This document shows, piece after piece, positions 1 through 64,000 of a stretch of DNA of 64,000 nucleotides. This DNA is from Nonomuraea turkmeniaca (GTDB lineage: Bacteria; Actinomycetota; Actinomycetes; Streptosporangiales; Streptosporangiaceae), in assembly GCF_005889735.1 (NCBI RefSeq), contig NZ_VCKY01000029.1, positions 1 through 64,000 on the forward strand. The letters run 5' to 3'. Position numbers and translations under genes: made by a program. How positions within the stretch are numbered: the first letter of the stretch is position 1; each line of letters begins with the position of its first letter. The notes beneath the pieces are model-generated. The model was not told the DNA's origin. It searched no databases and worked only from the letters and a program-made list of their open reading frames with translations.

Positions 1-6
1 CCCACA

Positions 7-1980
7 GTGATCGCCATCAACTACCACCGCATCGGCGCGACCGACCCGCGCAACCCGTTCCATCGGCTGCACACCGTGCCCGCCGCCGTCTTCGCCCAGC
101 AGGTGGACTGGATGCAGCAGCACGGGGCGATCGTCTCCCCTGACCAGGTCCGCGACGGCCACGGCCTGGCCGAGACCAACTTCGTCATCTGCTTCGATGA
201 CGTACCCGTCTCCGCGGAAGCCGGCATCGACCTGGTGCGCGGCCGCGGGCTGCCCGTCACCCTCTCCCCGTGCGGGCGGCTCGCCGAGGACGGCATCGGC
301 GGCCGCGACAAGGTCTACGCCATCGAAACGTTCGCCGCACCCGAGACCGTCACCGCCCACGTGGCCGCCCACGCCCCTGCCCACCTGGCCGACGTGCCGT
401 TCTACCACCTGACCAAACGGGCCGACCTGGACCCGGCTTGGGTGCGCCAGCACATCATCGACCCGCTCTACGAAACCGTCGAAGCCCGTGCCCGCCCCTA
501 CCTTGGCCAGCGCGGCTACCTCCCCTGGGAGCAGCTACGCCACCTGGACGGCGATCGCCTCGTCACCATCGCCAATCACAGCCTCACCCACGACAACCTC
601 GCCGCCCTTACCCGGCCGGCCCTGCAGCAGGAAATCGACCGTTCGCACGAGCTGTTCACCTCCCGCATGGGCCGACCGGCACGCTACTTCACCGTCCCGT
701 TCGGCCGCTTCACCCAGCACCTGGCCGTGGACCTCCTCCACGTCCTGGCCGACATCGGTTACGCGGGCATCCTCTGGGTGGGGACCGGCGGCCTGCACCT
801 GACCGGCCGCTACCGCCACCAGCTGCTGCACCTGCCCCGCCTGCACGCCGCCACCACCATCGACGCCTTCGCCGATCAGGTCCGGCACGCGATCGGCACC
901 AGCACCCAGGCACTGATCTGGCAGACACCGGCCACCACCCACCGCCGGGCCGTCCAGCTGACCTCCAGCAGCGACCCGCGCCCCACCCTCGTGGCCGAAA
1001 TGGTGCTGCGGCAAGGCAAGGACTACGCCAGCGACCCAGCCTTCTACCGCCACCAGTTCACCGACAACCCCTACCGGCATCAGCGGCCCGACTTCTCCAC
1101 GATCGAATGCGACGGCCGCATCGAGGCGATCGCCTACCACTTCCACACCCTCTTCGCCTTCGGTTCCGCCCTCGTGCCCGGCGTCTACCTGTCCGGCTGG
1201 CGCAAACTCCCGCACGCCCACCCAGCCGCCGCCGGCCATCTGCTGAACACCCTGCTCGCCCGCGAAGCCATCGTCGGCGTCTACCGGCCCAACCCGGACA
1301 TCCACGCCGCCTTCACCGGCTGGCAGCGCGCCCGCGTGCACCAGCTCACCCTGCTCGTCCCCGAAAGCCCCGCCCGGCTCCAGGCGCCGTTCCGCGCCCG
1401 CACCAGCGCGGCCTTCCCCACCGGACTGCAGCCGTTGTGCGCCGCCTCCGTCCGCCGCGCCGGCTTCACCGTCGCGCGCGACAGCGCCGCCTACCACCTG
1501 TGGCGCCACAGCTCCTACCCGCTGGCCCAGGCCACCTACCTCGCGGTGTACCGAGCTGGCGAGCCGATGGCGCTGGCCGTCATCCTGCATCGCCCCGACC
1601 ATTCCGACCAACCCGACCATCCAGGGCATCCCGGCGACGCGGTCCCGGCTGAGGCGCACATGGCCGCCGGCTGCGGTGAGCTCGTCGATGTCGCGGACTT
1701 CCACATCGCCGACGAGCACGCCATGCGCCCGCTCATCACCGCGGTGCTGGCCTGCGCCGCCCGCCTCAAGGCCCGGACGGTGACCTGGCAGACCAGCGAC
1801 CCCGCCGTGATCGCGCTCGCCGAAGGCGACTTCGGTGCCGCGAGCGTGCCGTTCGACAACTTCTACCACTTCAACGCCGCCCTGCTGACGTCACATGCCG
1901 GTGCCGGACAGGCAGGCAGCCGCTGGTCCTCGCTGCCGCTGCACGAAACCGGCACCACCAGCGACGTGCTGCTGCGGTAA
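7..1980 (+). CDS. Polysaccharide deacetylase (NodB-like) fused to a GNAT/FemAB-like acyltransferase domain
   Basis: A 657-residue two-domain protein. The N-terminal half (about 1-290) reads as a NodB-fold deacetylase: FDD at 63-65 stands where the metal/catalytic Asp pair sits, HSLTH at 191-195 is the metal-binding His motif, and PFGRF at 231-235 follows. The C-terminal half (about 330-650) resembles GNAT/FemAB-like N-acyltransferases, with an NPYRHQRPDF stretch near residue 350. It probably deacetylates an N-acyl sugar or amino-sugar intermediate and may re-acylate it; this is inference from the fusion and the downstream ligase, carrier and aminotransferase genes. The GTG at 7 is the first start in the window, but the frame is open to the window edge, so the true start may lie upstream. 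First gene of a plus-strand operon; 13 bases separate it from the ligase start. Confidence 0.8.
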   Translation: MIAINYHRIGATDPRNPFHRLHTVPAAVFAQQVDWMQQHGAIVSPDQVRDGHGLAETNFVICFDDVPVSAEAGIDLVRGRGLPVTLSPCGRLAEDGIGGRDKVYAIETFAAPETVTAHVAAHAPAHLADVPFYHLTKRADLDPAWVRQHIIDPLYETVEARARPYLGQRGYLPWEQLRHLDGDRLVTIANHSLTHDNLAALTRPALQQEIDRSHELFTSRMGRPARYFTVPFGRFTQHLAVDLLHVLADIGYAGILWVGTGGLHLTGRYRHQLLHLPRLHAATTIDAFADQVRHAIGTSTQALIWQTPATTHRRAVQLTSSSDPRPTLVAEMVLRQGKDYASDPAFYRHQFTDNPYRHQRPDFSTIECDGRIEAIAYHFHTLFAFGSALVPGVYLSGWRKLPHAHPAAAGHLLNTLLAREAIVGVYRPNPDIHAAFTGWQRARVHQLTLLVPESPARLQAPFRARTSAAFPTGLQPLCAASVRRAGFTVARDSAAYHLWRHSSYPLAQATYLAVYRAGEPMALAVILHRPDHSDQPDHPGHPGDAVPAEAHMAAGCGELVDVADFHIADEHAMRPLITAVLACAARLKARTVTWQTSDPAVIALAEGDFGAASVPFDNFYHFNAALLTSHAGAGQAGSRWSSLPLHETGTTSDVLLR

Positions 1981-1993
1981 CCGGGAGGACGCC

Positions 1994-3577
1994 ATGCCCT
2001 ACACCGTCCCTGATCTACTGATCGAGGCCGCCAACCGCCACGGCACCGCACCTGCGGTGATCGACGGCGGCAACGTGCACACCTATCAGGAGCTCACCGA
2101 GCAGGCCCACCAGCACGCCGGCTCCCTGGCCGCGCGGGCCGCCGCGGGTGAGCGCGTCGCACTGCTGCTTCCCCGCGACGCCACCACGCTGGCCCTCTAC
2201 TTCGGCGCCCACCTGGCCGGCCTCGTGCCCGTCATCGTGCACGACCAACTCCGTCCCCGTCAGGTCGCGCACATCATTGGCCACGCCCAGGCCGCGCTGA
2301 CCCTCACCACCGCCCGTCTGAAGCCGCTGCTGCGCGACTGCGCGACGGACACGCCTGTCCTTCTTCCCGATCAGCTCACCGGCCCGCCGCTGCAGCAGCC
2401 CGTACGGGTCATCGACCGGGATCTAGCCGCACTCGCCTACACCTCGGGCTCCACCGGCGCTCCGAAAGGCGTCATGCTCAGCCACCACAACCTCGTCTCC
2501 GGGGCCGTCATCGTCGCCGACTACCTGGACCTGACCGCCGACGACCGCACCCTGGCGCTGCTGCCCTGGTCGTTCGACTACGGCCTGAACCAGGTCCTGG
2601 CCACCTTCGCCGTCGGCGGCACCGCCGTCATCCAGCGCTCGGCCTTTCCCCCGGACATCTGCCGCACCCTGCTGGCCGCCGACGTCACCGGGCTGGCCGG
2701 GGTGCCCACCCTCTGGGCCGCGCTGACCGGCCACGGCTCACCGTTCCTGCGCGAGCACTACCCGCACCTGCGCTACCTGACCAACTCCGGCGGACCACTG
2801 CCGCCCCCGGCCATCTCCGCCATCCGCGCCGCACACCCCCACGTCGACATCTACGCCATGTACGGGCTCACCGAAGCCTTCCGCTCCACCTTCCTCGACC
2901 CCGCACTGATCAACGACAAACCCGGCTCTGTCGGCAAGGCCATCCCTAACAGCGCCGTCGACGTTCTCGACGCACACGGCCGGCGATGCCCACCCCAGAC
3001 GACCGGTGAAATCGTCCACCGCGGCCCCACCGTGGCGCTGGGCTACTGGCGCGACCCCGAAGCCAGCGCCCGCGTCTTCCGCCCGCACCCACGCCTGGCC
3101 GCCCCCCACCACGAAACTGTCGTCTACTCCGGCGACCTGGGCTACATCGACCCCGACGGCGACCTGTACATCACCGGCCGACACGACGACATGGTCAAGA
3201 TCCGCGGCATCCGCACCAACCCGAACGAGATCGAGTCCGAGATCATGGCCTCCGGCCTGGCCGCGGCCGTCGCGGCCGTGATCGTCTCACCCACCGATAC
3301 CGCCGCCGGCCCAGACCGTGGCATCGACGAGGGCACCGACGGGGACACCGTGCCGGAAGGCGAGCCGCTCACGCTCGTGGCCGTCCAGGCCCGCCATCCC
3401 GATCTCCGCCTAGCCGACCTGGAGGCGTTCTGCCGCTCCGAGCTTCCTCCGCACCTGCGGCCGCACCGCATCACCCTCATCGAGACGATGCCGACCACCC
3501 CGCACGGCAAGGTCGACAGGCAGCTCGTCCGTCGGCTCCTGACCGGTGCCGTCCCCGAACCAGAGCTTCAGCCGTGA
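1994..3577 (+). CDS. Acyl-CoA synthetase / AMP-dependent ligase (ANL superfamily)
   Basis: A 527-residue adenylate-forming enzyme that activates a carboxylic or amino acid as an AMP ester, most likely for loading onto the carrier protein encoded at 6013. The phosphate-binding motif YTSGSTGAPKG is near 149-159, the A5 region MYGLTEAFRS near 289, and the catalytic C-terminal Lys lies in PHGK near 506. The signatures FDYGLNQ, LTNSGG and TEAFRST match what I remember of the exosortase-A-associated acyl-CoA ligases. ATG at 1994 is preferred because GGGAGG lies 6-7 bases upstream; the open frame extends back to 1895 inside the previous gene but has no ribosome site there. Its stop overlaps the next start (GTGA), which indicates translational coupling. 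Confidence 0.88.
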   Translation: MPYTVPDLLIEAANRHGTAPAVIDGGNVHTYQELTEQAHQHAGSLAARAAAGERVALLLPRDATTLALYFGAHLAGLVPVIVHDQLRPRQVAHIIGHAQAALTLTTARLKPLLRDCATDTPVLLPDQLTGPPLQQPVRVIDRDLAALAYTSGSTGAPKGVMLSHHNLVSGAVIVADYLDLTADDRTLALLPWSFDYGLNQVLATFAVGGTAVIQRSAFPPDICRTLLAADVTGLAGVPTLWAALTGHGSPFLREHYPHLRYLTNSGGPLPPPAISAIRAAHPHVDIYAMYGLTEAFRSTFLDPALINDKPGSVGKAIPNSAVDVLDAHGRRCPPQTTGEIVHRGPTVALGYWRDPEASARVFRPHPRLAAPHHETVVYSGDLGYIDPDGDLYITGRHDDMVKIRGIRTNPNEIESEIMASGLAAAVAAVIVSPTDTAAGPDRGIDEGTDGDTVPEGEPLTLVAVQARHPDLRLADLEAFCRSELPPHLRPHRITLIETMPTTPHGKVDRQLVRRLLTGAVPEPELQP

Positions 3578-4731
3578 CCTGGCCTCAGCAGGTCGGCGAC
3601 CTGCTTCACCCGCTGGAGGATTACACTCGCCTGCACGCCGCCACACTGCGCCGCCACGGCGGCCGCGTCCTGGACCTGTCCTTCCCCAACCCCCGGTTCC
3701 TGCACGACGCACGCCCGTACGAGGTACTCGCCGAGCTCGCCGCCCGCACCGACCCCCTCGACCTGCGCTACAGCCCCTTCGGCGGCTACACCTCCGTGCG
3801 CCTCCGCATCGCCGCGGCGCTGGCCCGCGCCCACGATCAGCCGTACACGTGGAAGTCCATCATCATGACCGCGGGCGCGACCGCCGCCCTGTCCGTCACC
3901 CTACGGACGCTGTTCACGCCGCCAGAGCGGGTCATGCTCATCACTCCCTGCTGGATGGACTACCCGCTGTACCTGGCCGAGCGCGGGCTGGGTTGCGACC
4001 TTGTCCCCGCCGCCGGGGATAAGCGTCTCGACCTGGCGGCGATCGAACACGCGTGGACGCCGCTCACCCGGGCCCTGATCATCAGCCAGCCTGTCAGCCC
4101 CACCGGCATCGTCTACCGCGACGAAGAGCTACGCGCCCTCGCTACCCTTCTCCAGCAGTTGTCTCCCGAGCACCCGGCGGTGCTCATCGCTGACGAAGCC
4201 CACCGCGACCAGGTATGGGCCACGACCTCCTGCCCCGCACCGGCCGCTCACTATCCGCACACGATCACCGTGTACTCCTTCGGCAAAGCCTGGCAGATGC
4301 CCGGCCAGCGCGCCGGCTACATCGCCACCTCGCCCCAGCTGGCACCCTGCCTCGACGCTCCCCGCCGCCTCGAGCAAGGCATGCGCCTGACCGGGCACGC
4401 GGCCCCGGCAGCCCTCCTGCAGCACCTAGCCGCCGCCCTGTGCGACGTCTCTTTCGACCTGACCGGCCTGGCGGACCTGCAACGGCACGCGCGCGGCGAA
4501 CTGGCGAAGTACGGCGTCGATGTCCTGCCCGGCGACGCCACCCGCTTCGTCTACGCGCGCTGCCCCACCGGCGACCTCCCCACCTTCGTCTCCGCCCTGG
4601 CCCAACGAGGTGTTCTCGTCTTGCCGTCCACCGTCTTCCACGAACCCGGCTGGTTCCGCATCTCCCTCAACACGCCCGAACCCGAGATGAGCCAGGCCGC
4701 CCGCATCATCAGTGAGGTCGCTCATGCTTGA
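3574..4731 (+). CDS. PLP-dependent aminotransferase, class I/II fold
   Basis: A 385-residue fold-type I PLP enzyme. The Schiff-base lysine is Lys238 in the motif YSFGKAWQMPGQRAG. The usual NPTG loop appears as SPTGIVY, and the cofactor Asp region as IADEAHRD. Length and motif order fit aspartate/aromatic-type aminotransferases, so it probably installs or removes an amino group on the small molecule built by this operon. The start GTG overlaps the ligase stop (GTGA), and its own stop overlaps the following ATG at 4724, so three consecutive genes are physically linked. In exosortase-A loci the equivalent slot is held by a PLP decarboxylase; this protein looks like an aminotransferase instead. 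Confidence 0.87.
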   Translation: MTWPQQVGDLLHPLEDYTRLHAATLRRHGGRVLDLSFPNPRFLHDARPYEVLAELAARTDPLDLRYSPFGGYTSVRLRIAAALARAHDQPYTWKSIIMTAGATAALSVTLRTLFTPPERVMLITPCWMDYPLYLAERGLGCDLVPAAGDKRLDLAAIEHAWTPLTRALIISQPVSPTGIVYRDEELRALATLLQQLSPEHPAVLIADEAHRDQVWATTSCPAPAAHYPHTITVYSFGKAWQMPGQRAGYIATSPQLAPCLDAPRRLEQGMRLTGHAAPAALLQHLAAALCDVSFDLTGLADLQRHARGELAKYGVDVLPGDATRFVYARCPTGDLPTFVSALAQRGVLVLPSTVFHEPGWFRISLNTPEPEMSQAARIISEVAHA

Positions 4732-6001
4732 AAGCCACCTGAAGATCGGCAATGCGTGCTGGGCGCCCGAAGGCGACCCGCCGGCGTTGTCGGACGCCCT
4801 CACCACCGACGGCGCCCGCCGGCTGGCCGGTCGGTTCGCCACGGCGCACCACGACGGGCACCGTGTCACCTTGGCGCGCGACCCGCTCGGACTGAACAAG
4901 CTGTACGTCGGCCTCCACCCCAGCGGGCACGTCGCCGTCGCCAACTATCTGCTCGACCTGGTTGACGCCGGCGTCCCCTTCTCCCAGACCTATGCCGTCC
5001 CGGCCGGCGCCATCGTCACACTCGACCTGCGCCAGCGGACGACCAGCAGCAGCCGCTACCGTCGGCTGCCTCCCAGCGGCAGTTCCGTGCGGCCCACCAC
5101 CGCCATCCTGACGGAGGTCGCCGCCACGCTGGCCGCCGGTCTGCGCCGCCTCGCGGCCGCCAATGGCGACACCCCCACGATCGTATGCCTGTCCGGAGGA
5201 CCAGACAGCTCCCTGATCGCCGCCTACGCGGCACGGCACCTAGCCAACGTGACCGCCTACACCTACTACTACAGCCGCGACGGGGCAGCCCTCAGCCACG
5301 ACGCCGTCGCCGCGCAACAGGTCGCCTCCCATCTCGGCATACCGATACGGCTCGTGCCCGCCACCGCCGACATGATCTTCGCGGCGTTACCGCGCGCTCT
5401 CGCCTTTGGCCAGGACTGGCGCGACTTCAACGTCCACGCCGCCATCGTCAACGACTTGCTCGCCGCCGCCATCGCAGCCGACCACCCCACCGGACCGCGC
5501 CCGCTGGTCCTTACCGGCGATTTGATGAACGAACTCCTCGCCGACTACAGCCCCATTCGCTACAGCGGCACCACCTACTACGCGCTGCCTGACCTGCCGA
5601 TCGGCACACTGCGCCACTACCTGACCCGAGGCGTGCAAACCGGCGACCGTGAAGTTGGTATGTTCCACACCCACGGACTCGAGGTCATCCAGCCCTACGG
5701 CTGGGTCTTCGACCACTTGCTCAAGCTGCCCAACGAGCTGCCGAAACACCACGTCATCGGTGAGCTCGCCGGCGAGTATCTGCCGGCCGAGATCATCCGC
5801 CGGCCGAAGGTACGCGCGCAGATCGGCGACTACGAAAGCCGCAACGGCCACGACGGCATCCTGCCTCAACTGACTCGCGCCGGTATCGACCAGCCCAAGC
5901 TCACTGGCCTGTTCTGCCGCGCGTTCCACATCGACCAGCCCGCGGACCTGCACCGGGCCGTACGCGCCGGAATCCACCAGCCACCTCCCGAGCGCTGGTG
6001 A
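4724..6001 (+). CDS. Asparagine-synthase-like amidotransferase/ligase
   Basis: A 425-residue protein with the ATP-pyrophosphatase signature SGGPDSS at about 157-163, typical of asparagine synthase class B and beta-lactam-synthetase-type amide-forming enzymes. The N-terminal region (LARDPLGLNKLYVG near 45-60) looks like the class-II glutaminase fold, but the protein does not start with the nucleophilic Met-Cys. It therefore probably cannot hydrolyse glutamine and would use ammonia or another amine, or form an intramolecular amide. ATG at 4724 has TGAGG about 7 bases upstream; a GTG at 4712 is an alternative. It overlaps the aminotransferase stop by 8 bases and is followed 11 bases later by the carrier protein. 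Confidence 0.83.
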   Translation: MLESHLKIGNACWAPEGDPPALSDALTTDGARRLAGRFATAHHDGHRVTLARDPLGLNKLYVGLHPSGHVAVANYLLDLVDAGVPFSQTYAVPAGAIVTLDLRQRTTSSSRYRRLPPSGSSVRPTTAILTEVAATLAAGLRRLAAANGDTPTIVCLSGGPDSSLIAAYAARHLANVTAYTYYYSRDGAALSHDAVAAQQVASHLGIPIRLVPATADMIFAALPRALAFGQDWRDFNVHAAIVNDLLAAAIAADHPTGPRPLVLTGDLMNELLADYSPIRYSGTTYYALPDLPIGTLRHYLTRGVQTGDREVGMFHTHGLEVIQPYGWVFDHLLKLPNELPKHHVIGELAGEYLPAEIIRRPKVRAQIGDYESRNGHDGILPQLTRAGIDQPKLTGLFCRAFHIDQPADLHRAVRAGIHQPPPERW

Positions 6002-6012
6002 AAGGACCTGCC

Positions 6013-6291
6013 ATGACCACCGCACCGACCACCTTCGAGGCAGTCGCTGACGCGATCGAGCACTTCGTTCGCCAGCACGCCATCGTCGCCGACGACGATC
6101 ACGGCTTCAACCGGGAAGTCGACCTGTTCGACACCGGCTACATCGACTCGCTGGGCCTGGTCACGCTCACCAGTCACCTCGAGTGCACCTTCGAGGTGAC
6201 CCTCAGCGAAGAGGATCTCTTCCATGAGGACTTCGCCACCATCGACGGCATGGCGCGCCTTATCGTTGCCCGCCGTCACCGTTCGGAGTAG
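6013..6291 (+). CDS. Acyl/aminoacyl carrier protein
   Basis: A 92-residue acidic protein with a phosphopantetheine attachment motif: Ser46 in GYIDSLGLVTL. Size, helix pattern and the DSLG motif fit stand-alone acyl carrier or peptidyl/D-alanyl carrier proteins. It presumably carries the acid activated by the ligase at 1994 while the aminotransferase and Asn-synthase-like enzymes act. ATG at 6013 is chosen because GAAAGGA lies 7 bases upstream; the open frame reaches back to 5998, overlapping the previous stop. Its 3' end overlaps the convergent HAD gene by 16 bases. Confidence 0.85.
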   Translation: MTTAPTTFEAVADAIEHFVRQHAIVADDDHGFNREVDLFDTGYIDSLGLVTLTSHLECTFEVTLSEEDLFHEDFATIDGMARLIVARRHRSE

Positions 6292-6884
6292 CTGCGGTCG
6301 GCCGCGAGCACGCTTCGCACGTCGATCACCGCCATGCCCGCGCGACGAGCGGCCATGAACCCTTCCTCGGCGTCCTCCACCACGACACAACGCGCTGGAT
6401 CGACGCACAGCCGCCGAGCGGCCTCCAGGAACAGATCCGGCGCGGGCTTACCCTCCTCCACCTCCTCACGAGTGACCACCACATCGAACATCGCCGCCGC
6501 CCCAACTGCGACGATCCCGGCCCTGACCACATCGGCCGCTCCACCAGATGCCACCGCTACGCCCAGGCGTGCGGCCTTGGCCCGCCGGGCAAGAGCCAGC
6601 ACCGGCTGATGCGGCACTAACTCCCCCGCCCTGGCGATGATCGCTCGGCGGCACGCGGCGAGTACATCCTCAGCCGGCAGTTCCGAGCTCCCAGGAAGCT
6701 GAGTCAGCAGCTCAGCCGTGGAGATCCCCAGCCGCTGCCAGTACCAGGAACGGTCAACCGTAACGCCGTAGGGAAGCAACGCAGTACACAAGGCGGCATA
6801 GTTCAGGGGCTGGCTATCGACGACAGTGCCGTCCCAGTCGAAGATGATCCCCGCGTACTGCTCAACGATCTCAACGTTCATCAC
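6276..6884 (-). CDS. HAD-superfamily phosphatase (beta-phosphoglucomutase/phosphoglycolate-phosphatase-like)
   Basis: A 202-residue HAD hydrolase. Motif I is FDWDGTVVDS with nucleophile Asp16 and Asp18, motif II lies in VAVASGG, the motif III Lys in EEGKPAPD, and motif IV in VVEDAEEG. Length and the helical cap between motifs I and II match subfamily-I phosphatases that dephosphorylate small sugar phosphates or 2-phosphoglycolate. It runs against the carrier-protein operon and overlaps it tail to tail by 16 bases; a small HAD phosphatase would fit a sugar-phosphate step, but the opposite orientation leaves the link uncertain. The start is GTG 6884 or ATG 6881; neither has a strong ribosome site. 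Confidence 0.85.
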   Translation of the reverse strand: MMNVEIVEQYAGIIFDWDGTVVDSQPLNYAALCTALLPYGVTVDRSWYWQRLGISTAELLTQLPGSSELPAEDVLAACRRAIIARAGELVPHQPVLALARRAKAARLGVAVASGGAADVVRAGIVAVGAAAMFDVVVTREEVEEGKPAPDLFLEAARRLCVDPARCVVVEDAEEGFMAARRAGMAVIDVRSVLAADRSYSER

Positions 6885-7503
6885 CGTGACCGTCCGGCCT
6901 GTCGCCTATGTGATCACGCCCAGTTTCCCCCATGTACTGCTTCGGTTCCACCGGCGCGACGGCTTTCCACGGCCGTACTCAGCCGGGCGCCGAAGTGGAC
7001 GGCGATCTGTGCCTCGCTCAGTTGCACCGCAGCATGGAGATCGTCCACGAGCGGCTCGGGCATGGCGCCCTGCTTTCTGCGCGGTCATGGTGGGCCTTCC
7101 TGGTTGATGGGTGGGAAGGGCTTGGCCTGCTGGCCGGCCGAAGGGGACGGCGTGGCCATGAGGGGCGGCGTGCAGGGTGCGCGGAGCTGTTTCCGATACG
7201 GTGCCCGCTTCGGAGGCGTCGGGCGGGCCGGTTGGCGTGCGCCGGTTCGGGGCATTGATCTGCCCACTGGTGCACTTCCCGTCACGCTGGACGGTGATCT
7301 GGTCCAGAGGCGGCCAGGTCATGTCGCCCCAGCGACGTTCCCCAACGCTCTTGTCAGTGTGTGAGCCTGCCGTCACTTGCGGCAGGTGGCGCGTCGGGTC
7401 GGCGGACATGAACACCTCTCTCGTTTGTAGGACTACGTCGGATCCTTCGCGCGTTCGACGAAGCGTGATGGCGGGATGGGTTGCCCGACGTCGTCAAGCG
7501 GGA
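6885..7503. other. Intergenic region, no supported gene
   Basis: 619 bases between the HAD gene start and the end of the methyltransferase operon. Open frames exist on both strands (for example minus 7415-6906, 169 codons) but their translations are Arg/Pro-rich, have no recognisable domain and lack ribosome sites. I looked for a Cys/Ser-rich FxLD-type lanthipeptide precursor here, because the adjacent methyltransferase belongs to that type, and found none. Confidence 0.5.
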
Positions 7504-8745
7504 TCAACGTCGCGGGGTTCCGTCGATCTCGGGCCAGAAGACGGCGACGCTTCCGTGCCACCTGCGCAGCAGCCCGCCCTGCTGCGGCGCCCGCTCAGGC
7601 GATGTGACGGCCGGGACGGGCAGGTAGCGGATGGAGGCGGCACCGCGGCGCCGGTAATGCTCCGCCCAGCGACGAAGCAGCTGGCCGTACTGTGCCGCGG
7701 CGTACTCAGCAGAAGGGCCGTGCGCGATGACCCCGCTTTCGAAGACATCGCCGTCTTGGACGCGTTCGATGCGGTAGGCGAAGCTGCCGTCGTCACCGAT
7801 GAGGACAGGCACGCCCAGGCGGGCGGAGACGTTCACCAGTCCTTCGTCAACGCGTTCCGGGCTGGCGCGCAGCAGAGCCATCCGCGGTGAGTTGGTCAGC
7901 AGGAAGAGATCCAGTTCGTCGGGCAGATCGAAGACGGCGCCGGGCCAGCTTTCCATGGGTGGCGAGTGCAGCGCCTGACGTAGCGCGTTCACGTCGATGC
8001 TGTGCTCGGTGTCCTCGATGTTCAGACAGACGCCTGTGTCGATCGTGAGGCGCTGTTCCTTGCAGGCGCCGTCGCCCTGCATGGGGACGAAGCGGCAGGG
8101 GTGGTAGCTACGGCTAACCAGACCGACGCCGCCGCGGTCGAACGCGATCGACCTGGTGACACCCTTCAGCTGCAGGGGCACCACGATCCGGCCCTTGATG
8201 GCGAGCTGCGCCAGCCACGCTGGCGGGATGTCCGGGCTTGCCACGGTGACGATGACCCGGTCGTAGGGGGCGCTGGAGGGCACGCCGTATTCGGCGTCGG
8301 CATGCACGACCTCGACGCGGTCGTAGCCGACGGCGGCAAGGTGGGCGCGGGCTCGCTCGACAATGTCGCCGTCGATATCGACGGAGGTGACGTGCCCGGC
8401 CGGGCCGACGAGCTCGGCGAGCAGAGCCGCGTTGTAGCCCATGGAGCCGACTTCGAGCACCCGCATGCCGGGCTTGACCTCGGCCTGCTCCAGCATGGCG
8501 GCCTGGAGACGCGGAGCCGACAGGGAGCTGAGGGTCATGCCGTCACCGTCGCGCTTGACCGGCACCGCGGTGTTCGGCTCGTATGCCTGCGCCAGATGTA
8601 CCTCGGGCACGAAGACGTGCCGGGGCACGATGGCCATGGCCTTGGCCACCGCGTCGGAGGTGATCGCGTTGTCGCGGAGCGCCTCGACCATGGAGGCGCG
8701 CAGCCAGTCGGCGTTCTCCACGTCGGAATCTCGGACTGTAGTCAT
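7504..8745 (-). CDS. PCMT-like methyltransferase, FxLD-system type (copy 2)
   Basis: A 413-residue SAM-dependent methyltransferase. It has the IVPRHVFVP motif near 39-47 seen at the start of protein-L-isoaspartate methyltransferase-like domains, motif I VLEVGSMGYNAALL at 96-109, and a long C-terminal extension (about 230-413) of the kind found in the methyltransferase of FxLD lanthipeptide systems. That family probably methylates Asp/Glu or isoAsp side chains of a ribosomal peptide, but no precursor peptide or lanthionine synthetase is visible in the window. Last gene of the minus-strand operon, 114 bases after its paralogue. The glycine-rich loop is altered (GSMG where GxGxG is usual). Confidence 0.82.
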   Translation of the reverse strand: MTTVRDSDVENADWLRASMVEALRDNAITSDAVAKAMAIVPRHVFVPEVHLAQAYEPNTAVPVKRDGDGMTLSSLSAPRLQAAMLEQAEVKPGMRVLEVGSMGYNAALLAELVGPAGHVTSVDIDGDIVERARAHLAAVGYDRVEVVHADAEYGVPSSAPYDRVIVTVASPDIPPAWLAQLAIKGRIVVPLQLKGVTRSIAFDRGGVGLVSRSYHPCRFVPMQGDGACKEQRLTIDTGVCLNIEDTEHSIDVNALRQALHSPPMESWPGAVFDLPDELDLFLLTNSPRMALLRASPERVDEGLVNVSARLGVPVLIGDDGSFAYRIERVQDGDVFESGVIAHGPSAEYAAAQYGQLLRRWAEHYRRRGAASIRYLPVPAVTSPERAPQQGGLLRRWHGSVAVFWPEIDGTPRR

Positions 8746-8859
8746 ACGGTTACCTGTTGGTCGGTGGTGGGTGGTTCGACTGTCGGGCCGCGTGCCGGCC
8801 GTCGCAAGAGCGTGGAGAGCGTGCTCGGATGCTTCTCACTGGGTGCGGCACGCGCGGGA

Positions 8860-10152
8860 TCATTCCCAGTCGATCACCAGTCGGGTGTTCGGCCGGTCGA
8901 AGACGAACTGGCCGTCGACCTGCTTGCAGGCGTCGGAGCGCTGGAGATCGATCCGCACGGAGTTCTCGCGGTACTCCCGCGCCCACAGGCAGATCGCGTC
9001 GGCCACGCAGCCGGCCAGGCCGAAGCCGCCCTGGCCGTGCCCGATGACGCCGATGTCGTACATCAGGTCGCTCGCAGCGGTGGTGGTGTGGGCAGGCCGC
9101 AGGGTGATGTAGGCGAGGTCGCCGGCGCCGGGGACGGCCATGGCGCCCCACTCGAACGGTGGCGTGATCGTCGCGGTGGTGATCGCGTCCGTGGTCGCCG
9201 TCATTCGTGACAGGCCCGCCTCCATGGCGCACGCGAGGTACAGGTGGAGGAGTTCGATGCTGTCGGCGTCCCTGGTGATGCGCACGCCCGTCCACACTTC
9301 GCTGCGCTTGCGACCCAGCACACCGAGAAGGTCGGCCGCGTCGACCTTCTGGTCTTGGTGGAGGTGGAGGGTGACCGTGCAGGTCGCGTTCAGCGCTGCC
9401 AGGCGCAGGGGGTCGTCGGCGATTCGATCCTGTGGCGGCATGAACGCGGCCGTGTCGTGATGGCGCGCGGTCCAGTGGTCGTTGGTGCGATCGAATCCGA
9501 TGAGGCGGTACATGCTGCCGCGCAGGCGCAGCGGTACGACCAGGCGGCCGTTCGGTGAGATCTGCTGCAGCCAGGCCGATGGCACGTCCCAGGTGGCGTC
9601 GGAGGTGATCAGCCGGTCGTACGGAGCGCCGTCAGCGTAGCCGGGGGCCGCCTGGCCGCTGACGACGCGGATGGTGCTGGAGCCGGTCTCGGCCAGGCCG
9701 GCGATGGCGGTGCGGACGAGGTCGGCGTCGGTGTTCACGGTCGTCACGTGGCCGTGCGCGCCGACCAGGTGGCCGAGCAGAGCGGCGGGGTAGCCGGTGG
9801 TGGCGCCGATCTCCAGCACGCGCATGCCAGGCTGTACCTGCCCCTGTTCGAGCAGCAGCGCGGCGACAGCCGGTTCAGCCGTGGTGAAGCTGGTTGCGGT
9901 GTGAGTGGGCGTGATCGCGTAAACCTGCTCCAAGGACGCGCCGGGCACGAACGGGTGGCGGGGCACGGTACGCAGCGCGTCCTTCACGGCCGGGGTCCGG
10001 ACTATGCCCTGCTCGCAGAGCCGGTCGGTGAAGGCGCTGCGCATCTGCTGGATCGTCAGGCCGGTGTCGTGGCTGGTCTCGGTCGTCTCACCGGAGGCAG
10101 CGCCGCCCGGAGCGAGTGTCTGGATGCCGGGCGTGGTGTTCCGTGCGGTCAT
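8860..10152 (-). CDS. PCMT-like methyltransferase, FxLD-system type (copy 1)
   Basis: A 430-residue paralogue of the downstream protein. TVPRHPFVPG lies at 62-71, motif I VLEIGATTGYPAALLG at 112-127, and an extended C-terminal half follows. ATG at 10152 is set by a GGAGG six bases upstream and by an ATGA overlap with the stop of the helicase gene, so helicase and methyltransferase are translationally coupled. A longer same-frame extension runs back to 10977 inside the helicase and is a shadow. The loop reads GATTG, close to canonical. The substrate is unknown; modification of a peptide or damaged-protein Asp is the family-based expectation. Confidence 0.83.
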   Translation of the reverse strand: MTARNTTPGIQTLAPGGAASGETTETSHDTGLTIQQMRSAFTDRLCEQGIVRTPAVKDALRTVPRHPFVPGASLEQVYAITPTHTATSFTTAEPAVAALLLEQGQVQPGMRVLEIGATTGYPAALLGHLVGAHGHVTTVNTDADLVRTAIAGLAETGSSTIRVVSGQAAPGYADGAPYDRLITSDATWDVPSAWLQQISPNGRLVVPLRLRGSMYRLIGFDRTNDHWTARHHDTAAFMPPQDRIADDPLRLAALNATCTVTLHLHQDQKVDAADLLGVLGRKRSEVWTGVRITRDADSIELLHLYLACAMEAGLSRMTATTDAITTATITPPFEWGAMAVPGAGDLAYITLRPAHTTTAASDLMYDIGVIGHGQGGFGLAGCVADAICLWAREYRENSVRIDLQRSDACKQVDGQFVFDRPNTRLVIDWE

Positions 10153-12566
10153 GATGACCTCCGTCGGTGGTGGGCCACTTCTGGCGCTTGGCGGGTCGAG
10201 GAAGAGGACTGCAGGGATGGCTGGGCCCAGTTGGGGTCCAGCGCATCGAGCACGGCACGCTGCTGGGCCGTGAGGGGACGGGAGAAGAAGGGCGAGCGCC
10301 AGCGGCTCAGCCGCCTGCCGAGCGGGTAGCCGTCGCTGGTGACGTAGCGGGTGAGCGGGCGGAGATGGCCGTGCTCGTTGACGTAGGCGGTGGCGGCGGC
10401 CACGGCTGCTTCCCAGTCGGCCTGGTGCGCTTTCGCGGCCTCCTGGCGTGGCTTCCAGATCATGTTCAGCGCGTCCAGGCGCTGCCGCTCCCACCTGGGG
10501 AGACGGTCTCCTTTGGCGCGCATTTGCCTGATCCACGGGCCCAGCCGGATGCCATCCGGGGTGACGTAGGCGACGGGGACCCTGAGATGGCCGTGCTCGC
10601 GGTGGAAGGCCGCCGCGGCGGCATGGTGGCGCTCCCATGCGCCGGGGCCATCGTTGATCTTCACGCCCAGCATGTCGAGCTGGGCGCGCTGCTTGGCCGT
10701 CAGTGCCTTGCGTCCGCCGCGCAGGCGGCTGGCCCACACGCCCAGACGGAACCCGTCTGCGGTGACGTACGCGTAGGGCACGTCGGCGTGGCCGTGCTCG
10801 CAGTGGTAGGCGGTAAGCGCGGCATACTGGCGTTTCCAGTCGGCCTCGCGCACGCTCCAGGCCATGCCGATCGCGTCCAGAAGCGTGATCCGTTCGGGCC
10901 GGAGCTGGCCGCGCGTGCGCTGAGCGCGCTGGGCGATCAGCCACTTGCCCACCCTCAGCCCGGCTGGGCTTACCCACTCCTCGGGAATCAGCAGGTCACC
11001 GTGGGCTACGGCGTAGGCGCATGCGGCGCCGTAGTACTCCTCCCACGAGGCGGTCGCGGCCTCGACGATGCCGACCATGATCTGTTCGGCGAACGCTCGC
11101 GGGGCGTCGGCGTCACCGTCGATGGTCAGCCAGCGGATCGGCCGCGGCCGGTTGTCGCCGCGGCCGCGTTCACGGCGCCGCTGATCGACGTCGGCGGCCA
11201 CCTCGTCGTCATGGCTGCGCAGAGCGCGGACCACCTCCCACACGGAGGCGTAGTCGGAACTGTCCAGGGCCGCTGCCAGATCGGCGCCCGGATCGGCCAG
11301 GAGCGGCACGATGATGGTGGCCACCTTGTCCGGGCGGCCGCCGGGACGCAGGGCTCGTCCGATGGCCTGGACGATGTCCACGGTGGAGCGGCGTGGGTCG
11401 GCGAACAGCACCGCGTCCACGGCCGGCATGTCGACGCCCTCGGACAGCATCCGCGCCGACGACAGCACCGCCAGCCCGCCGGCGGCTCCTTCGGCGAGCC
11501 GTTGCAGCCGCTGGCGGCGCACCGCGGTGCTGTGTTCGTAGCGGATGTGGTCGGCCCACAGTGTGGTGGGCCGCGCGTCGGCGGCCACCAGGCCGGCGAC
11601 TTCGGGAAGCGTCGTGGCGAAGTGCTGGGCGTCGTTGTTGGTGGTGTGGAAGGTGATGGCACGCCCGACGCCGTACGTGGCGGCGGCGCGCAGTATCGCG
11701 ATCTGGGCGGCGAGCATCCGCACGGCGATCTTCTTCCCGCGTACGTGCATGGCGGCGCGACCGTGGGTCTGGTCGGTGATCGCGCGGATCTGCGCGTCGC
11801 TCACCAGCGACACCACCAGGCGGTACGGGACGGCCAGGCCGAGATCGCGGGCGGTCCCGTATCCCAGCCGGTAGACCGTCGGCCCGTACATCGTTTCGTC
11901 GTCCATGCCCACCACGTCGGCGTCCCGGCGTGCGCCGACGAGCTTGCGCGGGGTGGCGGTCATGTACAGGCGTTTCCTGGCCGGCAGATGGGTGTCGTCG
12001 TGGACCCGCCGCCATTGCGTCCCGGACACCGTCCGGTGGGCTTCGTCGGCGATCAGGATGTCCACTGGCGGCATGGCGTGCTCATGGTGGGCTCGGCTCA
12101 GCGTCGCCACGCTGGCGTAGGTGGACAGCATCGTCACTGGCCCGGGCCGGGACGCCGTTGCCGCGATCACGATCGGATCGGTGGTGACGCGGACGTGCAG
12201 GGCCTGTAGTTCCTCGACGCCGGCTCGTTCGGCGGCGTCGTGGGCGGAGCAGATCACCAGGATGGTGCCCAAGGCGGCGTCGCCGAGGGTGAGGCGGTAC
12301 TCGCGCAGCAGCTGGGCGAGCAGCATCACGGTCGGGGCCAGCACCAGGCGCAGCCCGGTCGGGGCGAGTGTGGCCGCGACGACGGCGCCGATGCGGGTCT
12401 TGCCGGTGCCGCATGACAGCACCTGGGTCGCGCGGTCGCCGTCGGCGAAGGCCTTGAGGGCTTGCTCGACCGCTTCGAGTTGGTGTGGCCGCAGCCGGTC
12501 GGCCCACGGTGTCAACGGCGGCAGGCAGCCTGCGAGGATCGCATTGTTACCGAAATCGGGTGGCAT
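10149..12566 (-). CDS. DEAD/DEAH-box superfamily 2 helicase with C-terminal helicase-associated (HA) repeats
   Basis: An 805-residue protein. Walker A is GTGKT at 53-57, the DEAH box is at 174-177, the SAT-like motif appears as MTATP, and motif VI is QAIGRALR near 400. The C-terminal 300 residues hold four HA-type repeats of about 65 residues, each starting around an aromatic WE/WK segment and containing HGHADVP-, HGHLRVP- or HGHLRPL-like blocks and an LG-W motif. The motor is of the type I restriction/UvrB family; HA repeats probably bind nucleic acid. ATG at 12566 has GAAGG 8-9 bases upstream and overlaps the roadblock gene by 20 bases. An ATGA overlap links it to the methyltransferase downstream. 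A second protein of the same architecture is encoded at 36602-38932. Confidence 0.88.
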   Translation of the reverse strand: MPPDFGNNAILAGCLPPLTPWADRLRPHQLEAVEQALKAFADGDRATQVLSCGTGKTRIGAVVAATLAPTGLRLVLAPTVMLLAQLLREYRLTLGDAALGTILVICSAHDAAERAGVEELQALHVRVTTDPIVIAATASRPGPVTMLSTYASVATLSRAHHEHAMPPVDILIADEAHRTVSGTQWRRVHDDTHLPARKRLYMTATPRKLVGARRDADVVGMDDETMYGPTVYRLGYGTARDLGLAVPYRLVVSLVSDAQIRAITDQTHGRAAMHVRGKKIAVRMLAAQIAILRAAATYGVGRAITFHTTNNDAQHFATTLPEVAGLVAADARPTTLWADHIRYEHSTAVRRQRLQRLAEGAAGGLAVLSSARMLSEGVDMPAVDAVLFADPRRSTVDIVQAIGRALRPGGRPDKVATIIVPLLADPGADLAAALDSSDYASVWEVVRALRSHDDEVAADVDQRRRERGRGDNRPRPIRWLTIDGDADAPRAFAEQIMVGIVEAATASWEEYYGAACAYAVAHGDLLIPEEWVSPAGLRVGKWLIAQRAQRTRGQLRPERITLLDAIGMAWSVREADWKRQYAALTAYHCEHGHADVPYAYVTADGFRLGVWASRLRGGRKALTAKQRAQLDMLGVKINDGPGAWERHHAAAAAFHREHGHLRVPVAYVTPDGIRLGPWIRQMRAKGDRLPRWERQRLDALNMIWKPRQEAAKAHQADWEAAVAAATAYVNEHGHLRPLTRYVTSDGYPLGRRLSRWRSPFFSRPLTAQQRAVLDALDPNWAQPSLQSSSSTRQAPEVAHHRRRSS

Positions 12567-12969
12567 GGAGTGCCTTCTGCACATCTGGTGTCACTGTCTG
12601 GCGGACCTCGTTTGCCACGTGTGTGATGTGCCACGCCACGTTGCCGAGGTCGCATTCGGGGTCGGCTAGGACGGCTAGGCCCAAGTGGTCGTTGATCGTC
12701 TGGGTGATTAGGACTCCCCCGCCCATTTCGATCATGACCTGGTGTGCTGAACCGGCGTTGAATCCTGTGGCCGCGCCCCAGGCGAGTTTCAAGAGTTCAC
12801 AGGCGTACGACGCCAGTAGCTCGGCCCGCCCAGGGGCAAGGTGCAAGGTGGTCGCGAGTGGCCGCCCGTCGGTGGAGATGACGGCCGCGTGAGTGATCCC
12901 TGGATCAGCGTCGACGAGCTCAGAGATCATCAAGTCGATTCCGAGTGCCCCCTGTTTCAGGTTGTCCAT
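12547..12969 (-). CDS. Roadblock/LC7-domain protein (CvnB-like)
   Basis: A 140-residue single-domain roadblock/LC7 protein with the typical start (ISELVDADPGITHAAVIS followed by DGRPLA). In actinomycete conservons, CvnB sits beside a sensor kinase (CvnA), a DUF742 protein (CvnC) and a small GTPase (CvnD), and acts as a GTPase-regulatory partner. Here it overlaps the kinase stop by 13 bases and the helicase start by 20 bases. No CvnC or CvnD gene follows, so this is a reduced conservon. Confidence 0.87.
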   Translation of the reverse strand: MDNLKQGALGIDLMISELVDADPGITHAAVISTDGRPLATTLHLAPGRAELLASYACELLKLAWGAATGFNAGSAHQVMIEMGGGVLITQTINDHLGLAVLADPECDLGNVAWHITHVANEVRQTVTPDVQKALHATRFR

Positions 12970-15698
12970 GTGCCCTTGTGTCCGTCCTCGGAATCAGCGG
13001 CGTTCATCTTGCCTGTGCTGATGTCGTTGCGTGCCGCTCGGCAGCCCTGCTGGAAAGTGGACAGGCGGTTGCGCACTGCCTCGGGCGAGACCGGCGGCGG
13101 GGATTCGACTTCTGGAGTAGCCGCGGACTTGGCCGCGCCTGGCACGAGGTTGGCCTTCGGCACCCGCTTGGGCAGGCCGGACGTTGTTGATCCGGCTCCC
13201 ACGGATCTGGCTACGGCCTCGGCTGCGCTCCACCCCGCATCGGTTTGGGGAGAACCCCAACGGCTGTTGTCGCTGTTGCCGCGCTGAAACCAGGCCGATT
13301 CGACGGAGGCAAAGATCGGCAGGTAGTCGTCCCCGATGGAGGCGGGTGTGACCGTCGGAATCGGGGCGGTGGCCGCCGCCTCAACGTCGCGGCCGCTGTG
13401 TCCCGGCGTAGGGGGTGAGGCGAGGTCGGGTCCCCGCTCAGCCCACTCCTCTTGTGGCCGATACGGTAGGGCTCTTGTGGGGCGTTGCTGCTCGTCGGTG
13501 ACCGGTTCCAGCGAGGACTGCCACATGCTGACCGGATGGGCGGGCTGCCCGCCAGGGATTGAGGGCTGCCGGCTACCCGGTTGCGGGGCCAAGGGACGTG
13601 GGGTGCCGGCGTACTGGTAGTCGACGGGCGCGGGATGTGCTGCCGGGGACGTCCCGGTGAAGAACGGGGTGCCGATGGGCTTCGGGTAGGTGCCAGTCGG
13701 TTGGGCGAGCAAGGTGAGGGGGAGCAGCACGGTGGCGGTGAGCCCGGCGGGAGCGTGTGGGCGCAGCTGTACGCGGATGCCGTGGCGGTGTGCCAGTCGG
13801 GCGACCACGAACAACCCCATGCGGCGCGAGACTTCCACATTCACGGTGGGTGCGCTGGTCAGCCGCTCGTTGGCCTGACCGAGTTCCTCGTATGTCATGC
13901 CGATCCCGGCGTCGCTGATCGACAGCAGAACGCCGCCGCTGTCGATCGTGTTGCAGGAGACGATGACGTGAGTCTCCTGGGGGGAGAACGACAGAGCGTT
14001 TTCGAGCAGTTCGGCCAGCAGATGGACGACATCGTTGACGGCTTGGCCGGCGACCGGGTTGTCGCCGGGGATGAGAATCTGGATCCTCTGGTAGTTCTCA
14101 ACCTCAGACAACGCGGCCCGGACGACATCGACGAGGGGGACCGGCCGGCTCCACAGGCGTGGCGGGTCCTGCCCGGCCAAGACGAGCAGGTTTTCGCTGT
14201 TGCGCCGCATGCGGGTGGCCAGGTGGTCAAGCTTGAACAAGTTCCCCAGTCGCTGCTCGTCCTGCTCGCCCTGCTCCAGCCCGTCAATGAGGGTGATCTG
14301 CCGCTCCACAAGGGTCTGGCTGCGGCGCGAGAGGTTGACGAACATCGCGTTGACGTTGGAGCGCAGCCGGGCCTCTTCGCCAGCCAGGCGTACGGCCTCG
14401 CGGTGGACCTCGTCGAAGGCGCGGGCCACCTCGCCGATCTCGTCGCGGGAATCGACACCTATGGGGGTCACGTCGGCGTACGCGTCGGCGCCCTTGTCGC
14501 GCAGCAGGCGGACGGTTTCCGGCAGGTGGCGGCCAGCGATTTGCAGGGCCTCGACCCGGAGCTTGCGCAACGGCTTGACCAGCGACTGGGCCATGAGGAA
14601 GGTAATGACGAGTACCGCGAGCAGGAGCAGGATCATGAGGGCCGCGGCCAGCTGCGCCCGATGGCGGGCGTCCTCTTCCAGGGTGCGGCTCTGCACGATG
14701 ATCGATTCGGTCATGCGTTTCTCGACTGTGCGCATGGCGTCGATGGTGTCGGTCATGGCCTCAAACCAGCGGTCGGCGTCGTCGCTGCCGGGGGTGAGGT
14801 CGAGCCTCGCGTTATCGTTCGCTTGGGCGAGCGCGCGTAGCCGGAGGAGCTCGGCGAGGTCGATATTGGGGCCGGCGACGGTGTCGTCGTAGAACTGTTG
14901 CTGAGAGAGGGTGGCGACCGACCGGAACACGGCGACTTCGCTGTCTTGCTGGGCGCGGGCGTCGGTGAGGGTGTTGAGTTCGCCGCCTTGGAACCGTCCT
15001 GCCGTGGCGACGCCGGCCAGCAGGCCGCGCTGTAGTGAAGCGGCGTCCTTGGCCTTGGTGAGGGCGGACAGGGCCCGGACGCTGTTGCTGAGCGGCTCGT
15101 CTTGGAGTCCCTGGTTGATTTGGGCGTGGATGCGTAGGAAGAGGTCGCTGATCTGCGAGTACTTGGTCAGCGTCGGTAGCGCGGGCAGCCGCGAGGTGAT
15201 GGCGGTGTCGCGGGTGGTGGCGATCTCGGGTAGGCGGGTGAGGATCTGCTGGGTCAGGGACCATGCGCCGTCGCCGTGCTCGCGGGTGATGGCTGCGGCC
15301 TTGTCCTTGACCATGGCGATCGCCGCATCCACTGGTGCGAATTGCTCGCGCAGCGCCTTTTCGCGGGTCCTGCTCCGGCCGGCGGCGACAAAGTACACGG
15401 CGTGGTCTCGCTCCAGTGCGAGGTGGTGGGTCAGCGTGGTGATCGCGGCGCTGAGCTCGGCCTTTTCCCGAATGCGCTGGTATTGGGCGGCGCTGCTGAT
15501 GGAGGAGGCGATCTGCAGGGCACCGACCACGACGCCCACGGTGGTGGGGATGACGATGAGGGCGATGAGGCGCCATCGCACCCGCAGGTCACGCAGCCGG
15601 AATCGGCCGCGGAGAGCTTTCGTTGTCCGCGGTGCCGCTTGTCCGGGGGGCGGCAGGTGCGGCTGCGGATCGCCAACGGTCGTCGATTGAGTCCTCAC
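12957..15698 (-). CDS. Nitrate/nitrite-sensing-domain sensor histidine kinase (CvnA-like)
   Basis: About 913 residues. A membrane helix lies at about 44-66 (LIALIVIPTTVGVVVGA), followed by an extracellular NIT-type helical sensor domain (about 70-345), a second helix near 351-373, a HAMP linker, an atypical dimerisation helix (KLDHLATRMRRNSENLLVL) and an HATPase domain with N-box LLENALSFSP near 566 and G1 box DAGIGM near 597. The tail from about 680 is Pro/Ser-rich and disordered. The GTG start near 15698 has AAGGTGG about 7 bases upstream; the frame stays open further upstream, but that part looks non-coding. The domain order is that of conservon kinases, which respond at the membrane and act through roadblock and GTPase partners. 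Confidence 0.87.
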   Translation of the reverse strand: MRTQSTTVGDPQPHLPPPGQAAPRTTKALRGRFRLRDLRVRWRLIALIVIPTTVGVVVGALQIASSISSAAQYQRIREKAELSAAITTLTHHLALERDHAVYFVAAGRSRTREKALREQFAPVDAAIAMVKDKAAAITREHGDGAWSLTQQILTRLPEIATTRDTAITSRLPALPTLTKYSQISDLFLRIHAQINQGLQDEPLSNSVRALSALTKAKDAASLQRGLLAGVATAGRFQGGELNTLTDARAQQDSEVAVFRSVATLSQQQFYDDTVAGPNIDLAELLRLRALAQANDNARLDLTPGSDDADRWFEAMTDTIDAMRTVEKRMTESIIVQSRTLEEDARHRAQLAAALMILLLLAVLVITFLMAQSLVKPLRKLRVEALQIAGRHLPETVRLLRDKGADAYADVTPIGVDSRDEIGEVARAFDEVHREAVRLAGEEARLRSNVNAMFVNLSRRSQTLVERQITLIDGLEQGEQDEQRLGNLFKLDHLATRMRRNSENLLVLAGQDPPRLWSRPVPLVDVVRAALSEVENYQRIQILIPGDNPVAGQAVNDVVHLLAELLENALSFSPQETHVIVSCNTIDSGGVLLSISDAGIGMTYEELGQANERLTSAPTVNVEVSRRMGLFVVARLAHRHGIRVQLRPHAPAGLTATVLLPLTLLAQPTGTYPKPIGTPFFTGTSPAAHPAPVDYQYAGTPRPLAPQPGSRQPSIPGGQPAHPVSMWQSSLEPVTDEQQRPTRALPYRPQEEWAERGPDLASPPTPGHSGRDVEAAATAPIPTVTPASIGDDYLPIFASVESAWFQRGNSDNSRWGSPQTDAGWSAAEAVARSVGAGSTTSGLPKRVPKANLVPGAAKSAATPEVESPPPVSPEAVRNRLSTFQQGCRAARNDISTGKMNAADSEDGHKGTWTT

Positions 15699-15797
15699 AG
15701 GGGTTCCACCTTCACGTGGTGATGCACCAGGGATGCGGGCCGCGCGCGGACATGTGCGGCACAGAGTGAGCACCCGGGTTCCGACAGGGCTGAAATG

Positions 15798-15833
15798 GGC
15801 CGTGAGACTGCGCTGGTGCGCAGCCTCACGGCC
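15798..15833 (-). terminator. Strong hairpin between the ABC-importer operon and the conservon operon
   Basis: GGCCGTGAG pairs with CTCACGGCC and, after one A-C mismatch, CTGCGC pairs with GCGCAG around a TGGT loop, giving a 15-bp stem. It lies about 270 bases downstream of the permease stop (minus strand) and about 100 bases upstream of the kinase start. No U-tract is seen, so it is a likely but unproven transcription barrier. The rest of 15699-16100 contains no convincing gene. Confidence 0.5.
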
Positions 15834-16100
15834 GCCGCCCCGTCCAGGCCAGCTCGGGGCGGGAAGGCTGTGGGCCCCGCCGAAGGCGGCGGCTGGTGGG
15901 TCCACAGCAAGGATGGCGGCAGCCCACACCGGACTGACCGTCGAGCACGTGAGTCAGGCCTACAGCCCGGGCGGGCGCTGGAGTGCCCGTCCGCACGAGT
16001 TCGCCGGCGGGCCGAGCAACCCATGCGCCGATGTCGTCGCCGGTCCTCGCCGTCGAAGGCAGGGGGATCGACGCTGCAGTCTCGGCTGGTTACGGCGGCG

Positions 16101-16871
16101 CTATGCATGCGTTCTCCAGGCGAGGTGGCGCCGTTCCAGGGCAACGAAGGCTGCGTTCAGCACGATGCCGAGCACGCCAAGAAGCGTGATCACCGACCAC
16201 ATGGCGGCGACGTCGATACTGCCTTCCGCCTCGCGCAACCGATAGCCCATCCCATCGGTGCTGCCGGCCATCTCCGAAACCACCATCATGATCAGTGCGA
16301 GGGAGATGCTGAGCCGCAGCCCCGCCAAGATCTTCGGCAGCGCGGCGGGAAGCACGATGCGGAACAGCCGGTGACCGAGCCCCAGCCGCAGAACGGCGGC
16401 GGTGTCGAGATAGCCCGGGTCGATCGAGCGAACGCCCTCCATGGTGTTGATCAGGATGGGCCAGATCACTCCGAACACGATCAGCGCTACCTGCAGGGGC
16501 GTGCCGATTCCGAACAAGAGCATGAACATCGGAAATAGCGCCGAGGGAGGCATGGATCGGGCGAAATGCAACGCCGGCTCCAGCAGCGCGGACACCACCC
16601 GCAGGCTGCCGATCACTACCCCGAGGGCTATCCCCACCACGGCGGCCATACCCCACCCGGTCCCTAGCCGGGCCAAGCTGGGCAGCAGGTCACTGGCAGC
16701 CTCCGGGGTGAGAAACCCGCGGGAGGGCGGACCGCTGAACCACATCTCGTACATGCGGGCGAGAATCACGCTCGGCGGCGGGAAGTAGAACATGCCGGCC
16801 GCGCGTGCCACTATCTCCCAGCCCGCGGCGACGGCGGCAGGCAGCCCGAATCGGCGTATCGAGGCGATCAC
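16101..16871 (-). CDS. ABC importer permease, NitT/TauT/SsuC family (second)
   Basis: A 256-residue integral membrane protein of the taurine/nitrate/sulfonate permease family (BPD_transp_1), with hydrophobic segments throughout and the EAA-like cytoplasmic loop near LRLGLGHRLFRIVLPAALPKILAGLR, which contacts the ATPase. The GTG start at 16871 overlaps the stop of the first permease (GTGA). Two non-identical permeases would form a heterodimer. No ATP-binding subunit is found in the window. Confidence 0.85.
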   Translation of the reverse strand: MIASIRRFGLPAAVAAGWEIVARAAGMFYFPPPSVILARMYEMWFSGPPSRGFLTPEAASDLLPSLARLGTGWGMAAVVGIALGVVIGSLRVVSALLEPALHFARSMPPSALFPMFMLLFGIGTPLQVALIVFGVIWPILINTMEGVRSIDPGYLDTAAVLRLGLGHRLFRIVLPAALPKILAGLRLSISLALIMMVVSEMAGSTDGMGYRLREAEGSIDVAAMWSVITLLGVLGIVLNAAFVALERRHLAWRTHA

Positions 16872-17659
16872 GATAGTTCCGTTCTCGCGCGGCGCCAAGG
16901 GAACAGGCGTCGCTCCGCCACGCCGCACAGCGCGTTGGCTGCCATGCCGAGCACACCCGTCCATAGCGTGCCCGCCAGCATGCGTTCGACGTCGTTGGCG
17001 CTGCCCGCCTGAGCGATGAAGGTACCGATGCCGCTCATACCTCCGGCGACGATCTCCACGCTGACCGCGACGATGAGCGTGATCGAGACCGCGATACGCA
17101 GCCCGGTGGCGATGAAGGGCGCGGTGCTCGGCAGGGAGACGCGCAGCAGCACGGCCAGGGGGCCGAACCCGAAGCTGCGCAGAGTCTGCTTAGCCAGCGG
17201 GTCGACCTCCGCCAGGCCGTACATGGTGTTGATCAGCAGCGGCCACCAGCTGGCGTAGACGATCAGCGCGATCTTGGCATCCTGGTTTTCCGTCCACAGG
17301 AAGATCGCCAGAGGAGTCAACACCAGGGCGGGAATGGGGCGCAGGAACTCCAGAAGCGGCCGCACTGCCCGTTCCACCGCCGGCACAGATCCGAGGAGGA
17401 GCCCTGCGGGCACTGCCGTGAAGACGGCGATGAGCAGGCCGATGCCGCAGGCGGCCAGCGTGGCACCGATGTGCGTCCAGAACTCCTGGTCCAGGGGCAG
17501 CGTGACTCCGGTTGCGGTCACGGTGGACAAGCGCGGCAGCAGGCGGGGGTCGATCAGCCCACTCCAGCCGGCTACCTCGGTCACAGCGGCGCCGCCGGCG
17601 ATTCCGGCCGTGCCGAGCAGGATGCGTTTCCGCGGCGATAAGAAGGCTGGTGCCCTCAT
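16868..17659 (-). CDS. ABC importer permease, NitT/TauT/SsuC family (first)
   Basis: A 263-residue permease with the same fold; its EAA-like loop is near LRSFGFGPLAVLLRVSLPSTAPFIATGLR. ATG at 17659 has AAGGAG 8 bases upstream. It lies 367 bases after the methyltransferase stop and overlaps the second permease. Presumed to import a small anionic or aromatic compound with the lipoprotein encoded at 19225-20286. Confidence 0.86.
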   Translation of the reverse strand: MRAPAFLSPRKRILLGTAGIAGGAAVTEVAGWSGLIDPRLLPRLSTVTATGVTLPLDQEFWTHIGATLAACGIGLLIAVFTAVPAGLLLGSVPAVERAVRPLLEFLRPIPALVLTPLAIFLWTENQDAKIALIVYASWWPLLINTMYGLAEVDPLAKQTLRSFGFGPLAVLLRVSLPSTAPFIATGLRIAVSITLIVAVSVEIVAGGMSGIGTFIAQAGSANDVERMLAGTLWTGVLGMAANALCGVAERRLFPWRRARTELS

Positions 17660-18025
17660 CGCGGACTCCTTGGAGGGTGACGTCGGCCGGAGGGCAGCTT
17701 CGGGCGGAGCCCATAGGATGCGGCCGTTCCGACCGCCCGGAAGATTCGGGAGGCGGCCAGGACGACGTTGATCAAGATCAGGCAGCGGACCAGCCCTGGG
17801 ATGACCAGAGTTCGGTCGGTGAGCGCGCCCGCCCTAATCGGGGTCGGGCCGGAACCGATACGCATGGTGAACCACTTCCGGGCGGTATTGAGAATGGCGC
17901 TGGTCCGTTGCGAAAACCGAGCGAGCTGTCATGACAACGGGGGGTGAGCGCAGACGAGGTGACAGGGTTGAGCGGAGGCAGACCGTGTGGCTCTCTGGCC
18001 TGCCGACCGCCTTCGGCGGCTGCCG
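17660..18025. other. Intergenic region with one doubtful small frame
   Basis: 366 bases between the methyltransferase and permease genes. A minus-strand frame from 17865 to 17656 (69 residues, one hydrophobic segment LVIPGLVRCLILINVVLA) ends in an ATGA overlap with the permease start and could encode a small membrane peptide, but it lacks a good ribosome site and any recognisable family. I do not call it as a gene. Confidence 0.35.
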
Positions 18026-19228
18026 CTAGTTGCCTGCCTCCGCCGGAACGGCGATCAGCAGCGTCTGACCGTGGGCAAGCGACAAGGTCGTGCGGCACCG
18101 CAGCCCCGCCTGTTCCATCAACGCGAGCAGTTCCTTCAGGGTGCGTTCCTTGCCGCCGGGGAACATCGCCATCATCCGCAGCCCGAGATCGATGGTCGGG
18201 CTGTACTCTCCGGGCTGCGCCGGCTTAACGGCCTCGATGCACCACAGCTCCGCATCGGGGCCGCTGTCGCGCATGGCGGTGCGGATGAGCGTCAACAGCG
18301 TCACGCAATCCAGATCGGACCAGTTGTGCAGAATCGACGACAGCAGGTAGCGCTGAGCGCCCGGGTAGACGACGGAGAAGATGTCGCCCACCACGACCGT
18401 GGTCTGCTCGGCCAGGCCCTGACCGGCCAGGTAAGCGCTGGCTCGCGCAGCGACGTCCGCTCGCTCCACCAGCACCCCCCGCAGGGTGGGGTGGGCGTGC
18501 AAGATGGCGGCCAGCACGCCGCCCTGCCCGCCGCCGAGGTCGGTCACGGTCTGCACCCCGACGAAGCGGTCCGCCAAACTGGCGAGCTCATGACCGATGG
18601 CGGCGCTGCGGGAGACCATGAACTGGTCGAACAGTGCGGCCAGGTCGGGCTCATCGGCCAGGCGCTCGTACGGGTCGCGGGCACCATCCAGCACCGCGGG
18701 GTAACCGGTGCGTACCGTCTCGTCCAACATGGCGGCCGCCCGCCACCAGAGCCATGATCCAGTGACCTTCACCGCCGCATACATCGAGTTGTCCGCATCC
18801 GGCAGCAGCACCATCCCCGTTGGGGACAGGTGATAGCAGCCGTTACGGACCGAGACGATGCCGTAGCAGTGCAGAGCCGACAGTAGTTGCCCCATCATGG
18901 CTGCGTCGGCGTCGCAGCGTGCGGCCAACTCCTCACCAGATAGCTCCCCTGCGGCGGCTAGATGCTCCGGGCCGCCCACCGACACGAACGCGTGCAATGC
19001 GGCGGCCCGTAACGGGCCGTTGATCATGTCCTGGACGATTCCGCGTGGTGATGTGTCAAGCGGCGTCATCGACGGCGGTCGCGGACTGTCCGGGGCACGT
19101 TGAGGTAGTAAGGAGGGCGTGTCGTCGCCATGTGGTTGGCGTGTCGGGAGCGGCTCGTCCTCGCCGGAGGTAGACATGGGCGGCGACGTAGCCTGCGCTC
19201 CGCTGCTGCTGCGTTCGGAAGCCGTCAC
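18026..19228 (-). CDS. SAM-dependent O-methyltransferase (Methyltransf_2 family)
   Basis: A 400-residue protein with an N-terminal winged-helix dimerisation region (about 65-160) and a Rossmann catalytic domain. Motif I TDLGGGQGGVLAAIL is near 227-241 and looks intact; HNWSDLDC near 295 is the region that usually carries the catalytic His of plant-type O-methyltransferases. GTG at 19228 is chosen because AGGAG lies about 9 bases upstream and it overlaps the stop of the binding-protein gene (GTGA). The first 53 residues are low-complexity, so a start at 19069 is possible. Coupling to a transporter gene suggests that it acts on the imported compound or on a product made nearby. Confidence 0.84.
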   Translation of the reverse strand: MTASERSSSGAQATSPPMSTSGEDEPLPTRQPHGDDTPSLLPQRAPDSPRPPSMTPLDTSPRGIVQDMINGPLRAAALHAFVSVGGPEHLAAAGELSGEELAARCDADAAMMGQLLSALHCYGIVSVRNGCYHLSPTGMVLLPDADNSMYAAVKVTGSWLWWRAAAMLDETVRTGYPAVLDGARDPYERLADEPDLAALFDQFMVSRSAAIGHELASLADRFVGVQTVTDLGGGQGGVLAAILHAHPTLRGVLVERADVAARASAYLAGQGLAEQTTVVVGDIFSVVYPGAQRYLLSSILHNWSDLDCVTLLTLIRTAMRDSGPDAELWCIEAVKPAQPGEYSPTIDLGLRMMAMFPGGKERTLKELLALMEQAGLRCRTTLSLAHGQTLLIAVPAEAGN

Positions 19229-20286
19229 GGGGTCGCTCCTGTGGATGAAGAGACGCTGGGGGAAGAGCTGGCCAGAGGGCTGCGCCAGATCACGTTCTCG
19301 GCGTTGATCGGTTTGCCGCTGGTGAGGTAGCCGAACTGGAGCATGGCGTCTGCGACCCGCTGAAGGCGGCGACCCTCCAGCGTGGTCGGGAAGGAACCGA
19401 GCGCGATCACGGACGCCTTGGCGGGCTCGATGTGCGCGTAGGTGGGGAGGATCGCGGTGACCGCGCTGCGGTCAGTGGCCGCGATCTGCTGCCCGCGGCT
19501 GAGGGCCCGCTGAAAGCGGGCCACTACGTCCGCACGCTGCCGCACTTGTCCCGGGTCGGCGCTGACCCAGGTTGTCGACACCGCCCAGCCGGCGATCGGG
19601 AACTGGTCGGTGGGCCCCGACGCCGCATCAGCCAGCTGCCGGGCGCTGTACTGCGAGGCGCTGTCGGTGATGTACGGTTCGACCTCCCAACCCACGTCCA
19701 CGCCGCCGTGCTTGCTGCCGCGCTCGACCGCCTGCGGCATGTCAGGCAATTTGATGAAGACGAACTCGATGTCGTCCTTGTTGAGGTCTTTCTCCGTCGC
19801 GAGCGTTATCTCGGTGGTGAGCGTCGCGACCGACTGGGGTGTCGCCACACCGATGCGCTTCTTGGGGCCGCTGCCGCTCCACTTCAAGTCCTTGAGACTC
19901 TTCAGGGGCGAGTCCTTCTTCACCATCAGGGAGAAGGTGTTCTTCTTGGCCTGATAGGCGTCTGCCACCAACCGAAGCTTGCCGGGCTGCTTTTCTTCAA
20001 CCTGAAAGAATGTCACATAGTTGGCCAGCGAGAACTGCCAGGCCCCGCTGAGAAGCTTGGGGACCGCCTCGGCGAGACCTCTGATCTCCTTGGGCTCGAT
20101 CTCCAGGCCTTCTTGGGCGAAGAAGCCGCGCTCCCTGGCGATGAACAACGCGGCATTGTCCGGGATGGGCATGTAGGCAACGGTGATCTTCTCCAGCTTG
20201 TTCGGCTGCGGGGCTGCGGCGTTCGTACAGCCGCCAAGCGCTAAAGACAGCGATGCGAGTACTGAAAGCGTTCGTCTCAAGAACAT
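19225..20286 (-). CDS. ABC importer substrate-binding lipoprotein (NMT1/SsuA/TauA-like)
   Basis: A precursor of about 353 residues with a lipoprotein signal: basic RR, a hydrophobic run and lipobox ALGGC with Cys20. The mature part (KITVAYMPIPDNAALFIARE...) is typical of NMT1/nitrate-sulfonate-taurine binding proteins. ATG at 20286 directly abuts a GGAG; a TTG two codons later (20280) is better spaced, so the start is uncertain by a few residues and the frame extends to 20346. It precedes the methyltransferase by a GTGA overlap. Its ATPase partner is absent from this window. Confidence 0.85.
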   Translation of the reverse strand: MFLRRTLSVLASLSLALGGCTNAAAPQPNKLEKITVAYMPIPDNAALFIARERGFFAQEGLEIEPKEIRGLAEAVPKLLSGAWQFSLANYVTFFQVEEKQPGKLRLVADAYQAKKNTFSLMVKKDSPLKSLKDLKWSGSGPKKRIGVATPQSVATLTTEITLATEKDLNKDDIEFVFIKLPDMPQAVERGSKHGGVDVGWEVEPYITDSASQYSARQLADAASGPTDQFPIAGWAVSTTWVSADPGQVRQRADVVARFQRALSRGQQIAATDRSAVTAILPTYAHIEPAKASVIALGSFPTTLEGRRLQRVADAMLQFGYLTSGKPINAENVIWRSPLASSSPSVSSSTGATP

Positions 20287-20418
20287 CTCCAGAAAGGGAG
20301 GGGGTGGCATGGGAAATGGGCATCCCACGGTGGAGTTCGCACCCACGACGATTAGTAGTTCGTCGCGGACTGCGGAGAGAAGCGCGGACGGCAGAGAGTC
20401 TTCCGGCCGCGTTGTTGT

Positions 20419-21231
20419 TCAGGTGGGCGCCGATGGCGCGCGAGGGGCGGTGATCCGTGCCCTCTCGCGGCTCAGGAGGCGGACGGCGTTCGGCAGGACC
20501 TGTGTGGCACGCAGCTTCGCGGGCTCGTCCGGGCGGATGGGTGGGAGCCACACGAAACGGGTGGAATCGGTCAGCGCGATCAAGTTGCAGCACACCCCGA
20601 TGGCCGTCACCCAGCGATTGATCGGGATGGCGGTGGCGCTGTCGTCAAACGGGGAATTCAGTGCCTCGGCCAGTGCCTCGCCGGCGGCCTGGGCCGGTGA
20701 GGCGCGTTCGGCGTCGGTGGCCATGTCGATGGACAGCTCGTGGATTTGCAGGGTGCCGTATAGCAGCGCTTCGCAGGCGTGCTCGAATTCGGCGCTCGCG
20801 TCGTGAGCTGGTGAGGTGGGTGAGTCAGCTGGTGCGGTGACGGCATCCCGGCCGGCGATGGGGAACGTCTGGTCGTCCGGTGCGCCAGTGTCGGGCTCTT
20901 CCCGCCTGGCCTGGGTGGTCAGGCGGCGGACGAGAGCTTCGTTGATGGCGGTGGACAGCGCGGCGGCCGCGGTGTCGATGTCGTTGGCCGCGTGCTGCCC
21001 GGCCCAGTCCGCTGGCGTAGAGGGGCTGGCTGGTCGCCAGGCGAAGTGGTTGCTGTCCAGCTGTACGAGCATCGATGCCTTGTCGATGAGCAAGTGGGGC
21101 TGGCCGTTGCGGAACACGATCGAGGCTTCCAGGTGGTGGTCGGCCAGAGCGGTTCGCAGGTCGTACAGGGCGGGCATGGGTGGTTCGTGGCCCAGTCCGT
21201 GTGAGGCGATGTCTTCCATGGTGGCGCTCAC
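20419..21231 (-). CDS. Hypothetical protein coupled to a DUF574 methyltransferase
   Basis: A 270-residue soluble protein without a domain I can name. The N-terminal third (ALYDLRTALADHHLEASIVFRNGQPHLLI) resembles small actinomycete proteins I recall from methyltransferase/regulator clusters; the middle is rich in Pro/Asp/Thr and may be a linker; the C-terminal part (about 150-240) could be a second folded unit with similar helices. It starts with GTG overlapping the stop of the DUF574 gene (GTGA), so the two are co-translated. Confidence 0.7.
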   Translation of the reverse strand: MSATMEDIASHGLGHEPPMPALYDLRTALADHHLEASIVFRNGQPHLLIDKASMLVQLDSNHFAWRPASPSTPADWAGQHAANDIDTAAAALSTAINEALVRRLTTQARREEPDTGAPDDQTFPIAGRDAVTAPADSPTSPAHDASAEFEHACEALLYGTLQIHELSIDMATDAERASPAQAAGEALAEALNSPFDDSATAIPINRWVTAIGVCCNLIALTDSTRFVWLPPIRPDEPAKLRATQVLPNAVRLLSRERARITAPRAPSAPT

Positions 21232-22133
21232 GCGGCTTCCCGCTGCTGGTATCGGCGTGGGATGGCGACGCCGCCGAGGAAGTGGGCGGCCATTTTGGGC
21301 AGCAGCGCCTTGTCGTCCGGATCGAGCCGCCAGTCATGGACCGGCACGAGGCCGGGCTCGTGCCACGTCCACTTGTCGCCGAACAGCGCATGGATGTCGG
21401 CGCTCGAACGGGCTGTCATTGTCGCGGTCGCGCCGGAGTAGACCGCGGTCGCCTCCTTGACGGTTCCTTCTTCGAGGCCGTCGGTGCAGGCGTGGCTGAA
21501 GATCAGCACGCTCCTCGGGGGGAGCGCTTCCTCCAGTGTGTCCACGATGGCCGCCGGGTCGTCGGCGTCGGCCAGGAAGTGCAGCAAAGCGACCATGACG
21601 ACCGCGATGGGCTCCCCGAAATCGATCAGCCTGCGAACATCGGGGTGGTCCAGGATGGCGTCGATGTTGCGTACATCCGCTTGGACGACCTCGGTATGGG
21701 CGTTATCGGCGAGGATCGCGCGGGCATGCACGAGCACCACCGGGTCGATGTCCACGTACACGACGGGAGCGTCCGGCTGTACGCGCTGGGCGACCTCGTG
21801 CACGTTGTTCTGCGTGGGAAGGCCCGAGCCGATGTCGATGAACTGGCGTACGCCGCTGGCGGCGACGGCCTCCACTGCGCGGCCGAGGAAGGCGCGGTTG
21901 GAGAGGGCGGCATCGCGCACCCACGGTGCCACCTTGAGGAGCTGTTCGGCGGCATCCCGGTCGGCGGGCCAGTGGTTCTTCCCGCCGAGGAAGTAGTCGT
22001 ACATGCGGGCGACGTTGGGAACGGTCGGGTCCAGCGCCCGTTCCTCGTACGACAACTGCCTGTCCAGCGATGGCGTGTCCCATGCTGTCGGGTCCTGCTT
22101 CGCCGCGGTGGTTGCGGCCGGTGGCGTGGTCAT
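21228..22133 (-). CDS. SAM-dependent methyltransferase, DUF574 (Methyltransf_19) family
   Basis: A 301-residue DUF574 protein. Family hallmarks are NVARMYDYFLGGKNHWPADR near the N-terminus, FIDIGSGLPTQNNVHEVAQ near 97, VVYVDIDPVVLVHARAIL, and LHFLADADDPAAIV. ATG at 22133 has AGGGAG 7 bases upstream. The reading frame stays open back to 22475, where a conserved promoter-like module ends, so a long 5' leader or an N-terminally extended form is possible. First gene of a long minus-strand run. The substrate of DUF574 enzymes is not known to me. Confidence 0.88.
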   Translation of the reverse strand: MTTPPAATTAAKQDPTAWDTPSLDRQLSYEERALDPTVPNVARMYDYFLGGKNHWPADRDAAEQLLKVAPWVRDAALSNRAFLGRAVEAVAASGVRQFIDIGSGLPTQNNVHEVAQRVQPDAPVVYVDIDPVVLVHARAILADNAHTEVVQADVRNIDAILDHPDVRRLIDFGEPIAVVMVALLHFLADADDPAAIVDTLEEALPPRSVLIFSHACTDGLEEGTVKEATAVYSGATATMTARSSADIHALFGDKWTWHEPGLVPVHDWRLDPDDKALLPKMAAHFLGGVAIPRRYQQREAA

Positions 22134-22344
22134 CGGCGCTCCCTGCGGGGACCGATGTGGAAACAGCGGTGGGCGGCAGTGGCATCCGCGGCTACCGTAT
22201 TCATTCAGATCGGACCTCCATCCGATCAAGGGCTCGCCACGCTCAACGCGACTATGGAGTGTGGCGGGCCCGTTCTCTTTTGTTCGGGGCAATATCCGCT
22301 GGCCCATCACAGCGCGGTGCATGGTGCTGGCGGAAGGAGACCGG

Positions 22345-22387
22345 GCAGGAGCAATGAGGAGTAATGAAGGGCAATTCCTCCTGTCAG
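22345..22387 (-). promoter_or_regulatory. Conserved leader element rich in CTCCT
   Basis: On the minus strand this segment reads AGGAGGAATTGCC then TTACTCCTC and ATTGCTCCTGC. A clearly related segment occurs at 40534-40573, the same distance below the matching promoter module. The CTCCT copies are complementary to ribosome binding sites and to the element's own AGGAGG, so a fold that hides a ribosome site is conceivable. The function is inferred only. Confidence 0.4.
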
Positions 22388-22474
22388 ACGGTGATGAAAG
22401 GCGTACATGCGGAATCTGCCGACATTTCACGCGCGGCGTCGACGGCGGCGTGATCGTTGATGGACGGCAGTTCA

Positions 22475-22560
22475 TGCCCTCTACCTAAGCTTGGCCAGCA
22501 CCGTCGCAACAGTGTTCAAAAGGGGTTCACTTTTCGGCGGGGGGTTCAGAAGGGGTTCAT
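22475..22560 (-). promoter_or_regulatory. Promoter/operator module 1 with four GTTCA boxes
   Basis: Plus-strand GTTCA boxes start at 22514, 22525, 22544 and 22555: two units of the form GTTCAnAAGGGGTTCA whose starts are 30 bp apart. CTACCTAAGC starts at 22481, exactly 33 bp from the first box, as in the two sister modules. On the minus strand this gives boxes, then a possible -10 (TTAGGT), then ATG at 22475, which suggests a near-leaderless start of transcription toward the DUF574 operon. The divergent regulator gene at 22803 is the obvious candidate binder. Confidence 0.55.
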
Positions 22561-22802
22561 TCCGCCACACCGGCCGAGCAGTGACCAAAGGCACGCCTGA
22601 GCTGGATGGATGGGGAATTGGTGCGGCATGTCAGCCGTGAGCGGTGGTGGCCGCCCGTATGCTCACGATGCCTGGCATGGCGGGAGGCGGCCGCCTCCAT
22701 CGAAGCGGCTGGCAGCGCGCGGGCATGTGCAGGAGGAGACACTGGTGTGGGGCGATCAGGAGGAGAATCCTCCTGTGGCAGTTCCGCAAGGCGAGGTGAC
22801 CG

Positions 22803-24008
22803 ATGGATGAGACGCTCGCGTGGTGGCAGCGGCTGAGCGCGGCTCGGGCGGACAAGCAGCTGACGCAGGAACAGCTTGCCACCAGGCTTCACGCTCTGGC
22901 GGGGCATGCGGCTCCGTTGCCGAAGCCTCCCGACCTGGCACGCATGATCCGCTACTGGGAGTCTGGACGGAACGTGCCTCGTCCTATGTACCGGACGCTG
23001 CTCAGCGGTGCGCTGGACGTGTCAGTTGGCGCCCTGTTCGGCATGAATCCTCGTCGCAGGTCCGCGCAGGCCAGCCAGCCGGCCAGCGCGCCGCGGCTGC
23101 CCGCCGATGAACACCTGGGTGACGTCTTGGACCATCTGACCAGTCAGTGGCATTTGCTGGTGCAGCGCGACAACCTGCTCGGCCCCCGCCACACCATCCC
23201 GGGCGTACGAGAGCAGCTTGGTTTGGTGACCGAGCTGCTGGCGCCCGCGCGTGGCGAAGATCGGCTGAAGGTGTTACAGCTGGCCGCCCGCTACGCCGAG
23301 TCCGCCGCCTGGCTGCACGAGGATGCAGGCCAGCCGGTTGAGGCCCTGCGCTGGACCGACCAAGCCGCCTCGTTCGCCTACGAGGCTGACGATGAACTCA
23401 TGCTCGCCTGGACCATGTTCCGCCGCAGCCAGCAGGCCATGACCGGCGCGCGGGCAGGCGAAGTGATCGGCCTGACCGAGGCGGCCCTGCGCCGGATCGA
23501 GCGGCCGCCGACGGCGATGCGAGCCGCCCTGCTCCAGCAGCAGGCTCAAGGCCATGCGTTGGACGGGCAGGAGATGCTGTGCCTGAACCTGCTGGATGAG
23601 GCACAGCGGCTGGCGGACAGGGTGAGCGATGACGGCGATGCCCGGGCGGGGCACGGCTCATTCTGCACGCCGGCGTATGTGGATGTGGTGCGTGCGAGCT
23701 GCTGGACTCATCTGGGCAAGCATGCCCGCGCGGTGGCCGCGTACGAGGAGGGGCTGCCGAAGCTGCCGCTCGTCTACCGGCGCGACCGCGGCATGGCGCT
23801 CGCCGGGCTGGCCGCGGCCCACGCCGGCGGCGGCCATCCCGAGCAGGCTGCCAAGCGGGCGCTGCAGGCGTTGGAGATCGCCACTGCGGCGGGATCGGCA
23901 CGCATCGTGCGCGTGGTGGCCGGCGTCAATGCCGCGCTTGTCCCCCATCGCAAGAAGCCAGCGGTCGCGGCTCTTCGTGTCGCCCTCGCCAACGCCTCGG
24001 GCTTGTGA
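22803..24008 (+). CDS. XRE/TPR-type transcriptional regulator
   Basis: A 401-residue protein. The N-terminal 80 residues look like a helix-turn-helix of the XRE type (LTQEQLATRLHALAG...), though with a long loop, followed by an all-helical TPR-like region (about 100-390) with repeats such as KVLQLAARYAESAAWLHEDAG and EQAAKRALQALEIA. Such actinomycete regulators bind upstream of neighbouring operons and sense a ligand or partner through the TPR part. GAGGTGACCG precedes the ATG. Its stop overlaps the RibD-like start, so both are translated together. Confidence 0.8.
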   Translation: MDETLAWWQRLSAARADKQLTQEQLATRLHALAGHAAPLPKPPDLARMIRYWESGRNVPRPMYRTLLSGALDVSVGALFGMNPRRRSAQASQPASAPRLPADEHLGDVLDHLTSQWHLLVQRDNLLGPRHTIPGVREQLGLVTELLAPARGEDRLKVLQLAARYAESAAWLHEDAGQPVEALRWTDQAASFAYEADDELMLAWTMFRRSQQAMTGARAGEVIGLTEAALRRIERPPTAMRAALLQQQAQGHALDGQEMLCLNLLDEAQRLADRVSDDGDARAGHGSFCTPAYVDVVRASCWTHLGKHARAVAAYEEGLPKLPLVYRRDRGMALAGLAAAHAGGGHPEQAAKRALQALEIATAAGSARIVRVVAGVNAALVPHRKKPAVAALRVALANASGL

Positions 24009-24919
24009 TGGCGTCCCCCATCGAGATGGCCGCGATGCGGCGGGCGATCGTGCTGTCGGCGTTCGGGCTGGGCGCCACCAGCCCCAATCCGCCCGTCGGC
24101 TGCGTCATCCTGGACGCGAGCGGACGCGTGGCCGGTGAGGGCTATCACGAGCGCAAAGGGAGCGCCCACGCCGAAGGCAACGCGCTCGCGGCCGCCGGGG
24201 CCGCGGCGCGCGGGGGCACCGCGATCGTGACGTTGGAGCCGTGCAACCACGCCGGCCACACTCCGGCGTGCCGGGCGCTGCTGCTGGACGCCCAGGTGGC
24301 CCGTGTCGTCGTCGCCATCACCGACCCCACGTCCCGAGGCCGCGGCGGGGTCGCCGAGCTGAGGGCTGCTGGGCTCTCAGTGGAAACCGGAGTTCTGGCG
24401 GAGGAGGCGCTGAAGGTCCTGGGATCGTGGCGGCGTTCCCTGCTGAGGGGTAGGCCGACGCTCACGTGGGCGTATGAGGTGGCGGGCGGGAGGGTGCGCG
24501 GCGCCGTCGGCCCGGTCGCGGCCGCCGACGAGCTGCTGTGGGAGGCGGATGCGGTTGTCGAAGCCGGAGGCCGGCTGTGGGAGGCGGTGTCGGACCGGCA
24601 CGGCAGCGGCATGATGCGCGTGCCGCCGCGGTGGGACGGCGGCGACGTGGCGGCGCTGGTGGCGGCGCTGGCGGCGGGTGGAGTGCGGCAGCTGCTCGTG
24701 AGCGGCGGCGCCGACGTGGCCGAGCCGTTCCTGCGGGAGGGGCTCATCGACGAGGTGGTTGTCTTCGTGGCCGACACCGGCAGGCCGGCCGACCGGCTCG
24801 TGTCGGAGCTGGGGTTGCTCGCGGGTTTCCGCATCGAGCACGTCGGCCGATCGGCCGATCATGTGCGTGTGCTCGCGCGCCGTGACGATCTGCGCGAGGA
24901 CGTCGCGCAGCTGGCGTGA
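24005..24919 (+). CDS. ribD: RibD-like deaminase/reductase with a shortened reductase domain
   Basis: A 304-residue protein. The N-terminal cytidine-deaminase-like domain is intact: HAEGNAL supplies the His/Glu zinc-catalytic motif and EPCNHAGHTPAC the two zinc cysteines, with the SPNPPVGCV substrate loop near 25. The C-terminal part keeps the strand order of the RibD reductase (VRQLLVSGGADVAEPFL) but lacks the expected LADDPxLTVR segment and is about 50 residues shorter than typical. It may therefore deaminate a pyrimidine or pterin-like substrate without the reduction step. It starts inside the regulator stop (GTGATG) and probably belongs to accessory metabolism, not housekeeping riboflavin synthesis. 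Confidence 0.8.
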   Translation: MMASPIEMAAMRRAIVLSAFGLGATSPNPPVGCVILDASGRVAGEGYHERKGSAHAEGNALAAAGAAARGGTAIVTLEPCNHAGHTPACRALLLDAQVARVVVAITDPTSRGRGGVAELRAAGLSVETGVLAEEALKVLGSWRRSLLRGRPTLTWAYEVAGGRVRGAVGPVAAADELLWEADAVVEAGGRLWEAVSDRHGSGMMRVPPRWDGGDVAALVAALAAGGVRQLLVSGGADVAEPFLREGLIDEVVVFVADTGRPADRLVSELGLLAGFRIEHVGRSADHVRVLARRDDLREDVAQLA

Positions 24920-25007
24920 TGGCGCCTGACCCACCGGCAGTTCACCGGCGCGGGCTTGCCCCGCCGGAATCGTTCGACGGGCCGGGCGCGAGCCTGCGGC
25001 ATGTTGA

Positions 25008-25043
25008 GGCCGGGGGCTGCGCTCAGCATCGCAGCCCCCGGCC
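25008..25043. terminator. Bidirectional terminator hairpin
   Basis: A perfect 14-bp stem GGCCGGGGGCTGCG / CGCAGCCCCCGGCC around an 8-base loop, between the convergent RibD-like gene (ends 24919) and the tandem-domain methyltransferase (ends 25188). There is no U-tract, as is common in GC-rich actinomycetes. Confidence 0.7.
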
Positions 25044-25187
25044 GCCGCCCCTCGGCCGGACCCGATCCTCGGGGGCGGGGAAGCTGCGGCACCCTTGGCC
25101 TCTCCCATGACCAGGGCGCCGCGGCGACGATCACAACATCGGCTGGCGCGCCCGAGCTCTCCCGCGGCGCACGGCAGCCTTCCGGAG

Positions 25188-26741
25188 TCAGTAGGCGGGC
25201 AGCGTCGCGTTCTCGGCGAGGCCGACGAGCGCGCGCTGTTCGGGAATCGTCGGGGGCTGGTCGCGCGCTGTATGCGCGGCGATGATCGCATGCTGGCCTG
25301 CGGCGATGTCGCCGGAGACGCGCAGCCCGGCTTTGCGTAGCAGCGTCGCGTACTCGGCCCTCGTACGTGCCCGGCCGCCGTGGGTGCGCGTCATCTGCAG
25401 AAGATCGAGCGCGATACTCGGATGTGGGTCAACGTCGTCCGGCATGACGGTCTCGACCAGCCAGAGGATGCTGCCGGGGCCCGAGGCGTCCATCGCTGCG
25501 GCAACACGAGCGAGCAGGTCGCGGGCGTCACGATCGTCAGCGTTGTGGATCAGGCCGGGCATCACGTACAGCGGGCGGAAGCCGATGGGGATCTTGACGC
25601 GCTGGGCGTGGCCGCAGGTCACGGCCCAGCGGCCCGGGTCGGCTCTGCGGGCGAGCTCGTCGGCTGCGGTGTCGGCGTCGCGGCCTCGTCCGACGTGCAC
25701 GCCTTTGGTGTGTGGGTGGCGGTGGAGAATCTCGGCCAGCAGGATGTGGCTGCCGCCGATGGTGATCACCGTGCGGATGGTGTCGGCGTGGGCGGCGATC
25801 GCATCAGCGACGGACGGCGCCATGGCGGCGCTCTGCCAGGCGTGGAAGGCGGCGATGGCGCGGGCGGCGCTCGCTGGCTGGCCGGCCATGAGGTCATCCA
25901 GGGTGCGGTGGCCGTTCAGCGCGGCAGGGGTGCCGGTGCGTACGGTTTCCTGCATGGTGGCCAGCGGCTGCCACCACGGGGGCAGCGCGTACGTCATCAC
26001 TGCGGGCCACATGGACGGTCCGCCGGAGGCGGCGGACTGGGTGAGCATGTGTCCGGCGTCGGTCTGCCGGTAGGTGCCGCTGGGCGTTCGGTAGATCCAC
26101 TGCTGGGCGTCCGCGATCCGCAGCAGCCTCACAAGGTCCTCGAGGGTTGGGCTGGGGCCGCTGCCTTCCTCGGCGCCGGCCCGCTGGCACCAGGCATGCA
26201 CGTCGTCGAGGGCCGCGGGCGCGTGGTCCAGGCGGTCGGGGATGCGTAAGGCGCAGAACAGGTGAAGGGCCTCGTACAGGTCGAGCCTGTGAAGGATCAC
26301 GTTGATCGGGTTGCTGAGGTCGCGGCTGGGCAACGGGCGGACGGCGGCCGCGTCGTGAACGCTCCGCGCTTGCAGTGCCGCTCGCATCAGCGCGGTTCGT
26401 GCAGTGTCGGGGATGCCGCTTCGGAGCGTGAGGCCGACGTCGGTCACCTGGTAGGTGCCGCCGGGATCGCGGCGCAGGAACCCGTAGGCGTGGGCGGCGC
26501 GTAACACCCGCTGCAGGTAGTCGCGGCTGAGGTTGGGCGCGCACATGGTAGAGGCCGCCCATTCCGCAAGATCGTCAACGGTGGCGGCCGAGCGTGCGAG
26601 CCGGTCGGGGATGCGCAGGTCACACAGGGTGTACATGGCGGCGTAAAGGGGCAGATTGTCGAGAATCACCTGAAGGGCCTGGCGGTGCCTGGTGATGGGG
26701 ACGGGCTCGGCGATGTCGGCGGTCTGAGGCGCAGCGGTCAT
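25188..26741 (-). CDS. Methyltransferase-like protein with duplicated N-terminal dimerisation domain
   Basis: A 517-residue member of the Methyltransf_2 family. The N-terminal winged-helix unit occurs twice: NLPLYAAMYTLCDLRIPDRL (about 28-47) and RLDLYEALHLFCALRIPDRL (about 151-170), each followed by a wing ending in GTYQVTD or GTYRQTD. The SAM-binding motif I is degraded to VITIGGSHILLAEIL near 324 where GGGxG is expected, so it may be a non-catalytic partner or regulator. AAGGG lies about 7 bases before ATG 26741. Last gene of the minus-strand run that starts near 29.3 kb. Confidence 0.8.
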   Translation of the reverse strand: MTAAPQTADIAEPVPITRHRQALQVILDNLPLYAAMYTLCDLRIPDRLARSAATVDDLAEWAASTMCAPNLSRDYLQRVLRAAHAYGFLRRDPGGTYQVTDVGLTLRSGIPDTARTALMRAALQARSVHDAAAVRPLPSRDLSNPINVILHRLDLYEALHLFCALRIPDRLDHAPAALDDVHAWCQRAGAEEGSGPSPTLEDLVRLLRIADAQQWIYRTPSGTYRQTDAGHMLTQSAASGGPSMWPAVMTYALPPWWQPLATMQETVRTGTPAALNGHRTLDDLMAGQPASAARAIAAFHAWQSAAMAPSVADAIAAHADTIRTVITIGGSHILLAEILHRHPHTKGVHVGRGRDADTAADELARRADPGRWAVTCGHAQRVKIPIGFRPLYVMPGLIHNADDRDARDLLARVAAAMDASGPGSILWLVETVMPDDVDPHPSIALDLLQMTRTHGGRARTRAEYATLLRKAGLRVSGDIAAGQHAIIAAHTARDQPPTIPEQRALVGLAENATLPAY

Positions 26742-27317
26742 GAACGTGCCCTTACGACGGCGGGGGGTGGATGGCGATGACGAGCGGGCAACATGGCGTG
26801 CGGCACGCCAGGGTCACGTGTCGTCCCCTGAGATGGGGGTGGAGGGACATCGGCGGTGAAGGGGATGGGCCCCGCCTCCTCCTGCCAGCGGCGTTGTCTC
26901 TGGCGAGAGGAGGCGGGTGGTCGGCTCAGGTGAAAGGCGGTGCAGGCCAGGGTGCGGTGGGATTAACCTGGCCTGCACCGCAGGTGGCCCCGGGCGGGGT
27001 AACACGGGCCACCAGGAGGGCGTGGCGCGGCCGTTGCCAGCGTGTTGCCGCGTGGTCCACGCCTGAGGTCGCACGGGCGTTGCGGGGCCAAGCTGCGGAT
27101 TCCCGCGCGGAGGGGGCGAGAATGGCGTCGGATCAAGGTCGCCGCCCGGTCAGGGCGAGAACGTGTGCCGTCCCGGCCCCAGGGCAGGCACCGTGCCTTG
27201 GGGCGCGCGGCGGCGGCCGGGACGGGAGCCGATGTGCACCCGGCGCGTACGCCTGTGGGAGCGTCGCGCGGTGCCCCGGCACGCTGGACACGATCAGAGC
27301 GCGATGCTTCGTCGCGT
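26742..27317. other. 576-base intergenic region with two inverted repeats
   Basis: No convincing gene. It contains a perfect 15-bp inverted repeat, GCGGTGCAGGCCAGG at 26937-26951 and its complement at 26967-26981, and an 8-bp one, GGTGGCCC at 26983-26990 with GGGCCACC at 27006-27013. They lie about 200 bases upstream of the tandem-domain methyltransferase start and about 340 bases downstream of the DUF574 stop, so they could be a terminator or attenuator, or an operator. Confidence 0.5.
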
Positions 27318-28193
27318 TCATGGAGAAGCCTTCGCTACGTGCCGCGGGCCGGCAGGGTGGAGGTCGGCGACCGCGCCCAGGATGCTTGCTGTGCCCTCCG
27401 GCTTGGGGGTGCGGCCAAGCGGGGGCCGCCACGCCGACACTTCGACGAGTTCACCGACCTCGGCGCGTGCATGATGGGGGTGCAGGGCGAGTCCGCTCAG
27501 CAGAGCGGCGATCTGTTCGCGGCTGCGCAAGGCGAGAGGGGTGCGCGAGTTCGCGAACGTCGCAGTCAGGGTTTCGGTGGCGGCAGCGTCCAGAGCGTCT
27601 GAGCAGGCGTGCGACGTGATGAGCATGCTGCCGGGCGCCAGGTGCCGTTGAAGGCTGGCGATGATGCCGGCCGGGTCGTCCTCGTCGGCGACCCAGTGCA
27701 AGATCCCGACGAGGCTCACGACGACGGGCGTTCTGAAGTCGAGCCATTGGGCCGCGTCCGCGAGGACGGGTTGAAGATCTCTCACATCGCCCTGGACGAC
27801 GCCGACGTTGGCCTGGACGCGGGCGAGCAGGGCGCGCGCGTGGACGAGGACCACGTCGTCGTGATCGACGTACACCACCCGTGCGCCGGGATGTACCGCT
27901 TGAGCGACTTGGTGCACGTTCGTCTGGGTGGGGATGCCGGTGCCGAGTTCGAGGAACTGGGTGTGGCCGCGTCCGGCTGCCCACGTGAGTGCCCGGATGA
28001 GGAACTTCCGGCTGGCGACGGCGGCCGCGCGCGTTCCGGGCGCTGCCTTCTCCATCACCGCTGCGGCTTCGGCGTCGACGGCGAAGTGATCCTTTCCTCC
28101 GAGGAGGCAGTCGTAGACGCGGGCGGAGTTCGGCCTGGTGGGGTCCACGTCTGGGAGAGCGGGCGGACAGGCCCACATGGTGCTTGCCGTCAT
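27318..28193 (-). CDS. SAM-dependent methyltransferase, DUF574 (Methyltransf_19) family, second copy
   Basis: A 291-residue paralogue of the protein encoded at 21228-22133, sharing the hallmarks NSARVYDCLLGGKDHFAVD, FLELGTGIPTQTNVHQVAQ near 78, VVYVDHDDVVLVHARALL and LHWVADEDDPAGII. Its ATG overlaps the preceding stop by one base (TGATG), so it is coupled to the small gene upstream. Like the first copy it belongs to a minus-strand operon that begins at a GTTCA-box promoter module. Confidence 0.86.
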   Translation of the reverse strand: MTASTMWACPPALPDVDPTRPNSARVYDCLLGGKDHFAVDAEAAAVMEKAAPGTRAAAVASRKFLIRALTWAAGRGHTQFLELGTGIPTQTNVHQVAQAVHPGARVVYVDHDDVVLVHARALLARVQANVGVVQGDVRDLQPVLADAAQWLDFRTPVVVSLVGILHWVADEDDPAGIIASLQRHLAPGSMLITSHACSDALDAAATETLTATFANSRTPLALRSREQIAALLSGLALHPHHARAEVGELVEVSAWRPPLGRTPKPEGTASILGAVADLHPAGPRHVAKASP

Positions 28194-28666
28194 CAGGACC
28201 CCAGCGCCGTGGGAGATGGGCGACCGGAGTTGTTGCCGGTGAAGCCGCAGGCGGATGGCTGGGCGGGCGCGACGAGGCGAGGCGCCGGTGTGCACAGGAG
28301 CGTGACGGTGAACTGAAGGAGGCGAACGGCCCACAGCATCCGAGGCAGCAGCCGGCACACGATCGGAGGAGGTGATCGGAAGAGGACCCGTTCGCAGGTG
28401 GCGGATGCGAAGCCGCCGTAGCCGGCGGGTGCGATCACCGTCGTCCCGGCCATGTGCAGGCTGGCGCCGCCGCATACCACCAGGTCGGCCGCGGAGCCGT
28501 GCGAGAAGAGGAGGCCGTTGACGGCCGGCCCTGCGGCGACGGCCGCGCTGGTGGCCAGGTCACCGTTCAGCCTGGCGTGCGCCCGTTGGACGTGCGGAGG
28601 GCCATGCGGGGCCCGGTGTGCGCGGCTCAGCAGGCGGGCCACGGTGCGGAGTGTGCGGTTGTTCAT
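28193..28666 (-). CDS. Hypothetical protein in the second DUF574 operon
   Basis: A 157-residue protein of unknown family. It is basic at the N-terminus, has a Gly/Ala-rich middle (VNGLLFSHGSAADLVVCGG, GTTVIAPAGYGGFASA), and a hydrophobic stretch (MLWAVRLLQFTVTLLCTP, about 110-128) that may touch a membrane. GGGAGA lies 5 bases before ATG 28666, which also overlaps the previous stop (ATGA). Its junctions to both neighbours argue that it is real. I cannot assign a function. Confidence 0.6.
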   Translation of the reverse strand: MNNRTLRTVARLLSRAHRAPHGPPHVQRAHARLNGDLATSAAVAAGPAVNGLLFSHGSAADLVVCGGASLHMAGTTVIAPAGYGGFASATCERVLFRSPPPIVCRLLPRMLWAVRLLQFTVTLLCTPAPRLVAPAQPSACGFTGNNSGRPSPTALGS

Positions 28667-29286
28667 CGAATCTCCCGATTCGATCCGGGCGTGCCTAAGC
28701 CGCTGCCGGCGGCGTGGCATGCTGTCGGGCGTGTGCGGAGGGGCGGCCGTACGGGCGCAAGCTGGCCCTGCTGTTCCCCAGGGGACGGCATGCTGCTGGC
28801 GAGGAGGCGGCGCACTTCTTGCGCCGAGGGCAGGGTTGCCACGTTGACCGGGGTGGCGGGCACGACCCAGCTGGTGTTCGGCGGCCCCGATGATGGGACG
28901 GAGGGTGTCGGCAGCGGGAGCCATGTGTCGGCCTGGCTGTCCGGCTGCTCCGGTCGTGTAAGGACGAGCAGGTCGTTGCCGACGAGCAGCATCGGTGCTC
29001 CGGGCGGCAGCTCTGCCTGATCCCATGCGCGCAGGAGGCGCCGGCCGTCGGACTCGGACAGGTGCATGGTGTCGAAGGCGACGCCGATCTGCGCGAGCAC
29101 ACTGGCGTGAGGCTGAAGGACCCATCTGGTGCGCAGCACCAACGGGTCGGTGCTGGGCCTCTGCTGCCGCTGCGGGTGGCGGCCCGGTGCGCCGCACAGT
29201 GCGTCTCCGCATGAGCATCCGCTCGCGGTGACGTGGGTGCCGGCCGCGATCGGCCATCCCCATGAGGCGTAAAGGAGCGCGGTCAT
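28663..29286 (-). CDS. Small protein related to the bifunctional primase/polymerase N-terminal domain
   Basis: A 207-residue protein whose start (YASWGWPIAAGTHVTASGCSCGDALCGAPGRHP) matches the opening of prim-pol N-terminal domains, including the CSCG...CGAPGRHP cysteine/His cluster. The rest (about 50-130) follows the fold loosely, and the tail is Pro/Ser-rich. Full prim-pol catalytic residues are not obvious, so it may be a nucleotide-binding or regulatory derivative. ATG 29286 is preferred; the frame extends to 29340, where the conserved promoter module places an ATG, so an 18-residue N-terminal extension from a leaderless mRNA is possible. First gene of its operon. Confidence 0.65.
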   Translation of the reverse strand: MTALLYASWGWPIAAGTHVTASGCSCGDALCGAPGRHPQRQQRPSTDPLVLRTRWVLQPHASVLAQIGVAFDTMHLSESDGRRLLRAWDQAELPPGAPMLLVGNDLLVLTRPEQPDSQADTWLPLPTPSVPSSGPPNTSWVVPATPVNVATLPSAQEVRRLLASSMPSPGEQQGQLAPVRPPLRTRPTACHAAGSGLGTPGSNREIR

Positions 29287-29339
29287 TAGCGGTGTTCGCG
29301 CTATTGGCCGCGCTGTGCCTTTCGGCAACCGGCTGTCCA

Positions 29340-29433
29340 TGCCCTCTACCTAAGCTCGGAGATCACCGCCACGACAGTGTTCAAAACGGGTTCACTTCGC
29401 TCTGGGGGGTTCAAAAGGGGTTCACTTCGTTCA
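29340..29433 (-). promoter_or_regulatory. Promoter/operator module 2 with GTTCA boxes
   Basis: Boxes start at 29379, 29390, 29409 and 29420, with a further half-box at 29429. The two units are again 30 bp apart, and CTACCTAAGC starts at 29346, exactly 33 bp before the first box. On the minus strand a TTAGGT hexamer lies just before ATG 29340. It sits between the primase-like gene (minus) and the regulator at 29526 (plus). Confidence 0.58.
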
Positions 29434-29525
29434 AATTTGTTTTCGGTGCGTCCTTTTAAAGCCCCACTTCGCGCCCTTACGCTCTGTAAAGGAATGCAGC
29501 CGGGGGTACGTCGCGGAGGGACGGC

Positions 29526-30914
29526 ATGAGCGCGATCGCGAACAGGGCATTGGCCGACCTTATGGCCGAAGCGGGCATGTCCAATAAAAAGCTCGCGGGA
29601 AAGTTGCGTGAGCTTGCGTTGTCCCACGGCCTGCCCGGCTCGTACACGCACGTGTATGTCGCCCGGTGGCTGGAGGGCATGCATCCCCGGGGGCAGACAC
29701 CGCACCTCATCGCGTCCGTGCTGGGCCGCGAACTTGGGCGGGTTGTCACGCTGGACGACATCGGCATGACCGCCACTGCGGCGGATCTTGCTCCCGGGTT
29801 CGGGCTGGACTTCGCCCCGGCCCCGCAGACGATCTTGCGCACGACCCGGAGGCTGTGGGAAGCGGATCTGGGACGAGAGCCTCTGCTGCGTCTGGACGAC
29901 GTGCCGGCGAAAACGCTCCTGTCTCCGATGGGCCTGTGGCTGATCGCGGTACCTCCCCAGCCGCCGCGGCGCAGCGGACGTGCCCGGAAGGTCACCGAGG
30001 CGGACGTGGAACGGGTGCGGCTGACCACGCACCTGTTCGAGGATCTCGACCATCGCTTCGGAGGCGAGTACCGCCGCCAGACGGCCGTGCAGTACCTCCA
30101 TGGCGAAGTCAGCGAGCTGCTGCACAGCCAGTACGTCGCCGCGGTGGGCCGGGAGCTGTTCGCTGCCGCCGCCGTGATGACGTACAAGGTCGGCGCCATG
30201 GCCTACGACTCGGGCCTGCACGGCTTGGCGCGCCGCTACTTCATGCAGGCGCTGAACCTGGCGCACGTCGCCGGAGACCGCCCTCTGGCCGGCAAAGTGT
30301 GGGCGTTGCTGAGCCACCAGGCCAACTTCCTGGGCGAGTACGGGGACGCCGTCGCGTTCGCCCGTGCGGCCAAGCTCGGCGCACAGAGCGCGGCGACGCC
30401 GACCGTGCACGCCATGTACTGCGCGATGGAAGCGCGCGCGCTGGCCAGCCTCGGCGACCGGCGCAACGCCATCGCCGCGTTACGCGAAGCCGAACGCTCC
30501 CACGGCAAGGGCAGGCCCGAGACCGAGCCTGACTGGATCGCCTACTTCGACAGGGCCGAACTGTGCGACGAGTTCGGGCACTCCTTCGCGGCCCTTGGCG
30601 ACAAGGGCGACGCCATCGAGTTCGCCCAGCTGACGTTGCGCGAATCCAGCGACCGCTTCCCCCGCTCCCGGGTGTTCGCGCAACTGACGCTCGCCGGCGC
30701 TCACCTGGACGGCAAGCCGCTTGAACGAGACGTGGAACAGGCATGCCTGGTCGCCGGTGCCGCGCTCGAACGCGCCGGCCACATCAGGTCAGCGCGAGTC
30801 CGCCAGTACGTCACCCGGTTCAACCGCCGCCTGACGCCGTACGAGAAGAAGGCGGCGGCCGTGGGCGAGTTTCGCGAACAGTGGCACGACCTTCTGCGAC
30901 GGTGCGCCAGTTGA
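29526..30914 (+). CDS. Transcriptional regulator with TPR-like domain
   Basis: A 462-residue protein with an N-terminal helix-turn-helix-like region (MSNKKLAGKLRELALSHG, YVARWLEGMHPRGQTPHLIASVLGREL, about 18-75) and a helical TPR-like C-terminal region (about 160-440) containing repeated A-x-R-x-A patterns such as DRRNAIAALREAERSH. GGAGGGAC precedes the ATG. It diverges from the primase-like/DUF574 operon, with promoter module 2 between them, and has the same general design as the regulator at 22803. It is probably the local regulator of that promoter. Confidence 0.78.
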   Translation: MSAIANRALADLMAEAGMSNKKLAGKLRELALSHGLPGSYTHVYVARWLEGMHPRGQTPHLIASVLGRELGRVVTLDDIGMTATAADLAPGFGLDFAPAPQTILRTTRRLWEADLGREPLLRLDDVPAKTLLSPMGLWLIAVPPQPPRRSGRARKVTEADVERVRLTTHLFEDLDHRFGGEYRRQTAVQYLHGEVSELLHSQYVAAVGRELFAAAAVMTYKVGAMAYDSGLHGLARRYFMQALNLAHVAGDRPLAGKVWALLSHQANFLGEYGDAVAFARAAKLGAQSAATPTVHAMYCAMEARALASLGDRRNAIAALREAERSHGKGRPETEPDWIAYFDRAELCDEFGHSFAALGDKGDAIEFAQLTLRESSDRFPRSRVFAQLTLAGAHLDGKPLERDVEQACLVAGAALERAGHIRSARVRQYVTRFNRRLTPYEKKAAAVGEFREQWHDLLRRCAS

Positions 30915-30924
30915 CATGCGCGGG

Positions 30925-31839
30925 TCATGTTCCCGGCGTCCACGCCCTGGCGGCGCTCCCGTCGCGCAAGGTGGAGATGCGGAGGTGAGCCTCAGGTATC
31001 AGGCGGGGCTCACGGCTGGTGCGGCTCGCCAGCCATGTCGTCATCCTGAGCTGCCGCACTTTCGCCAGCGCGTCGAAGCCTGCCCACCGTGTGATGTCGG
31101 CGCCGTACGCCTCGACGAAGGCGGCGTACTCGGCGGCGGTGTACCAGCCGACGACGTGGTAGTTCGCCACGACGACCAGGTCCCATTCGATGGGGCCGAT
31201 GGCGAACCGTTCGAGGTCGAGCATGACGGTACGGCTGTCGGCGGTGCGGACGAGGTTCTTCCTGTGCGGGTCGCCGTGGATGGCGCGCGGCTCGTGGGCG
31301 AACGGCAGGGCGTTGTAGGCGGCCTGCAGCTCCTCCAGGAGGTCCAGCAGGAAGCGCCGGTCGCGTTCGTGAAGGCCGGCGGCGTCGTGAATGTGGGCGG
31401 CCTGGCGGTAGAACGGGTCGAACATGGGCAGCATGCCGTCAGGCGGGGCAGGAAGGGCGTGCAGGTGCCGCAGCAGCGCGCCGATGTCGGCCGGTCGTCC
31501 CTGCTGCGGGTCGGGGATCTCCTCCCAGAACGTGACCGGCCGGTCGTCCGCCAGCACCGGCTGGTCCGCGACCGCGGCCGCCGGCCGGACCGCCGGCAGG
31601 TTCTGCTCGGCGAGCCACCCGGCAACGCGAAGCTCTCGTTCGACCGTGGCCAGCGCTGGCATTCCCCACGCCACCCTGGCGACGACATGTTCGAGCGGCA
31701 GCCTGAAGACGCCGTTGTCGCCAACGGGACCGAGGAGCGTCGCGCCCGACCAGGCCAGCCCTGTCTGCTCGCATGCGAGCTGGAGAGCGTGAAAAGCAGC
31801 CGCCGCGGTGAAGGACGCGGCCTGGCCATCGGGCGTCAC
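30925..31839 (-). CDS. Aminoglycoside-phosphotransferase-like (APH) kinase
   Basis: A 304-residue member of the APH/choline-kinase fold. The catalytic loop is IHGDPHRKN near 188-196 and the metal-binding DLE segment (VMLDLERFAIGP) follows near 206. The N-lobe is recognisable (VVARVAWGMPALATVERELRVAGWL). It would phosphorylate a small hydroxyl or amino compound; the substrate cannot be read from sequence. It converges on the regulator gene with 10 bases between the stops. Confidence 0.82.
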   Translation of the reverse strand: MTPDGQAASFTAAAAFHALQLACEQTGLAWSGATLLGPVGDNGVFRLPLEHVVARVAWGMPALATVERELRVAGWLAEQNLPAVRPAAAVADQPVLADDRPVTFWEEIPDPQQGRPADIGALLRHLHALPAPPDGMLPMFDPFYRQAAHIHDAAGLHERDRRFLLDLLEELQAAYNALPFAHEPRAIHGDPHRKNLVRTADSRTVMLDLERFAIGPIEWDLVVVANYHVVGWYTAAEYAAFVEAYGADITRWAGFDALAKVRQLRMTTWLASRTSREPRLIPEAHLRISTLRDGSAARAWTPGT

Positions 31840-32166
31840 GACCGGGGCCGAGAGGTGCTGGAGGTGGTCATCGCGTCCAGGATACGAGCGGGCCCGTCGT
31901 CGGCAGAGGAGAGGTCCCCACTAGGTATGGGTTGCCTGCCGAAGCCGACTCACAGCGGGCGCGGTTCAGCGGAGAAGGAGGTCCGCGGCCATATGATCAT
32001 GCCCTGTTGCTGGCGTGACCTGGACCTTTCCCAGCGGTGGAAGCGGGAGGCGCCCCGGTAGAAACGGATGTGACGCAGGAGGATTCGGTAACGCTTCGAG
32101 AATGTTCCGCGGCGCGCCGCCGGAATGCTGGATTAGTGATTCAGGGATTCGATATAACTGGCGACC
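31840..32166. other. Divergent promoter region
   Basis: 327 bases between the APH-like gene (minus) and the ribbon-helix-helix gene (plus). A GATATAAC sequence 13 bases before ATG 32167 could be a -10 element giving a very short or leaderless transcript. No gene is supported. Confidence 0.4.
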
Positions 32167-32439
32167 ATGAGCGGAAGCAGACGTGGACCCGAGCCCAAGC
32201 TGGGTGTGCCCCTGGGGAAGAGGTCTTTTCCCCTGCGCCTGCCGGACGACCTGCGCGATCTCGTCGAAGACCGCGCCAAGGCGCATGGAATGTCGATGAA
32301 CGAGTACCTGGTGCGCATGGCCGCCCGGTTCGAGGGTTACGACCTGACGGCGCCGCCGCCTGCCTCAACGCAGGAGACGCTTCCGCTGGCCGAGGACAGC
32401 CCGCGGCAGAGCCTGGCCGAGAACGCGGTCGCCGCGTGA
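32167..32439 (+). CDS. Ribbon-helix-helix (Arc/CopG-like) DNA-binding protein
   Basis: A 90-residue protein. The core FPLRLPDDLRDLVEDRAKAHGMSMNEYLVRMAARF (about 21-55) is a ribbon-helix-helix fold: a strand with alternating polar residues, then two helices joined by GMSMNEY. The C-terminal tail is disordered. Next to a replication initiator, such proteins usually control copy number or partition, or act as an antitoxin; no toxin partner is visible. It lies 271 bases before the Rep gene, with structured DNA between. Confidence 0.75.
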   Translation: MSGSRRGPEPKLGVPLGKRSFPLRLPDDLRDLVEDRAKAHGMSMNEYLVRMAARFEGYDLTAPPPASTQETLPLAEDSPRQSLAENAVAA

Positions 32440-32495
32440 GCCATCTGCTGGCGAAGATCGGAAGGAGCGCCCTCATGTAAGGGCAGCGGTGGAAA

Positions 32496-32621
32496 CCCGC
32501 AGAAAATGATGCGGGCCCTAGAGCAACTACTTGGCGGTTGCGGCTCTAGGACCCGAAAGGAACTCCGGCCCGGCTGAGCGTTTCCGGTCCCGGAAACCCG
32601 TTTCACGAGCGCTTTGCTCGT
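32496..32621. repeat. Cluster of inverted repeats, candidate replication origin or structured RNA
   Basis: Four hairpins in 126 bases: CCCGC/GCGGG (32496-32500, 32511-32515); CCTAGAGC/GCTCTAGG (32517-32524, 32543-32550) with an inner AAC/GTT; the near-perfect palindrome GTTTCCGG-TC-CCGGAAAC (32580-32597); and ACGAGC/GCTCGT (32605-32610, 32616-32621). They lie in the 271-base gap between the ribbon-helix-helix gene and the AEP-primase-like Rep gene, where origins of actinomycete plasmids are often found. Confidence 0.5.
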
Positions 32622-32710
32622 TCACAGGCCCGTGACCCTGGCGCCTTCGTCGTGCCGGTGTCCCGAAGCTAGGAGCCACGATAGACGATGGCCCCCTGGC
32701 GCCGCCACCT

Positions 32711-35029
32711 GTGCCCGCGATCGGCGTGTCGCATTTGGGCAATTCCGGCTGCGCCAGTTCGGACAACTTCATACCCGGCCAGGCGGCCCGTACTCCTCAG
32801 AACGGGCACGATGCCCTGGTCGGAGCTGCGACGGACCGCGATCTCGCGGTCGAAACGTACGCGCGAATCGTGCCCTTGGTCGCTCAGCGGCTGCGGATTC
32901 GGTTGTCGCCTGACGGAGGTAAATCCTTCCCTGACGGTAAGCATTCGCGTCCGCTGTCCGCGCACCGGCCGCGGCAGCCGTCCGCGCCGTCCACGATCGC
33001 GCTGTACACCGATGAGAGCGAGGGCCGCGTGCTTGCGGCCGACTTCGACGTCTCCGCAGCGCTTGGTCAAGGCCTTTCCCACGAGGACGCGGTCGCGCTG
33101 GTGGCATGGGAAGCGGCCCAGCTCGTCGAGCTCGTAGAGCGGTGTGGCGGCCGAGCCGTCACCGTCCGCTCTCCCAGCGGCGGCCGCCACGTGTGGGTGC
33201 GCTGGCAGCGGCTGATGCCGCGGCGCGAGCTGGCCCGCCTGACGCGGGCGCTCGCGGTTCGCTTCACCACTCTGGACATCAAGCCGATGTGCCGGTCCGG
33301 GCAGATCCGGCCGCCCGGCGCGCTGCATAAGACGGTCGCCGGCGAAATCACCGGCTACATGCTGCTGACTGTTCCGGTCGAGGAGGCAGAGCAGATCCTG
33401 CGCCGACCTTGTGGGCACAGCGTGTGGGCACGGCTGCATCAGGAGCTCACCGCGGAGCTGGCCGCGCTCGACGGCTCCCCCGCCAGTCAGTCCGCCGGGA
33501 ACGACGCCGCAGTGACGGCGAGCATGCCCGGCGCTTCGGGGCGCACCTGTCCGCGATGCGACCAGGACGTCGACGTGCCGCTCGACGACGACGGTCACCC
33601 GTGGCTGCCCCGCCACGGCGGCCCCCGCCCTCTCTCCCCTGGCATGGAGGCGCTGGCCCGCCACGGCGACTGGGAACGTCTCGGTGTCCGCTCGGCGTCC
33701 GAGGCGCGTCTGGGGCTGCTGAACTCGATGGCCGCTGCCGGGCTCCGCCACGGCGACGTCGTCGCTCGCATGCGCTCCGGCGAGTGGGCCGGTGTCGAGC
33801 GGCTGCTGGAGTCTCGGCTCGTGTCTCACCGCGCGCGCCGGCTGCGCTGGGACTGGTGGAAAGCCGTCGTCGACACGGCCATGCATCGACATGCCCGCAG
33901 CTGCAACACAAGCCCGATCAACCCTTCCACAACCCCCCTCCCCAAAACCCTCGCCTCCGCGTCGCTGCCGGAGAACGTCGGATGTTCAACTGGGGCGGAC
34001 CGAAGCGGGCTCCTGTACAAAGTAGATTCGTTCATCACTGTCGCCGGGCAGCACAACGTGAACGTGTGGGGGCTGGCAACCCCCACCCCTGAAGAGGCTG
34101 ACGAGCGGGTGCTCGACTGCTGGCAGGAGATCCTGCGGTGGCGGACCTGCGTGTGGGTTGCCGAGCGGGACCCCGAGCGCGTCGCCCGGTGGGGACGGGC
34201 CGCGCCGGCGATCCGGCTGCTGCTGCGCGGAATGATCGTCGCGGCCCGCATGAGCGGCTCGGCGACGCCGGCCTTCGGCGTCCGGTCGCTGTCGGAACTC
34301 GTCGGCCTGGACTACACGACGATCGCCCGGCATCTGAGGTTCCTTCGCCAGGAGGACGATCCGCTGATTGTCCTGGAGGAGGCGGGGCGGGGCAAGGAAG
34401 CCGACCGGTATCGGCTCGTCGTGCCGGCTGTGTACCGGTCGCAGGCCCGCTGGATCCGCTGGCGAGGCGGCCACATTGACATCCTTCACCCGGCCTTTCA
34501 CGAGCTCGGCGCGGTGGCCGCTCTGGTGTTCGAAACGCTGTCGTCGTGGGAGACGGGCTCGAGCGAGGTGGCCCGGGCCGCGCTGCTGTCGCGGTCGGCC
34601 ACGGTCGAGGCGCTGCGGCTGCTGGCCAGTTACGGGCTGGCCGTACGGGAGAGCGGGGGCTGGGTCCGTGGCGGCCGCCCCCTGAAGGACGTGGCGGTCG
34701 AGCTCGGCGCGGACGCCGAACTGGCCGACCGACGACGGCTGTACCGGGAGCATCGCCGCATCTGGCATGAACTGATCGACTCGTGGGAGCAGCCGTCGTC
34801 GCGGACCGCGCGGCCGGTGGACGCGACGTACGGGCAGGACGCGCCGTGGCCGTCGGCGCCAGCGGATTACGGCCAGGAGGGGGCGTACGACGACGTGGGA
34901 GCAACTGAAAGGCCGGAGCGGGTGATGCCGCGGCCGCTGCGAGACGGCCGAGCGTGGCCCGAGACGATCCCCGGTCGGCGGGCGGCACCGATGGAGCAGC
35001 TGGAGTTGTTTCCGGCGCTGGCCAGCTGA
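32711..35029 (+). CDS. Replication initiator / AEP-primase-like protein
   Basis: A 772-residue protein. Residues about 95-260 show archaeo-eukaryotic primase features: an acidic DFD in LAADFDVSAALG, a small-x-His motif in SPSGGRHVWVRW, then TLDIKPM and RPPGALHK. A CPRCDQDVDV stretch near 280 hints at a Cys pair. The C-terminal half has winged-helix elements, for example RSLSELVGLDYTTIARHLRFLRQ near 520. This architecture fits actinomycete plasmid or integrative-element Rep proteins. GTG 32711 has no clear ribosome site; the next in-frame ATG is deep inside the conserved region, so the start cannot be much later. Confidence 0.75.
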   Translation: MPAIGVSHLGNSGCASSDNFIPGQAARTPQNGHDALVGAATDRDLAVETYARIVPLVAQRLRIRLSPDGGKSFPDGKHSRPLSAHRPRQPSAPSTIALYTDESEGRVLAADFDVSAALGQGLSHEDAVALVAWEAAQLVELVERCGGRAVTVRSPSGGRHVWVRWQRLMPRRELARLTRALAVRFTTLDIKPMCRSGQIRPPGALHKTVAGEITGYMLLTVPVEEAEQILRRPCGHSVWARLHQELTAELAALDGSPASQSAGNDAAVTASMPGASGRTCPRCDQDVDVPLDDDGHPWLPRHGGPRPLSPGMEALARHGDWERLGVRSASEARLGLLNSMAAAGLRHGDVVARMRSGEWAGVERLLESRLVSHRARRLRWDWWKAVVDTAMHRHARSCNTSPINPSTTPLPKTLASASLPENVGCSTGADRSGLLYKVDSFITVAGQHNVNVWGLATPTPEEADERVLDCWQEILRWRTCVWVAERDPERVARWGRAAPAIRLLLRGMIVAARMSGSATPAFGVRSLSELVGLDYTTIARHLRFLRQEDDPLIVLEEAGRGKEADRYRLVVPAVYRSQARWIRWRGGHIDILHPAFHELGAVAALVFETLSSWETGSSEVARAALLSRSATVEALRLLASYGLAVRESGGWVRGGRPLKDVAVELGADAELADRRRLYREHRRIWHELIDSWEQPSSRTARPVDATYGQDAPWPSAPADYGQEGAYDDVGATERPERVMPRPLRDGRAWPETIPGRRAAPMEQLELFPALAS

Positions 35030-35442
35030 CGGCGCCACGCGGTCGGCCCCGTGGTGTGCATTGTGTACACATTGCGCGCAACGCGCACCACTCGGCCGCG
35101 CGGACCACGCAGACGGCGGTCGCTATGACGGGGCGAGGGAACGAGCGTTGATCGTTCTCCCGCTATCTCGTAAGGTTCAGTGCAGCACAGTTAATTATGA
35201 CCGGTTTGCGTCATCTGGGCCGCTTTGCCATGGGCGACGAAAGAAGAAGAAAGAAAGGGGGCGCCTTACGACAACGGCATGAACGTGGCCGCTGACGCGC
35301 GAGCGGCGGCCACAAATGCAGAAGGCCCCCGCGCAAACGTGGCCTGACAACCCAGCGCGGAGACCTTCCCTCTCAACCCGGCCCGGCGGTTGCCCCCGCT
35401 GGGGGCTCTGCCGTGCCCGATCGACGATCGAAGGCCAGGATA
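35030..35442. other. Intergenic region with nested palindromes
   Basis: 413 bases between the Rep gene and the next gene. Two perfect 10-bp palindromes abut, TGTGTACACA at 35062-35071 and TTGCGCGCAA at 35072-35081, inside an outer inverted repeat (35051-35059 with 35083-35091, 8 of 9 matching). A purine tract of AAAGAAGAAGAAAG type lies near 35240. A candidate operator or iteron-like site; no gene is supported. Confidence 0.45.
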
Positions 35443-36720
35443 ATGCACGAGTCCTCGGGTCGGCTACCCATGCCCGAACCCGCTTCCACCACTGCCGCGG
35501 GCCACGTCCGTCATGCCCGCATGCCGTCGGCCGCTGCGGCGGCCGACGTGCCCCTTCCCGAGGGGTTGGCTCGGGCGGCGTCGCGCGCCCTGTGGCTGCG
35601 CGTCGTCGCCGCACACCCGGACGCCGGCGTTCGCCGCGGCGACTGGCGGCGAGGCCTTGACGCTGTCGTGTGGCAGCTCGCCACCCGCACCACCCGCACC
35701 ATGCTGACCGTGCCCGCCAAGGGTGCTACGTGGGCGATCATGGCCGCGGATGGGTGCGTGTCCCGGGCTGTGCTTGCCGACCGCATCTCCTGGCTGATCG
35801 CCCGCGGCCTGCTCGTGCGGGCCGTCGCCGGGTCGACGCCCCGCTACCGACGTGGCACCCGCCAGGGCCTCGACGACGACGGCCTCGGCAACCTGGCTGC
35901 CCAGTACATCCTCACCGTGCCTGAGGACCTCCTGCAGGAGATGGCCGACGACCTCGACCACTCCCCCGCTCTCGTCCCCGCCGACGCCGACGACATCGAT
36001 GCGGAGGTGCCGTGGCCTGTTGAAGTGCTGCCTGTGGATCAAACTTGGACCCCCTCACCCACACCTGCTGATGTAGGAGATGAGACTCCCCGTAGCGCGG
36101 GCGCGCGCGAGCGGCCTGTTGCCGCGTCACCGGTGTCGGCGTGGCCGGCCGTCGTTACGCCGCACACCAAGGCCGACATGCTCGCCGCGTGCGAGCGGCT
36201 GCGGGCCGACGATCCGTTGCTCGCCCAGCTGACCGCCCGACACCTGCGCAGCCTGCTGCGGGCCGCGTTCATCTCCGGTGCCACCGTCAGCGACGTTCGG
36301 TACGCCATCAATCACCGCGTCGACGGGACGCAGCACCCGTACACCGACAGGCCGCGATGGCTGCCGGCCTGGCTGCGGTCCCGGCTGGCCCACTGGGTTA
36401 ACGCGGATGGGGAGCCGGTCGCGCCCTGGCCGTCGCAAGCGCGTGCCCAGGCGGTGGCGCGTGACCGGGCAGAGCAGCAACGTCGGCGCGCTGACCGTGC
36501 CCACGCTGTAGCCGCGTGCGGCGACCCTGTACGGGGCGCTGCACGCGCCCGCCAATTGCTCGCCGAAGCAACTGGCCGGACAGGCCCGCAGCCTGGCGTC
36601 ATCAAGCCTGTCGAGGAGGTAGCCGGACGCCGGCGGCGCGTAACGCCTTGGCGCGGTGGGCCAGCATCTCGCCTCGCCGATAGCGAACCTTCTCCTGCGA
36701 CAGCCATCTGCCGAGGGTGA
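35443..36720 (+). CDS. Replication-associated helix-turn-helix protein (hypothetical)
   Basis: About 425 residues. Residues about 35-130 look like a winged helix (GATWAIMAADGCVSRAVLADRISWLIARGLLVRAV). A Pro/Asp-rich linker follows, and then a second helical segment (about 240-320: DPLLAQLTARHLRSLLRAAFISGATVSDVRYAIN). Such proteins follow Rep genes in actinomycete elements, but I do not recognise a named family. ATG 35443 has an AGG five bases upstream; 35413 and 35470 are alternatives. The 3' end overlaps the convergent helicase gene by 119 bases; the last 40 residues are basic and low-complexity. Confidence 0.65.
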   Translation: MHESSGRLPMPEPASTTAAGHVRHARMPSAAAAADVPLPEGLARAASRALWLRVVAAHPDAGVRRGDWRRGLDAVVWQLATRTTRTMLTVPAKGATWAIMAADGCVSRAVLADRISWLIARGLLVRAVAGSTPRYRRGTRQGLDDDGLGNLAAQYILTVPEDLLQEMADDLDHSPALVPADADDIDAEVPWPVEVLPVDQTWTPSPTPADVGDETPRSAGARERPVAASPVSAWPAVVTPHTKADMLAACERLRADDPLLAQLTARHLRSLLRAAFISGATVSDVRYAINHRVDGTQHPYTDRPRWLPAWLRSRLAHWVNADGEPVAPWPSQARAQAVARDRAEQQRRRADRAHAVAACGDPVRGAARARQLLAEATGRTGPQPGVIKPVEEVAGRRRRVTPWRGGPASRLADSEPSPATAICRG

Positions 36721-38932
36721 GCTCATCGGGAGGCGGAGTGACGTACTTCTGCGGCACGTCGACGTTGCCGTTGTGCGCGCGCTTGTAGACGTACAGCGCG
36801 GCCAGATAGCGGTTGAAGCGGTACTCCAGAGCGTCCCAGATGAAGCCGCGTTTCTCGAGTTCCTTGATCTCTTCCTCGGTCAGGGTGCCTGCCCGCCAGC
36901 GCCGTCGCACGCCGGCGACCTTCCGGCCCAGCTTGCGAGGGTCAGGTCCGGGGGTGACATAGTCCTGAGGGATGTCGAGGTCGCCATGCGTCTTGCGGTA
37001 GGCGTCGAGGTCGGCGAGGAATTGCGTACGCTCCGCGTCCAGGACGTGCCAGACCATGCCCATGGCGGTGAGCTGGCTGGCGAAGTCGGAATCGAGAGTT
37101 CCTGCTTGGTAACGAGTTCGGATGCCGCTGATGACAGAGCCGAGCGGGTACGGAGGATCGTCGCCGGTGACGTAGCTCCTGGCGACGAGCAGGTCGCCGT
37201 GCGCTTTCCTGTAGATGCGGCACTCGGAGATGATGCGCTGCCGGTTATGGTCGCGAAGGTCCCACACCATGTCGAGGGCGTCCATGCGGGCGACCCACTG
37301 AGCTGAAAGGCTGCCGTCCTTCTTGTAGGTGCGCAGGTGATGCAGCCAGCCGCCCAGCAGCAGACCCGAGGGCGCCGTCCAGTCCTCCGGCACGAGCAGA
37401 TCGCCGAACTGGGCGCGGTACGCTTCGGCGGCGCCGTAGAGCTCCTCCCACGAGTGAGTGCTGGCGCGGACCGTCTGAACGGCGATCGCGCTGGCGAAAC
37501 CAGACGGGACGGGCACGCCGGCGATGCGAATCCAATCGGGTAGTTCCGCGATGTCGGCGAAACCCGGATCGGTGCCGAGCTGCCGACGCAGCGCGCCGAG
37601 GTGGGCGGCGAGGCTGTCGTCGTGCGCGGCCAGCGCGCGGACGACCTGCCACACCGGCGCGTACGCCGAGCTACTGAGGGCGGTTTCCGGGTCTTCGCCC
37701 GGGCCGAGGATGACCGGAACGATGACGGAGGCCGTCTTGGGGCCGGGCTGGTCACCGCGGCGCAGGGCCCGGCCGATGGCCTGGATGGTGTCGATGGGTG
37801 AGGTGCGGCTGTCGATGAACGCCACCGCGTCGACGGCGGGCACGTCGATGCCTTCGCCGAGCACGCGAGCGTTGCCGATGACGACCAGGCCGTCGTCATC
37901 GGAGCGCAGACGGTCGAGGATCGCGCGGCGCTGAGCGAGCGGCTGGCCGCCGTGGACGTGCCCCGTCCACAGGCTCGTCGGCCGTTCGCCAGGTTCGAGC
38001 AGGGTGGCGGCGTGACGCAGGGTCGCAGCGAACCATTCGGCGTTGCGTACGCGGTTGTGGAAGGTGATCATGCGGTGGATGCCGTACTGCTGGGCGGCGC
38101 GAAGCACGGCAATCTGGGTGGCGAGCATGGCGGCTGAAAGCGCCGAGCGGCCGCTTTGGTAGAACTCCGCAGGCTGTGGGGAACGGGCTGCGGCGCGGAG
38201 GTGTTCGTTGGTCACCATGGGCACCACGGTTTGGTACCGGGCCAGCAGGCCCTGGTCCCGGGCTGCGGAGAAGCTGAGCCGATGCGCGATCTCGCCGAAG
38301 ACCTTCGTATCGTCCATGCTGGCGACGTCATCGCCGCCGCTCAGGATCACCTTCGGGGTGGCGGTCAGGTACAGACGCCGATCGGCCGGCAGATGCGCGT
38401 TGCTGTGAACGGTCGTCCACGCCTTGCTGACGTGGCCGACACTGCGGTGCGCCTCGTCGATGATGATCAGGTCCCACATCGGCAGGCCGTGCTCGTGCGC
38501 GGCGGCGATCACTGGCAGGCTGTGGTAGGTGCTGGCCACGGTCACCCTGCCCGGCCCGGCGGCGATGCTGGCGAGTTGACCGGCGTCGGACGTGACCGCG
38601 GCCTGGTGCTCGTGGAGTTCGCCCTCGTACTCATCCAGGACCTTCTGATCCGAGCAGACGGCGATCACCCTGCCCAGCGCCTGGTCGCCGAGCAGCGCCC
38701 GCCACTCGCGAATGGTCTGGGTGAGCAACTCCAGGAATGGCGCCACGATCAAGACCCGGCCACTGCCGGCGCGATGCAGAAGCCTGCTGCTGGTGGCCGC
38801 GCCTATGCGGGTTTTTCCAGTTCCGCAGGCCATGACCGTGGTTGCGCGCTCGGCGTTGCCGAGCGCGGCGATTGTCGCCTCGACCGCCTGGTGCTGATGC
38901 GGCCATAGTTCGTAACTCCGCTGGTCGCTCAT
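36602..38932 (-). CDS. DEAD/DEAH-box superfamily 2 helicase with HA repeats (second)
   Basis: A 776-residue protein of the same architecture as the one at 10149-12566. Walker A is GTGKT at 37-41, the DEAH box is near 159-162, the TATP motif is present, and motif VI is QAIGRALR. The C-terminal part carries HA-type repeats such as YGAAEAYRAQFGDLLVPEDW and YRKTHGDLDIPQDYVTP. ATG 38932 is chosen by similarity to the first helicase; the frame extends to 39136 without a better start. It follows a methyltransferase gene with a 231-base gap and overlaps the replication-associated gene tail to tail. Confidence 0.86.
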   Translation of the reverse strand: MSDQRSYELWPHQHQAVEATIAALGNAERATTVMACGTGKTRIGAATSSRLLHRAGSGRVLIVAPFLELLTQTIREWRALLGDQALGRVIAVCSDQKVLDEYEGELHEHQAAVTSDAGQLASIAAGPGRVTVASTYHSLPVIAAAHEHGLPMWDLIIIDEAHRSVGHVSKAWTTVHSNAHLPADRRLYLTATPKVILSGGDDVASMDDTKVFGEIAHRLSFSAARDQGLLARYQTVVPMVTNEHLRAAARSPQPAEFYQSGRSALSAAMLATQIAVLRAAQQYGIHRMITFHNRVRNAEWFAATLRHAATLLEPGERPTSLWTGHVHGGQPLAQRRAILDRLRSDDDGLVVIGNARVLGEGIDVPAVDAVAFIDSRTSPIDTIQAIGRALRRGDQPGPKTASVIVPVILGPGEDPETALSSSAYAPVWQVVRALAAHDDSLAAHLGALRRQLGTDPGFADIAELPDWIRIAGVPVPSGFASAIAVQTVRASTHSWEELYGAAEAYRAQFGDLLVPEDWTAPSGLLLGGWLHHLRTYKKDGSLSAQWVARMDALDMVWDLRDHNRQRIISECRIYRKAHGDLLVARSYVTGDDPPYPLGSVISGIRTRYQAGTLDSDFASQLTAMGMVWHVLDAERTQFLADLDAYRKTHGDLDIPQDYVTPGPDPRKLGRKVAGVRRRWRAGTLTEEEIKELEKRGFIWDALEYRFNRYLAALYVYKRAHNGNVDVPQKYVTPPPDELTLGRWLSQEKVRYRRGEMLAHRAKALRAAGVRLPPRQA

Positions 38933-39121
38933 GTACGGGGTTTCATGCTTTCTGCGTCGAAGGGATGCAGCACGTGAAGGTCGTCCGGCAAGTGCCCAGA
39001 CGTGATCGCGCAGCAGTGGAGGGCGGCCGGGCATGAAACGTGGCAGCGGGTGGAATGGAGACGCCGTTCGCGATGACGGGGCGGTGGCGCCCATCAAGAC
39101 AATCGCTGCCCGCGATTGCTG

Positions 39122-39157
39122 AACTGTCCAGTGCACCAGCGGGCGCGCTGGACAGTT
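39122..39157 (-). terminator. Terminator hairpin behind the methyltransferase gene
   Basis: A perfect 10-bp inverted repeat, AACTGTCCAG at 39122-39131 and CTGGACAGTT at 39148-39157, with a 16-base loop, starting 7 bases after the stop of the minus-strand methyltransferase. It would separate that gene from the downstream helicase gene. Confidence 0.6.
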
Positions 39158-39163
39158 GAGGGG

Positions 39164-40240
39164 TCATGCCGCAGGCTGGGCGATCATGAGCGTTTGATCG
39201 GCAGGCAGAGCCTCGGTGGCGATGATGTCGAGCCCCGCCAACCGCATCAGCTCCTGGTACTGCTCCAGGGTTCTTTCTTGTCCATCGGCGAACAAGGTCA
39301 TCATGCGGACGTCGAGGTCGATGGCGCTGGTGCAGACGCCAGGCTTGGGCAGCAGCGTCTCGATGCACCACAAGCGAGCCAGCGGCCCTGCTTTCCTCAG
39401 AGCGTCCCCAACGTGAGCCAGGAGCAGACGGCTGTCGGTGTCGTCATGGTTATGTAAGACCAACGGGAGGATGATCACATCAGCGGGCGGGCAGAGGTCG
39501 CTGAACATGTCGGCGTAGGCGACCTGTACGGGGTCGGCCACCTCTTGTTCAGCGTGATGGTGTTCGGCTTGCTCGGCGACGCGGGACCGTTCGACCAGGA
39601 TCCCCTTGAGGTGCGGATGAGCGCGCAGAATCGTATCGAGTACGTTCCTGGCCCCGCCGCCGGCCACGGCCAGAGTGCGCACGCTGCTGTAGTCGCGGTC
39701 GGCCAAGGCGTCAGCAACGGCGCGGCTCTGGCCGTTCATGAACATGTCGAACAGCGTCGCCAACTGCCGATCGCGGGTCAGGAGCGCGTGCGGGGCGACG
39801 TGGTCCCTCAAGATCGCAGGGTGTCCGATGCAGATTGTCTCGGGCAGCCGCTCGCCAGCCTCCTGCCACAGCGGCGCCATCGTCACACCGACTTCCGCCC
39901 ACATCGAGCCTTCCCCAGGCAGCAGCACCTGGCCCATCGCGGTCAATCCGTAGCGTCCTGCGGCGTCCCTGTCCACGAGGCCGTAGGCATGCATCGCGTA
40001 CAGGAACCTGCGCATCTTCGACCGGTCGGCTTCGCAAACGGCTGCTACGTCGTCGCTGGCCCGGGGGCCGTCCTTGAGAATCAGAGGGATGCCCAGGGTG
40101 ACGAACGCCCACAGTGCTTTCAACCGGACGTCGCCACCGACGGTCATCGCTCGGAGCGCCTGATACGGACTCGCCACAGGCCGATCGGCGCACGAGCCGG
40201 CAGCGAAAAGCTTGGTCAGATCATGATGGTCGGTGGTCAC
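39164..40240 (-). CDS. Methyltransferase-like protein (Methyltransf_2 family) with altered SAM motif
   Basis: A 358-residue protein, normal length for the family: a winged-helix dimerisation region (about 25-110) and a Rossmann domain. Motif I reads AVAGGGARNVLDTIL near 188-202, keeping the glycines but without the usual acidic or polar start, so catalysis is possible but not certain. HNHDDTDSRLLL near 270 occupies the catalytic-His region. It shares its plan with the proteins encoded at 18026 and 25188 and, like their operons, lies downstream of a GTTCA promoter module (about 410 bases upstream). Confidence 0.82.
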   Translation of the reverse strand: MTTDHHDLTKLFAAGSCADRPVASPYQALRAMTVGGDVRLKALWAFVTLGIPLILKDGPRASDDVAAVCEADRSKMRRFLYAMHAYGLVDRDAAGRYGLTAMGQVLLPGEGSMWAEVGVTMAPLWQEAGERLPETICIGHPAILRDHVAPHALLTRDRQLATLFDMFMNGQSRAVADALADRDYSSVRTLAVAGGGARNVLDTILRAHPHLKGILVERSRVAEQAEHHHAEQEVADPVQVAYADMFSDLCPPADVIILPLVLHNHDDTDSRLLLAHVGDALRKAGPLARLWCIETLLPKPGVCTSAIDLDVRMMTLFADGQERTLEQYQELMRLAGLDIIATEALPADQTLMIAQPAA

Positions 40241-40533
40241 GCAGTGGCTCCAGGAGACGAGGAGGAAGTGGACGGATGTGAGCTGGGCCTACCAGGTCAG
40301 ATCGGTGGCGCCGACCTGCTCCGCCGGGTTCCCGTCAGGCACGCGTTGGGACAACTCAGAAGGTGGCCGCCCCCCGCTTACGCCCACGCCGCCCCACGCC
40401 TGGACGGGTGGAGCCCAGCGTCCGCTTGCCGAACGGTGCTGCCGCTCCACGGGCGGTGGCCGGCGGCGTGGCCATCTGGTACAGCTTCTGGCCCATCCCA
40501 GCGCACCACACGCTGACCGCGGGAGGAGATCGA

Positions 40534-40573
40534 GCAGGAGTAATCCGGAGAAATGAGTGGCAATATCTCCTGC
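40534..40573 (-). promoter_or_regulatory. Conserved leader element, second copy
   Basis: On the minus strand: AGGAGATATTGCC, then TTTCTCC and ATTACTCCTGC. It matches the element at 22345-22387 in order and spacing below promoter module 3. Probably part of the 5' leader of the methyltransferase mRNA. Confidence 0.4.
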
Positions 40574-40652
40574 CTCGCGGTGTCGCCTCTCACGGCCGCC
40601 AGCGTTTCACGCGCCGTCGACGGCGCTCCGTTCCTCGGCGAGCGGCGGTTCA

Positions 40653-40711
40653 TGACCTCCTACCTAAGCCCGGTCAGCACCGCCGCAACAGTGTTCAAAA
40701 GGGGTTCACTT
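40653..40711 (-). promoter_or_regulatory. Promoter/operator module 3 with two GTTCA boxes
   Basis: One GTTCAAAAGGGGTTCA unit starts at 40693, with CTACCTAAGC at 40660-40669, exactly 33 bp away as in modules 1 and 2. On the minus strand TTAGGT is followed by AGGAGG and ATG 40653. It lies between the methyltransferase at 39164 (minus) and the nucleotide cassette (plus). The second unit present in modules 1 and 2 is missing. The rest of 40241-41085 holds no supported gene. Confidence 0.55.
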
Positions 40712-41085
40712 CCTCGGACCAGCGACAGGAACCCACCCATCACGCCTGACCCGTCGCGAATCCACTGAAGTGCACCAGGCTCCGAGTGCCACCCTTATCC
40801 GGGCCAGTGGGTGCCTGCGAACCAAGGCATCGAGCGCTCCCTCGGCACGGTCACAGCCCCTCCCAGCGTCTGGCAGCCCAGCCTGGCACGAAGGAGGGCA
40901 AAGCCGCAGCTAAGAGTCGGCGCGCGACCCCACGGGCGTGGCCAACGGGAGTAGCCAGAGGAGGAGTTTCTGCGGCGCATCCGGACGAGCCAAACACGCC
41001 AGAGCGGGGAAGACCTACCTGTGAGCGAGGACCAAGAGCAGGCGAGCCCACGCCCCGCGCGGGCACGCTGACGATCGGAGTGCAC

Positions 41086-42630
41086 ATGAGCACGACATCG
41101 CGCACCACGCTGCTGATCTTGGACTGCTACACCGTCGAGCCCTCCGGACTGGGGGTTCCGCCGTACCTGTCCACCTACGCCCGAGCCGCGTACGGCGCGC
41201 TACGCACCGCGCAACCGCGTGCCCGGGTCGCCTACCTGACCATCGACGACGTCCGCTGGTGCCTCAACGGCGGCCGGCCCTACGAGCAGCCCCCGTTGTC
41301 CGACCGGCTCACCTACTCGGCCACCACCAACCGCGAGGACGCCCTGCGCTTACTCGGCGACGCCGCCCTCACCGTGGTGATCGCCGGGGACGCCGTCCCG
41401 TCGGTGCACCTTCAGGCCCAGAACGGCTCGGTCGAGGAGATCGCACGGGCCCTCGCCTGTACCCGCGGCCGTCGCGTCCTGCTCGGCCCGCTGGCCTCCT
41501 ACGCGCTGGCCGACCCCGCGGGCTACGGCGGACTGTTCGACGCCGTCCACACCCACACGCTCACCTCAGCCGACCTCACCTCGGGGACCCGGCAAGCCGC
41601 GCCGTACGAGCGGCTGGCCGCCGACCGGGTTGATTACCGCGACCTGATCGACCAGTTGCGGTGGACGCCGGTCGCCGAGATCGAGCTGTATCGGGGCTGC
41701 ACCCGCCGCCGGTTCTGCGACTTCTGCAACGAGCCGGTCAAAGCCCCCACGGTGGACTTCCGGCCGGTCGAGGACGTTCTGGCGGAAGTCGCCATCCTGC
41801 ACGCCGCCGGAGTCCGGCACTTCAGACTCGGGCAGCAGACCTGCTTCTTCTCCTACATGAACCGCGACGCCGGGGCGATCGAGAAGCTGCTCGCCGGCAT
41901 CCGGGAGGCGGCCGCCCCCGACCTGGTGACGCTGCACATCGACAACGCCGACCCGCTCGCGGTGGCCTCGCCGTCAGGGGCGAAAATCGCCCGGCTGGTC
42001 GCGTCGTACTGCACCGAGGGCAACTGCGCGCCGATGGGCATCGAGTCCTTCGACGTGGAGGTCATCAAGCGCAACACCCTCACCTGCACCCCGGACATCC
42101 TCTTCCGCGCGGTCGAGCACGTGAACCAGGCAGGCGCCCACGTCGGCCCCGGCGGGCTGAGCGTCCTGCTGCCCGGCCTGAACCTGATCTACGGCCTGCC
42201 CGGCGAGACCCACCGCACCCACTACGAGAACCTCGCCGGGCTGGCCCGCATCCTCGACGCCGGGCTGCTGTGCCACCGCATCAACGTCCGGCAGGTCCGC
42301 GCCTACCCCGGCACGCCGCTCGCCGCGATCCAGGCACAGGAGCCGCTGCCCTCGGCCGAGCACTTCACAAGCTGGAAGGCGGACATCGACCACATCTTCG
42401 ACCAGCCGATGAAGCAGCGCGTCTACCCCACCGGACGAAAGATCACCGACCTGCACTCCTTCTTCGTCACCAACCGCGGCACCTGGCACCGGCGGCTCGG
42501 CTCCTACCCCATCCAGGTTGTGGAACGCGACACCGCCCGCCCGCTCTACGACAGCGCCGACATGACGATCACCGGCCACGCCCCCCGCTACGTCTACGGA
42601 GAACGAAATGGCTCTCCAGCAGGCGCCTGA
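41086..42630 (+). CDS. Radical SAM enzyme with Cx5CxxC cluster motif
   Basis: A 514-residue protein. The iron-sulfur motif is Cys205-x5-Cys211-x2-Cys214 in RGCTRRRFCDFCNEP, longer than the usual Cx3CxxC; similar spacing occurs in some B12-domain-like radical SAM families. The N-terminal 190 residues form a possible Rossmann-like domain (LLILDCYTVEPSGLG...). Radical SAM core features follow: FRLGQQTCFFSYM, MGIESFDVEVIKRN and LNLIYGLPGET. It presumably performs a radical modification of a base, sugar or amino acid. GGAG lies 6 bases before ATG 41086. First gene of a seven-gene cassette; it overlaps the next start by 23 bases. Confidence 0.87.
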   Translation: MSTTSRTTLLILDCYTVEPSGLGVPPYLSTYARAAYGALRTAQPRARVAYLTIDDVRWCLNGGRPYEQPPLSDRLTYSATTNREDALRLLGDAALTVVIAGDAVPSVHLQAQNGSVEEIARALACTRGRRVLLGPLASYALADPAGYGGLFDAVHTHTLTSADLTSGTRQAAPYERLAADRVDYRDLIDQLRWTPVAEIELYRGCTRRRFCDFCNEPVKAPTVDFRPVEDVLAEVAILHAAGVRHFRLGQQTCFFSYMNRDAGAIEKLLAGIREAAAPDLVTLHIDNADPLAVASPSGAKIARLVASYCTEGNCAPMGIESFDVEVIKRNTLTCTPDILFRAVEHVNQAGAHVGPGGLSVLLPGLNLIYGLPGETHRTHYENLAGLARILDAGLLCHRINVRQVRAYPGTPLAAIQAQEPLPSAEHFTSWKADIDHIFDQPMKQRVYPTGRKITDLHSFFVTNRGTWHRRLGSYPIQVVERDTARPLYDSADMTITGHAPRYVYGERNGSPAGA

Positions 42631-43297
42631 CCACCACCGCCCCTCGCCGCACGTCGGCGTGCTGGTGCCGTGGGCCAACACCGTGGTGGAGGCCGAACTG
42701 CCGCAGTGGAGCCGTGGCCTGACGGTATGGCACTACGCCCGGCTGGTCCCCGCCTGCGGCGGCACGGCCCTCGATGACGACTTCCTATCCGGGCTGATCG
42801 AGGCGGTACCGCAGGCGCTCCACCAGCTCTCCCGGCTCCCGCTGCACCGGGTGTACCTGGCCTGCACATCGGCGACCTTCACCCGCCCAGGCCACTTCGC
42901 CGACGTCACGGCCGCATCGCCGGTGCTCGTGGTGAGCGCGTTCGAGGCGATCGTCGCGCAGCTTCGCGGGTACGGCGCCCGGAAGGTCGCTTTGGTCACG
43001 CCGTACCCGGACGAGGTCACCAAGGCCGAGGCCGTCCGGTTCGCCGAGCGAGGCATCGCCGTCACCGGCTCGGCGAGCCTCGGCCTCGCCGACGGCTACG
43101 CGGACGTCACCCTCACGCAGCAGGTGGCGCTGTCGGACCAGCTGGGTAAGGAAGCGATGCGGCAGGCGGACGCCATCGTCTTGTCGTGTACCGGCTGGCC
43201 CACCCGAGCCGCCATCAAGGTCCTGCGGCGCCGGCTGGGACGGATGGTGATCTCCTCCAACGCCGCCATCGCCCTCCACGCCCAGGAGCACCCGTGA
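42608..43297 (+). CDS. Asp/Glu racemase / maleate isomerase / arylmalonate decarboxylase-like protein
   Basis: A 229-residue protein of the Asp/Glu racemase superfamily. VPWANTVVEAELP near 20-32 matches the maleate-isomerase/AMDase opening, and the two catalytic cysteines are both present: Cys86 (ACTSATF) and Cys194 (LSCTGWPT). It could racemise, isomerise or decarboxylate a carboxylated precursor. It starts inside the radical SAM gene, and its stop overlaps the next GTG (GTGA). Confidence 0.83.
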   Translation: MALQQAPDHHRPSPHVGVLVPWANTVVEAELPQWSRGLTVWHYARLVPACGGTALDDDFLSGLIEAVPQALHQLSRLPLHRVYLACTSATFTRPGHFADVTAASPVLVVSAFEAIVAQLRGYGARKVALVTPYPDEVTKAEAVRFAERGIAVTGSASLGLADGYADVTLTQQVALSDQLGKEAMRQADAIVLSCTGWPTRAAIKVLRRRLGRMVISSNAAIALHAQEHP

Positions 43298-44115
43298 ACC
43301 TCAACGACGAGGCCGCCGAACTCGCCCCCCGCCTGTACGGCCTGGTCTCGGTCGTCAGCGCCCAGGACGCGGTGCGGCTGGCGGTCGAGGCCAACCACGA
43401 CCACAACCAGTGGTGGCCGCCCCATGTGGACGACTGGCGGATCCGGATGCTGGTGGCCGGGTGGAGCACCCGCGTGTCTTATGCGATGGTGGACGTCTAC
43501 GCCGAGGTCGTGAAGAAGGCCGACGCCTACGGCTGGCACGACCTCACCGGCATGCACGACCAGGAGGTCGCCGAACTCGTCCGGCCGCTCGGCCTGGTGG
43601 ACGCACGCGTCCGCTACCTGCGCTCCCTGGAAACCTTCCTGGCCGCCTCCGAAGTGCTCGGCCGGCGCCCGCTCACCATGCCGGCCGACGCCTTCGTCGA
43701 GGCGTTCGCGGCCGAGGTGAACGGCGCCTCCTACAAGGTCGCCCAGTGCGCCGCCCTCTACGCCCGCGGCTACCACTGCGGCATCATCCCCGTGGACTCC
43801 GGCATGGTGAGCAAACTCGCTCCCCTGCTCGGCGTGAACGTGGGCAGCGGCACCTACGCCCACGAACGGATGCGCCTGCTTCTGGAAGCGTGCGCCGCAG
43901 CCGATTCCTCCCGTTATCGGGACCTCATCACGGCTCGCGGGCACCGCGTCACCGTTCCCGAGGAGGCGACGCCGGCATGGTGGCTGCACCTGGTCCTGAT
44001 CTACTTCAAGCGCCTGTTCCTCAACCGGCCGGTCAGCCCGAGGGTGTGCGCCCTGAGGCCCGTCTGCCCGGCCGTCCTCGACTGCGTCCACGCGCCCCGG
44101 CGACGACGGAGGTAG
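43294..44115 (+). CDS. HhH-GPD (endonuclease III-like) fold protein
   Basis: A 273-residue protein that I place tentatively in the helix-hairpin-helix base-excision glycosylase superfamily. The segment VNGASYKVAQCAALYARGYHCGIIPVDSGMVSKLAPLLG resembles the GIGxxxA...VDTHV region, with Asp168 in the position of the catalytic Asp. The C-terminus has Cys252-x5-Cys258-x5-Cys264, reminiscent of but not identical to the EndoIII iron-sulfur loop. A glycosylase-like reader or remover of a modified base would suit this cassette. The start is GTG overlapping the previous stop. Confidence 0.6.
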   Translation: MNLNDEAAELAPRLYGLVSVVSAQDAVRLAVEANHDHNQWWPPHVDDWRIRMLVAGWSTRVSYAMVDVYAEVVKKADAYGWHDLTGMHDQEVAELVRPLGLVDARVRYLRSLETFLAASEVLGRRPLTMPADAFVEAFAAEVNGASYKVAQCAALYARGYHCGIIPVDSGMVSKLAPLLGVNVGSGTYAHERMRLLLEACAAADSSRYRDLITARGHRVTVPEEATPAWWLHLVLIYFKRLFLNRPVSPRVCALRPVCPAVLDCVHAPRRRRR

Positions 44116-44119
44116 CCCC

Positions 44120-44929
44120 GTGCCCTGCCTCGGCGTGATCGGCAACATCTCCATCGACACCACCCGCTACCCCGATGGCCGCAGTCACGTCCTGATCGGC
44201 GGAGCCGCGTTATACGTCGCGTCGGCCGCCGCCCGAGCGGGAGCGACCGCCCGTCCAGTCGCAGTCGCCGGGAGCGACCTCGCCGGCCTGCACGCTCATG
44301 CCTGGCCGGCAACGCTCGACCTGTCGGGTGTGGCCATGATGCCCGGCCCGTCGTGCCGATTCGACATCACCTACGGCAGCGACGGCCAGATCATCGCATT
44401 GACCGCCGAATATGGGACCGCTACCACTCTGACAGCGCACGCCCTGACCCTGCTGGCCCGCGCCGACTGCGACCACTGGCATGTCTGCTGCCGCCGCCCC
44501 TTGGACATCGGCCAGGTCCTGGACCGCCTCATGATGACGGGGCAGCGCTTCAGCCTGGACTTCCACCTCCCCTCCGCCGCCGAGCAGATCACCGCGGCCA
44601 AGGCGGCGCTCCCGCACGCCGAGGCAGTGTTCGTCAACGCCGCCGAGTACCAGCTCCTGGACGACCGCGTCGCCGTCAACGACCTGCCCACCGTGGTGGT
44701 CTCCGACGGGCCCGGCGCGGTCATCCTGCTCCGCCACGGCCAGCCGGTCGGCGCCGAGTTACCCAAACGCCACCCCGTCGTGGAAGTGACCGGCGCCGGC
44801 GACACCCTGGCCGGCACCTTCCTCGCCGAAGTCCTTCACGGCACCCCCGAGCGAGACGCCCTGGCGGCAGCCGTCACCGCAGCCAGCCGCCACACGGGTA
44901 CTCCGGGCGTGCCCTACAACCCCCCATAA
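44120..44929 (+). CDS. PfkB-family carbohydrate/nucleoside kinase
   Basis: A 269-residue protein of the ribokinase/PfkB fold. It has a GG substrate motif near GGAALYVASAAARAGA (34-49) and the signature VTGAGDTLAGTF with catalytic base Asp228. It is short for the family (typically about 300). In this cassette it would phosphorylate a ribose- or nucleoside-type hydroxyl. It starts 4 bases after the HhH-like gene and is followed by a 22-base gap. Confidence 0.86.
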   Translation: MPCLGVIGNISIDTTRYPDGRSHVLIGGAALYVASAAARAGATARPVAVAGSDLAGLHAHAWPATLDLSGVAMMPGPSCRFDITYGSDGQIIALTAEYGTATTLTAHALTLLARADCDHWHVCCRRPLDIGQVLDRLMMTGQRFSLDFHLPSAAEQITAAKAALPHAEAVFVNAAEYQLLDDRVAVNDLPTVVVSDGPGAVILLRHGQPVGAELPKRHPVVEVTGAGDTLAGTFLAEVLHGTPERDALAAAVTAASRHTGTPGVPYNPP

Positions 44930-44951
44930 CCCGCAGGGAAGGCCCCCAGCC

Positions 44952-45902
44952 TTGGCGCTCTACTACGTGGCCCACCGCCTGTTCGCCGCCCATGACCGCG
45001 CCCTGGGCGCGCACATCGCCCACCACCTCGCCCGCCGCTTCGGGCAGGACGCCGTCTTCCTCCCCTTCTGCGACACCGACGAGGAAAACCTCACCCACCC
45101 CCGCAAGGGCCAGCGCCTGTTCGAGCTGGACCGCGAACGCCTGACCCGAATCGACGCGATGATCGCTCTCCTGCACGGCCCCAGCCTCGACGACGGGGTC
45201 TGCATGGAGATCGGCTACGCCGCCGCCCGAGGCGTCCCCGTCCTGGCCGTCACCACCGACTTCCAGGTCTACGGCCCCGCCCCCGACTCCGCAGTGCGCT
45301 CGCCGTTCCCCGACCCGCTGCTCCAGCACGTCGTCAGCCGCGTCATCTCCGTACCCCAGCTCGGCCCGCCGGGCAACGACAAGAACCGCTTCGCGCGCTT
45401 CCTCGACCAGAACCTGCACGCCATTGACCGGGCCGCCGCAGAGATCACCGAGCCCCTAGCGGGCTCGCTCCCATCCACTTCCTCCCTGCCGCCCGCCGAC
45501 ATGAACGGCCAGCGGCGGGCGTACCTGGAGCCCTCCCCGTACGGCGGCGATACCTGGACCGCCGAAGTCTCCGACACCCTGCACACCCACGGCTACACCA
45601 CCCACCGAGCCGGACGATTCAACGCCACCGACCCCGTCCAAGCGGCCGGCGACGACTGGACAGCGCTGGCTCGGTCCAACCTGGCCGTCGCGGACATCCG
45701 CGGCCCCGAGACACCTCCCGGCGCGGCCCTGATCATCGGTGCCTGCGCGGCGACCGGCCGTCCCGTCTACGCCCCCGACCCCGGCTGCTGGTGGACCTTC
45801 GCCCACGGCCGCGAACCCAACTACCGCAACCTCATGATCCAGTACGGCCTGACCGGCACCTTTAGCGACCTCCCCGAACTCGTCAAGTACCTGGAGGCGT
45901 GA
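44952..45902 (+). CDS. Tandem nucleoside 2-deoxyribosyltransferase-like protein
   Basis: A 316-residue protein with two copies of the deoxyribosyltransferase fold. Domain 1 (about 1-150) ends its active site in DDGVCMEIGYAAARGVPV and keeps the nucleophilic Glu86. Domain 2 (about 175-316) has SNLAVADIRGPETPPGAALIIGACAATGRPV, where Ile261 stands in place of the Glu, so it is probably inactive or regulatory. The family swaps bases on deoxyribose or hydrolyses nucleoside phosphates. The TTG start at 44952 has a GGAAGG upstream; its stop overlaps the kinase start. Confidence 0.82.
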   Translation: MALYYVAHRLFAAHDRALGAHIAHHLARRFGQDAVFLPFCDTDEENLTHPRKGQRLFELDRERLTRIDAMIALLHGPSLDDGVCMEIGYAAARGVPVLAVTTDFQVYGPAPDSAVRSPFPDPLLQHVVSRVISVPQLGPPGNDKNRFARFLDQNLHAIDRAAAEITEPLAGSLPSTSSLPPADMNGQRRAYLEPSPYGGDTWTAEVSDTLHTHGYTTHRAGRFNATDPVQAAGDDWTALARSNLAVADIRGPETPPGAALIIGACAATGRPVYAPDPGCWWTFAHGREPNYRNLMIQYGLTGTFSDLPELVKYLEA

Positions 45903-46393
45903 TGGCTGCCGACCTCACCCTGTGGGCCCAGCGTTACGAGGTGATCATCCTGGAGGGCTGCGACGGCGTAGGCAAGACCACCCACGCCACGGCGCTCGCC
46001 ACCCACTACGGCTACCAGCGCGTCCACGCTGACCGCACCCCTGACGGTGCGGACCTCTTCCAGCGTCACCGCGCCATCCTGACCCTGCCCGGCCGCCTCG
46101 TCCTGGACCGCAGCTTCATCAGCGAATTGGTCTACGGCCCCCTCCTACACGACCGCTGCAGATTGACCGCGCCACAGACCGTCGAACTGCTCGGCCTGGT
46201 GGCCGCCCGCCGAGGTGTCCTCATCCATCTCACCGCCACGCCCAAACAGATCCAGGGCCGCCTTCTCGCCCGTGATGGAACCGCACCCGCTCATGATGAG
46301 ATTCGCAGGCTCATGGCCCGCTACGTCGCAGTCTTCGCGGACCTGGCCCAGTACGCGACGGTTCTTACCGTGGACAACGCGGAGGCCGCCTGA
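45902..46393 (+). CDS. Thymidylate-kinase-like nucleoside monophosphate kinase
   Basis: A 163-residue P-loop kinase. EGCDGVGKTTHA at 18-29 is the thymidylate-kinase-type Walker A, and LVLDRSFISELVYG near 63-76 matches the DR(Y/F) base/phosphate-binding motif. It is about 50 residues shorter than typical thymidylate kinase. It would phosphorylate a (deoxy)nucleoside or its monophosphate. ATG 45902 is preferred over GTG 45899 because GGAGG lies 4 bases before it. One base overlaps the previous stop. Confidence 0.83.
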   Translation: MAADLTLWAQRYEVIILEGCDGVGKTTHATALATHYGYQRVHADRTPDGADLFQRHRAILTLPGRLVLDRSFISELVYGPLLHDRCRLTAPQTVELLGLVAARRGVLIHLTATPKQIQGRLLARDGTAPAHDEIRRLMARYVAVFADLAQYATVLTVDNAEAA

Positions 46394-46507
46394 CACGTCT
46401 TATGAGAGGAGGTGTTTCCCCTACCCGCTGGAGCGATGGCCGCTAGGCTCACAGCCGTCCGCCAACCTCACGGAGCCCAAGCGGCTCCACGGCACCAGGA
46501 GAATCGG

Positions 46508-46831
46508 ATGCACCTCCGAGACATCCAGAAGCGGGCGTGGGAGAACAAGCTGGCCAAGGGGTTCAACACCACTGATCTGCCGCTGGAGTTCGCCCTCGCC
46601 CACGGGGAGCTATCGGAGGCGTTCGAGGCGGCCCGCAAGCACCCCGAGACCCTTGGCGAGGAACTCGCCGACGTGCTGATCTTCCTGACCAGCATCGCGG
46701 AGATGAACGGCATCGACCTCGCCTCGGCCGTCGAAGCCAAGATGGCCAAGAACCAGGCCCGCCGCTACGAGCGAGGCCCGCACGGGACATTGATCAAGAC
46801 GGACGAGGAAGTGGGCTCCGGACTCGTCTGA
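46508..46831 (+). CDS. MazG-like nucleotide pyrophosphohydrolase
   Basis: A 107-residue single-domain MazG-type enzyme. The metal-binding helices are AHGELSEAFEAARK (Glu34, Glu37) and GEELADVLIFLTSIAEMNG (Glu51/52, Asp55). Such proteins cut NTPs or non-canonical nucleotides to NMP and PPi. AGGAG lies about 6 bases before ATG 46508. The 114-base gap after the kinase contains a GAGGAGGT but no extra gene. Last gene of the nucleotide cassette; in context it may clear an unwanted nucleotide. Confidence 0.84.
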   Translation: MHLRDIQKRAWENKLAKGFNTTDLPLEFALAHGELSEAFEAARKHPETLGEELADVLIFLTSIAEMNGIDLASAVEAKMAKNQARRYERGPHGTLIKTDEEVGSGLV

Positions 46832-46869
46832 CGGTGGCGATCAGTCACGACATCGTCGCTGGGCTTTCT

Positions 46870-47073
46870 TTCACCTACTGCGTAGGCGGCGACGGGGGCC
46901 GCATCGGAGTCGAACCGCCACAGCTCAACGAATTCGGAAGAAGCCACACGGAGGGCGCATACGGCCCCTCGATCGGCACCGGAGGCCGACCTTTCGGAGT
47001 CAGCCCTTCGAAGTCGATGACAAGGTGTGACGGGTGAAATCCGCGTCGACGTTCAGAGAAGGTCCGGCATTAA
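46870..47073 (-). pseudogene. Decayed 5' fragment of a DnaQ-like exonuclease gene
   Basis: This stretch is a degraded copy of the first ~70 codons of the intact exonuclease at 54626-55300. The DNA encoding NAGPSL, VDADF and VIDFEGLTPKG is recognisable, but small deletions (for example after the RHT codons) break the frame, and similarity ends near the codons for RFDS. It lies directly downstream of the first transglutaminase-like gene, as the intact copy does relative to the second. Confidence 0.75.
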
Positions 47074-47076
47074 GCA

Positions 47077-47616
47077 TCAGCGGGCACCAGGACAGGCACG
47101 AGCGTCTTCGGCACGAACGGCTCGCAGCCAGCGGTTGAACGCCTCCTGGTAAGCGCCGCCACCAGCATCGTCGGCTTCGTCGACGTCAGCGTTCGGCCGC
47201 GGCTCAGGACCGTCGCCAGGCCTCCACAACGGGCCCTGCGGCTCATAGGCCGGGACCGTGTCGGTGAGGCCGTCCCACTCCGCTACAACCAGGCCCGCCG
47301 CGGCCAGAGCCGGATCATGCGTGGCATCGACCAGTCTCCACTTGCCCTCGATGAGCACTTCGGATGCGGTGTGCACGTCTTCGCGGGAGACCAGCGTCCA
47401 CACCTCTGCCGGCTGGTCGGGCAGATAATACAGCCACCGGACCCGCCGGGCCTGGTAGCCAAGCGCGCGAAAGCCGCCGATTAGGTAAGCCGCTTTCGCC
47501 AGGCAATCGCCGCGGCCCACGCCCATCAGCGCTTCGGCGTCGTGGGCGCCGTCGGTGGCATACGGCACATTCCGTACGGCAAGGAACAAGGCGATCCGCT
47601 CGGCGCGCGCATCCAC
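47077..47616 (-). CDS. Transglutaminase-like cysteine protease-fold protein (copy A)
   Basis: A 179-residue transglutaminase-core protein with the Cys-His-Asp triad: Cys38 in GRGDCLAK, His82 in DVHTASEV and Asp97 in VDATHD. By eye it is roughly 85-90% identical to the protein encoded at 55300-55839. The GTG start at 47616 corresponds to the start used by copy B; the longer frame to 47685 is not shared. Its downstream exonuclease partner is broken. The function is unknown; the family includes proteases, peptide-modifying enzymes and transglutaminases. Confidence 0.82.
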   Translation of the reverse strand: MDARAERIALFLAVRNVPYATDGAHDAEALMGVGRGDCLAKAAYLIGGFRALGYQARRVRWLYYLPDQPAEVWTLVSREDVHTASEVLIEGKWRLVDATHDPALAAAGLVVAEWDGLTDTVPAYEPQGPLWRPGDGPEPRPNADVDEADDAGGGAYQEAFNRWLRAVRAEDARACPGAR

Positions 47617-47709
47617 GCGACGACCGTACCCGCACGACGTCGTTCCCGCACGGAAGTTCACTAGGTGATGGCGACAACTCGCCACAGCCGCCTAGCTCAT
47701 TCGACTCCC

Positions 47710-47757
47710 CTCCGTGATCATCTTGCCGTCGAGGACGTAGAGGCGGTTGGCGCCGCC
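47710..47757 (-). pseudogene. Short remnant of an ABC-transporter ATPase C-terminus
   Basis: About 48 bases on the minus strand read as NRLYVLDGKMI, aligning with the DRIYVLEHGKII segment of the exporter at 56020-57888 and its fragment at 52679. Flanking sequence does not match. It supports repeated local rearrangement here; the assignment of such a short piece is tentative. Confidence 0.35.
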
Positions 47758-47853
47758 GACGGGGGCGTTTGTTGATCAGGGGTCGAATACCGCGCCTCGG
47801 ACTTATGTCAACGATTGAGGCTCTTGGGGCGTCTGTACAACAAGGAGGTTCTT

Positions 47854-47949
47854 GTGGAAGTTCTGAACGACCTTGAGAAGGACCTGTGGCTGGAGTTCCT
47901 TCTCATCGAGGCTCTGCACGAGGAAGCAGAGCGGCGGACGGCGCCTTAA
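47854..47949 (+). CDS. Possible 31-residue acidic peptide
   Basis: GTG 47854 is preceded at ideal spacing by AAGGAGG. The product begins MEVLNDLEKDLWLEFLLIEA and ends in a charged ALHEEAERRTAP tail; it is acidic and likely helical. About 40 bases upstream plus the first codons are closely similar to a second locus at 61925-61995, where the frame ends after 9 codons. It lies between a transglutaminase-like gene and a PCMT-like methyltransferase gene. It has no Cys and one Thr, so it is not a lanthipeptide. It could be a leader peptide, a small membrane-associated peptide, a modified-peptide precursor or an accident. Confidence 0.4.
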   Translation: MEVLNDLEKDLWLEFLLIEALHEEAERRTAP

Positions 47950-48019
47950 CGATCTGAGCAGTCAGCGAACAGGCTGGTCAGCCGCACGATCACAGAGCGG
48001 CTCGCGATCGGGCCTGAGG

Positions 48020-49153
48020 CTAACGGACGCAGCACTGCCAAGGGCCGCGCGACAACTGGATGGCCCCGCTGGCGTTGATCACAGCCTGAGCCCCGTAAGC
48101 CGGCGTGCTTCCCCGGATGAGCCAGTCGTGCCGTACCTCGTCAAGGAGGTCCCACAGGCGTCGCGGACCGCCCTGAACGACCACCGGCAGATCATCGCCA
48201 AAGGCGGTGGCGCGAGCCCACGAACCATCGGCATGTGACAGGTGCGCGGTGCACCGCCCGTCGTCACCCTCTTCGTACCGGTGCCGGATGCCTGGCGCAG
48301 CGAGTTCCAGCATGGCGGCGACATCGCTGAACGGTCGGATGCGCGCCACCGGATAGCGGCCCAGTCTCTCCTCACCGGTATCCCGGGCGACACTCGGCGT
48401 GGGCTCGTGCCGGGTATCGCGGGGCACCTCGGCCGCGGTGAACATGCCACGGTCCCATCCGATGTGGCCATCCGCTCCCCCGCCGGCGTTCTTGACCGCG
48501 GAGAGAATGAGCGGCGTTGCGGCGATCGTGGTCACCAGCCGGCCACCAGGCCGCAGCGCCGCCAGCCACGACGGGGGAATCGGACGGACGCCCGTCATGG
48601 ACACGATCCGATCGTAGGAGCCCGGCAGCGGCCCCGTCCCATCCCCGGTGAGTAGCGTCGGCCGCAGCCCCATCGCATCCAGGCGGCCCAGTGCAGCGTC
48701 GGTCAGATACGAACTGACGTCGAGCGAGGTGACCGACTCGGCGCCGAACCGGGAGGCGACAAGGCCGACCGGATAACCCGACCCCGTGCCCACGATCAGG
48801 ACGCGGGCCCCCTGATGGATCTGGGCGTGACGCAGGAGTCGCAAAACGAGGCTGGGCATCGCGGAGGACGACGTGGGCAAACCGGTCAGCACCGTGCCAT
48901 CGTCGGCGAGGTCAGCGTGCGTGCGCTCCACCTCGGTCACCAAGGACACGTTCCGGTAAGCGGCCCGCGCCCATTCGTCCGGGTCCGCCACGCCGTCGCG
49001 CACCTGCCAAACTCCCCACGGCTCGCCCTCCGGAGTGCTCCACCATCGGGGTACAAGCAGATGCCTCGGAACCGCCGCGACGACCGGCCGCCACCGAGAT
49101 TCCTCAGCGGTGACTTCTGCAGCAAGTCGCTCACTGTGCCTCCGCCACCACAT
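48020..49153 (-). CDS. PCMT-like methyltransferase (third copy)
   Basis: A 377-residue methyltransferase distantly related to those at 7504 and 8860: VPRHLLVPRWW near 30, motif I VLIVGTGSGYPVGLVASRFG near 120, and a long C-terminal extension ending near Cys-Cys-Val-Arg. ATG 49153 is set by GGGAGG 5 bases upstream; the frame extends to 49300. It stands alone on the minus strand, facing the small-peptide frame at 47854. The substrate is unknown; members of this group act on peptides in some RiPP pathways. Confidence 0.8.
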   Translation of the reverse strand: MWWRRHSERLAAEVTAEESRWRPVVAAVPRHLLVPRWWSTPEGEPWGVWQVRDGVADPDEWARAAYRNVSLVTEVERTHADLADDGTVLTGLPTSSSAMPSLVLRLLRHAQIHQGARVLIVGTGSGYPVGLVASRFGAESVTSLDVSSYLTDAALGRLDAMGLRPTLLTGDGTGPLPGSYDRIVSMTGVRPIPPSWLAALRPGGRLVTTIAATPLILSAVKNAGGGADGHIGWDRGMFTAAEVPRDTRHEPTPSVARDTGEERLGRYPVARIRPFSDVAAMLELAAPGIRHRYEEGDDGRCTAHLSHADGSWARATAFGDDLPVVVQGGPRRLWDLLDEVRHDWLIRGSTPAYGAQAVINASGAIQLSRGPWQCCVR

Positions 49154-49381
49154 GACGCCTCCCATCAGAGCCCACCCTGTCGTGACCGTATGTAGCGGCT
49201 TGCTCAGTATCGCAACCCCGCTCTCGATGCGGTCGAAGATGAGGAACTGAAGCGCTGGCGGCCCGGCCCGTAGATGGTGTGCAGGCCGCGCCCGAAACAC
49301 ACCTGGACGCCGTTGCCGTACGGCAGCGGTTGGCTCGCTCGCCCCAGGAAGGCATAGCAGCGACTGTGGCCGAAGGCGGGC

Positions 49382-49867
49382 TCAGTAGACGAAGTGGCTG
49401 TCCTCGGCGAACAGGGCGGCCATCTCGGGACGGGGCGGGACAGGCAGAACAGACAGGCCCTGCGCGCCAGAGACAGCGGCCATCGCGTTGCGGGCTCGCA
49501 CAAGTGCGCGATCGGTTGTCAGTGCCGACGGGCGTCCGGCTTGCATCAGCAGCCCCATGTAGTAGGTCAGCAGGCGGGGCGGCAGGCCCTGACCCATGTG
49601 CGCGCTGAGGACCACGACCTCAGCCTCGACGGTCGGCTGCATCGGCTGGCGTAGGAGCGCGGCGCGTAGCGGCCACGGCGGGCAATAGCCGTCGCTCGCC
49701 AGGCGGCCGTCATTGGGCGTAACGGAGGCGACATCGCGGACGGCGACAGACAGAGCCTCGCCGAGCTGCGCCACGTCCTGATCGGCTGCGACGCCAAGAG
49801 CCACCATCGCGTCCACACGTTCCCAGTCACGCGGGTCGAACTCCTCGGCCCCCTCTGTGAAGGTCAT
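49382..49867 (-). CDS. Hypothetical protein
   Basis: A 161-residue soluble protein with no domain I recognise. It is mostly helical, with motifs FDPRDWERVDAMVALGVAADQD near the N-terminus and PPRLLTYYMGLLMQAGRPSALTTDRALVRA in the middle. The codon pattern and clean ATG start support a real gene. It is followed on the same strand, 228 bases on, by the methyltransferase gene. Confidence 0.6.
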   Translation of the reverse strand: MTFTEGAEEFDPRDWERVDAMVALGVAADQDVAQLGEALSVAVRDVASVTPNDGRLASDGYCPPWPLRAALLRQPMQPTVEAEVVVLSAHMGQGLPPRLLTYYMGLLMQAGRPSALTTDRALVRARNAMAAVSGAQGLSVLPVPPRPEMAALFAEDSHFVY

Positions 49868-50016
49868 GGCGTCGAGCCTAGAGCCGCGTGTGGTGAATGG
49901 TGTCGAAAGCCACGGTGCGCCCCATCCTCGTCAGGACCACCGCCGACGACCTCAGCTCCAGCCGGTCTACTCCGGCACGACGCCCTCTGGCAGGGCCGCC
50001 ATGTGGTGCCGCCAGG

Positions 50017-51138
50017 TCACTCGGCGGGGATTCGGGTCTTGAACATGGCGACCCAATCTTCCATGAAGGTCTCGGCGGTGTGCGCGTCGTCCGGCCCGCC
50101 GAGCAGCGGCGGTCCGTCCCTCATCTGCTTCATCAACTCATCGCTCAGCCGGACGGCCCACGGCTGCATGCAGCCGTCCAGGCCGGCGGCGAAGTCTCGC
50201 GTTCTCCTCGTCATGCTCCAGCCGCTCACCATCATCAGCAGGTGCCCGGCGCCGAGCTCGTCGACGCGTGCGCGCAGCGCGGCGAGCCCAGCCGTGTCCG
50301 GCATCAGCAGCGCGTACCCCCGGTAGAACGCGGCGACGCCGCTCAGCTGGTACAGCACCGTGCGCGCCTGCCTCAGCTCGTCGATGCCGGCCGATTGGAT
50401 CGCTGGAGGCCCGTCGAACCTCGCGAACTGCTTCAACAGCGCGTCCATCTCTCCGGAGAAGGCCTCGTCGCTCAGCACGCCCTGCAGATCCTTCAGGGGA
50501 AGGGCAGGGTACAAGGTGGCCAGCGCCTCGATGAAGGCGTCGACGCCGATCTCCTCTATCCCCAGCCCCGCAGCGGCGATCAGCTGAACCACCGCTTGCC
50601 GGCCGGACGACCTCGACGGCGCGTCCTCCTCCAACTCCCGTCGAGCCAGAATCGCAGCACGCATATCCGCGACGTCGAAGGCGATCGGAGCGATGGGCTC
50701 GTTGTCGAAGGCGTTGCTGGCCATGCGGTAGAAGGCGTCGATGTCCGGCTCAGTACGTGCCTGCCGCGCCTGCCCGATCAGCCGCCGAATCGGACACGTA
50801 GCGCTCATCCACTCCAGCGCGGCGTGCACAGCGGCCGGTGGAGGCTCAGGCACCGGGGGACGGCCGGGCTGTGGCAAGCCAGCCTCGGCGAACCAGTCCA
50901 GCACGGCCAGTCGGAGGTCGCGGCCCTGGCGGGCGTGCCGGGCCAGCGCGGCGGCTATCTCGACCGTCTCGGGTTCCAGCGTCGAGGCGGATCCTCGACC
51001 AGCGCCGCGCCGTGTATTGGTGGGCAGCAGGCCGACGTGCCGCCATCGCTCCAGCTGGGCGGGCGAGCATCGCAGATCTCGCTCAGCCAGGGCGGCGGTC
51101 ACCTCGCGGTCGGCCCTGCTGGGCCCGCGTCTGGGCAT
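50017..51138 (-). CDS. MerR-type helix-turn-helix hypothetical regulator
   Basis: A 373-residue protein. The first 70 residues (LRCSPAQLERWRHVGLLP...) look like a MerR/helix-turn-helix DNA-binding head, followed by a long helical domain (about 80-370) of unknown kind that includes LIAAAGLGIEEIGVDAFIEALATLYP. The length is far above typical MerR proteins, so the C-terminal region is probably a sensor or effector domain. It stands alone. Confidence 0.65.
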   Translation of the reverse strand: MPRRGPSRADREVTAALAERDLRCSPAQLERWRHVGLLPTNTRRGAGRGSASTLEPETVEIAAALARHARQGRDLRLAVLDWFAEAGLPQPGRPPVPEPPPAAVHAALEWMSATCPIRRLIGQARQARTEPDIDAFYRMASNAFDNEPIAPIAFDVADMRAAILARRELEEDAPSRSSGRQAVVQLIAAAGLGIEEIGVDAFIEALATLYPALPLKDLQGVLSDEAFSGEMDALLKQFARFDGPPAIQSAGIDELRQARTVLYQLSGVAAFYRGYALLMPDTAGLAALRARVDELGAGHLLMMVSGWSMTRRTRDFAAGLDGCMQPWAVRLSDELMKQMRDGPPLLGGPDDAHTAETFMEDWVAMFKTRIPAE

Positions 51139-51272
51139 GGGCCCATCCTGGCCTTCACAGCCCCGCGAGGTTGCCGCGAATCACAAAATTCGTCTCTGGC
51201 TAACTGACTCTCGACAGCTCCCAGCGTGGGCTGGCGATACGAGACAGGTCCGAAGAAGGGGAAGCGGCTGGG

Positions 51273-51545
51273 ATGAGTGGCGGACGCGGGAAGAGGCCGG
51301 GGGAAGATCCCCGAAGGAACAGGCAATGGACCTGGTGGGCGCTGCCGCCGGCGGCGATCGCCTGCCTACCCTCAAGCCGGCTTGCCTTACTGCTGGCCGG
51401 CGCCGGGGTGGCGCTGTTGTTCGCGGTGTTCGCCGCTGTCGCGCTGGGATCGGCCTTCGCTTCCCGCGACGGTGTCCGGCGGGCCGCCGCCCGAACCCTT
51501 GACCTCCTGCTGAGGTTGGCCCCCTGGTATACCCCGCGGCGTTAG
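51273..51545 (+). CDS. Small putative membrane protein
   Basis: A 90-residue frame with a basic N-terminus and one or two hydrophobic segments (WALPPAAIACLP; LALLLAGAGVALLFAVFAAVALGSAFA, about 37-63), then an Arg-rich tail. A G-rich AGGGGAAGC lies about 14 bases upstream of the ATG. It is plausible as a single-pass membrane peptide with no known family. Confidence 0.4.
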   Translation: MSGGRGKRPGEDPRRNRQWTWWALPPAAIACLPSSRLALLLAGAGVALLFAVFAAVALGSAFASRDGVRRAAARTLDLLLRLAPWYTPRR

Positions 51546-51672
51546 TCCTGGCCTGCTTGGAGCAAGGTTCTGGATCGGCAATTGACGCATCGCAGCCAAT
51601 GACGTGGTCGTGATCGGCCAGGGCGTGTGCTGTCGGGCAGGCGTCGCCGAAAGCGGTCGCTTGAAATATGAA

Positions 51673-51700
51673 AGCCCCGCTCCCTCCGGGGAGCGGGGCT
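51673..51700 (-). terminator. Terminator of lsr2
   Basis: A perfect 11-bp stem AGCCCCGCTCC / GGAGCGGGGCT with a 6-base loop lies 13 bases after the lsr2 stop. On the minus strand it is followed by TTTCATATTT, a usable U-rich tract. Confidence 0.85.
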
Positions 51701-51713
51701 CGTTGTTGCTGCA

Positions 51714-52046
51714 TTACTTGCTGGCTGCCTCGAACTGTTCCACAACAGTGGCAGCGATCCTGCCGCGCTCGCTAACGGGGATGTTGTGCTCCTTGGCCCA
51801 ATCCCGGATTTCCCTGGACCGCTGCCTGCTCACGGCGGTCGTGCCGGTGCGGCGACGGCGAATCTGCACACCAGAGGAACGACGGGCGTGCTTCACGAAT
51901 GGGGTAAGAACTTCCCGCAGCTTCTTCGCCTTGTCGCTGGCCAGGTCGATCTCGTAAGTGGCTCCGTCGATCGCGAAGGACACAGTCTCGTCGGCCTCGC
52001 CGCCGTCAATGTCGTCGATCAGGATCTCTCGAATCTGCTTAGCCAT
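51714..52046 (-). CDS. lsr2: Lsr2 family nucleoid-associated protein
   Basis: A 110-residue Lsr2. The N-terminal dimerisation domain (MAKQIREILIDDIDGGEADETVSFAIDG...) is followed by a basic linker (RRSSGVQIRRRRTG) and the C-terminal AT-hook-like domain IRDWAKEHNIPVSERGRI. Lsr2 silences AT-rich and horizontally acquired DNA in actinobacteria. GGAGAA lies 6 bases before ATG 52046. A copy inside an accessory region is often an element-borne paralogue. The upstream 140 bases are relatively AT-rich for this window. Confidence 0.93.
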   Translation of the reverse strand: MAKQIREILIDDIDGGEADETVSFAIDGATYEIDLASDKAKKLREVLTPFVKHARRSSGVQIRRRRTGTTAVSRQRSREIRDWAKEHNIPVSERGRIAATVVEQFEAASK

Positions 52047-52193
52047 TGGTGTTCTCCGCTTAACCATGTGCATCTCGGACTTTCTAAGCCCAAACCTAGT
52101 GGTCAGCATTCATATAGGCAAAACGCTTGTCGAATTTATGACATCACAACTTGGTTAAGTCGTCTCAATTGCGCGCGATGTACCCTGCCACGC

Positions 52194-52619
52194 ATGCGAT
52201 CCATCGCTCTGACTGCTCTCGTGGCCGCGCTCGCCTGGACCGTTGCAGGATGCAGCTCGTCGGCCACCCCACCGCCGGCCCAGGCTGACGCAGCCGCACA
52301 ACAATCGACCGCCGCCTATGACTTAGCACGTCAGCTCGTCGCGGCCGGATTCCGGTGCGACCGATCCGAACCGGACGGAGACGGCGTGCTCGACGCGGCC
52401 CAGTGCGAACTCCTCGGCGCGCATTTCTACATCACGGCCTACGCCGACCACGCGGCAGCCCGAGCGGCGGCCGAGCGCCTATACGACAAGCGCCGCAGGG
52501 ACAGCAAGACTCCTTACCTGCTCACGCAGGACACCTGGGTCGTAGACGCTTCGCAGGACCGCAACAACGGCGTCGGCATCCTGCGCATGTTCCCCGGCGC
52601 AACGGAGATCGCACCCTGA
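52194..52619 (+). CDS. Small putative lipoprotein
   Basis: A 141-residue precursor with a lipoprotein signal (MRSIALTALVAALAWTVAGC, lipobox VAGC, Cys20), then a Pro/Ala/Ser linker and a small domain with two further cysteines (FRCDRSEPDGDG, AQCELLGAHFYITAYAD). The domain looks like an extracellular or peptidoglycan-side module of unknown function. It diverges from lsr2. Confidence 0.7.
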   Translation: MRSIALTALVAALAWTVAGCSSSATPPPAQADAAAQQSTAAYDLARQLVAAGFRCDRSEPDGDGVLDAAQCELLGAHFYITAYADHAAARAAAERLYDKRRRDSKTPYLLTQDTWVVDASQDRNNGVGILRMFPGATEIAP

Positions 52620-52678
52620 TATGGATCCCAGATTGCACCGTCAACGGCTGGGAGGGGGAACGACGGCGATGACGACTT

Positions 52679-52918
52679 CTACCGGTAGGCGGCGGCCTGG
52701 AGGGTGTACAAATCGGCGTACAGGCCGCCCAGCGCCATCAGCGCAGCGTGACTGCCCTGTTCCGTGAACTTGCTGTGGTCGAGGACGTAAATGCGGTCGG
52801 CGTAACGGACGCTCGCCAGCCGGTGCGTGATCAGCAGCACGGTGCGGTCGTCGGCGTGGTGCCGGATGCCCTCGAACGTGGCGTGCTCGGCGCGGGCATC
52901 CAGCTCCGCGGTCGAGGA
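52679..52918 (-). pseudogene. C-terminal fragment of an ABC exporter
   Basis: About 79 codons on the minus strand read ELDARAEHATFEGIRHHADD, then TVLLITHRLASVRYADRIYV, and end LYTLQAAAYR with a stop. They align almost residue for residue with the end of the intact exporter at 56020-57888. Everything before the post-Walker-B region is missing, with no start codon or ribosome site, so this is a duplicated and truncated copy. Sequence beyond 52918 is unrelated. Confidence 0.85.
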
Positions 52919-52974
52919 GTTCGCCGGGCTGCTCGTCCAGGCTGCGTTGCCGCCCGGCCAGTAGGGTCGGGGCC

Positions 52975-53532
52975 ATGTACCCGGTGATGCTGTCCTCTTC
53001 CCGGCTCGCCCTGCGGGAGTTCACCTCGGCCGACGTGGAGCCGTTGCTGGCCATCTACGGCGACCCGAAGGTGACCGAGCACATGAGTTTCGAGCCGCGC
53101 TCGCGCGAGCAAGTCGAGACCACCATCACCGGCGTGACCACTGCGGTCCGCGCTGAGCCCCGGACCGAATACTCCCTCGCCGCGGTGTTGCCGGACGACG
53201 AGCTGGTGGCGTACGCCAGGCTAGCGATCGACGTCGGTCACCCGCTGCAGAACAGCGCACAGCTCGGCTTCGCGTTGCGCGCCGACCGATGGCGGCAAGG
53301 GCTCGGCACTGAGGGGGTACGGCTGCTGCTGCGACTCGGGTTCGAGCATCTCGGCGTCTACCGCATCTGGGGGGCACGGAGCCCCGTGAACGAGGCGTCG
53401 GCCGCGGTGATGACCAAGGTGGGCATGGTGGAGGAAGGCATGATCAGGGGGCATCTGAAGCTTTCCGCGGGGTGGAGGGATTCCGTCGTTCACTCGATCT
53501 TGGCTCCGGAGTGGGATGCCCGTCAGGGTTGA
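52975..53532 (+). CDS. GNAT-family N-acetyltransferase (RimJ/RimL-like)
   Basis: A 185-residue acetyltransferase. The opening LSSSRLALREFTSADVEPLLAIYGDPKVTEHM is typical of RimJ/RimL relatives, and the acetyl-CoA loop is RADRWRQGLGTEGVRLLLRLGFEHLG. It would acetylate a ribosomal N-terminus, an amino acid or an antibiotic; the specificity is unknown. ATG 52975 or 52987. Confidence 0.83.
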   Translation: MYPVMLSSSRLALREFTSADVEPLLAIYGDPKVTEHMSFEPRSREQVETTITGVTTAVRAEPRTEYSLAAVLPDDELVAYARLAIDVGHPLQNSAQLGFALRADRWRQGLGTEGVRLLLRLGFEHLGVYRIWGARSPVNEASAAVMTKVGMVEEGMIRGHLKLSAGWRDSVVHSILAPEWDARQG

Positions 53533-53595
53533 TCGGGCAAGCTGCGACAGAGGCCGCCGCGCGTCGTGCGCGGCTGTGTTGCCAGGGTTCCTAAG

Positions 53596-53996
53596 CAGGC
53601 TGCTGGGCCGTGTTCAGGACGTTGTCGAGCGGCACGGTGGAAGTCGTCCATGCGGGTCGTCACTGGTTCACCGTGGCGCGCTGGCGCAGCCGCGAGCTCG
53701 GCGCCATCCGCACCGGCCCAGTCCACCACGCCTTCGCCACCGTGCCCCGCCATCTGTTCATCACCGGCTTCTACACCGGCGGCGACGCCTACACCCGCCT
53801 CGGCGACGACCTGCTCGACCAGATCTACTCCGATGTCGCGCTCATGACGCACTGGCCAGCGACGCGGCCGGACGCCCTCCTCGGCCTCGATGCCGCGCGT
53901 GGTGGCTCGCATGCTGGAGGCCCTCGACCTGCGGCCGGGCCTGCGCGTTTTGGAGATCGGCGCCGGGACCGGCTACAACGCGGCGCCGCAGAGATC
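53596..53996 (+). pseudogene. Truncated, frameshifted PCMT-like methyltransferase
   Basis: A frame from about 53610 encodes a methyltransferase-like N-terminus ([27 protein letters not shown]). Near 53885 the similarity jumps to another frame that encodes [20 protein letters not shown], then [12 protein letters not shown], the canonical motif I. It breaks off right after motif I, near 53985. One frameshift plus loss of the catalytic C-terminal part marks a dead gene related to the three intact PCMT-like copies. Confidence 0.75.
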
Positions 53997-54105
53997 AAGG
54001 CCCATCTGAACGCGAGCGGCGGCGCCCGCCGGACGCGCGAGCCGCCGCGGACCTTTCACGTAGTTGCGTGACCCCGGGCGGTCACTATCGTGAAGGGCCA
54101 TGCCC

Positions 54106-54618
54106 ATGAAGCGAATCGCCGTCATCGGATGCGTCGGCAGCGGCAAGTCTCACCTCGCCCGCGAACTGGGCAAGGTGCTCCACGCGCCGGTGACCCACCT
54201 CGACGCCCTCTACTACGACGAGGAGTGGAACCCGCAGCCGCAGCCGGCGTTCGAGGCGCTTCAGGAAGAACTGGTATCAGGCGACCGCTGGATTCTGGAT
54301 GGCAACTACAACGCCACCCTGTCGATTCGGTTGAAGGCCTGTGACACGGTGATCCTCATGGACGTGCCCACGTGGGCAGCGCTGTGGGGCCTGGTGTCCC
54401 GCCAGGTCAAGCACGGCAGCGGGCAGGACCAGACCAGCGGCATCTACAACCGCATCCATTGGGGTGTTCTCCGGTACGCGGCCACCTACCGGCGCAAGAT
54501 GCGTCCCGAAGTGCTCGCCAAGATCGAACAGCACGCCGGCCATGCCGAGATCATCCTCCTGCGCGGACGGCGCCGTACCCGCCGCTGGCTGGAGCAGGTG
54601 GCCGGCCGCCAGCGATAG
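54106..54618 (+). CDS. FlaR/topology-modulation-type P-loop kinase
   Basis: About 170 residues. Walker A is IGCVGSGKSHLARELG at the N-terminus, followed by THLDALYYDEEWNPQP and WILDGNYNATLSIRL, as in proteins annotated topology modulation protein or adenylate-kinase-like. ATG 54106 is better spaced from GAAGGG than ATG 54100. The substrate of this family is not established. Confidence 0.8.
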   Translation: MKRIAVIGCVGSGKSHLARELGKVLHAPVTHLDALYYDEEWNPQPQPAFEALQEELVSGDRWILDGNYNATLSIRLKACDTVILMDVPTWAALWGLVSRQVKHGSGQDQTSGIYNRIHWGVLRYAATYRRKMRPEVLAKIEQHAGHAEIILLRGRRRTRRWLEQVAGRQR

Positions 54619-54625
54619 AGAGGGC

Positions 54626-55300
54626 TCAGAACAGCCTGGTCTGCGCTTCCCCGGGCGCGGCGACTCCCCTGGCAGCCAGCCCGCCGGAGCGGTCAAGATC
54701 ATGTAGTGCCTTCCAGTGGCCGGCGAGTGCCCCCTCAGCAAGCAGCCGCTGGAACACTTGGACCGTGACCAGCACGTCCGACATGGCCCGATGGCGGCGA
54801 ACAGGCGGAGTCAGCCGCAGATGCCGCACCAGATGATCCAGCCGATGAGAGGACAGCTCCGGATACACCACCCGGGCCAGCCGCACCGTGTCCAGGAGCG
54901 GGACAGCGGCCAAGGCGGGACAGTGCCGCCGCTGGCCGGCGATGAGCCCCGCCTCGGTCGGAGCGTGATGGGCGACCAGCCGGTACGGCGGAGCCGTCAG
55001 CCGGGCATCCAGGGCGGCCATGACTTGTTCGGGCGCCGCCGCATTGGCGAGCATCGCCGTGGTGATGCCCGTCTGGGCGGAGAAGCGGCTCGTGACGGGG
55101 ACGTCCTCGGGCGGCGCCATCAGCGAGTCGAACCGCCACAACTCAACCAGGCCAGAGGAAGCCACCCGCACGGCGCATGCGGCCACCTCTACCGGTACCG
55201 GGGATCGCCCTTTCGGGGTCAGCCCTTCGAAGTCGATGACGAGGTAGGTGTGACGGGCGAAGTCCGCGTCGACTTCCAGGGACGGTCCGGCGTTGTACAT
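54626..55300 (-). CDS. DnaQ-like 3'-5' exonuclease
   Basis: A 224-residue DEDDh-type nuclease. Exo I is VIDFEGLTPKG (Asp23, Glu25), Exo II AHHAPTEAGLIAG, where Glu replaces the usual Asp, and Exo III HRAMSDVLVTVQVF with the His and Asp pair. ATG 55300 overlaps the stop of the transglutaminase-like gene by one base (TGATG), so the two proteins are co-translated. A second, decayed copy lies at 46870-47073. Confidence 0.83.
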   Translation of the reverse strand: MYNAGPSLEVDADFARHTYLVIDFEGLTPKGRSPVPVEVAACAVRVASSGLVELWRFDSLMAPPEDVPVTSRFSAQTGITTAMLANAAAPEQVMAALDARLTAPPYRLVAHHAPTEAGLIAGQRRHCPALAAVPLLDTVRLARVVYPELSSHRLDHLVRHLRLTPPVRRHRAMSDVLVTVQVFQRLLAEGALAGHWKALHDLDRSGGLAARGVAAPGEAQTRLF

Positions 55301-55839
55301 CAGCGGCTACCAGGCCAGGCACGCTCGGTTTGGGCCCGAACGGCTCGCAGCCAGCGGTTGAACGCCTTCTGGTAACCATCGCCGCCTGCATCGTCGAGTT
55401 CGTCGACATCAGCGTTCGGTCGCGGTTCAGGCCCGTCGCCGGGTCTCCACAACGGACCCTTCGGCTCATACGCGGGCACCGTATCGGTGCGGCCGTCCCA
55501 TTCCGCCACCACCAGGCCAGCTGAGGCCAGGCCCGGATCGTGCGTGGCATCGACCAGTCTCCACCGGCACTCGATGAGCACTTCGGCCGCGGTGTGCACG
55601 TCTTCGCGGGAGATCAGCGACCACACCTCCGCCGGCTGGTCGGGCAGGTGGTACAGCCACCGGACCCGCCGGGCCTGATAGCCGAGCGCGCGAAAGCCGC
55701 TGATCAGATAGGCCGATTTCGCCAGGCAGTCGCCGCGGCCAACCGACATCAACGCCTCCGCGTCGTGGGCGCCGTCGGTGGCATACGGCACATTCCGTAC
55801 GGTCAGGAACAAGGCGATCCGCTCAGCGCGCGCATCCAC
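55300..55839 (-). CDS. Transglutaminase-like cysteine protease-fold protein (copy B)
   Basis: A 179-residue protein with the same triad as copy A: Cys38 (GRGDCLAK), His82 (DVHTAAEV) and Asp97 (VDATHD). It is coupled directly to an intact exonuclease gene, unlike copy A. The tight pairing suggests joint action, for example a protease that processes or releases a nuclease partner; this is inference. Start GTG 55839. Confidence 0.84.
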   Translation of the reverse strand: MDARAERIALFLTVRNVPYATDGAHDAEALMSVGRGDCLAKSAYLISGFRALGYQARRVRWLYHLPDQPAEVWSLISREDVHTAAEVLIECRWRLVDATHDPGLASAGLVVAEWDGRTDTVPAYEPKGPLWRPGDGPEPRPNADVDELDDAGGDGYQKAFNRWLRAVRAQTERAWPGSR

Positions 55840-56019
55840 GCGACGACCGTACCCGCATGACCGCGTTCACGTACGGGAGCTCACCAGATGGCGGCACTCG
55901 GTTGTGGCCGTCCAACGCGCGCGGCCGACCTGCCTCGCGCGAGCCTGGGAGCCGAGCACTTGGCACGGCTCCCAGGGCGCACCATCAGGGGCTGGAGAGG
56001 TGACCGCGGTGACGGCTCC

Positions 56020-57888
56020 TTACCGGTAGGCAGCAGCCTGAAGGGTGTACAGATCGGCGTACAGGCCGTCCAGAGCCATCAGGGCCGAATGGCTGCCCTG
56101 CTCGATGATCTTGCCGTGTTCGAGAACGTAGATCCGGTCGGCGTAGCGGACGCTCGCCAGCCGATGCGTGATCAGCAGCACGGTACGGTCACCGGCATGA
56201 TGACGGATGCCCTCGAAGGCGGCGTGCTCGGCGCGGGCATCCAGCGCCGCGGTCGGTTCGTCGCAGATGAGCAGGTCGGCCTCGCGATGCACACCGCGAG
56301 CCACGGCGATGCGCTGCCACTGGCCACCGGACAACTCGTGGCCGTCCTTGAACCGGCGATCCAGCAGCGTACGGTACCCGTGCGGAAGATCGGCGATGAC
56401 GTCGTCGGCGCCGGCCACGGCAGCGGCGGCATGCAGGACGGCCTCTCCCCTGTCGGCGCCCATGGTGATGTTGTAGCGGGCCGTCAGCGGCCAGCGGGTG
56501 TGGTCTTGGGCGATGACGGCGATGCGGCGTCGGGCGGCGTCGGGGTCCACGTCCGCGAGATCGACGTCATCCCATAGGACGGTGCCGCTGTCCGGCGCGT
56601 ACAGGCCGGCGAGAATCTTGGCCAGGGTGCTCTTGCCGGAGCCGTTCTCGCCGACGAACGCGATGACCTCGCCACGCCCAATCTCCAGGGACACGTCGCA
56701 CAGCGCTGGAGTGTCGGAGCCGGGATAGGTGAAGGTGACATTGCCGGCGGTGATCCGCCCGAAGCCGGCCAGAGCGGCGGCAGGGCGGGCACCAGGCAGG
56801 CGCCGTTCGTCGGAGCAGAAGGTGAGGAACCCGGTGAAATCGGTGAAGTACAAGCCTTCTTCGTAGAGTTGGTTGGTCGCGTACATGAGGTTCGCCAGCG
56901 ACGTTTGGGCCGACTTGATCGCCAGCACGGCGGTGCCGGCGACGGCCAGCGGGATCGCCGCCACCGCGAGCAGGACACCAAGGGCGATGTAGACCAGCGC
57001 GGCACCGACCCCGCCCAGTGCCTCGCCGATCAGCCGGGTGATCGCCTGCCGTCGGGCGAGCCCCAGCCTGACGTCCTGCTCGGCCGTGGCCACCGCGTCA
57101 TACATGCGCAGCAGGAAGCCCCGCATGGTGAACGCGCGGACCTCGGCGGCGGCCTCGCGTTCGGCGAGCAGCTTGCCGATGATCCACTTGCGGCGGCGAG
57201 CCGGAATGAGGGCGTACTCGGTGGTGTAGCGCATGCGGGCACTGCGGACGGCGGCCCACGCGTCCGGCACCACCGCGAGCACAAGAAGCGGCAGCAGAGC
57301 GGGATGAAGCACGCCGAGGACACCGGCCACGGCCGTCAGGCCGACGGCGGCGGTGAGCACGTCGATCGCGGAGGCGACCACGGTCGAGGCGACGTACATA
57401 CCGCGTGAGGTGGCGCGCTCCAGGGCGTCGTGGAAGTCCGGGTCATCGAAGGAGACGAGCGTGACCCGGCTGGTGAGGCCGTAGAGATTCTCCTCGGTCA
57501 GGCGGGCGATCTGCGGGTTGAGCCGGGACTGCGCCCATCCGGCCCCCGCCTGTACCGTGGCGCGCAGGGCCGCCGCGGCAGCGACGAGAGCGAGGCTGGG
57601 CAGCGCGGCCACCACGCGATCGATGGTCGGCCCGGTGGTGAAGAGCGCGGTGAGCACGCCGGTGGTGGCCAGCAGCCCGAAGGCGGTGAAGACGCCGCCG
57701 AGCACGTTGAGGATGATCGCGTACAGGGTGTCGCGAGGGCTGGCCTGCCAGGCCACGCCCATCGCCTGGCGCACGAGCGATGGTAGGCGTCTGGCGATCG
57801 TGCGGAAGCGGACTTCGGCCATCTTGTCGGCGTGGCCGTACCAGTCGGAGATCGTGATCTCACCCAGTTCTAGGGACTCTTCTGCCAT
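56020..57888 (-). CDS. ABC exporter, fused membrane and ATPase domains
   Basis: A 622-residue half-transporter. The membrane domain (about 40-330) shows several hydrophobic helices (LYAIILNVLGGVFTAFGLLA..., AALVYIALGVLLAVAAIPLAV). The nucleotide-binding domain has Walker A GENGSGKST near 411, Q-loop IAQDHTRWP, signature ELSGGQW near 517, Walker B LLICDEPTAALD near 541 and the H-loop His in ITHRLASV. It probably exports a peptide, lipid or small product as a homodimer. ATG 57888 is preferred; a GTG at 57912 is in frame. Partial copies of its 3' end lie at 52679 and possibly 47710. Confidence 0.88.
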   Translation of the reverse strand: MAEESLELGEITISDWYGHADKMAEVRFRTIARRLPSLVRQAMGVAWQASPRDTLYAIILNVLGGVFTAFGLLATTGVLTALFTTGPTIDRVVAALPSLALVAAAAALRATVQAGAGWAQSRLNPQIARLTEENLYGLTSRVTLVSFDDPDFHDALERATSRGMYVASTVVASAIDVLTAAVGLTAVAGVLGVLHPALLPLLVLAVVPDAWAAVRSARMRYTTEYALIPARRRKWIIGKLLAEREAAAEVRAFTMRGFLLRMYDAVATAEQDVRLGLARRQAITRLIGEALGGVGAALVYIALGVLLAVAAIPLAVAGTAVLAIKSAQTSLANLMYATNQLYEEGLYFTDFTGFLTFCSDERRLPGARPAAALAGFGRITAGNVTFTYPGSDTPALCDVSLEIGRGEVIAFVGENGSGKSTLAKILAGLYAPDSGTVLWDDVDLADVDPDAARRRIAVIAQDHTRWPLTARYNITMGADRGEAVLHAAAAVAGADDVIADLPHGYRTLLDRRFKDGHELSGGQWQRIAVARGVHREADLLICDEPTAALDARAEHAAFEGIRHHAGDRTVLLITHRLASVRYADRIYVLEHGKIIEQGSHSALMALDGLYADLYTLQAAAYR

Positions 57889-58532
57889 AACGGGGAGTGT
57901 GACGGCGATCACTGACAGTTTCGCTGTCGGGGCCTTCAGCTACGGGTGGGAAGCACAGCGGCAGCCGGACGCAAGGAGCGAGAGTTCCGGGCCAACGCTC
58001 GCCCCGCCAAGATTCTTTCGGGCCTTTCGGGACCTTCTTACGCGCACGCGCGTATCGCGCAGCAAGCCCACGCGGATCTGCCCCCACACCACCCAGCTCT
58101 TCGCTGGACCGGGGCTGGCCGGCGGCGCAAAGACGCCAGCACGGCCGCCATGGCGCCAGCGGCGGCCAACAACTGCCTCGCCCACGTCTCCGCGCTGTTC
58201 TCCAGGATTGCCGCGCACGCCCCAGCCGCCCTGCTGCCGGGCGGCCCCCCAAGCGAGTCGAGCCGCTGCGCCTGCATGCCTCTGAGGTCCGCGCGGCCGG
58301 CCCAGGTGCGCACGGTCAAAAACGTGCTCGACCGGCTGGCTTCGCGTCGATGCGTTCGGTGCTCGGCCCAGGTGCGTGACGCGAGCGACGTCGATGACCT
58401 CCAGCATCGGGCTCGGCAACGCGAGGCCGGTCCGCACCATCTGCACGCCCAGGGCGGCGTCCTCCGCTGCTGCCGGAACTGCCCCGCGCGTCGGTGCGGC
58501 TGACCGGCGTCAGCCGTCTAGCATGAACAGGC
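57889..58532. other. 644-base region, no supported gene
   Basis: Between the divergent exporter and zinc-ribbon genes. Several overlapping minus-strand frames exist (57860-58252, 57940-58446, 58038-58319), none with a good start or a recognisable domain. The stretch MVRTGLALPSPMLEVIDVARVTHLGRA, split here over two frames, might be a decayed gene, but I cannot name it. Confidence 0.4.
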
Positions 58533-59180
58533 ATGCCCGTTGATTCTGCCCTCACTGACCTGCAAGGCGTGAATGCCGCCCAAGTAAGCGGGGCGATCGC
58601 TAACCTCGAGCAGCTCATTCTCAGCCTCGCCCCGGACGATCCCGAGCTGCCCGGCCTGCGCATCCAGTTTCATCACGTGATGGGCATCATGCTGTGGACC
58701 GAACGCGCTCCCAGCGAGAACGCTTCCACCTCTCGTAAAGGCATCCCGGCTCACGACGGCCAAGGCGAGCACGGTGCGTGGTGCCCAGTGTGCGCGGGGC
58801 CGCTCCGGCAAACTCGTACGGGCCGTCCAGCTCACTACTGCACCACGATCTGCCGCCAGAAAGCGCATCGAGACCGGCATCGTGCGGGGCGCATCGCCGC
58901 ACGTCTGACGCGTGAGCGGGAAGGCTTCAGCGACACCGTCGCACTCCTGCCGCCCCTAATCGCCCAACTGCAGGCCATCAATCAACGCGCGCAAGAGCAG
59001 CTGGCGGACCTCCGGTCCCCTGGTAAGTTCGTCGCTACGGGCTGGGAATCAGAAGTGGATGTGGTCGCGCAGCAGGCGCAGCGGCACCTGGCCAACCTCA
59101 CGGCGACCGCACGCAAGCATCGCGCCGGAGTGGAGGACCTACGGCGAGCCCGGGCCGCGGAGCAGCAGCCTGCTAGCTAG
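58533..59180 (+). CDS. Hypothetical protein with zinc-ribbon motif
   Basis: A 215-residue protein. The middle (about 82-110) holds CPVCAGPL...YCTTICRQKAHRDRHR, a four-Cys treble-clef/ribbon common in actinomycete proteins of unknown role. The N-terminus is helical, and the C-terminus (about 125-205) is a likely coiled coil (LIAQLQAINQRAQEQLADL). AACAGG precedes the ATG. Confidence 0.65.
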   Translation: MPVDSALTDLQGVNAAQVSGAIANLEQLILSLAPDDPELPGLRIQFHHVMGIMLWTERAPSENASTSRKGIPAHDGQGEHGAWCPVCAGPLRQTRTGRPAHYCTTICRQKAHRDRHRAGRIAARLTREREGFSDTVALLPPLIAQLQAINQRAQEQLADLRSPGKFVATGWESEVDVVAQQAQRHLANLTATARKHRAGVEDLRRARAAEQQPAS

Positions 59181-59342
59181 ACAGGCAAGCCACCGGAGGC
59201 TGCCTGGCAACCGAGCACCGCCACCGTCGCAGGACAGCCTCCGCTCCTCCCGACCTGTCCGGCTGTTGATCTTCATAGGCTGATCGGCTGCCTTCACGAC
59301 GTCTACCGCCCCATACTGGCGTCGACCCTGTACCGTCGTACG

Positions 59343-59882
59343 GTGCTCACCGGCTCACCGAATACGGTCTTGATCGTCGTCCGCGGCAATTCCGGGTCCG
59401 GCAAGTCCACCGTGGCCCGGACCGTGCGGGAAACGTATGGCCAGCGCGGCATGGCCGTCATCGGTCAGGACGTGGTGCGCCGCGAGATCCTGCGCGAGCT
59501 CGACAAGCCTGGCGGGGTGAACATCGGGCTGCTCGACGTGATGTGCCGCCATGCCCTGAACGCCGGCTACCACGTCGTCCTCGAAGGCATCCTCGCCCGG
59601 AGCCGCTACGGGGAGATGCTGCAGGCGCTGTTTCGCGATCACCGAGGCACAAGTCGCGCCTATTACCTGAACGTTTCCTGGGAAGAGACGCTCCGCAGAC
59701 ATGAGACACGGCCTCAGCGCACCCGGTTCGGCCCCGACGACATGCGGCAGTGGTATCTCGAGCAGGACCTTCTGGCGGACGCAGCGGAGACGATTATCGA
59801 CGAGAGCAGCCCACTGGCCGAGACCGTCGGGCTGATTCTCCAGGACGCTGGTCTTCTGGCTGGCGAGGCGACACGCCCATGA
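59343..59882 (+). CDS. P-loop kinase (zeta-toxin/chloramphenicol-phosphotransferase-like)
   Basis: A 179-residue P-loop kinase. Walker A is RGNSGSGKSTVART (15-22 core), then GQDVVRREIL near 40 and a YLNVSWEETLRRHETRP lid segment. This pattern fits AAA_33/zeta-toxin-like small-molecule kinases. No antitoxin neighbour is seen. Start GTG 59343. Confidence 0.78.
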   Translation: MLTGSPNTVLIVVRGNSGSGKSTVARTVRETYGQRGMAVIGQDVVRREILRELDKPGGVNIGLLDVMCRHALNAGYHVVLEGILARSRYGEMLQALFRDHRGTSRAYYLNVSWEETLRRHETRPQRTRFGPDDMRQWYLEQDLLADAAETIIDESSPLAETVGLILQDAGLLAGEATRP

Positions 59883-59905
59883 GCAGCCGGGCTGGCCCTG
59901 AGTGA

Positions 59906-60086
59906 AGCTGCTGGACAACAGCAGAGCGCTCAAGACGTGCCGTTGGGCTTCGCGCTTCTCCAGTCCAGCGCGATCAGAGGAGGAAAGGCATCGATCCGTT
60001 CTCGCAGATCGCGCGAGCGCACGGTCGGGATGGGCGTCAAGGTAGCGAGCTAGGACACCGCGGATCTCGTCGAGAGTGACGGTCAT
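59906..60086 (-). pseudogene. N-terminal remnant of a Nudix hydrolase gene
   Basis: On the minus strand, ATG 60086 opens MTVTLDEIRGVLARYLDAHPDR, and after a garbled stretch a KREAQRHVLSALLL segment matches the region just before the Nudix box in actinomycete Nudix proteins as I remember them. The Nudix box itself is missing and the frame runs on antisense to the kinase gene. A decayed fragment is the best reading. Confidence 0.4.
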
Positions 60087-60287
60087 GACCTCATGGAGGA
60101 TCGCCGCAATCGGCTGCCGGACATTGGCCGCCGGAGCTGTGACGATCAGCACGCCGCAGGCTGACTACAGAGGGCTGGGTAGGTGGACCGGGGGTGCTGG
60201 TCCAGGAGCAGTGGTTGGGGCTGAGAATGGGGCCATCCCGGGTCTCGGTGTGGTGAAGATGGCGAGGGTGGCTGATGTGGTTCTGGG

Positions 60288-60974
60288 ATGATCTGTGGCA
60301 TGGCGCGTGGTGATGGTGGCGGCAGGGACGGCAGGGGCGAGCCTGTATGGCGGCCGGTGAGTGACGTGGACATGATGACCGCGGTTGTGCTGGAGCAGCT
60401 GGGCGCCAACCGCGATCAGTTGCGGACCTTGGAGCCGGCGCGGCGCGCTCCGCATCTGCTGGACGACCACACCGTGGAGCGGATCAAGCAGGTATTCGGG
60501 GTGCAGCGCGATGACCTGTGGCTGTGGGTCGAGACCGGCGAGCGCTGGCAGGCCCAGGACCTGAACGCGGCTACGGCCGCGAAGGTCGACCAGTACGTGG
60601 CGGCGGTGGAGGCGTTCGCGGCGAGCAACACGGTCATCTTGGCGCTGGCCGATGAGCTGGCTGCGGGCACGATCGAGGCGACGCTGGCCAAGTCGGATCT
60701 GGAGCTGGGTGTGGAGACCTTGGTGGGCGCGCTGGCACAGCAGGCGAACCCGTTCCCGGACGAGACGCTGGTGCAGGTCCGCCACCCGCTCGTTGAGGGT
60801 GATGAGGATGAGAAATCGTGGCCGTGGCTGGCGGGGATGGTGGTGGGCATGGTCGCTCCGGGCGAGTGGGAGATCGTGGTGACCGATGACCGTCTGGTGG
60901 AGGGGCTGGACGCTGGCGGGAACCCGGTCTACCCGGTCTGCTGTCGCGCGGCCGAGGCGATCCGCCTGCGGTAG
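60288..60974 (+). CDS. Hypothetical protein
   Basis: A 228-residue acidic protein without a known domain. A helical N-terminal part includes LDDHTVERIKQVFGVQRDDLWLWVETGERW, and the C-terminal part has alternating strands (MVVGMVAPGEWEIVVTDDRLVEG). ATG 60288, 60300 or a GTG near 60360 are possible starts. It stands alone. Confidence 0.6.
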   Translation: MICGMARGDGGGRDGRGEPVWRPVSDVDMMTAVVLEQLGANRDQLRTLEPARRAPHLLDDHTVERIKQVFGVQRDDLWLWVETGERWQAQDLNAATAAKVDQYVAAVEAFAASNTVILALADELAAGTIEATLAKSDLELGVETLVGALAQQANPFPDETLVQVRHPLVEGDEDEKSWPWLAGMVVGMVAPGEWEIVVTDDRLVEGLDAGGNPVYPVCCRAAEAIRLR

Positions 60975-61112
60975 GCCCTCGCGGTTGCCAGCCGTTCCCA
61001 GGGATGGGGATGGGGTCCCTCGTGGGATTCCCCGGCGTCAGGTCGGCCTCTTGCCGAAGTCTTTGATCGTGCTGAGCAACGCTCCATGGCCGACGTTGGG
61101 TACGGCACCGGC

Positions 61113-61298
61113 ATGAGCAAGCACACACCGATGGACAAGGAAGCCGCCGCTCGAATCCAGTCGGCCGCGGCGAAGAACCCCGACAGCGACACGGCCCGCG
61201 ATGAGTTCGATCGCCGCGCCCAGTCCGCGAGAGATACGAACGAGGCACGCGACCACGACGATGACGAGGGCTGGCCCCCGGCGCCCGTCAGCGCCTGA
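61113..61298 (+). CDS. Small SMP/LEA-like protein
   Basis: A 61-residue hydrophilic protein. MDKEAAARIQSAAAKNPDSD...EFDRRAQSARDTNEA matches the repeat seen in seed-maturation-protein-like small proteins of actinomycetes, which are thought to be disordered stress proteins. The start at 61113 excludes a 9-residue extension to 61086. Confidence 0.6.
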   Translation: MSKHTPMDKEAAARIQSAAAKNPDSDTARDEFDRRAQSARDTNEARDHDDDEGWPPAPVSA

Positions 61299-61368
61299 CG
61301 ACAGGACGGGGGGCCGTCATGGCGGTGACCTTTCGCCCTGCGCTCGGGCAAAAAAGACGTACGACCCG

Positions 61369-61884
61369 ATGCGCGCGCAACTGCCCGAGGCGATGAGTTG
61401 GCGGCTGTCGCCGCAGGACGTGGAGCTGCTTATCGCGGTGCCAGAGCCGACGGCAGAGGAGGTGGCGGCGGCGCATGGCCGGCTGGGCCGGGCCCGGTTC
61501 GCGTTCATCGAGCTGCCGAACGTGCTGGTGTTGTGCCACTGGTTCGGCACGGGTGGCTGGGGGGTGCAGCCGTGGCAGGCTGTCCGGCAGGACGACTCGG
61601 AGCTCTACCCGCCCGGCCTGCCTGCCGCTGAGCGGCTTGCTGTCCACGTCTATCTCGCCGATTCCCTGACCGGGCGCGTGCGCGCCCACGGCTTGACGTC
61701 CTGGCCGAAGGAGTTCGCGGCCCGGCTGCAGGAGGCGATCGGGCGGGACGTGGCCGGCCCGCAGGATGACGCCGTCGCCGGCGCTGAGCTGGAGGAGTTG
61801 CTGCAGCGCTATTCCGATACCGGACGGCTGGTCCGTGATCGGGCTCCGTTCACCTGCGCGGCCGCGATGGTTCCCGTCCTGTGA
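61369..61884 (+). CDS. Hypothetical protein
   Basis: A 171-residue protein of unknown family with LPEAMSWRLSPQDVELLIAVPEPTAEEVAAAHGRLG at the start and a mixed alpha/beta middle (FIELPNVLVLCHWFGTGGWGVQPW). ATG 61369 is the first sensible start; the frame upstream to 61201 overlaps the small SMP-like gene and lacks a ribosome site. Confidence 0.6.
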   Translation: MRAQLPEAMSWRLSPQDVELLIAVPEPTAEEVAAAHGRLGRARFAFIELPNVLVLCHWFGTGGWGVQPWQAVRQDDSELYPPGLPAAERLAVHVYLADSLTGRVRAHGLTSWPKEFAARLQEAIGRDVAGPQDDAVAGAELEELLQRYSDTGRLVRDRAPFTCAAAMVPVL

Positions 61885-61924
61885 GCCGGGACCGTGGGCG
61901 GAAGACGAGGTAAGCCAGCGTCGT

Positions 61925-61995
61925 CAACGTTTGTGGCTGTTGGGGCGTCTGTTCATCAGGAGGCCATGTGGACGTTCGGAACGGCCTGGAGGACT
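61925..61995 (+). repeat. Diverged copy of the 47.8-kb small-peptide locus
   Basis: This stretch aligns with 47810-47885: GTCAACG, TTGGGGCGTCTGT and an AGGAGG ribosome site are shared, then GTG 61968 opens MDVRNGLED and a stop, matching MEVLNDLEK at the other locus. A different frame from ATG 61966 stays open longer but shares nothing. Either a truncated peptide gene or a conserved non-coding element. Confidence 0.45.
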
Positions 61996-62156
61996 GAGAG
62001 GGGCGCCTCTGAACAGGTAAGGCGATCTTGTCGACGGGGCATTTACGGTGTTCGTCTCCGACTGTCACCCCCGGCTGCCAGGATGGCGGGTGCCGCACTT
62101 CACCGCCTGTCTGGGAGCCCGCTGTGTCTTAGCGCGACGACGTCGACCTGAGCAAG

Positions 62157-62840
62157 TTGGTCCGGGAGGCCGCGGCCGGGATGGACGGGGTGACGGTGGT
62201 GGACTTCGCGGACCTCGGGGTTCTCCCACCCGAGGCGCGCAAGGCCGCGCACATCCTCGCCGAGGTGAACGCGGTCGCCGACTTCCTCGCCCAGCTCACC
62301 GAGGCGTGCGACATCTACCTGGCCCGCAGGATCGCCGCGCAGCTCGCTGAAACCTCGCCCGACGGGGACGGCGGCCTGGACCTGTCGCTGGGCGAGACCG
62401 CCACGCGGATCGCTGCCGACGCCGACCCCGCCGCGTGGGACGAACTGCAGATGCACGCGCGGCGCGACATCCTCACCACCTGTGCCCAGCGGCTCGCCAC
62501 GGTCCAGCAACGGCACCTGCCCGACACCCCCGAGGCCAGGGCGAACCTTGCCAAGATGATCGGGAACACCTTCGCCATCGGCGGTAACCTGTGGGTGTTC
62601 GCGGACAAGGAGCTGATGGAGGCCGGGGACGGCTTTGAGCAGGTGAGGATGCTGCCCGACAGCGTCGATCTGCCGCCACGTGCCTCCTCGCCGACCAACC
62701 AGCACGCCGCCAAGGTGGTCGCGGACTTTGACGGGGTATCGCTGCTGGCCAACGCGGCGATCCTGCTCATGGTGGCGCAGGTGATCGAACTGAACGCGAC
62801 CGGCGGATGGGACGAGTTCCTCCAGGAGAATCTTCCCTGA
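62157..62840 (+). CDS. Hypothetical protein, start disrupted by an in-frame TAG
   Basis: From TTG 62157 the product is 227 residues, helical and acidic, with no known domain (DFADLGVLPPEARKAAHILAEVNAVADFLAQL...). Eleven codons upstream, GTG 62124 has GGGAG at good spacing and would give a natural N-terminus (MS-stop-RDDVDLSKLVREAAAG), but its third codon is TAG (62130-62132). Either a recent nonsense change inactivated the usual start, or translation begins at TTG 62157, which has no clear ribosome site. The codon pattern beyond is that of a real gene. Confidence 0.6.
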   Translation: MVREAAAGMDGVTVVDFADLGVLPPEARKAAHILAEVNAVADFLAQLTEACDIYLARRIAAQLAETSPDGDGGLDLSLGETATRIAADADPAAWDELQMHARRDILTTCAQRLATVQQRHLPDTPEARANLAKMIGNTFAIGGNLWVFADKELMEAGDGFEQVRMLPDSVDLPPRASSPTNQHAAKVVADFDGVSLLANAAILLMVAQVIELNATGGWDEFLQENLP

Positions 62841-62950
62841 ACCGATCGTGGAGGAGCTAGGACCGCCCGCGATACGTTCAAGCGGCCTGCGGCGCAGAGG
62901 CTGGCTTTCGGGACCAAGCTGCCGGCCTCTTCCTGGTTAGCCGCCTGGTC

Positions 62951-63406
62951 ATGAGCTCTGTTGACTGCACTATCCCGGTTGAGGACGGACGCAGATCGTC
63001 GCCATGCCCGGGGCTGGACAAGGCTGGGAGGCTGGCGCAGCCTGGAGATGTGGACGAGGCCGAGCGTCGGCGGCTTCTCGCCGAGTTGGCTGGCCAGGCT
63101 GCGGATCTGGTCACTGGCCTGCAGCGTGAACGGGACCGGTTGAAGGCGGCAGGGCAGGATACGGCCTGGGTGGATCAGGTGCTGCGCGAGATGGAGCCGT
63201 TGGCCGCCGCGACTCACGATCTCACGGTCTTGGGGGCTATGCGCGCGGTGATCGAGCGCCACGGCGGCGGGCCGTACCCGGCGGATGAGCTGGCGGTCAT
63301 CGCTGGAGTGACCGCCGAGGATGCGCAACGTGTGCTGGAGCAGATGGTCCGTGACGGGCTGGCCATTCCGGCGGGCCAGCAGCCGCCGGCTGCACCGCCA
63401 TCCTGA
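62951..63406 (+). CDS. Hypothetical protein with helical/winged-helix character
   Basis: A 151-residue protein. Residues about 35-90 form a probable coiled coil (EAERRRLLAELAGQAADLVTGLQRERDRLKAAG), and about 105-140 a small winged-helix-like unit (YPADELAVIAGVTAEDAQRVLEQMVRDGL). I do not recognise a family. Confidence 0.55.
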   Translation: MSSVDCTIPVEDGRRSSPCPGLDKAGRLAQPGDVDEAERRRLLAELAGQAADLVTGLQRERDRLKAAGQDTAWVDQVLREMEPLAAATHDLTVLGAMRAVIERHGGGPYPADELAVIAGVTAEDAQRVLEQMVRDGLAIPAGQQPPAAPPS

Positions 63407-63455
63407 CCGGCGCGGAACACACAGGGCGCAGGGGGCGGTTCGCGAGCGGGAACGT

Positions 63456-64000
63456 TCAGAGCAGGTCGGTGTCCAGGGTGATCGCCACGCCGTGGTGGTC
63501 GGAGGCACCCTCGGGGGTGTCGAGGAGTTGGCCGTCGGTCAGTGCGGCGATCAGGGCCTCGCTGACCATGATCCAGTCGATGCGGTCGCTGCGGCCGGTG
63601 GCTCGCAGGAATTGCGGGTTGTTGGTCTTGTGATGCAGGAGCGCGAAGGCGTCGCTAAACCGGTCGTTCGCCAGCGACTGGGCTACGTCGGTGTTCGGGA
63701 CAGCCGGCCGTGCGGCGAGCGGGTCTTTGAAGCGGCGGGCGATGTTGATGGCGTTCATACGGCTCACGTCGGCGGAGGGCCCGTACAGGGGAGGGTGGTT
63801 GGCGTCCAGGCCGATCGTGGAGTAGGGGCCGTAGCGGCTGGCGGTGAAGCCGAGGATCTCGGCTTCGATCAGGGCTTGAGTGTGGCTGAACGGGCTGAGG
63901 TGGCTGACCGCGACGCCGAACGGTGCGTCCAGCCCTGCCACCTGCCAGGCGGCGGTCGCGACGCCGTGGGTGAGTTCGCTGCTGAAATCGGTGCAGTAAT
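63456..64000 (-). CDS. Endonuclease/exonuclease/phosphatase family protein (partial)
   Basis: The C-terminal about 181 residues of an EEP-fold hydrolase; the 5' end lies beyond the window. VSHLSPFSHTQALIEAE, GLDANHPPL (equivalent of the GDFN motif), SDRIDWIMVS and GASDHHGVAITLD (the terminal SDH motif) are all in order. The frame continues without a stop to the window edge. Substrates of such proteins range from DNA to lipids and are not predictable here. Confidence 0.85.
   Translation of the reverse strand, partial: YCTDFSSELTHGVATAAWQVAGLDAPFGVAVSHLSPFSHTQALIEAEILGFTASRYGPYSTIGLDANHPPLYGPSADVSRMNAINIARRFKDPLAARPAVPNTDVAQSLANDRFSDAFALLHHKTNNPQFLRATGRSDRIDWIMVSEALIAALTDGQLLDTPEGASDHHGVAITLDTDLL

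Follow-up and report, generated by a model that had tools for sequence, protein, structure and literature searches.

In a 64,000-nucleotide stretch of the Nonomuraea turkmeniaca genome (the window), three methyltransferase operons are preceded by copies of a promoter module made of TGAAC boxes, a TAGGTA hexamer and an ATG, and the same module is kept in a second species of the genus (G043, the relative). From these sequences, we consider it reasonably likely that NsdA2, an NsdA-family regulator, binds the box arrays and probably activates the three operons from leaderless or nearly leaderless promoters, and that this switch shares ancestry with the control regions of AICE-like loci. The likely reader and the homology to AICE-like control regions add to an earlier note on this DNA, which had described the modules.

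Three promoter modules and their operons

Scanning the window for GTTCAnAAnGGGTTCA located this unit at 22514, 22544, 29379, 29409 and 40693, in each case without mismatch; allowing three mismatches gave zero extra sites, and five such loose matches were reached in 1 of 100 shuffles. CTACCTAAGC lies at 22481, 29346 and 40660 with the proximal unit 33 bp away in each copy. This confirms the three modules of the earlier note, with boxes 11 bp apart. A distal unit stands 30 bp off at copies 1 and 2 and is missing from copy 3, which gives four, four and two TGAAC boxes per module. The proximal-pair units are GTTCAAA and GTTCACT. Read on the minus strand, each TAGGTA precedes an ATG, at 22475, 29340 and 40653, with gaps of 6, 6 and 7 nt, and relative to this ATG the boxes are centred at -82/-71/-52/-41 in copies 1 and 2 and at -53 and -42 in copy 3.

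22514..22529, minus strand: copy 1 proximal box pair TGAACCCCTTTTGAAC, centres -52 and -41, surrounding 22/22 bp identical in the relative
22544..22559, minus strand: copy 1 distal box pair, centres -82 and -71
22482..22487, minus strand: copy 1 proposed -10 TAGGTA, with a weak -35-like TTGCGA at 22504-22509
22473..22475, minus strand: copy 1 conserved ATG, proposed leaderless start, 6 nt past TAGGTA
29379..29394, minus strand: copy 2 proximal box pair
29409..29424, minus strand: copy 2 distal box pair, in a region homologous to AICE-like control regions
29347..29352, minus strand: copy 2 proposed -10 TAGGTA
40693..40708, minus strand: copy 3 single box pair, centres -53 and -42
40661..40666, minus strand: copy 3 proposed -10 TAGGTA

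The repeat of the unit 30 bp away holds for copies 1 and 2, but the spacing is not strictly fixed, since it is 29 bp in the relative; likewise, the boxes do form a phased array, but 30 bp is nearer 2.9 than three helical turns.

A whole-genome motif scan, of the kind that the earlier note had proposed as a check, confined the 16-bp unit TGAACCCnTTnTGAAC to this cluster, with exactly 5 sites in the 11.35-Mb genome. The looser GTTCA-N6-GTTCA has 14 genome sites, 5 of them in the cluster, and a reversed control pattern has 5. Using boxes, 22-30 bp and TAGGTA as the module pattern, we found the module in 2 of 341 family genomes, with three copies here and three in the syntenic cluster of the relative, and in 0 of the other 339. 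A wider scan of 257 Gb of contigs, which may leave out records of the window's own genome, returned 84 stretches, three in Nonomuraea sp. SYSU D8015 and 81 with single matches elsewhere, i.e. approximately 0.004 stray matches per 11-Mb genome. Nine of the 81 are from Shewanella and may share one ancestral sequence; the remaining ones were provisionally taken as chance. Viral contigs gave 15 single matches to the module pattern. The copy-1 promoter DNA had zero plasmid matches, and GTTCA/TGAAC pairs were absent from the stretches read of other Nonomuraea methyltransferase/SBP modules (G017, G050, G046, G006 and G010). Because the unit is unique in the genome and only one other family genome has the module, the modules are, judged by their sequence distribution, a cluster-specific regulon, in agreement with the single regulon across approximately 18 kb suggested previously.

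Between this species and the relative, the box regions are identical at 22/22, 20/22 and 22/22 positions, even though neighbouring genes have changed at a third or more of their synonymous sites (pS 0.32-0.42). Could the likeness of the modules result from recent segment duplication only, with no shared regulatory role? A segment was indeed duplicated, as window copy 3 aligns with the relative's copy 1 over 233 columns, leader included, at 75%; however, the boxes and GCTTAGGTAG are unchanged or nearly so in all six copies, in contrast to the diverged flanks, leader and synonymous sites, and the distal pairs decay whereas the proximal pair does not, which makes this explanation most improbable. 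Reading TGAAC as the -35 element of an ECF sigma factor was rejected, as the expected -10 position is unconserved among the six copies.

As had been noted, methyltransferase operons sit 3' of the modules, now with matches to the Methyltransf_19 and Methyltransf_2 families:

21228..22133, minus strand: operon 1, first clear gene, S-adenosyl methyltransferase (Methyltransf_19, PF04672, E 4.4e-89), putative start
20419..21231, minus strand: operon 1, 270-aa protein of no family
19225..20346, minus strand: operon 1, NMT1/SsuA-like substrate-binding protein, SsuA family score below its cut-off
18026..19228, minus strand: operon 1, O-methyltransferase (Methyltransf_2)
16101..17659, minus strand: operon 1, two ABC permeases
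28663..29340, minus strand: copy 2 first ORF, 225 aa, no family, beginning at the proposed leaderless ATG
27318..28193, minus strand: operon 2, Methyltransf_19, with an overlapping ORF at 28193-28666
25188..26741, minus strand: operon 2, O-methyltransferase (Methyltransf_2)
39164..40240, minus strand: operon 3, O-methyltransferase (Methyltransf_2)

TAGGTA departs from TAnnnT by the missing final T, and the -35 is poor. The order TAGGTA, 6 or 7 nt, ATG is present in 6 of 6 copies of the window and the relative and fits a leaderless promoter. The first ORF of copy 2 is 78% identical to that of the relative with a dN/dS of 0.31 (0.17 over the first 39 codons), by which pattern the ORF from this ATG is coding, and the copy-3 ATG of the relative opens a 323-aa Methyltransf_19 gene (278 bits). 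The predicted start of the near-leaderless layout agrees with the coding evidence at these two ATGs, and the operons probably start at leaderless or nearly leaderless promoters. Rfam gave no match anywhere in the window, and a search of 22000-22600 at E<=1 was likewise empty. Regarding the divergent neighbours, NsdA-family regulators do face copies 1 and 2, but the nucleotide cassette assigned to copy 3 lies outside the conserved arrangement, and the relative has a predicted same-strand gene there.

NsdA2 and the arrays beside its relatives

29526..30914, plus strand: NsdA2 (P0006), NsdA-family HTH-TPR regulator (NF053720), candidate array reader
29475..29492, plus strand: inverted repeat CCTTACGCTCTGTAAAGG in the NsdA2 promoter region
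30925..31839, minus strand: APH-like kinase (PF01636), convergent with NsdA2, same in AICE-like loci

NsdA2 matches NCBIfam NF053720 over residues 8-452 with 399.1 bits (E 3.5e-119, cut-off 75 bits) and reaches 177.9 bits against the NsdA equivalog with its cut-off of 830, and thus is not NsdA itself. In the structural model (pLDDT 85, pTM 0.76), the N-terminal domain consists of four helices, for which Pfam gives no HTH match, and TPR matches span residues 145-462; the modelled layout is an N-terminal HTH followed by a TPR superhelix, as is common to NsdA1 (see below) and the Streptomyces proteins NsdA/SCO5582, NsdB and NsdAsr. The TPR part resembles the RRNPP proteins Rap of phage Phi3T (Z 18.2), AimR (16.9), NprR (16.0) and pLS20 Rap (15.9), but unrelated eukaryotic TPR proteins score equally high (up to 20.1), and therefore this likeness is evidence for a TPR superhelix only. 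Some RRNPP receptors (Rap, AimR, NprR) steer mobile elements. In Streptomyces, regulators of the NsdA family affect antibiotic production and sporulation, and members of the family are also present in mobile elements. PDB sequence relatives of NsdA2 were searched for, with none at E<=0.01.

Among the matches listed, an orthologue with 89% identity is present in exactly 2 of 54 genomes, this one and the relative; the remaining listed matches are at most 43% identical, except for a 149-residue piece at 51%. The gap to the convergent APH gene is only 10 bp, and CTCTGTAA of the NsdA2 promoter region is common to most core NsdA upstream regions. The inverted repeat near the start of NsdA2 is separate from the array, which counts against array reading by this protein.

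With NsdA2 as query, 30 loci were fetched as its best matches listed, and beyond them arrays were sought by pattern searches. A homologous four-box array lies upstream in 8 of the 9 closest fetched relatives, and over the 30 loci the array is present in 10/10 with the HTH motif RWL[DE]GM[HR]PRGxTPH and in 0/20 without it. Four boxes appeared in 0 of 20,000 letter shuffles of the ten array-bearing upstream regions. The AICE-like array pattern had 9 sites, spread over 8 of 54 genomes and each beside a listed NsdA2-like gene, compared to 1 match for the reversed control, and gave zero matches in viral contigs. When copy 2 was compared to the eight AICE-like regions from Nonomuraea, seven of the comparisons beat all 5,000 control segments and the eighth was equalled by 3. 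The alignment was weaker for copy 2 of the relative, where 4 of 8 beat all 5,000 controls and the others were equalled by 5, 52, 155 and 155; window copy 1 beat all controls with 3 of 8 regions, and window copy 3 and copies 1 and 3 of the relative with 0 of 8. Since homologous arrays accompany its close relatives, NsdA2 is the probable reader.

In the tree, the regulator of the array-less locus L144 clusters with those of the AICE-like loci (98/95) and away from NsdA2, and L131, also without array, joins nearby, with 88/78 for the fork holding all of them and long branches. The array association is not one clean clade and therefore requires losses or separate gains, and on these comparisons the HTH-array association is in part shared descent. 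The AICE-like arrays consist of three TGCACC boxes plus TGAAC, mostly spaced 21/20/12 bp, whereas those here have four TGAAC boxes spaced 11/19/11 or 11/18/11 bp. Like NsdA2 with its directly adjoining convergent APH gene, 6 of 9 relatives have one no more than 1.5 kb away; one of these six (L131) is array-less.

AICE-like annotation covered three of the eight array loci, and by the core genes found there these three look like possible AICEs. L206 has a Prim-Pol (149 bits), an HTH_17 protein, an FtsK_SpoIIIE match of 23.3 (cut-off 24) and an integrase truncated where the stretch ends (18.6, cut-off 27.1); L207 has a Prim-Pol (144 bits), an integrase (48.3) and, at the expected Tra place, a long ORF without match; L205 has an FtsK_SpoIIIE match of 23.4 as the sole core-gene result of its stretch. 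NsdA-like XRE genes with 27-36% identity are on record for Frankia AICEs (PMC3218068). The locus described here differs by its downstream metabolic operons and by the lack of an AICE core gene: tblastn with the AICE-like proteins of L205-L207 against the window and 80 kb of the relative matched only NsdA and APH, with no homologue of AICE Tra, Rep, Int or Xis at E<=1e-3. The window locus is thus outside the AICE definition, which comprises integrase, FtsK-like Tra and Rep/Prim-Pol genes, and with these genes missing from both clusters, transfer may have gone in either direction. P0003 was considered as a Prim-Pol and rejected, as it had no family match and no similarity to an AICE-like Prim-Pol. 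Two plasmid leads were also dropped. Streptomyces plasmid L222 has an NsdA-like gene, an annotated primase/polymerase and APH in the same layout, but its HTH differs and a TGMACC array is lacking; other plasmid DNA matches to an AICE-like control region were weak, the first without an adjoining annotated NsdA-like gene and the second unannotated there.

Proposed switch and alternative binders

According to our proposal, the three modules would be copies of one regulated promoter, on which NsdA2 molecules would bind next to one another, on TGAAC boxes with spacings of 11, 19 and 11 bp or on one pair only at copy 3; the last box has its centre at -41 relative to the proposed leaderless or near-leaderless start. 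The TPR domain of NsdA2 may sense a ligand. Bound NsdA2 would switch, and probably activate, three operons built on one recurring set of S-adenosyl methyltransferase, substrate-binding protein, O-methyltransferase and ABC transporter. Copy 2 would have a common ancestry with the control region upstream of most of the closest NsdA2 relatives in AICE-like loci, possibly with a mobile element as source, and copies 1 and 3 would derive from duplications that also took in the beginning of the first ORF.

The NsdA proteins studied so far are described as negative regulators (PMC12243394, PMC3218068), which counts against activation and differs from the predicted specific box array and probable activation here. 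In a word search, mention of a motif, a footprint or a conserved sequence was absent from the NsdAsr ChIP-seq/EMSA paper (PMC12243394), and a small full-text literature search found no published operator for the family.

Alternatively, an OmpR-type regulator encoded outside the window, either a SARP such as AfsR or PhoP, might bind the 11-bp repeats, with NsdA2 near by chance; we regard this as unlikely. SARPs and PhoP recognise direct repeats of 11 bp, and the S. coelicolor PHO box has the core GTTCACC (PMC4415409, PMC10936776). As in SARP/AfsR promoters, where the periodicity is 11 or 22 bp, the repeats here show 11-bp periodicity upstream of a weak promoter, and the relative has a SARP gene approximately 4.5 kb from its copy 3. 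However, the 3' SARP repeat lies 8 bp from the -10, compared to approximately 26 bp to TAGGTA here, and a SARP box would fit only with another, poor -10, namely a weakly conserved GGTGCT-like sequence approximately 8-9 bp downstream of the boxes. The SARP of the relative has 39 matches in this genome, the best-scoring one 34% identical and none above 41%, and no SARP gene is common to both species. As for PhoP, the core is not GTTCACC, and at phoU, the single pho gene compared, the upstream GTTCA boxes are oriented towards the gene and close to a proposed -10, unlike the modules in both orientation and distance. Neither SARP nor PhoP accounts for the 10/10 versus 0/20 link to the NsdA2 HTH motif.

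The co-occurrence of HTH type and box array provides a specific operator prediction for the NsdA family, and the homology of copy 2 an example of a control switch common to mobile-element-like DNA and a metabolic cluster; the two natural array versions, TGCACC and TGAACC, could be used to match amino acids to bases. A bolder version, to which we give little credence, is that NsdA2-type regulators are RRNPP-like AICE decision switches that sense a ligand, perhaps a peptide, through the TPR domain and read phased TGMAC arrays, the whole switch having been captured from the mobile element and copied before three operons of a specialised-metabolism cluster in one Nonomuraea lineage. If true, a metabolite operon set would now be run by a mobile-element decision circuit.

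NsdA1 and the CAGGAG elements

22803..24008, plus strand: NsdA1 (P0002), NsdA-family TPR-like regulator, 401 aa (NF053720, E 5.9e-51, 174.3 bits)
24005..24919, plus strand: RibD-like deaminase/reductase, paired with NsdA1
22758..22774, plus strand: palindrome AGGAGGAnnnTCCTCCT directly 5' of NsdA1
22346..22383, plus strand: CAGGAG inverted/direct repeat in the copy-1 leader, proposed NsdA1 operator, kept in G035
40535..40572, plus strand: CAGGAG element in the copy-3 leader

NsdA1 belongs to the family of NsdA2 and is encoded divergently to copy 1, and might therefore read the GTTCA boxes. This is very unlikely, as copies 2 and 3 are distant from NsdA1, and its 73% orthologue in G035 keeps the divergent Methyltransf_19 gene, the RibD-like gene, the palindrome and CAGGAG but has no GTTCA pair; nor was a pair present in the 3 examined of 4 NsdA1 relatives at 57-58% (L200-L202). 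Since G035 keeps CAGGAG without GTTCA pairs, NsdA1 probably reads the CAGGAG elements, distinct from the boxes. Hence, of the two regulators named previously, that at 29526 is the probable reader of the boxes, and that at 22803 more likely reads CAGGAG.

The leaders of copies 1 and 3 were also considered as a conserved peptide, which was rejected: window copy 1 is frameshifted relative to copy 1 of the relative, and window copy 3 against the latter gives a dN/dS of 0.61 (61 codons). With a poor peptide signal and the CAGGAG DNA kept, the constraint is likelier on DNA or RNA.

In both species, the region upstream of NsdA1 holds the copy-1 boxes although its HTH is of another type, which counts against our preferred reading of NsdA2 as the binder. 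The pair of NsdA1 and the RibD-like gene is also present in G043, G035, G044, G020 and G016.

Layout and conservation of the promoter module

The earlier note had described three copies of a promoter module and, in two of them, a repeat of the box-pair unit 30 bp away, and both descriptions were borne out. Read on the minus strand, the sequence TGAACCC(C/G)TTTTGAACACTGT(T/C)G(C/T)G...GCTTAGGTAG, followed by ATG, occurs at three places (copies W1, W2 and W3, box regions at 22514, 29379 and 40693), and in copies 1 and 2 a further box pair lies 30 bp upstream of the first. In a whole-genome search, the unit was found five times in 11.35 Mb, each time inside the cluster; the window covers all but 0.7 kb of the 64,715-base contig. 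Among 341 family genomes (own included), the only other one with the module was the relative G043, whose three copies (G1-G3) lie in a cluster that keeps synteny with about 20-40 kb of the window, and a longer pattern with 3 mismatches gave no further copies in 54 genus genomes. The box regions of the two species are identical at 22/22, 20/22 and 22/22 positions and GCTTAGGTAG is unchanged in all six copies; synonymous positions of neighbouring genes differ by 32-42%. The proximal pair is retained, the two changes in G2 versus W2 lying between the boxes, and the distal pair has one altered box in G1 and G3 and was lost in W3. At 31817-35876, the window has about 4 kb versus only about 0.14 kb at the syntenic place in G043.

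The proposed -10 element, TAGGTA, lies 6 nt (7 in W3) from the ATG in all six copies. The copy-2 ATG opens a 225-aa ORF with 78% identity between the species and a dN/dS of 0.31, or 0.17 when only the first 39 codons are taken, and the copy-3 ATG of G043 is the start of a 323-aa Methyltransf_19 gene (278 bits). This spacing and the coding from the ATGs are compatible with leaderless initiation, a class to which 21% of the primary starts of S. coelicolor belong according to PMC4895711. If the A of the ATG is the start, the box centres lie at -82, -71, -52 and -41 in W1 and W2, at -53 and -42 in W3, and at -81, -70, -52 and -41 in G1-G3.

Downstream operons and the probable NsdA1 sites

The features downstream of the module and around the regulator NsdA1 are:
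Operon 1, downstream of copy 1, minus strand: Methyltransf_19, a 270-aa protein, an NMT1/SsuA-like binding protein, an O-methyltransferase and two permeases
22346-22383 and 40535-40572: CAGGAG direct/inverted repeats, in two leaders
22758-22774: perfect palindrome on the upstream side of NsdA1, also kept in the genome G035

Operons 2 and 3 contain subsets of the operon 1 genes; in G043 they are fuller than in the window, and the copy-1 methyltransferase was lost. Five further Nonomuraea genomes (G017, G050, G046, G006 and G010) have relatives of Methyltransf_19, the binding protein and the O-methyltransferase at most 8 kb apart, permeases were found in G017, and the stretches read at these sets contained no GTTCA or TGAAC pairs. 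The set, seen at 16101-22133 and at the loci L186-L191, recurs in Nonomuraea; ABC permeases accompany it in the window and in G017. Operon 2 (27318-29340) has overlaps of a few bases between the 225-aa ORF, the next ORF (28193-28666) and the methyltransferase, which suggests translational coupling.

The two divergent regulators, NsdA1 (at 22803) and NsdA2 (at 29526), both belong to the NsdA family. The copy-1 boxes lie upstream of NsdA1 in both species despite its HTH being of another type, as expected if they serve the divergent operon. The locus of the NsdA1 orthologue in G035 retains a divergent Methyltransf_19 (64%), a RibD-like gene, the palindrome AGGAGGAnnnTCCTCCT and a CAGGAG element; the leaders of W1, W3 and G1 carry the CAGGAG element as well. 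Because this locus keeps CAGGAG and lacks the GTTCA pair, NsdA1 probably reads the CAGGAG sites as candidate operators, and the repeats and the palindrome probably form a second, separate operator system belonging to NsdA1. The pair of NsdA1 and a RibD-like deaminase/reductase (22803-24919) recurs in G043, G035, G044, G020 and G016.

NsdA2-like regulators and AICE-like arrays

Among the matches listed, an NsdA2 orthologue (89%) was present in G043 only, the next matches reaching at most 43%, except for one 149-residue piece at 51%. Eight of the nine next-best fetched loci (in G032, G025, G004, G048, G051, G033, G003 and G008) have four boxes upstream of the regulator, three of them TGCACC and the other TGAAC(A/G)C, spaced by 21/20/12 bp (20/20/12 at L130); the ninth, L131 in G042, has no such array. 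For the 30 best-matching loci listed and fetched with NsdA2 as query, four boxes were found at all ten with the HTH motif RWL[DE]GM[HR]PRGxTPH and at none of the 20 without it, and when the letters of the ten motif-bearing upstreams were shuffled 20,000 times, no shuffle reached four boxes. A pattern drawn from the AICE-like arrays matched at nine positions, spread over 8 of 54 genomes and all adjoining an NsdA2-like gene (reversed control, one match); only the absence elsewhere is independent, since the pattern was derived from those same loci. The tree sets a caveat on this link: the eight AICE-like regulators form one clade (100/99), which is joined by L144, a locus with no array, (98/95) before NsdA2, and at the fork that brings them all together with NsdA2 the values are 88/78 and the branches long. 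Most core Nonomuraea nsdA upstreams (L135-L143, L145-L153) have in common CCTTTAC...GTGCTATAAC...CTCTGTAA, the last part of which recurs upstream of NsdA2 (29475-29492).

The AICE-like upstream region could be aligned to copy 2 across boxes and promoter into the leader. Compared with 5,000 random 220-bp segments from the two clusters, W2 outscored every control with seven of the eight AICE-like regions and was equalled by three controls with the eighth (L132); its score with L131 was chance-like (3,862 of 5,000 controls). All controls were outscored by G2 with four of the eight regions, by W1 with three, and by W3, G1 and G3 with none. The three loci that were annotated, L205-L207, look AICE-like (AICE, actinomycete integrative and conjugative element) from their content: GntR, APH, an NsdA2-type gene, array, small ORFs, an FtsK-like protein slightly under the Pfam cut-off, Prim-Pol, HTH_17 and integrase, not every stretch having the full set. 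NsdA-like genes are on record for Frankia AICEs (PMC3218068), and tblastn detected no AICE core genes in either cluster.

Proposed action and origin of the array

NsdA2 would bind side by side along one helix face, in a row ending beside RNA polymerase at -41, a class-II-activator-like position. The boxes are clear of the proposed core promoter, which has a poor -35, and we favour activation by NsdA2 with moderate confidence; members of the family that have been studied are described as negative regulators (PMC12243394, PMC3218068). In a structure comparison of the model, the TPR part of NsdA2 forms a superhelix as in MalT, Rap, AimR and NprR, and, because it is equally found in unrelated eukaryotic proteins, we only infer that NsdA2 may be under ligand control. 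The simplest path would start from a cassette made up of the array, NsdA2 and APH and shared with the AICE-like loci, which would have been copied twice in an ancestor of the two species, ahead of Methyltransf_19 modules, the opening codons (roughly M[DN]xRxPxxxxPxAR) being duplicated along with it; this run of codons is frameshifted in W1.

Elsewhere in the window, a NIT-domain histidine kinase adjoins a Roadblock protein as a conservon-like pair (12547-15929), two paralogous helicases have four helicase-associated (HA) domains each (10149-12584 and 36602-39136), and a gene for an Lsr2-like nucleoid protein lies at 51714-52109.
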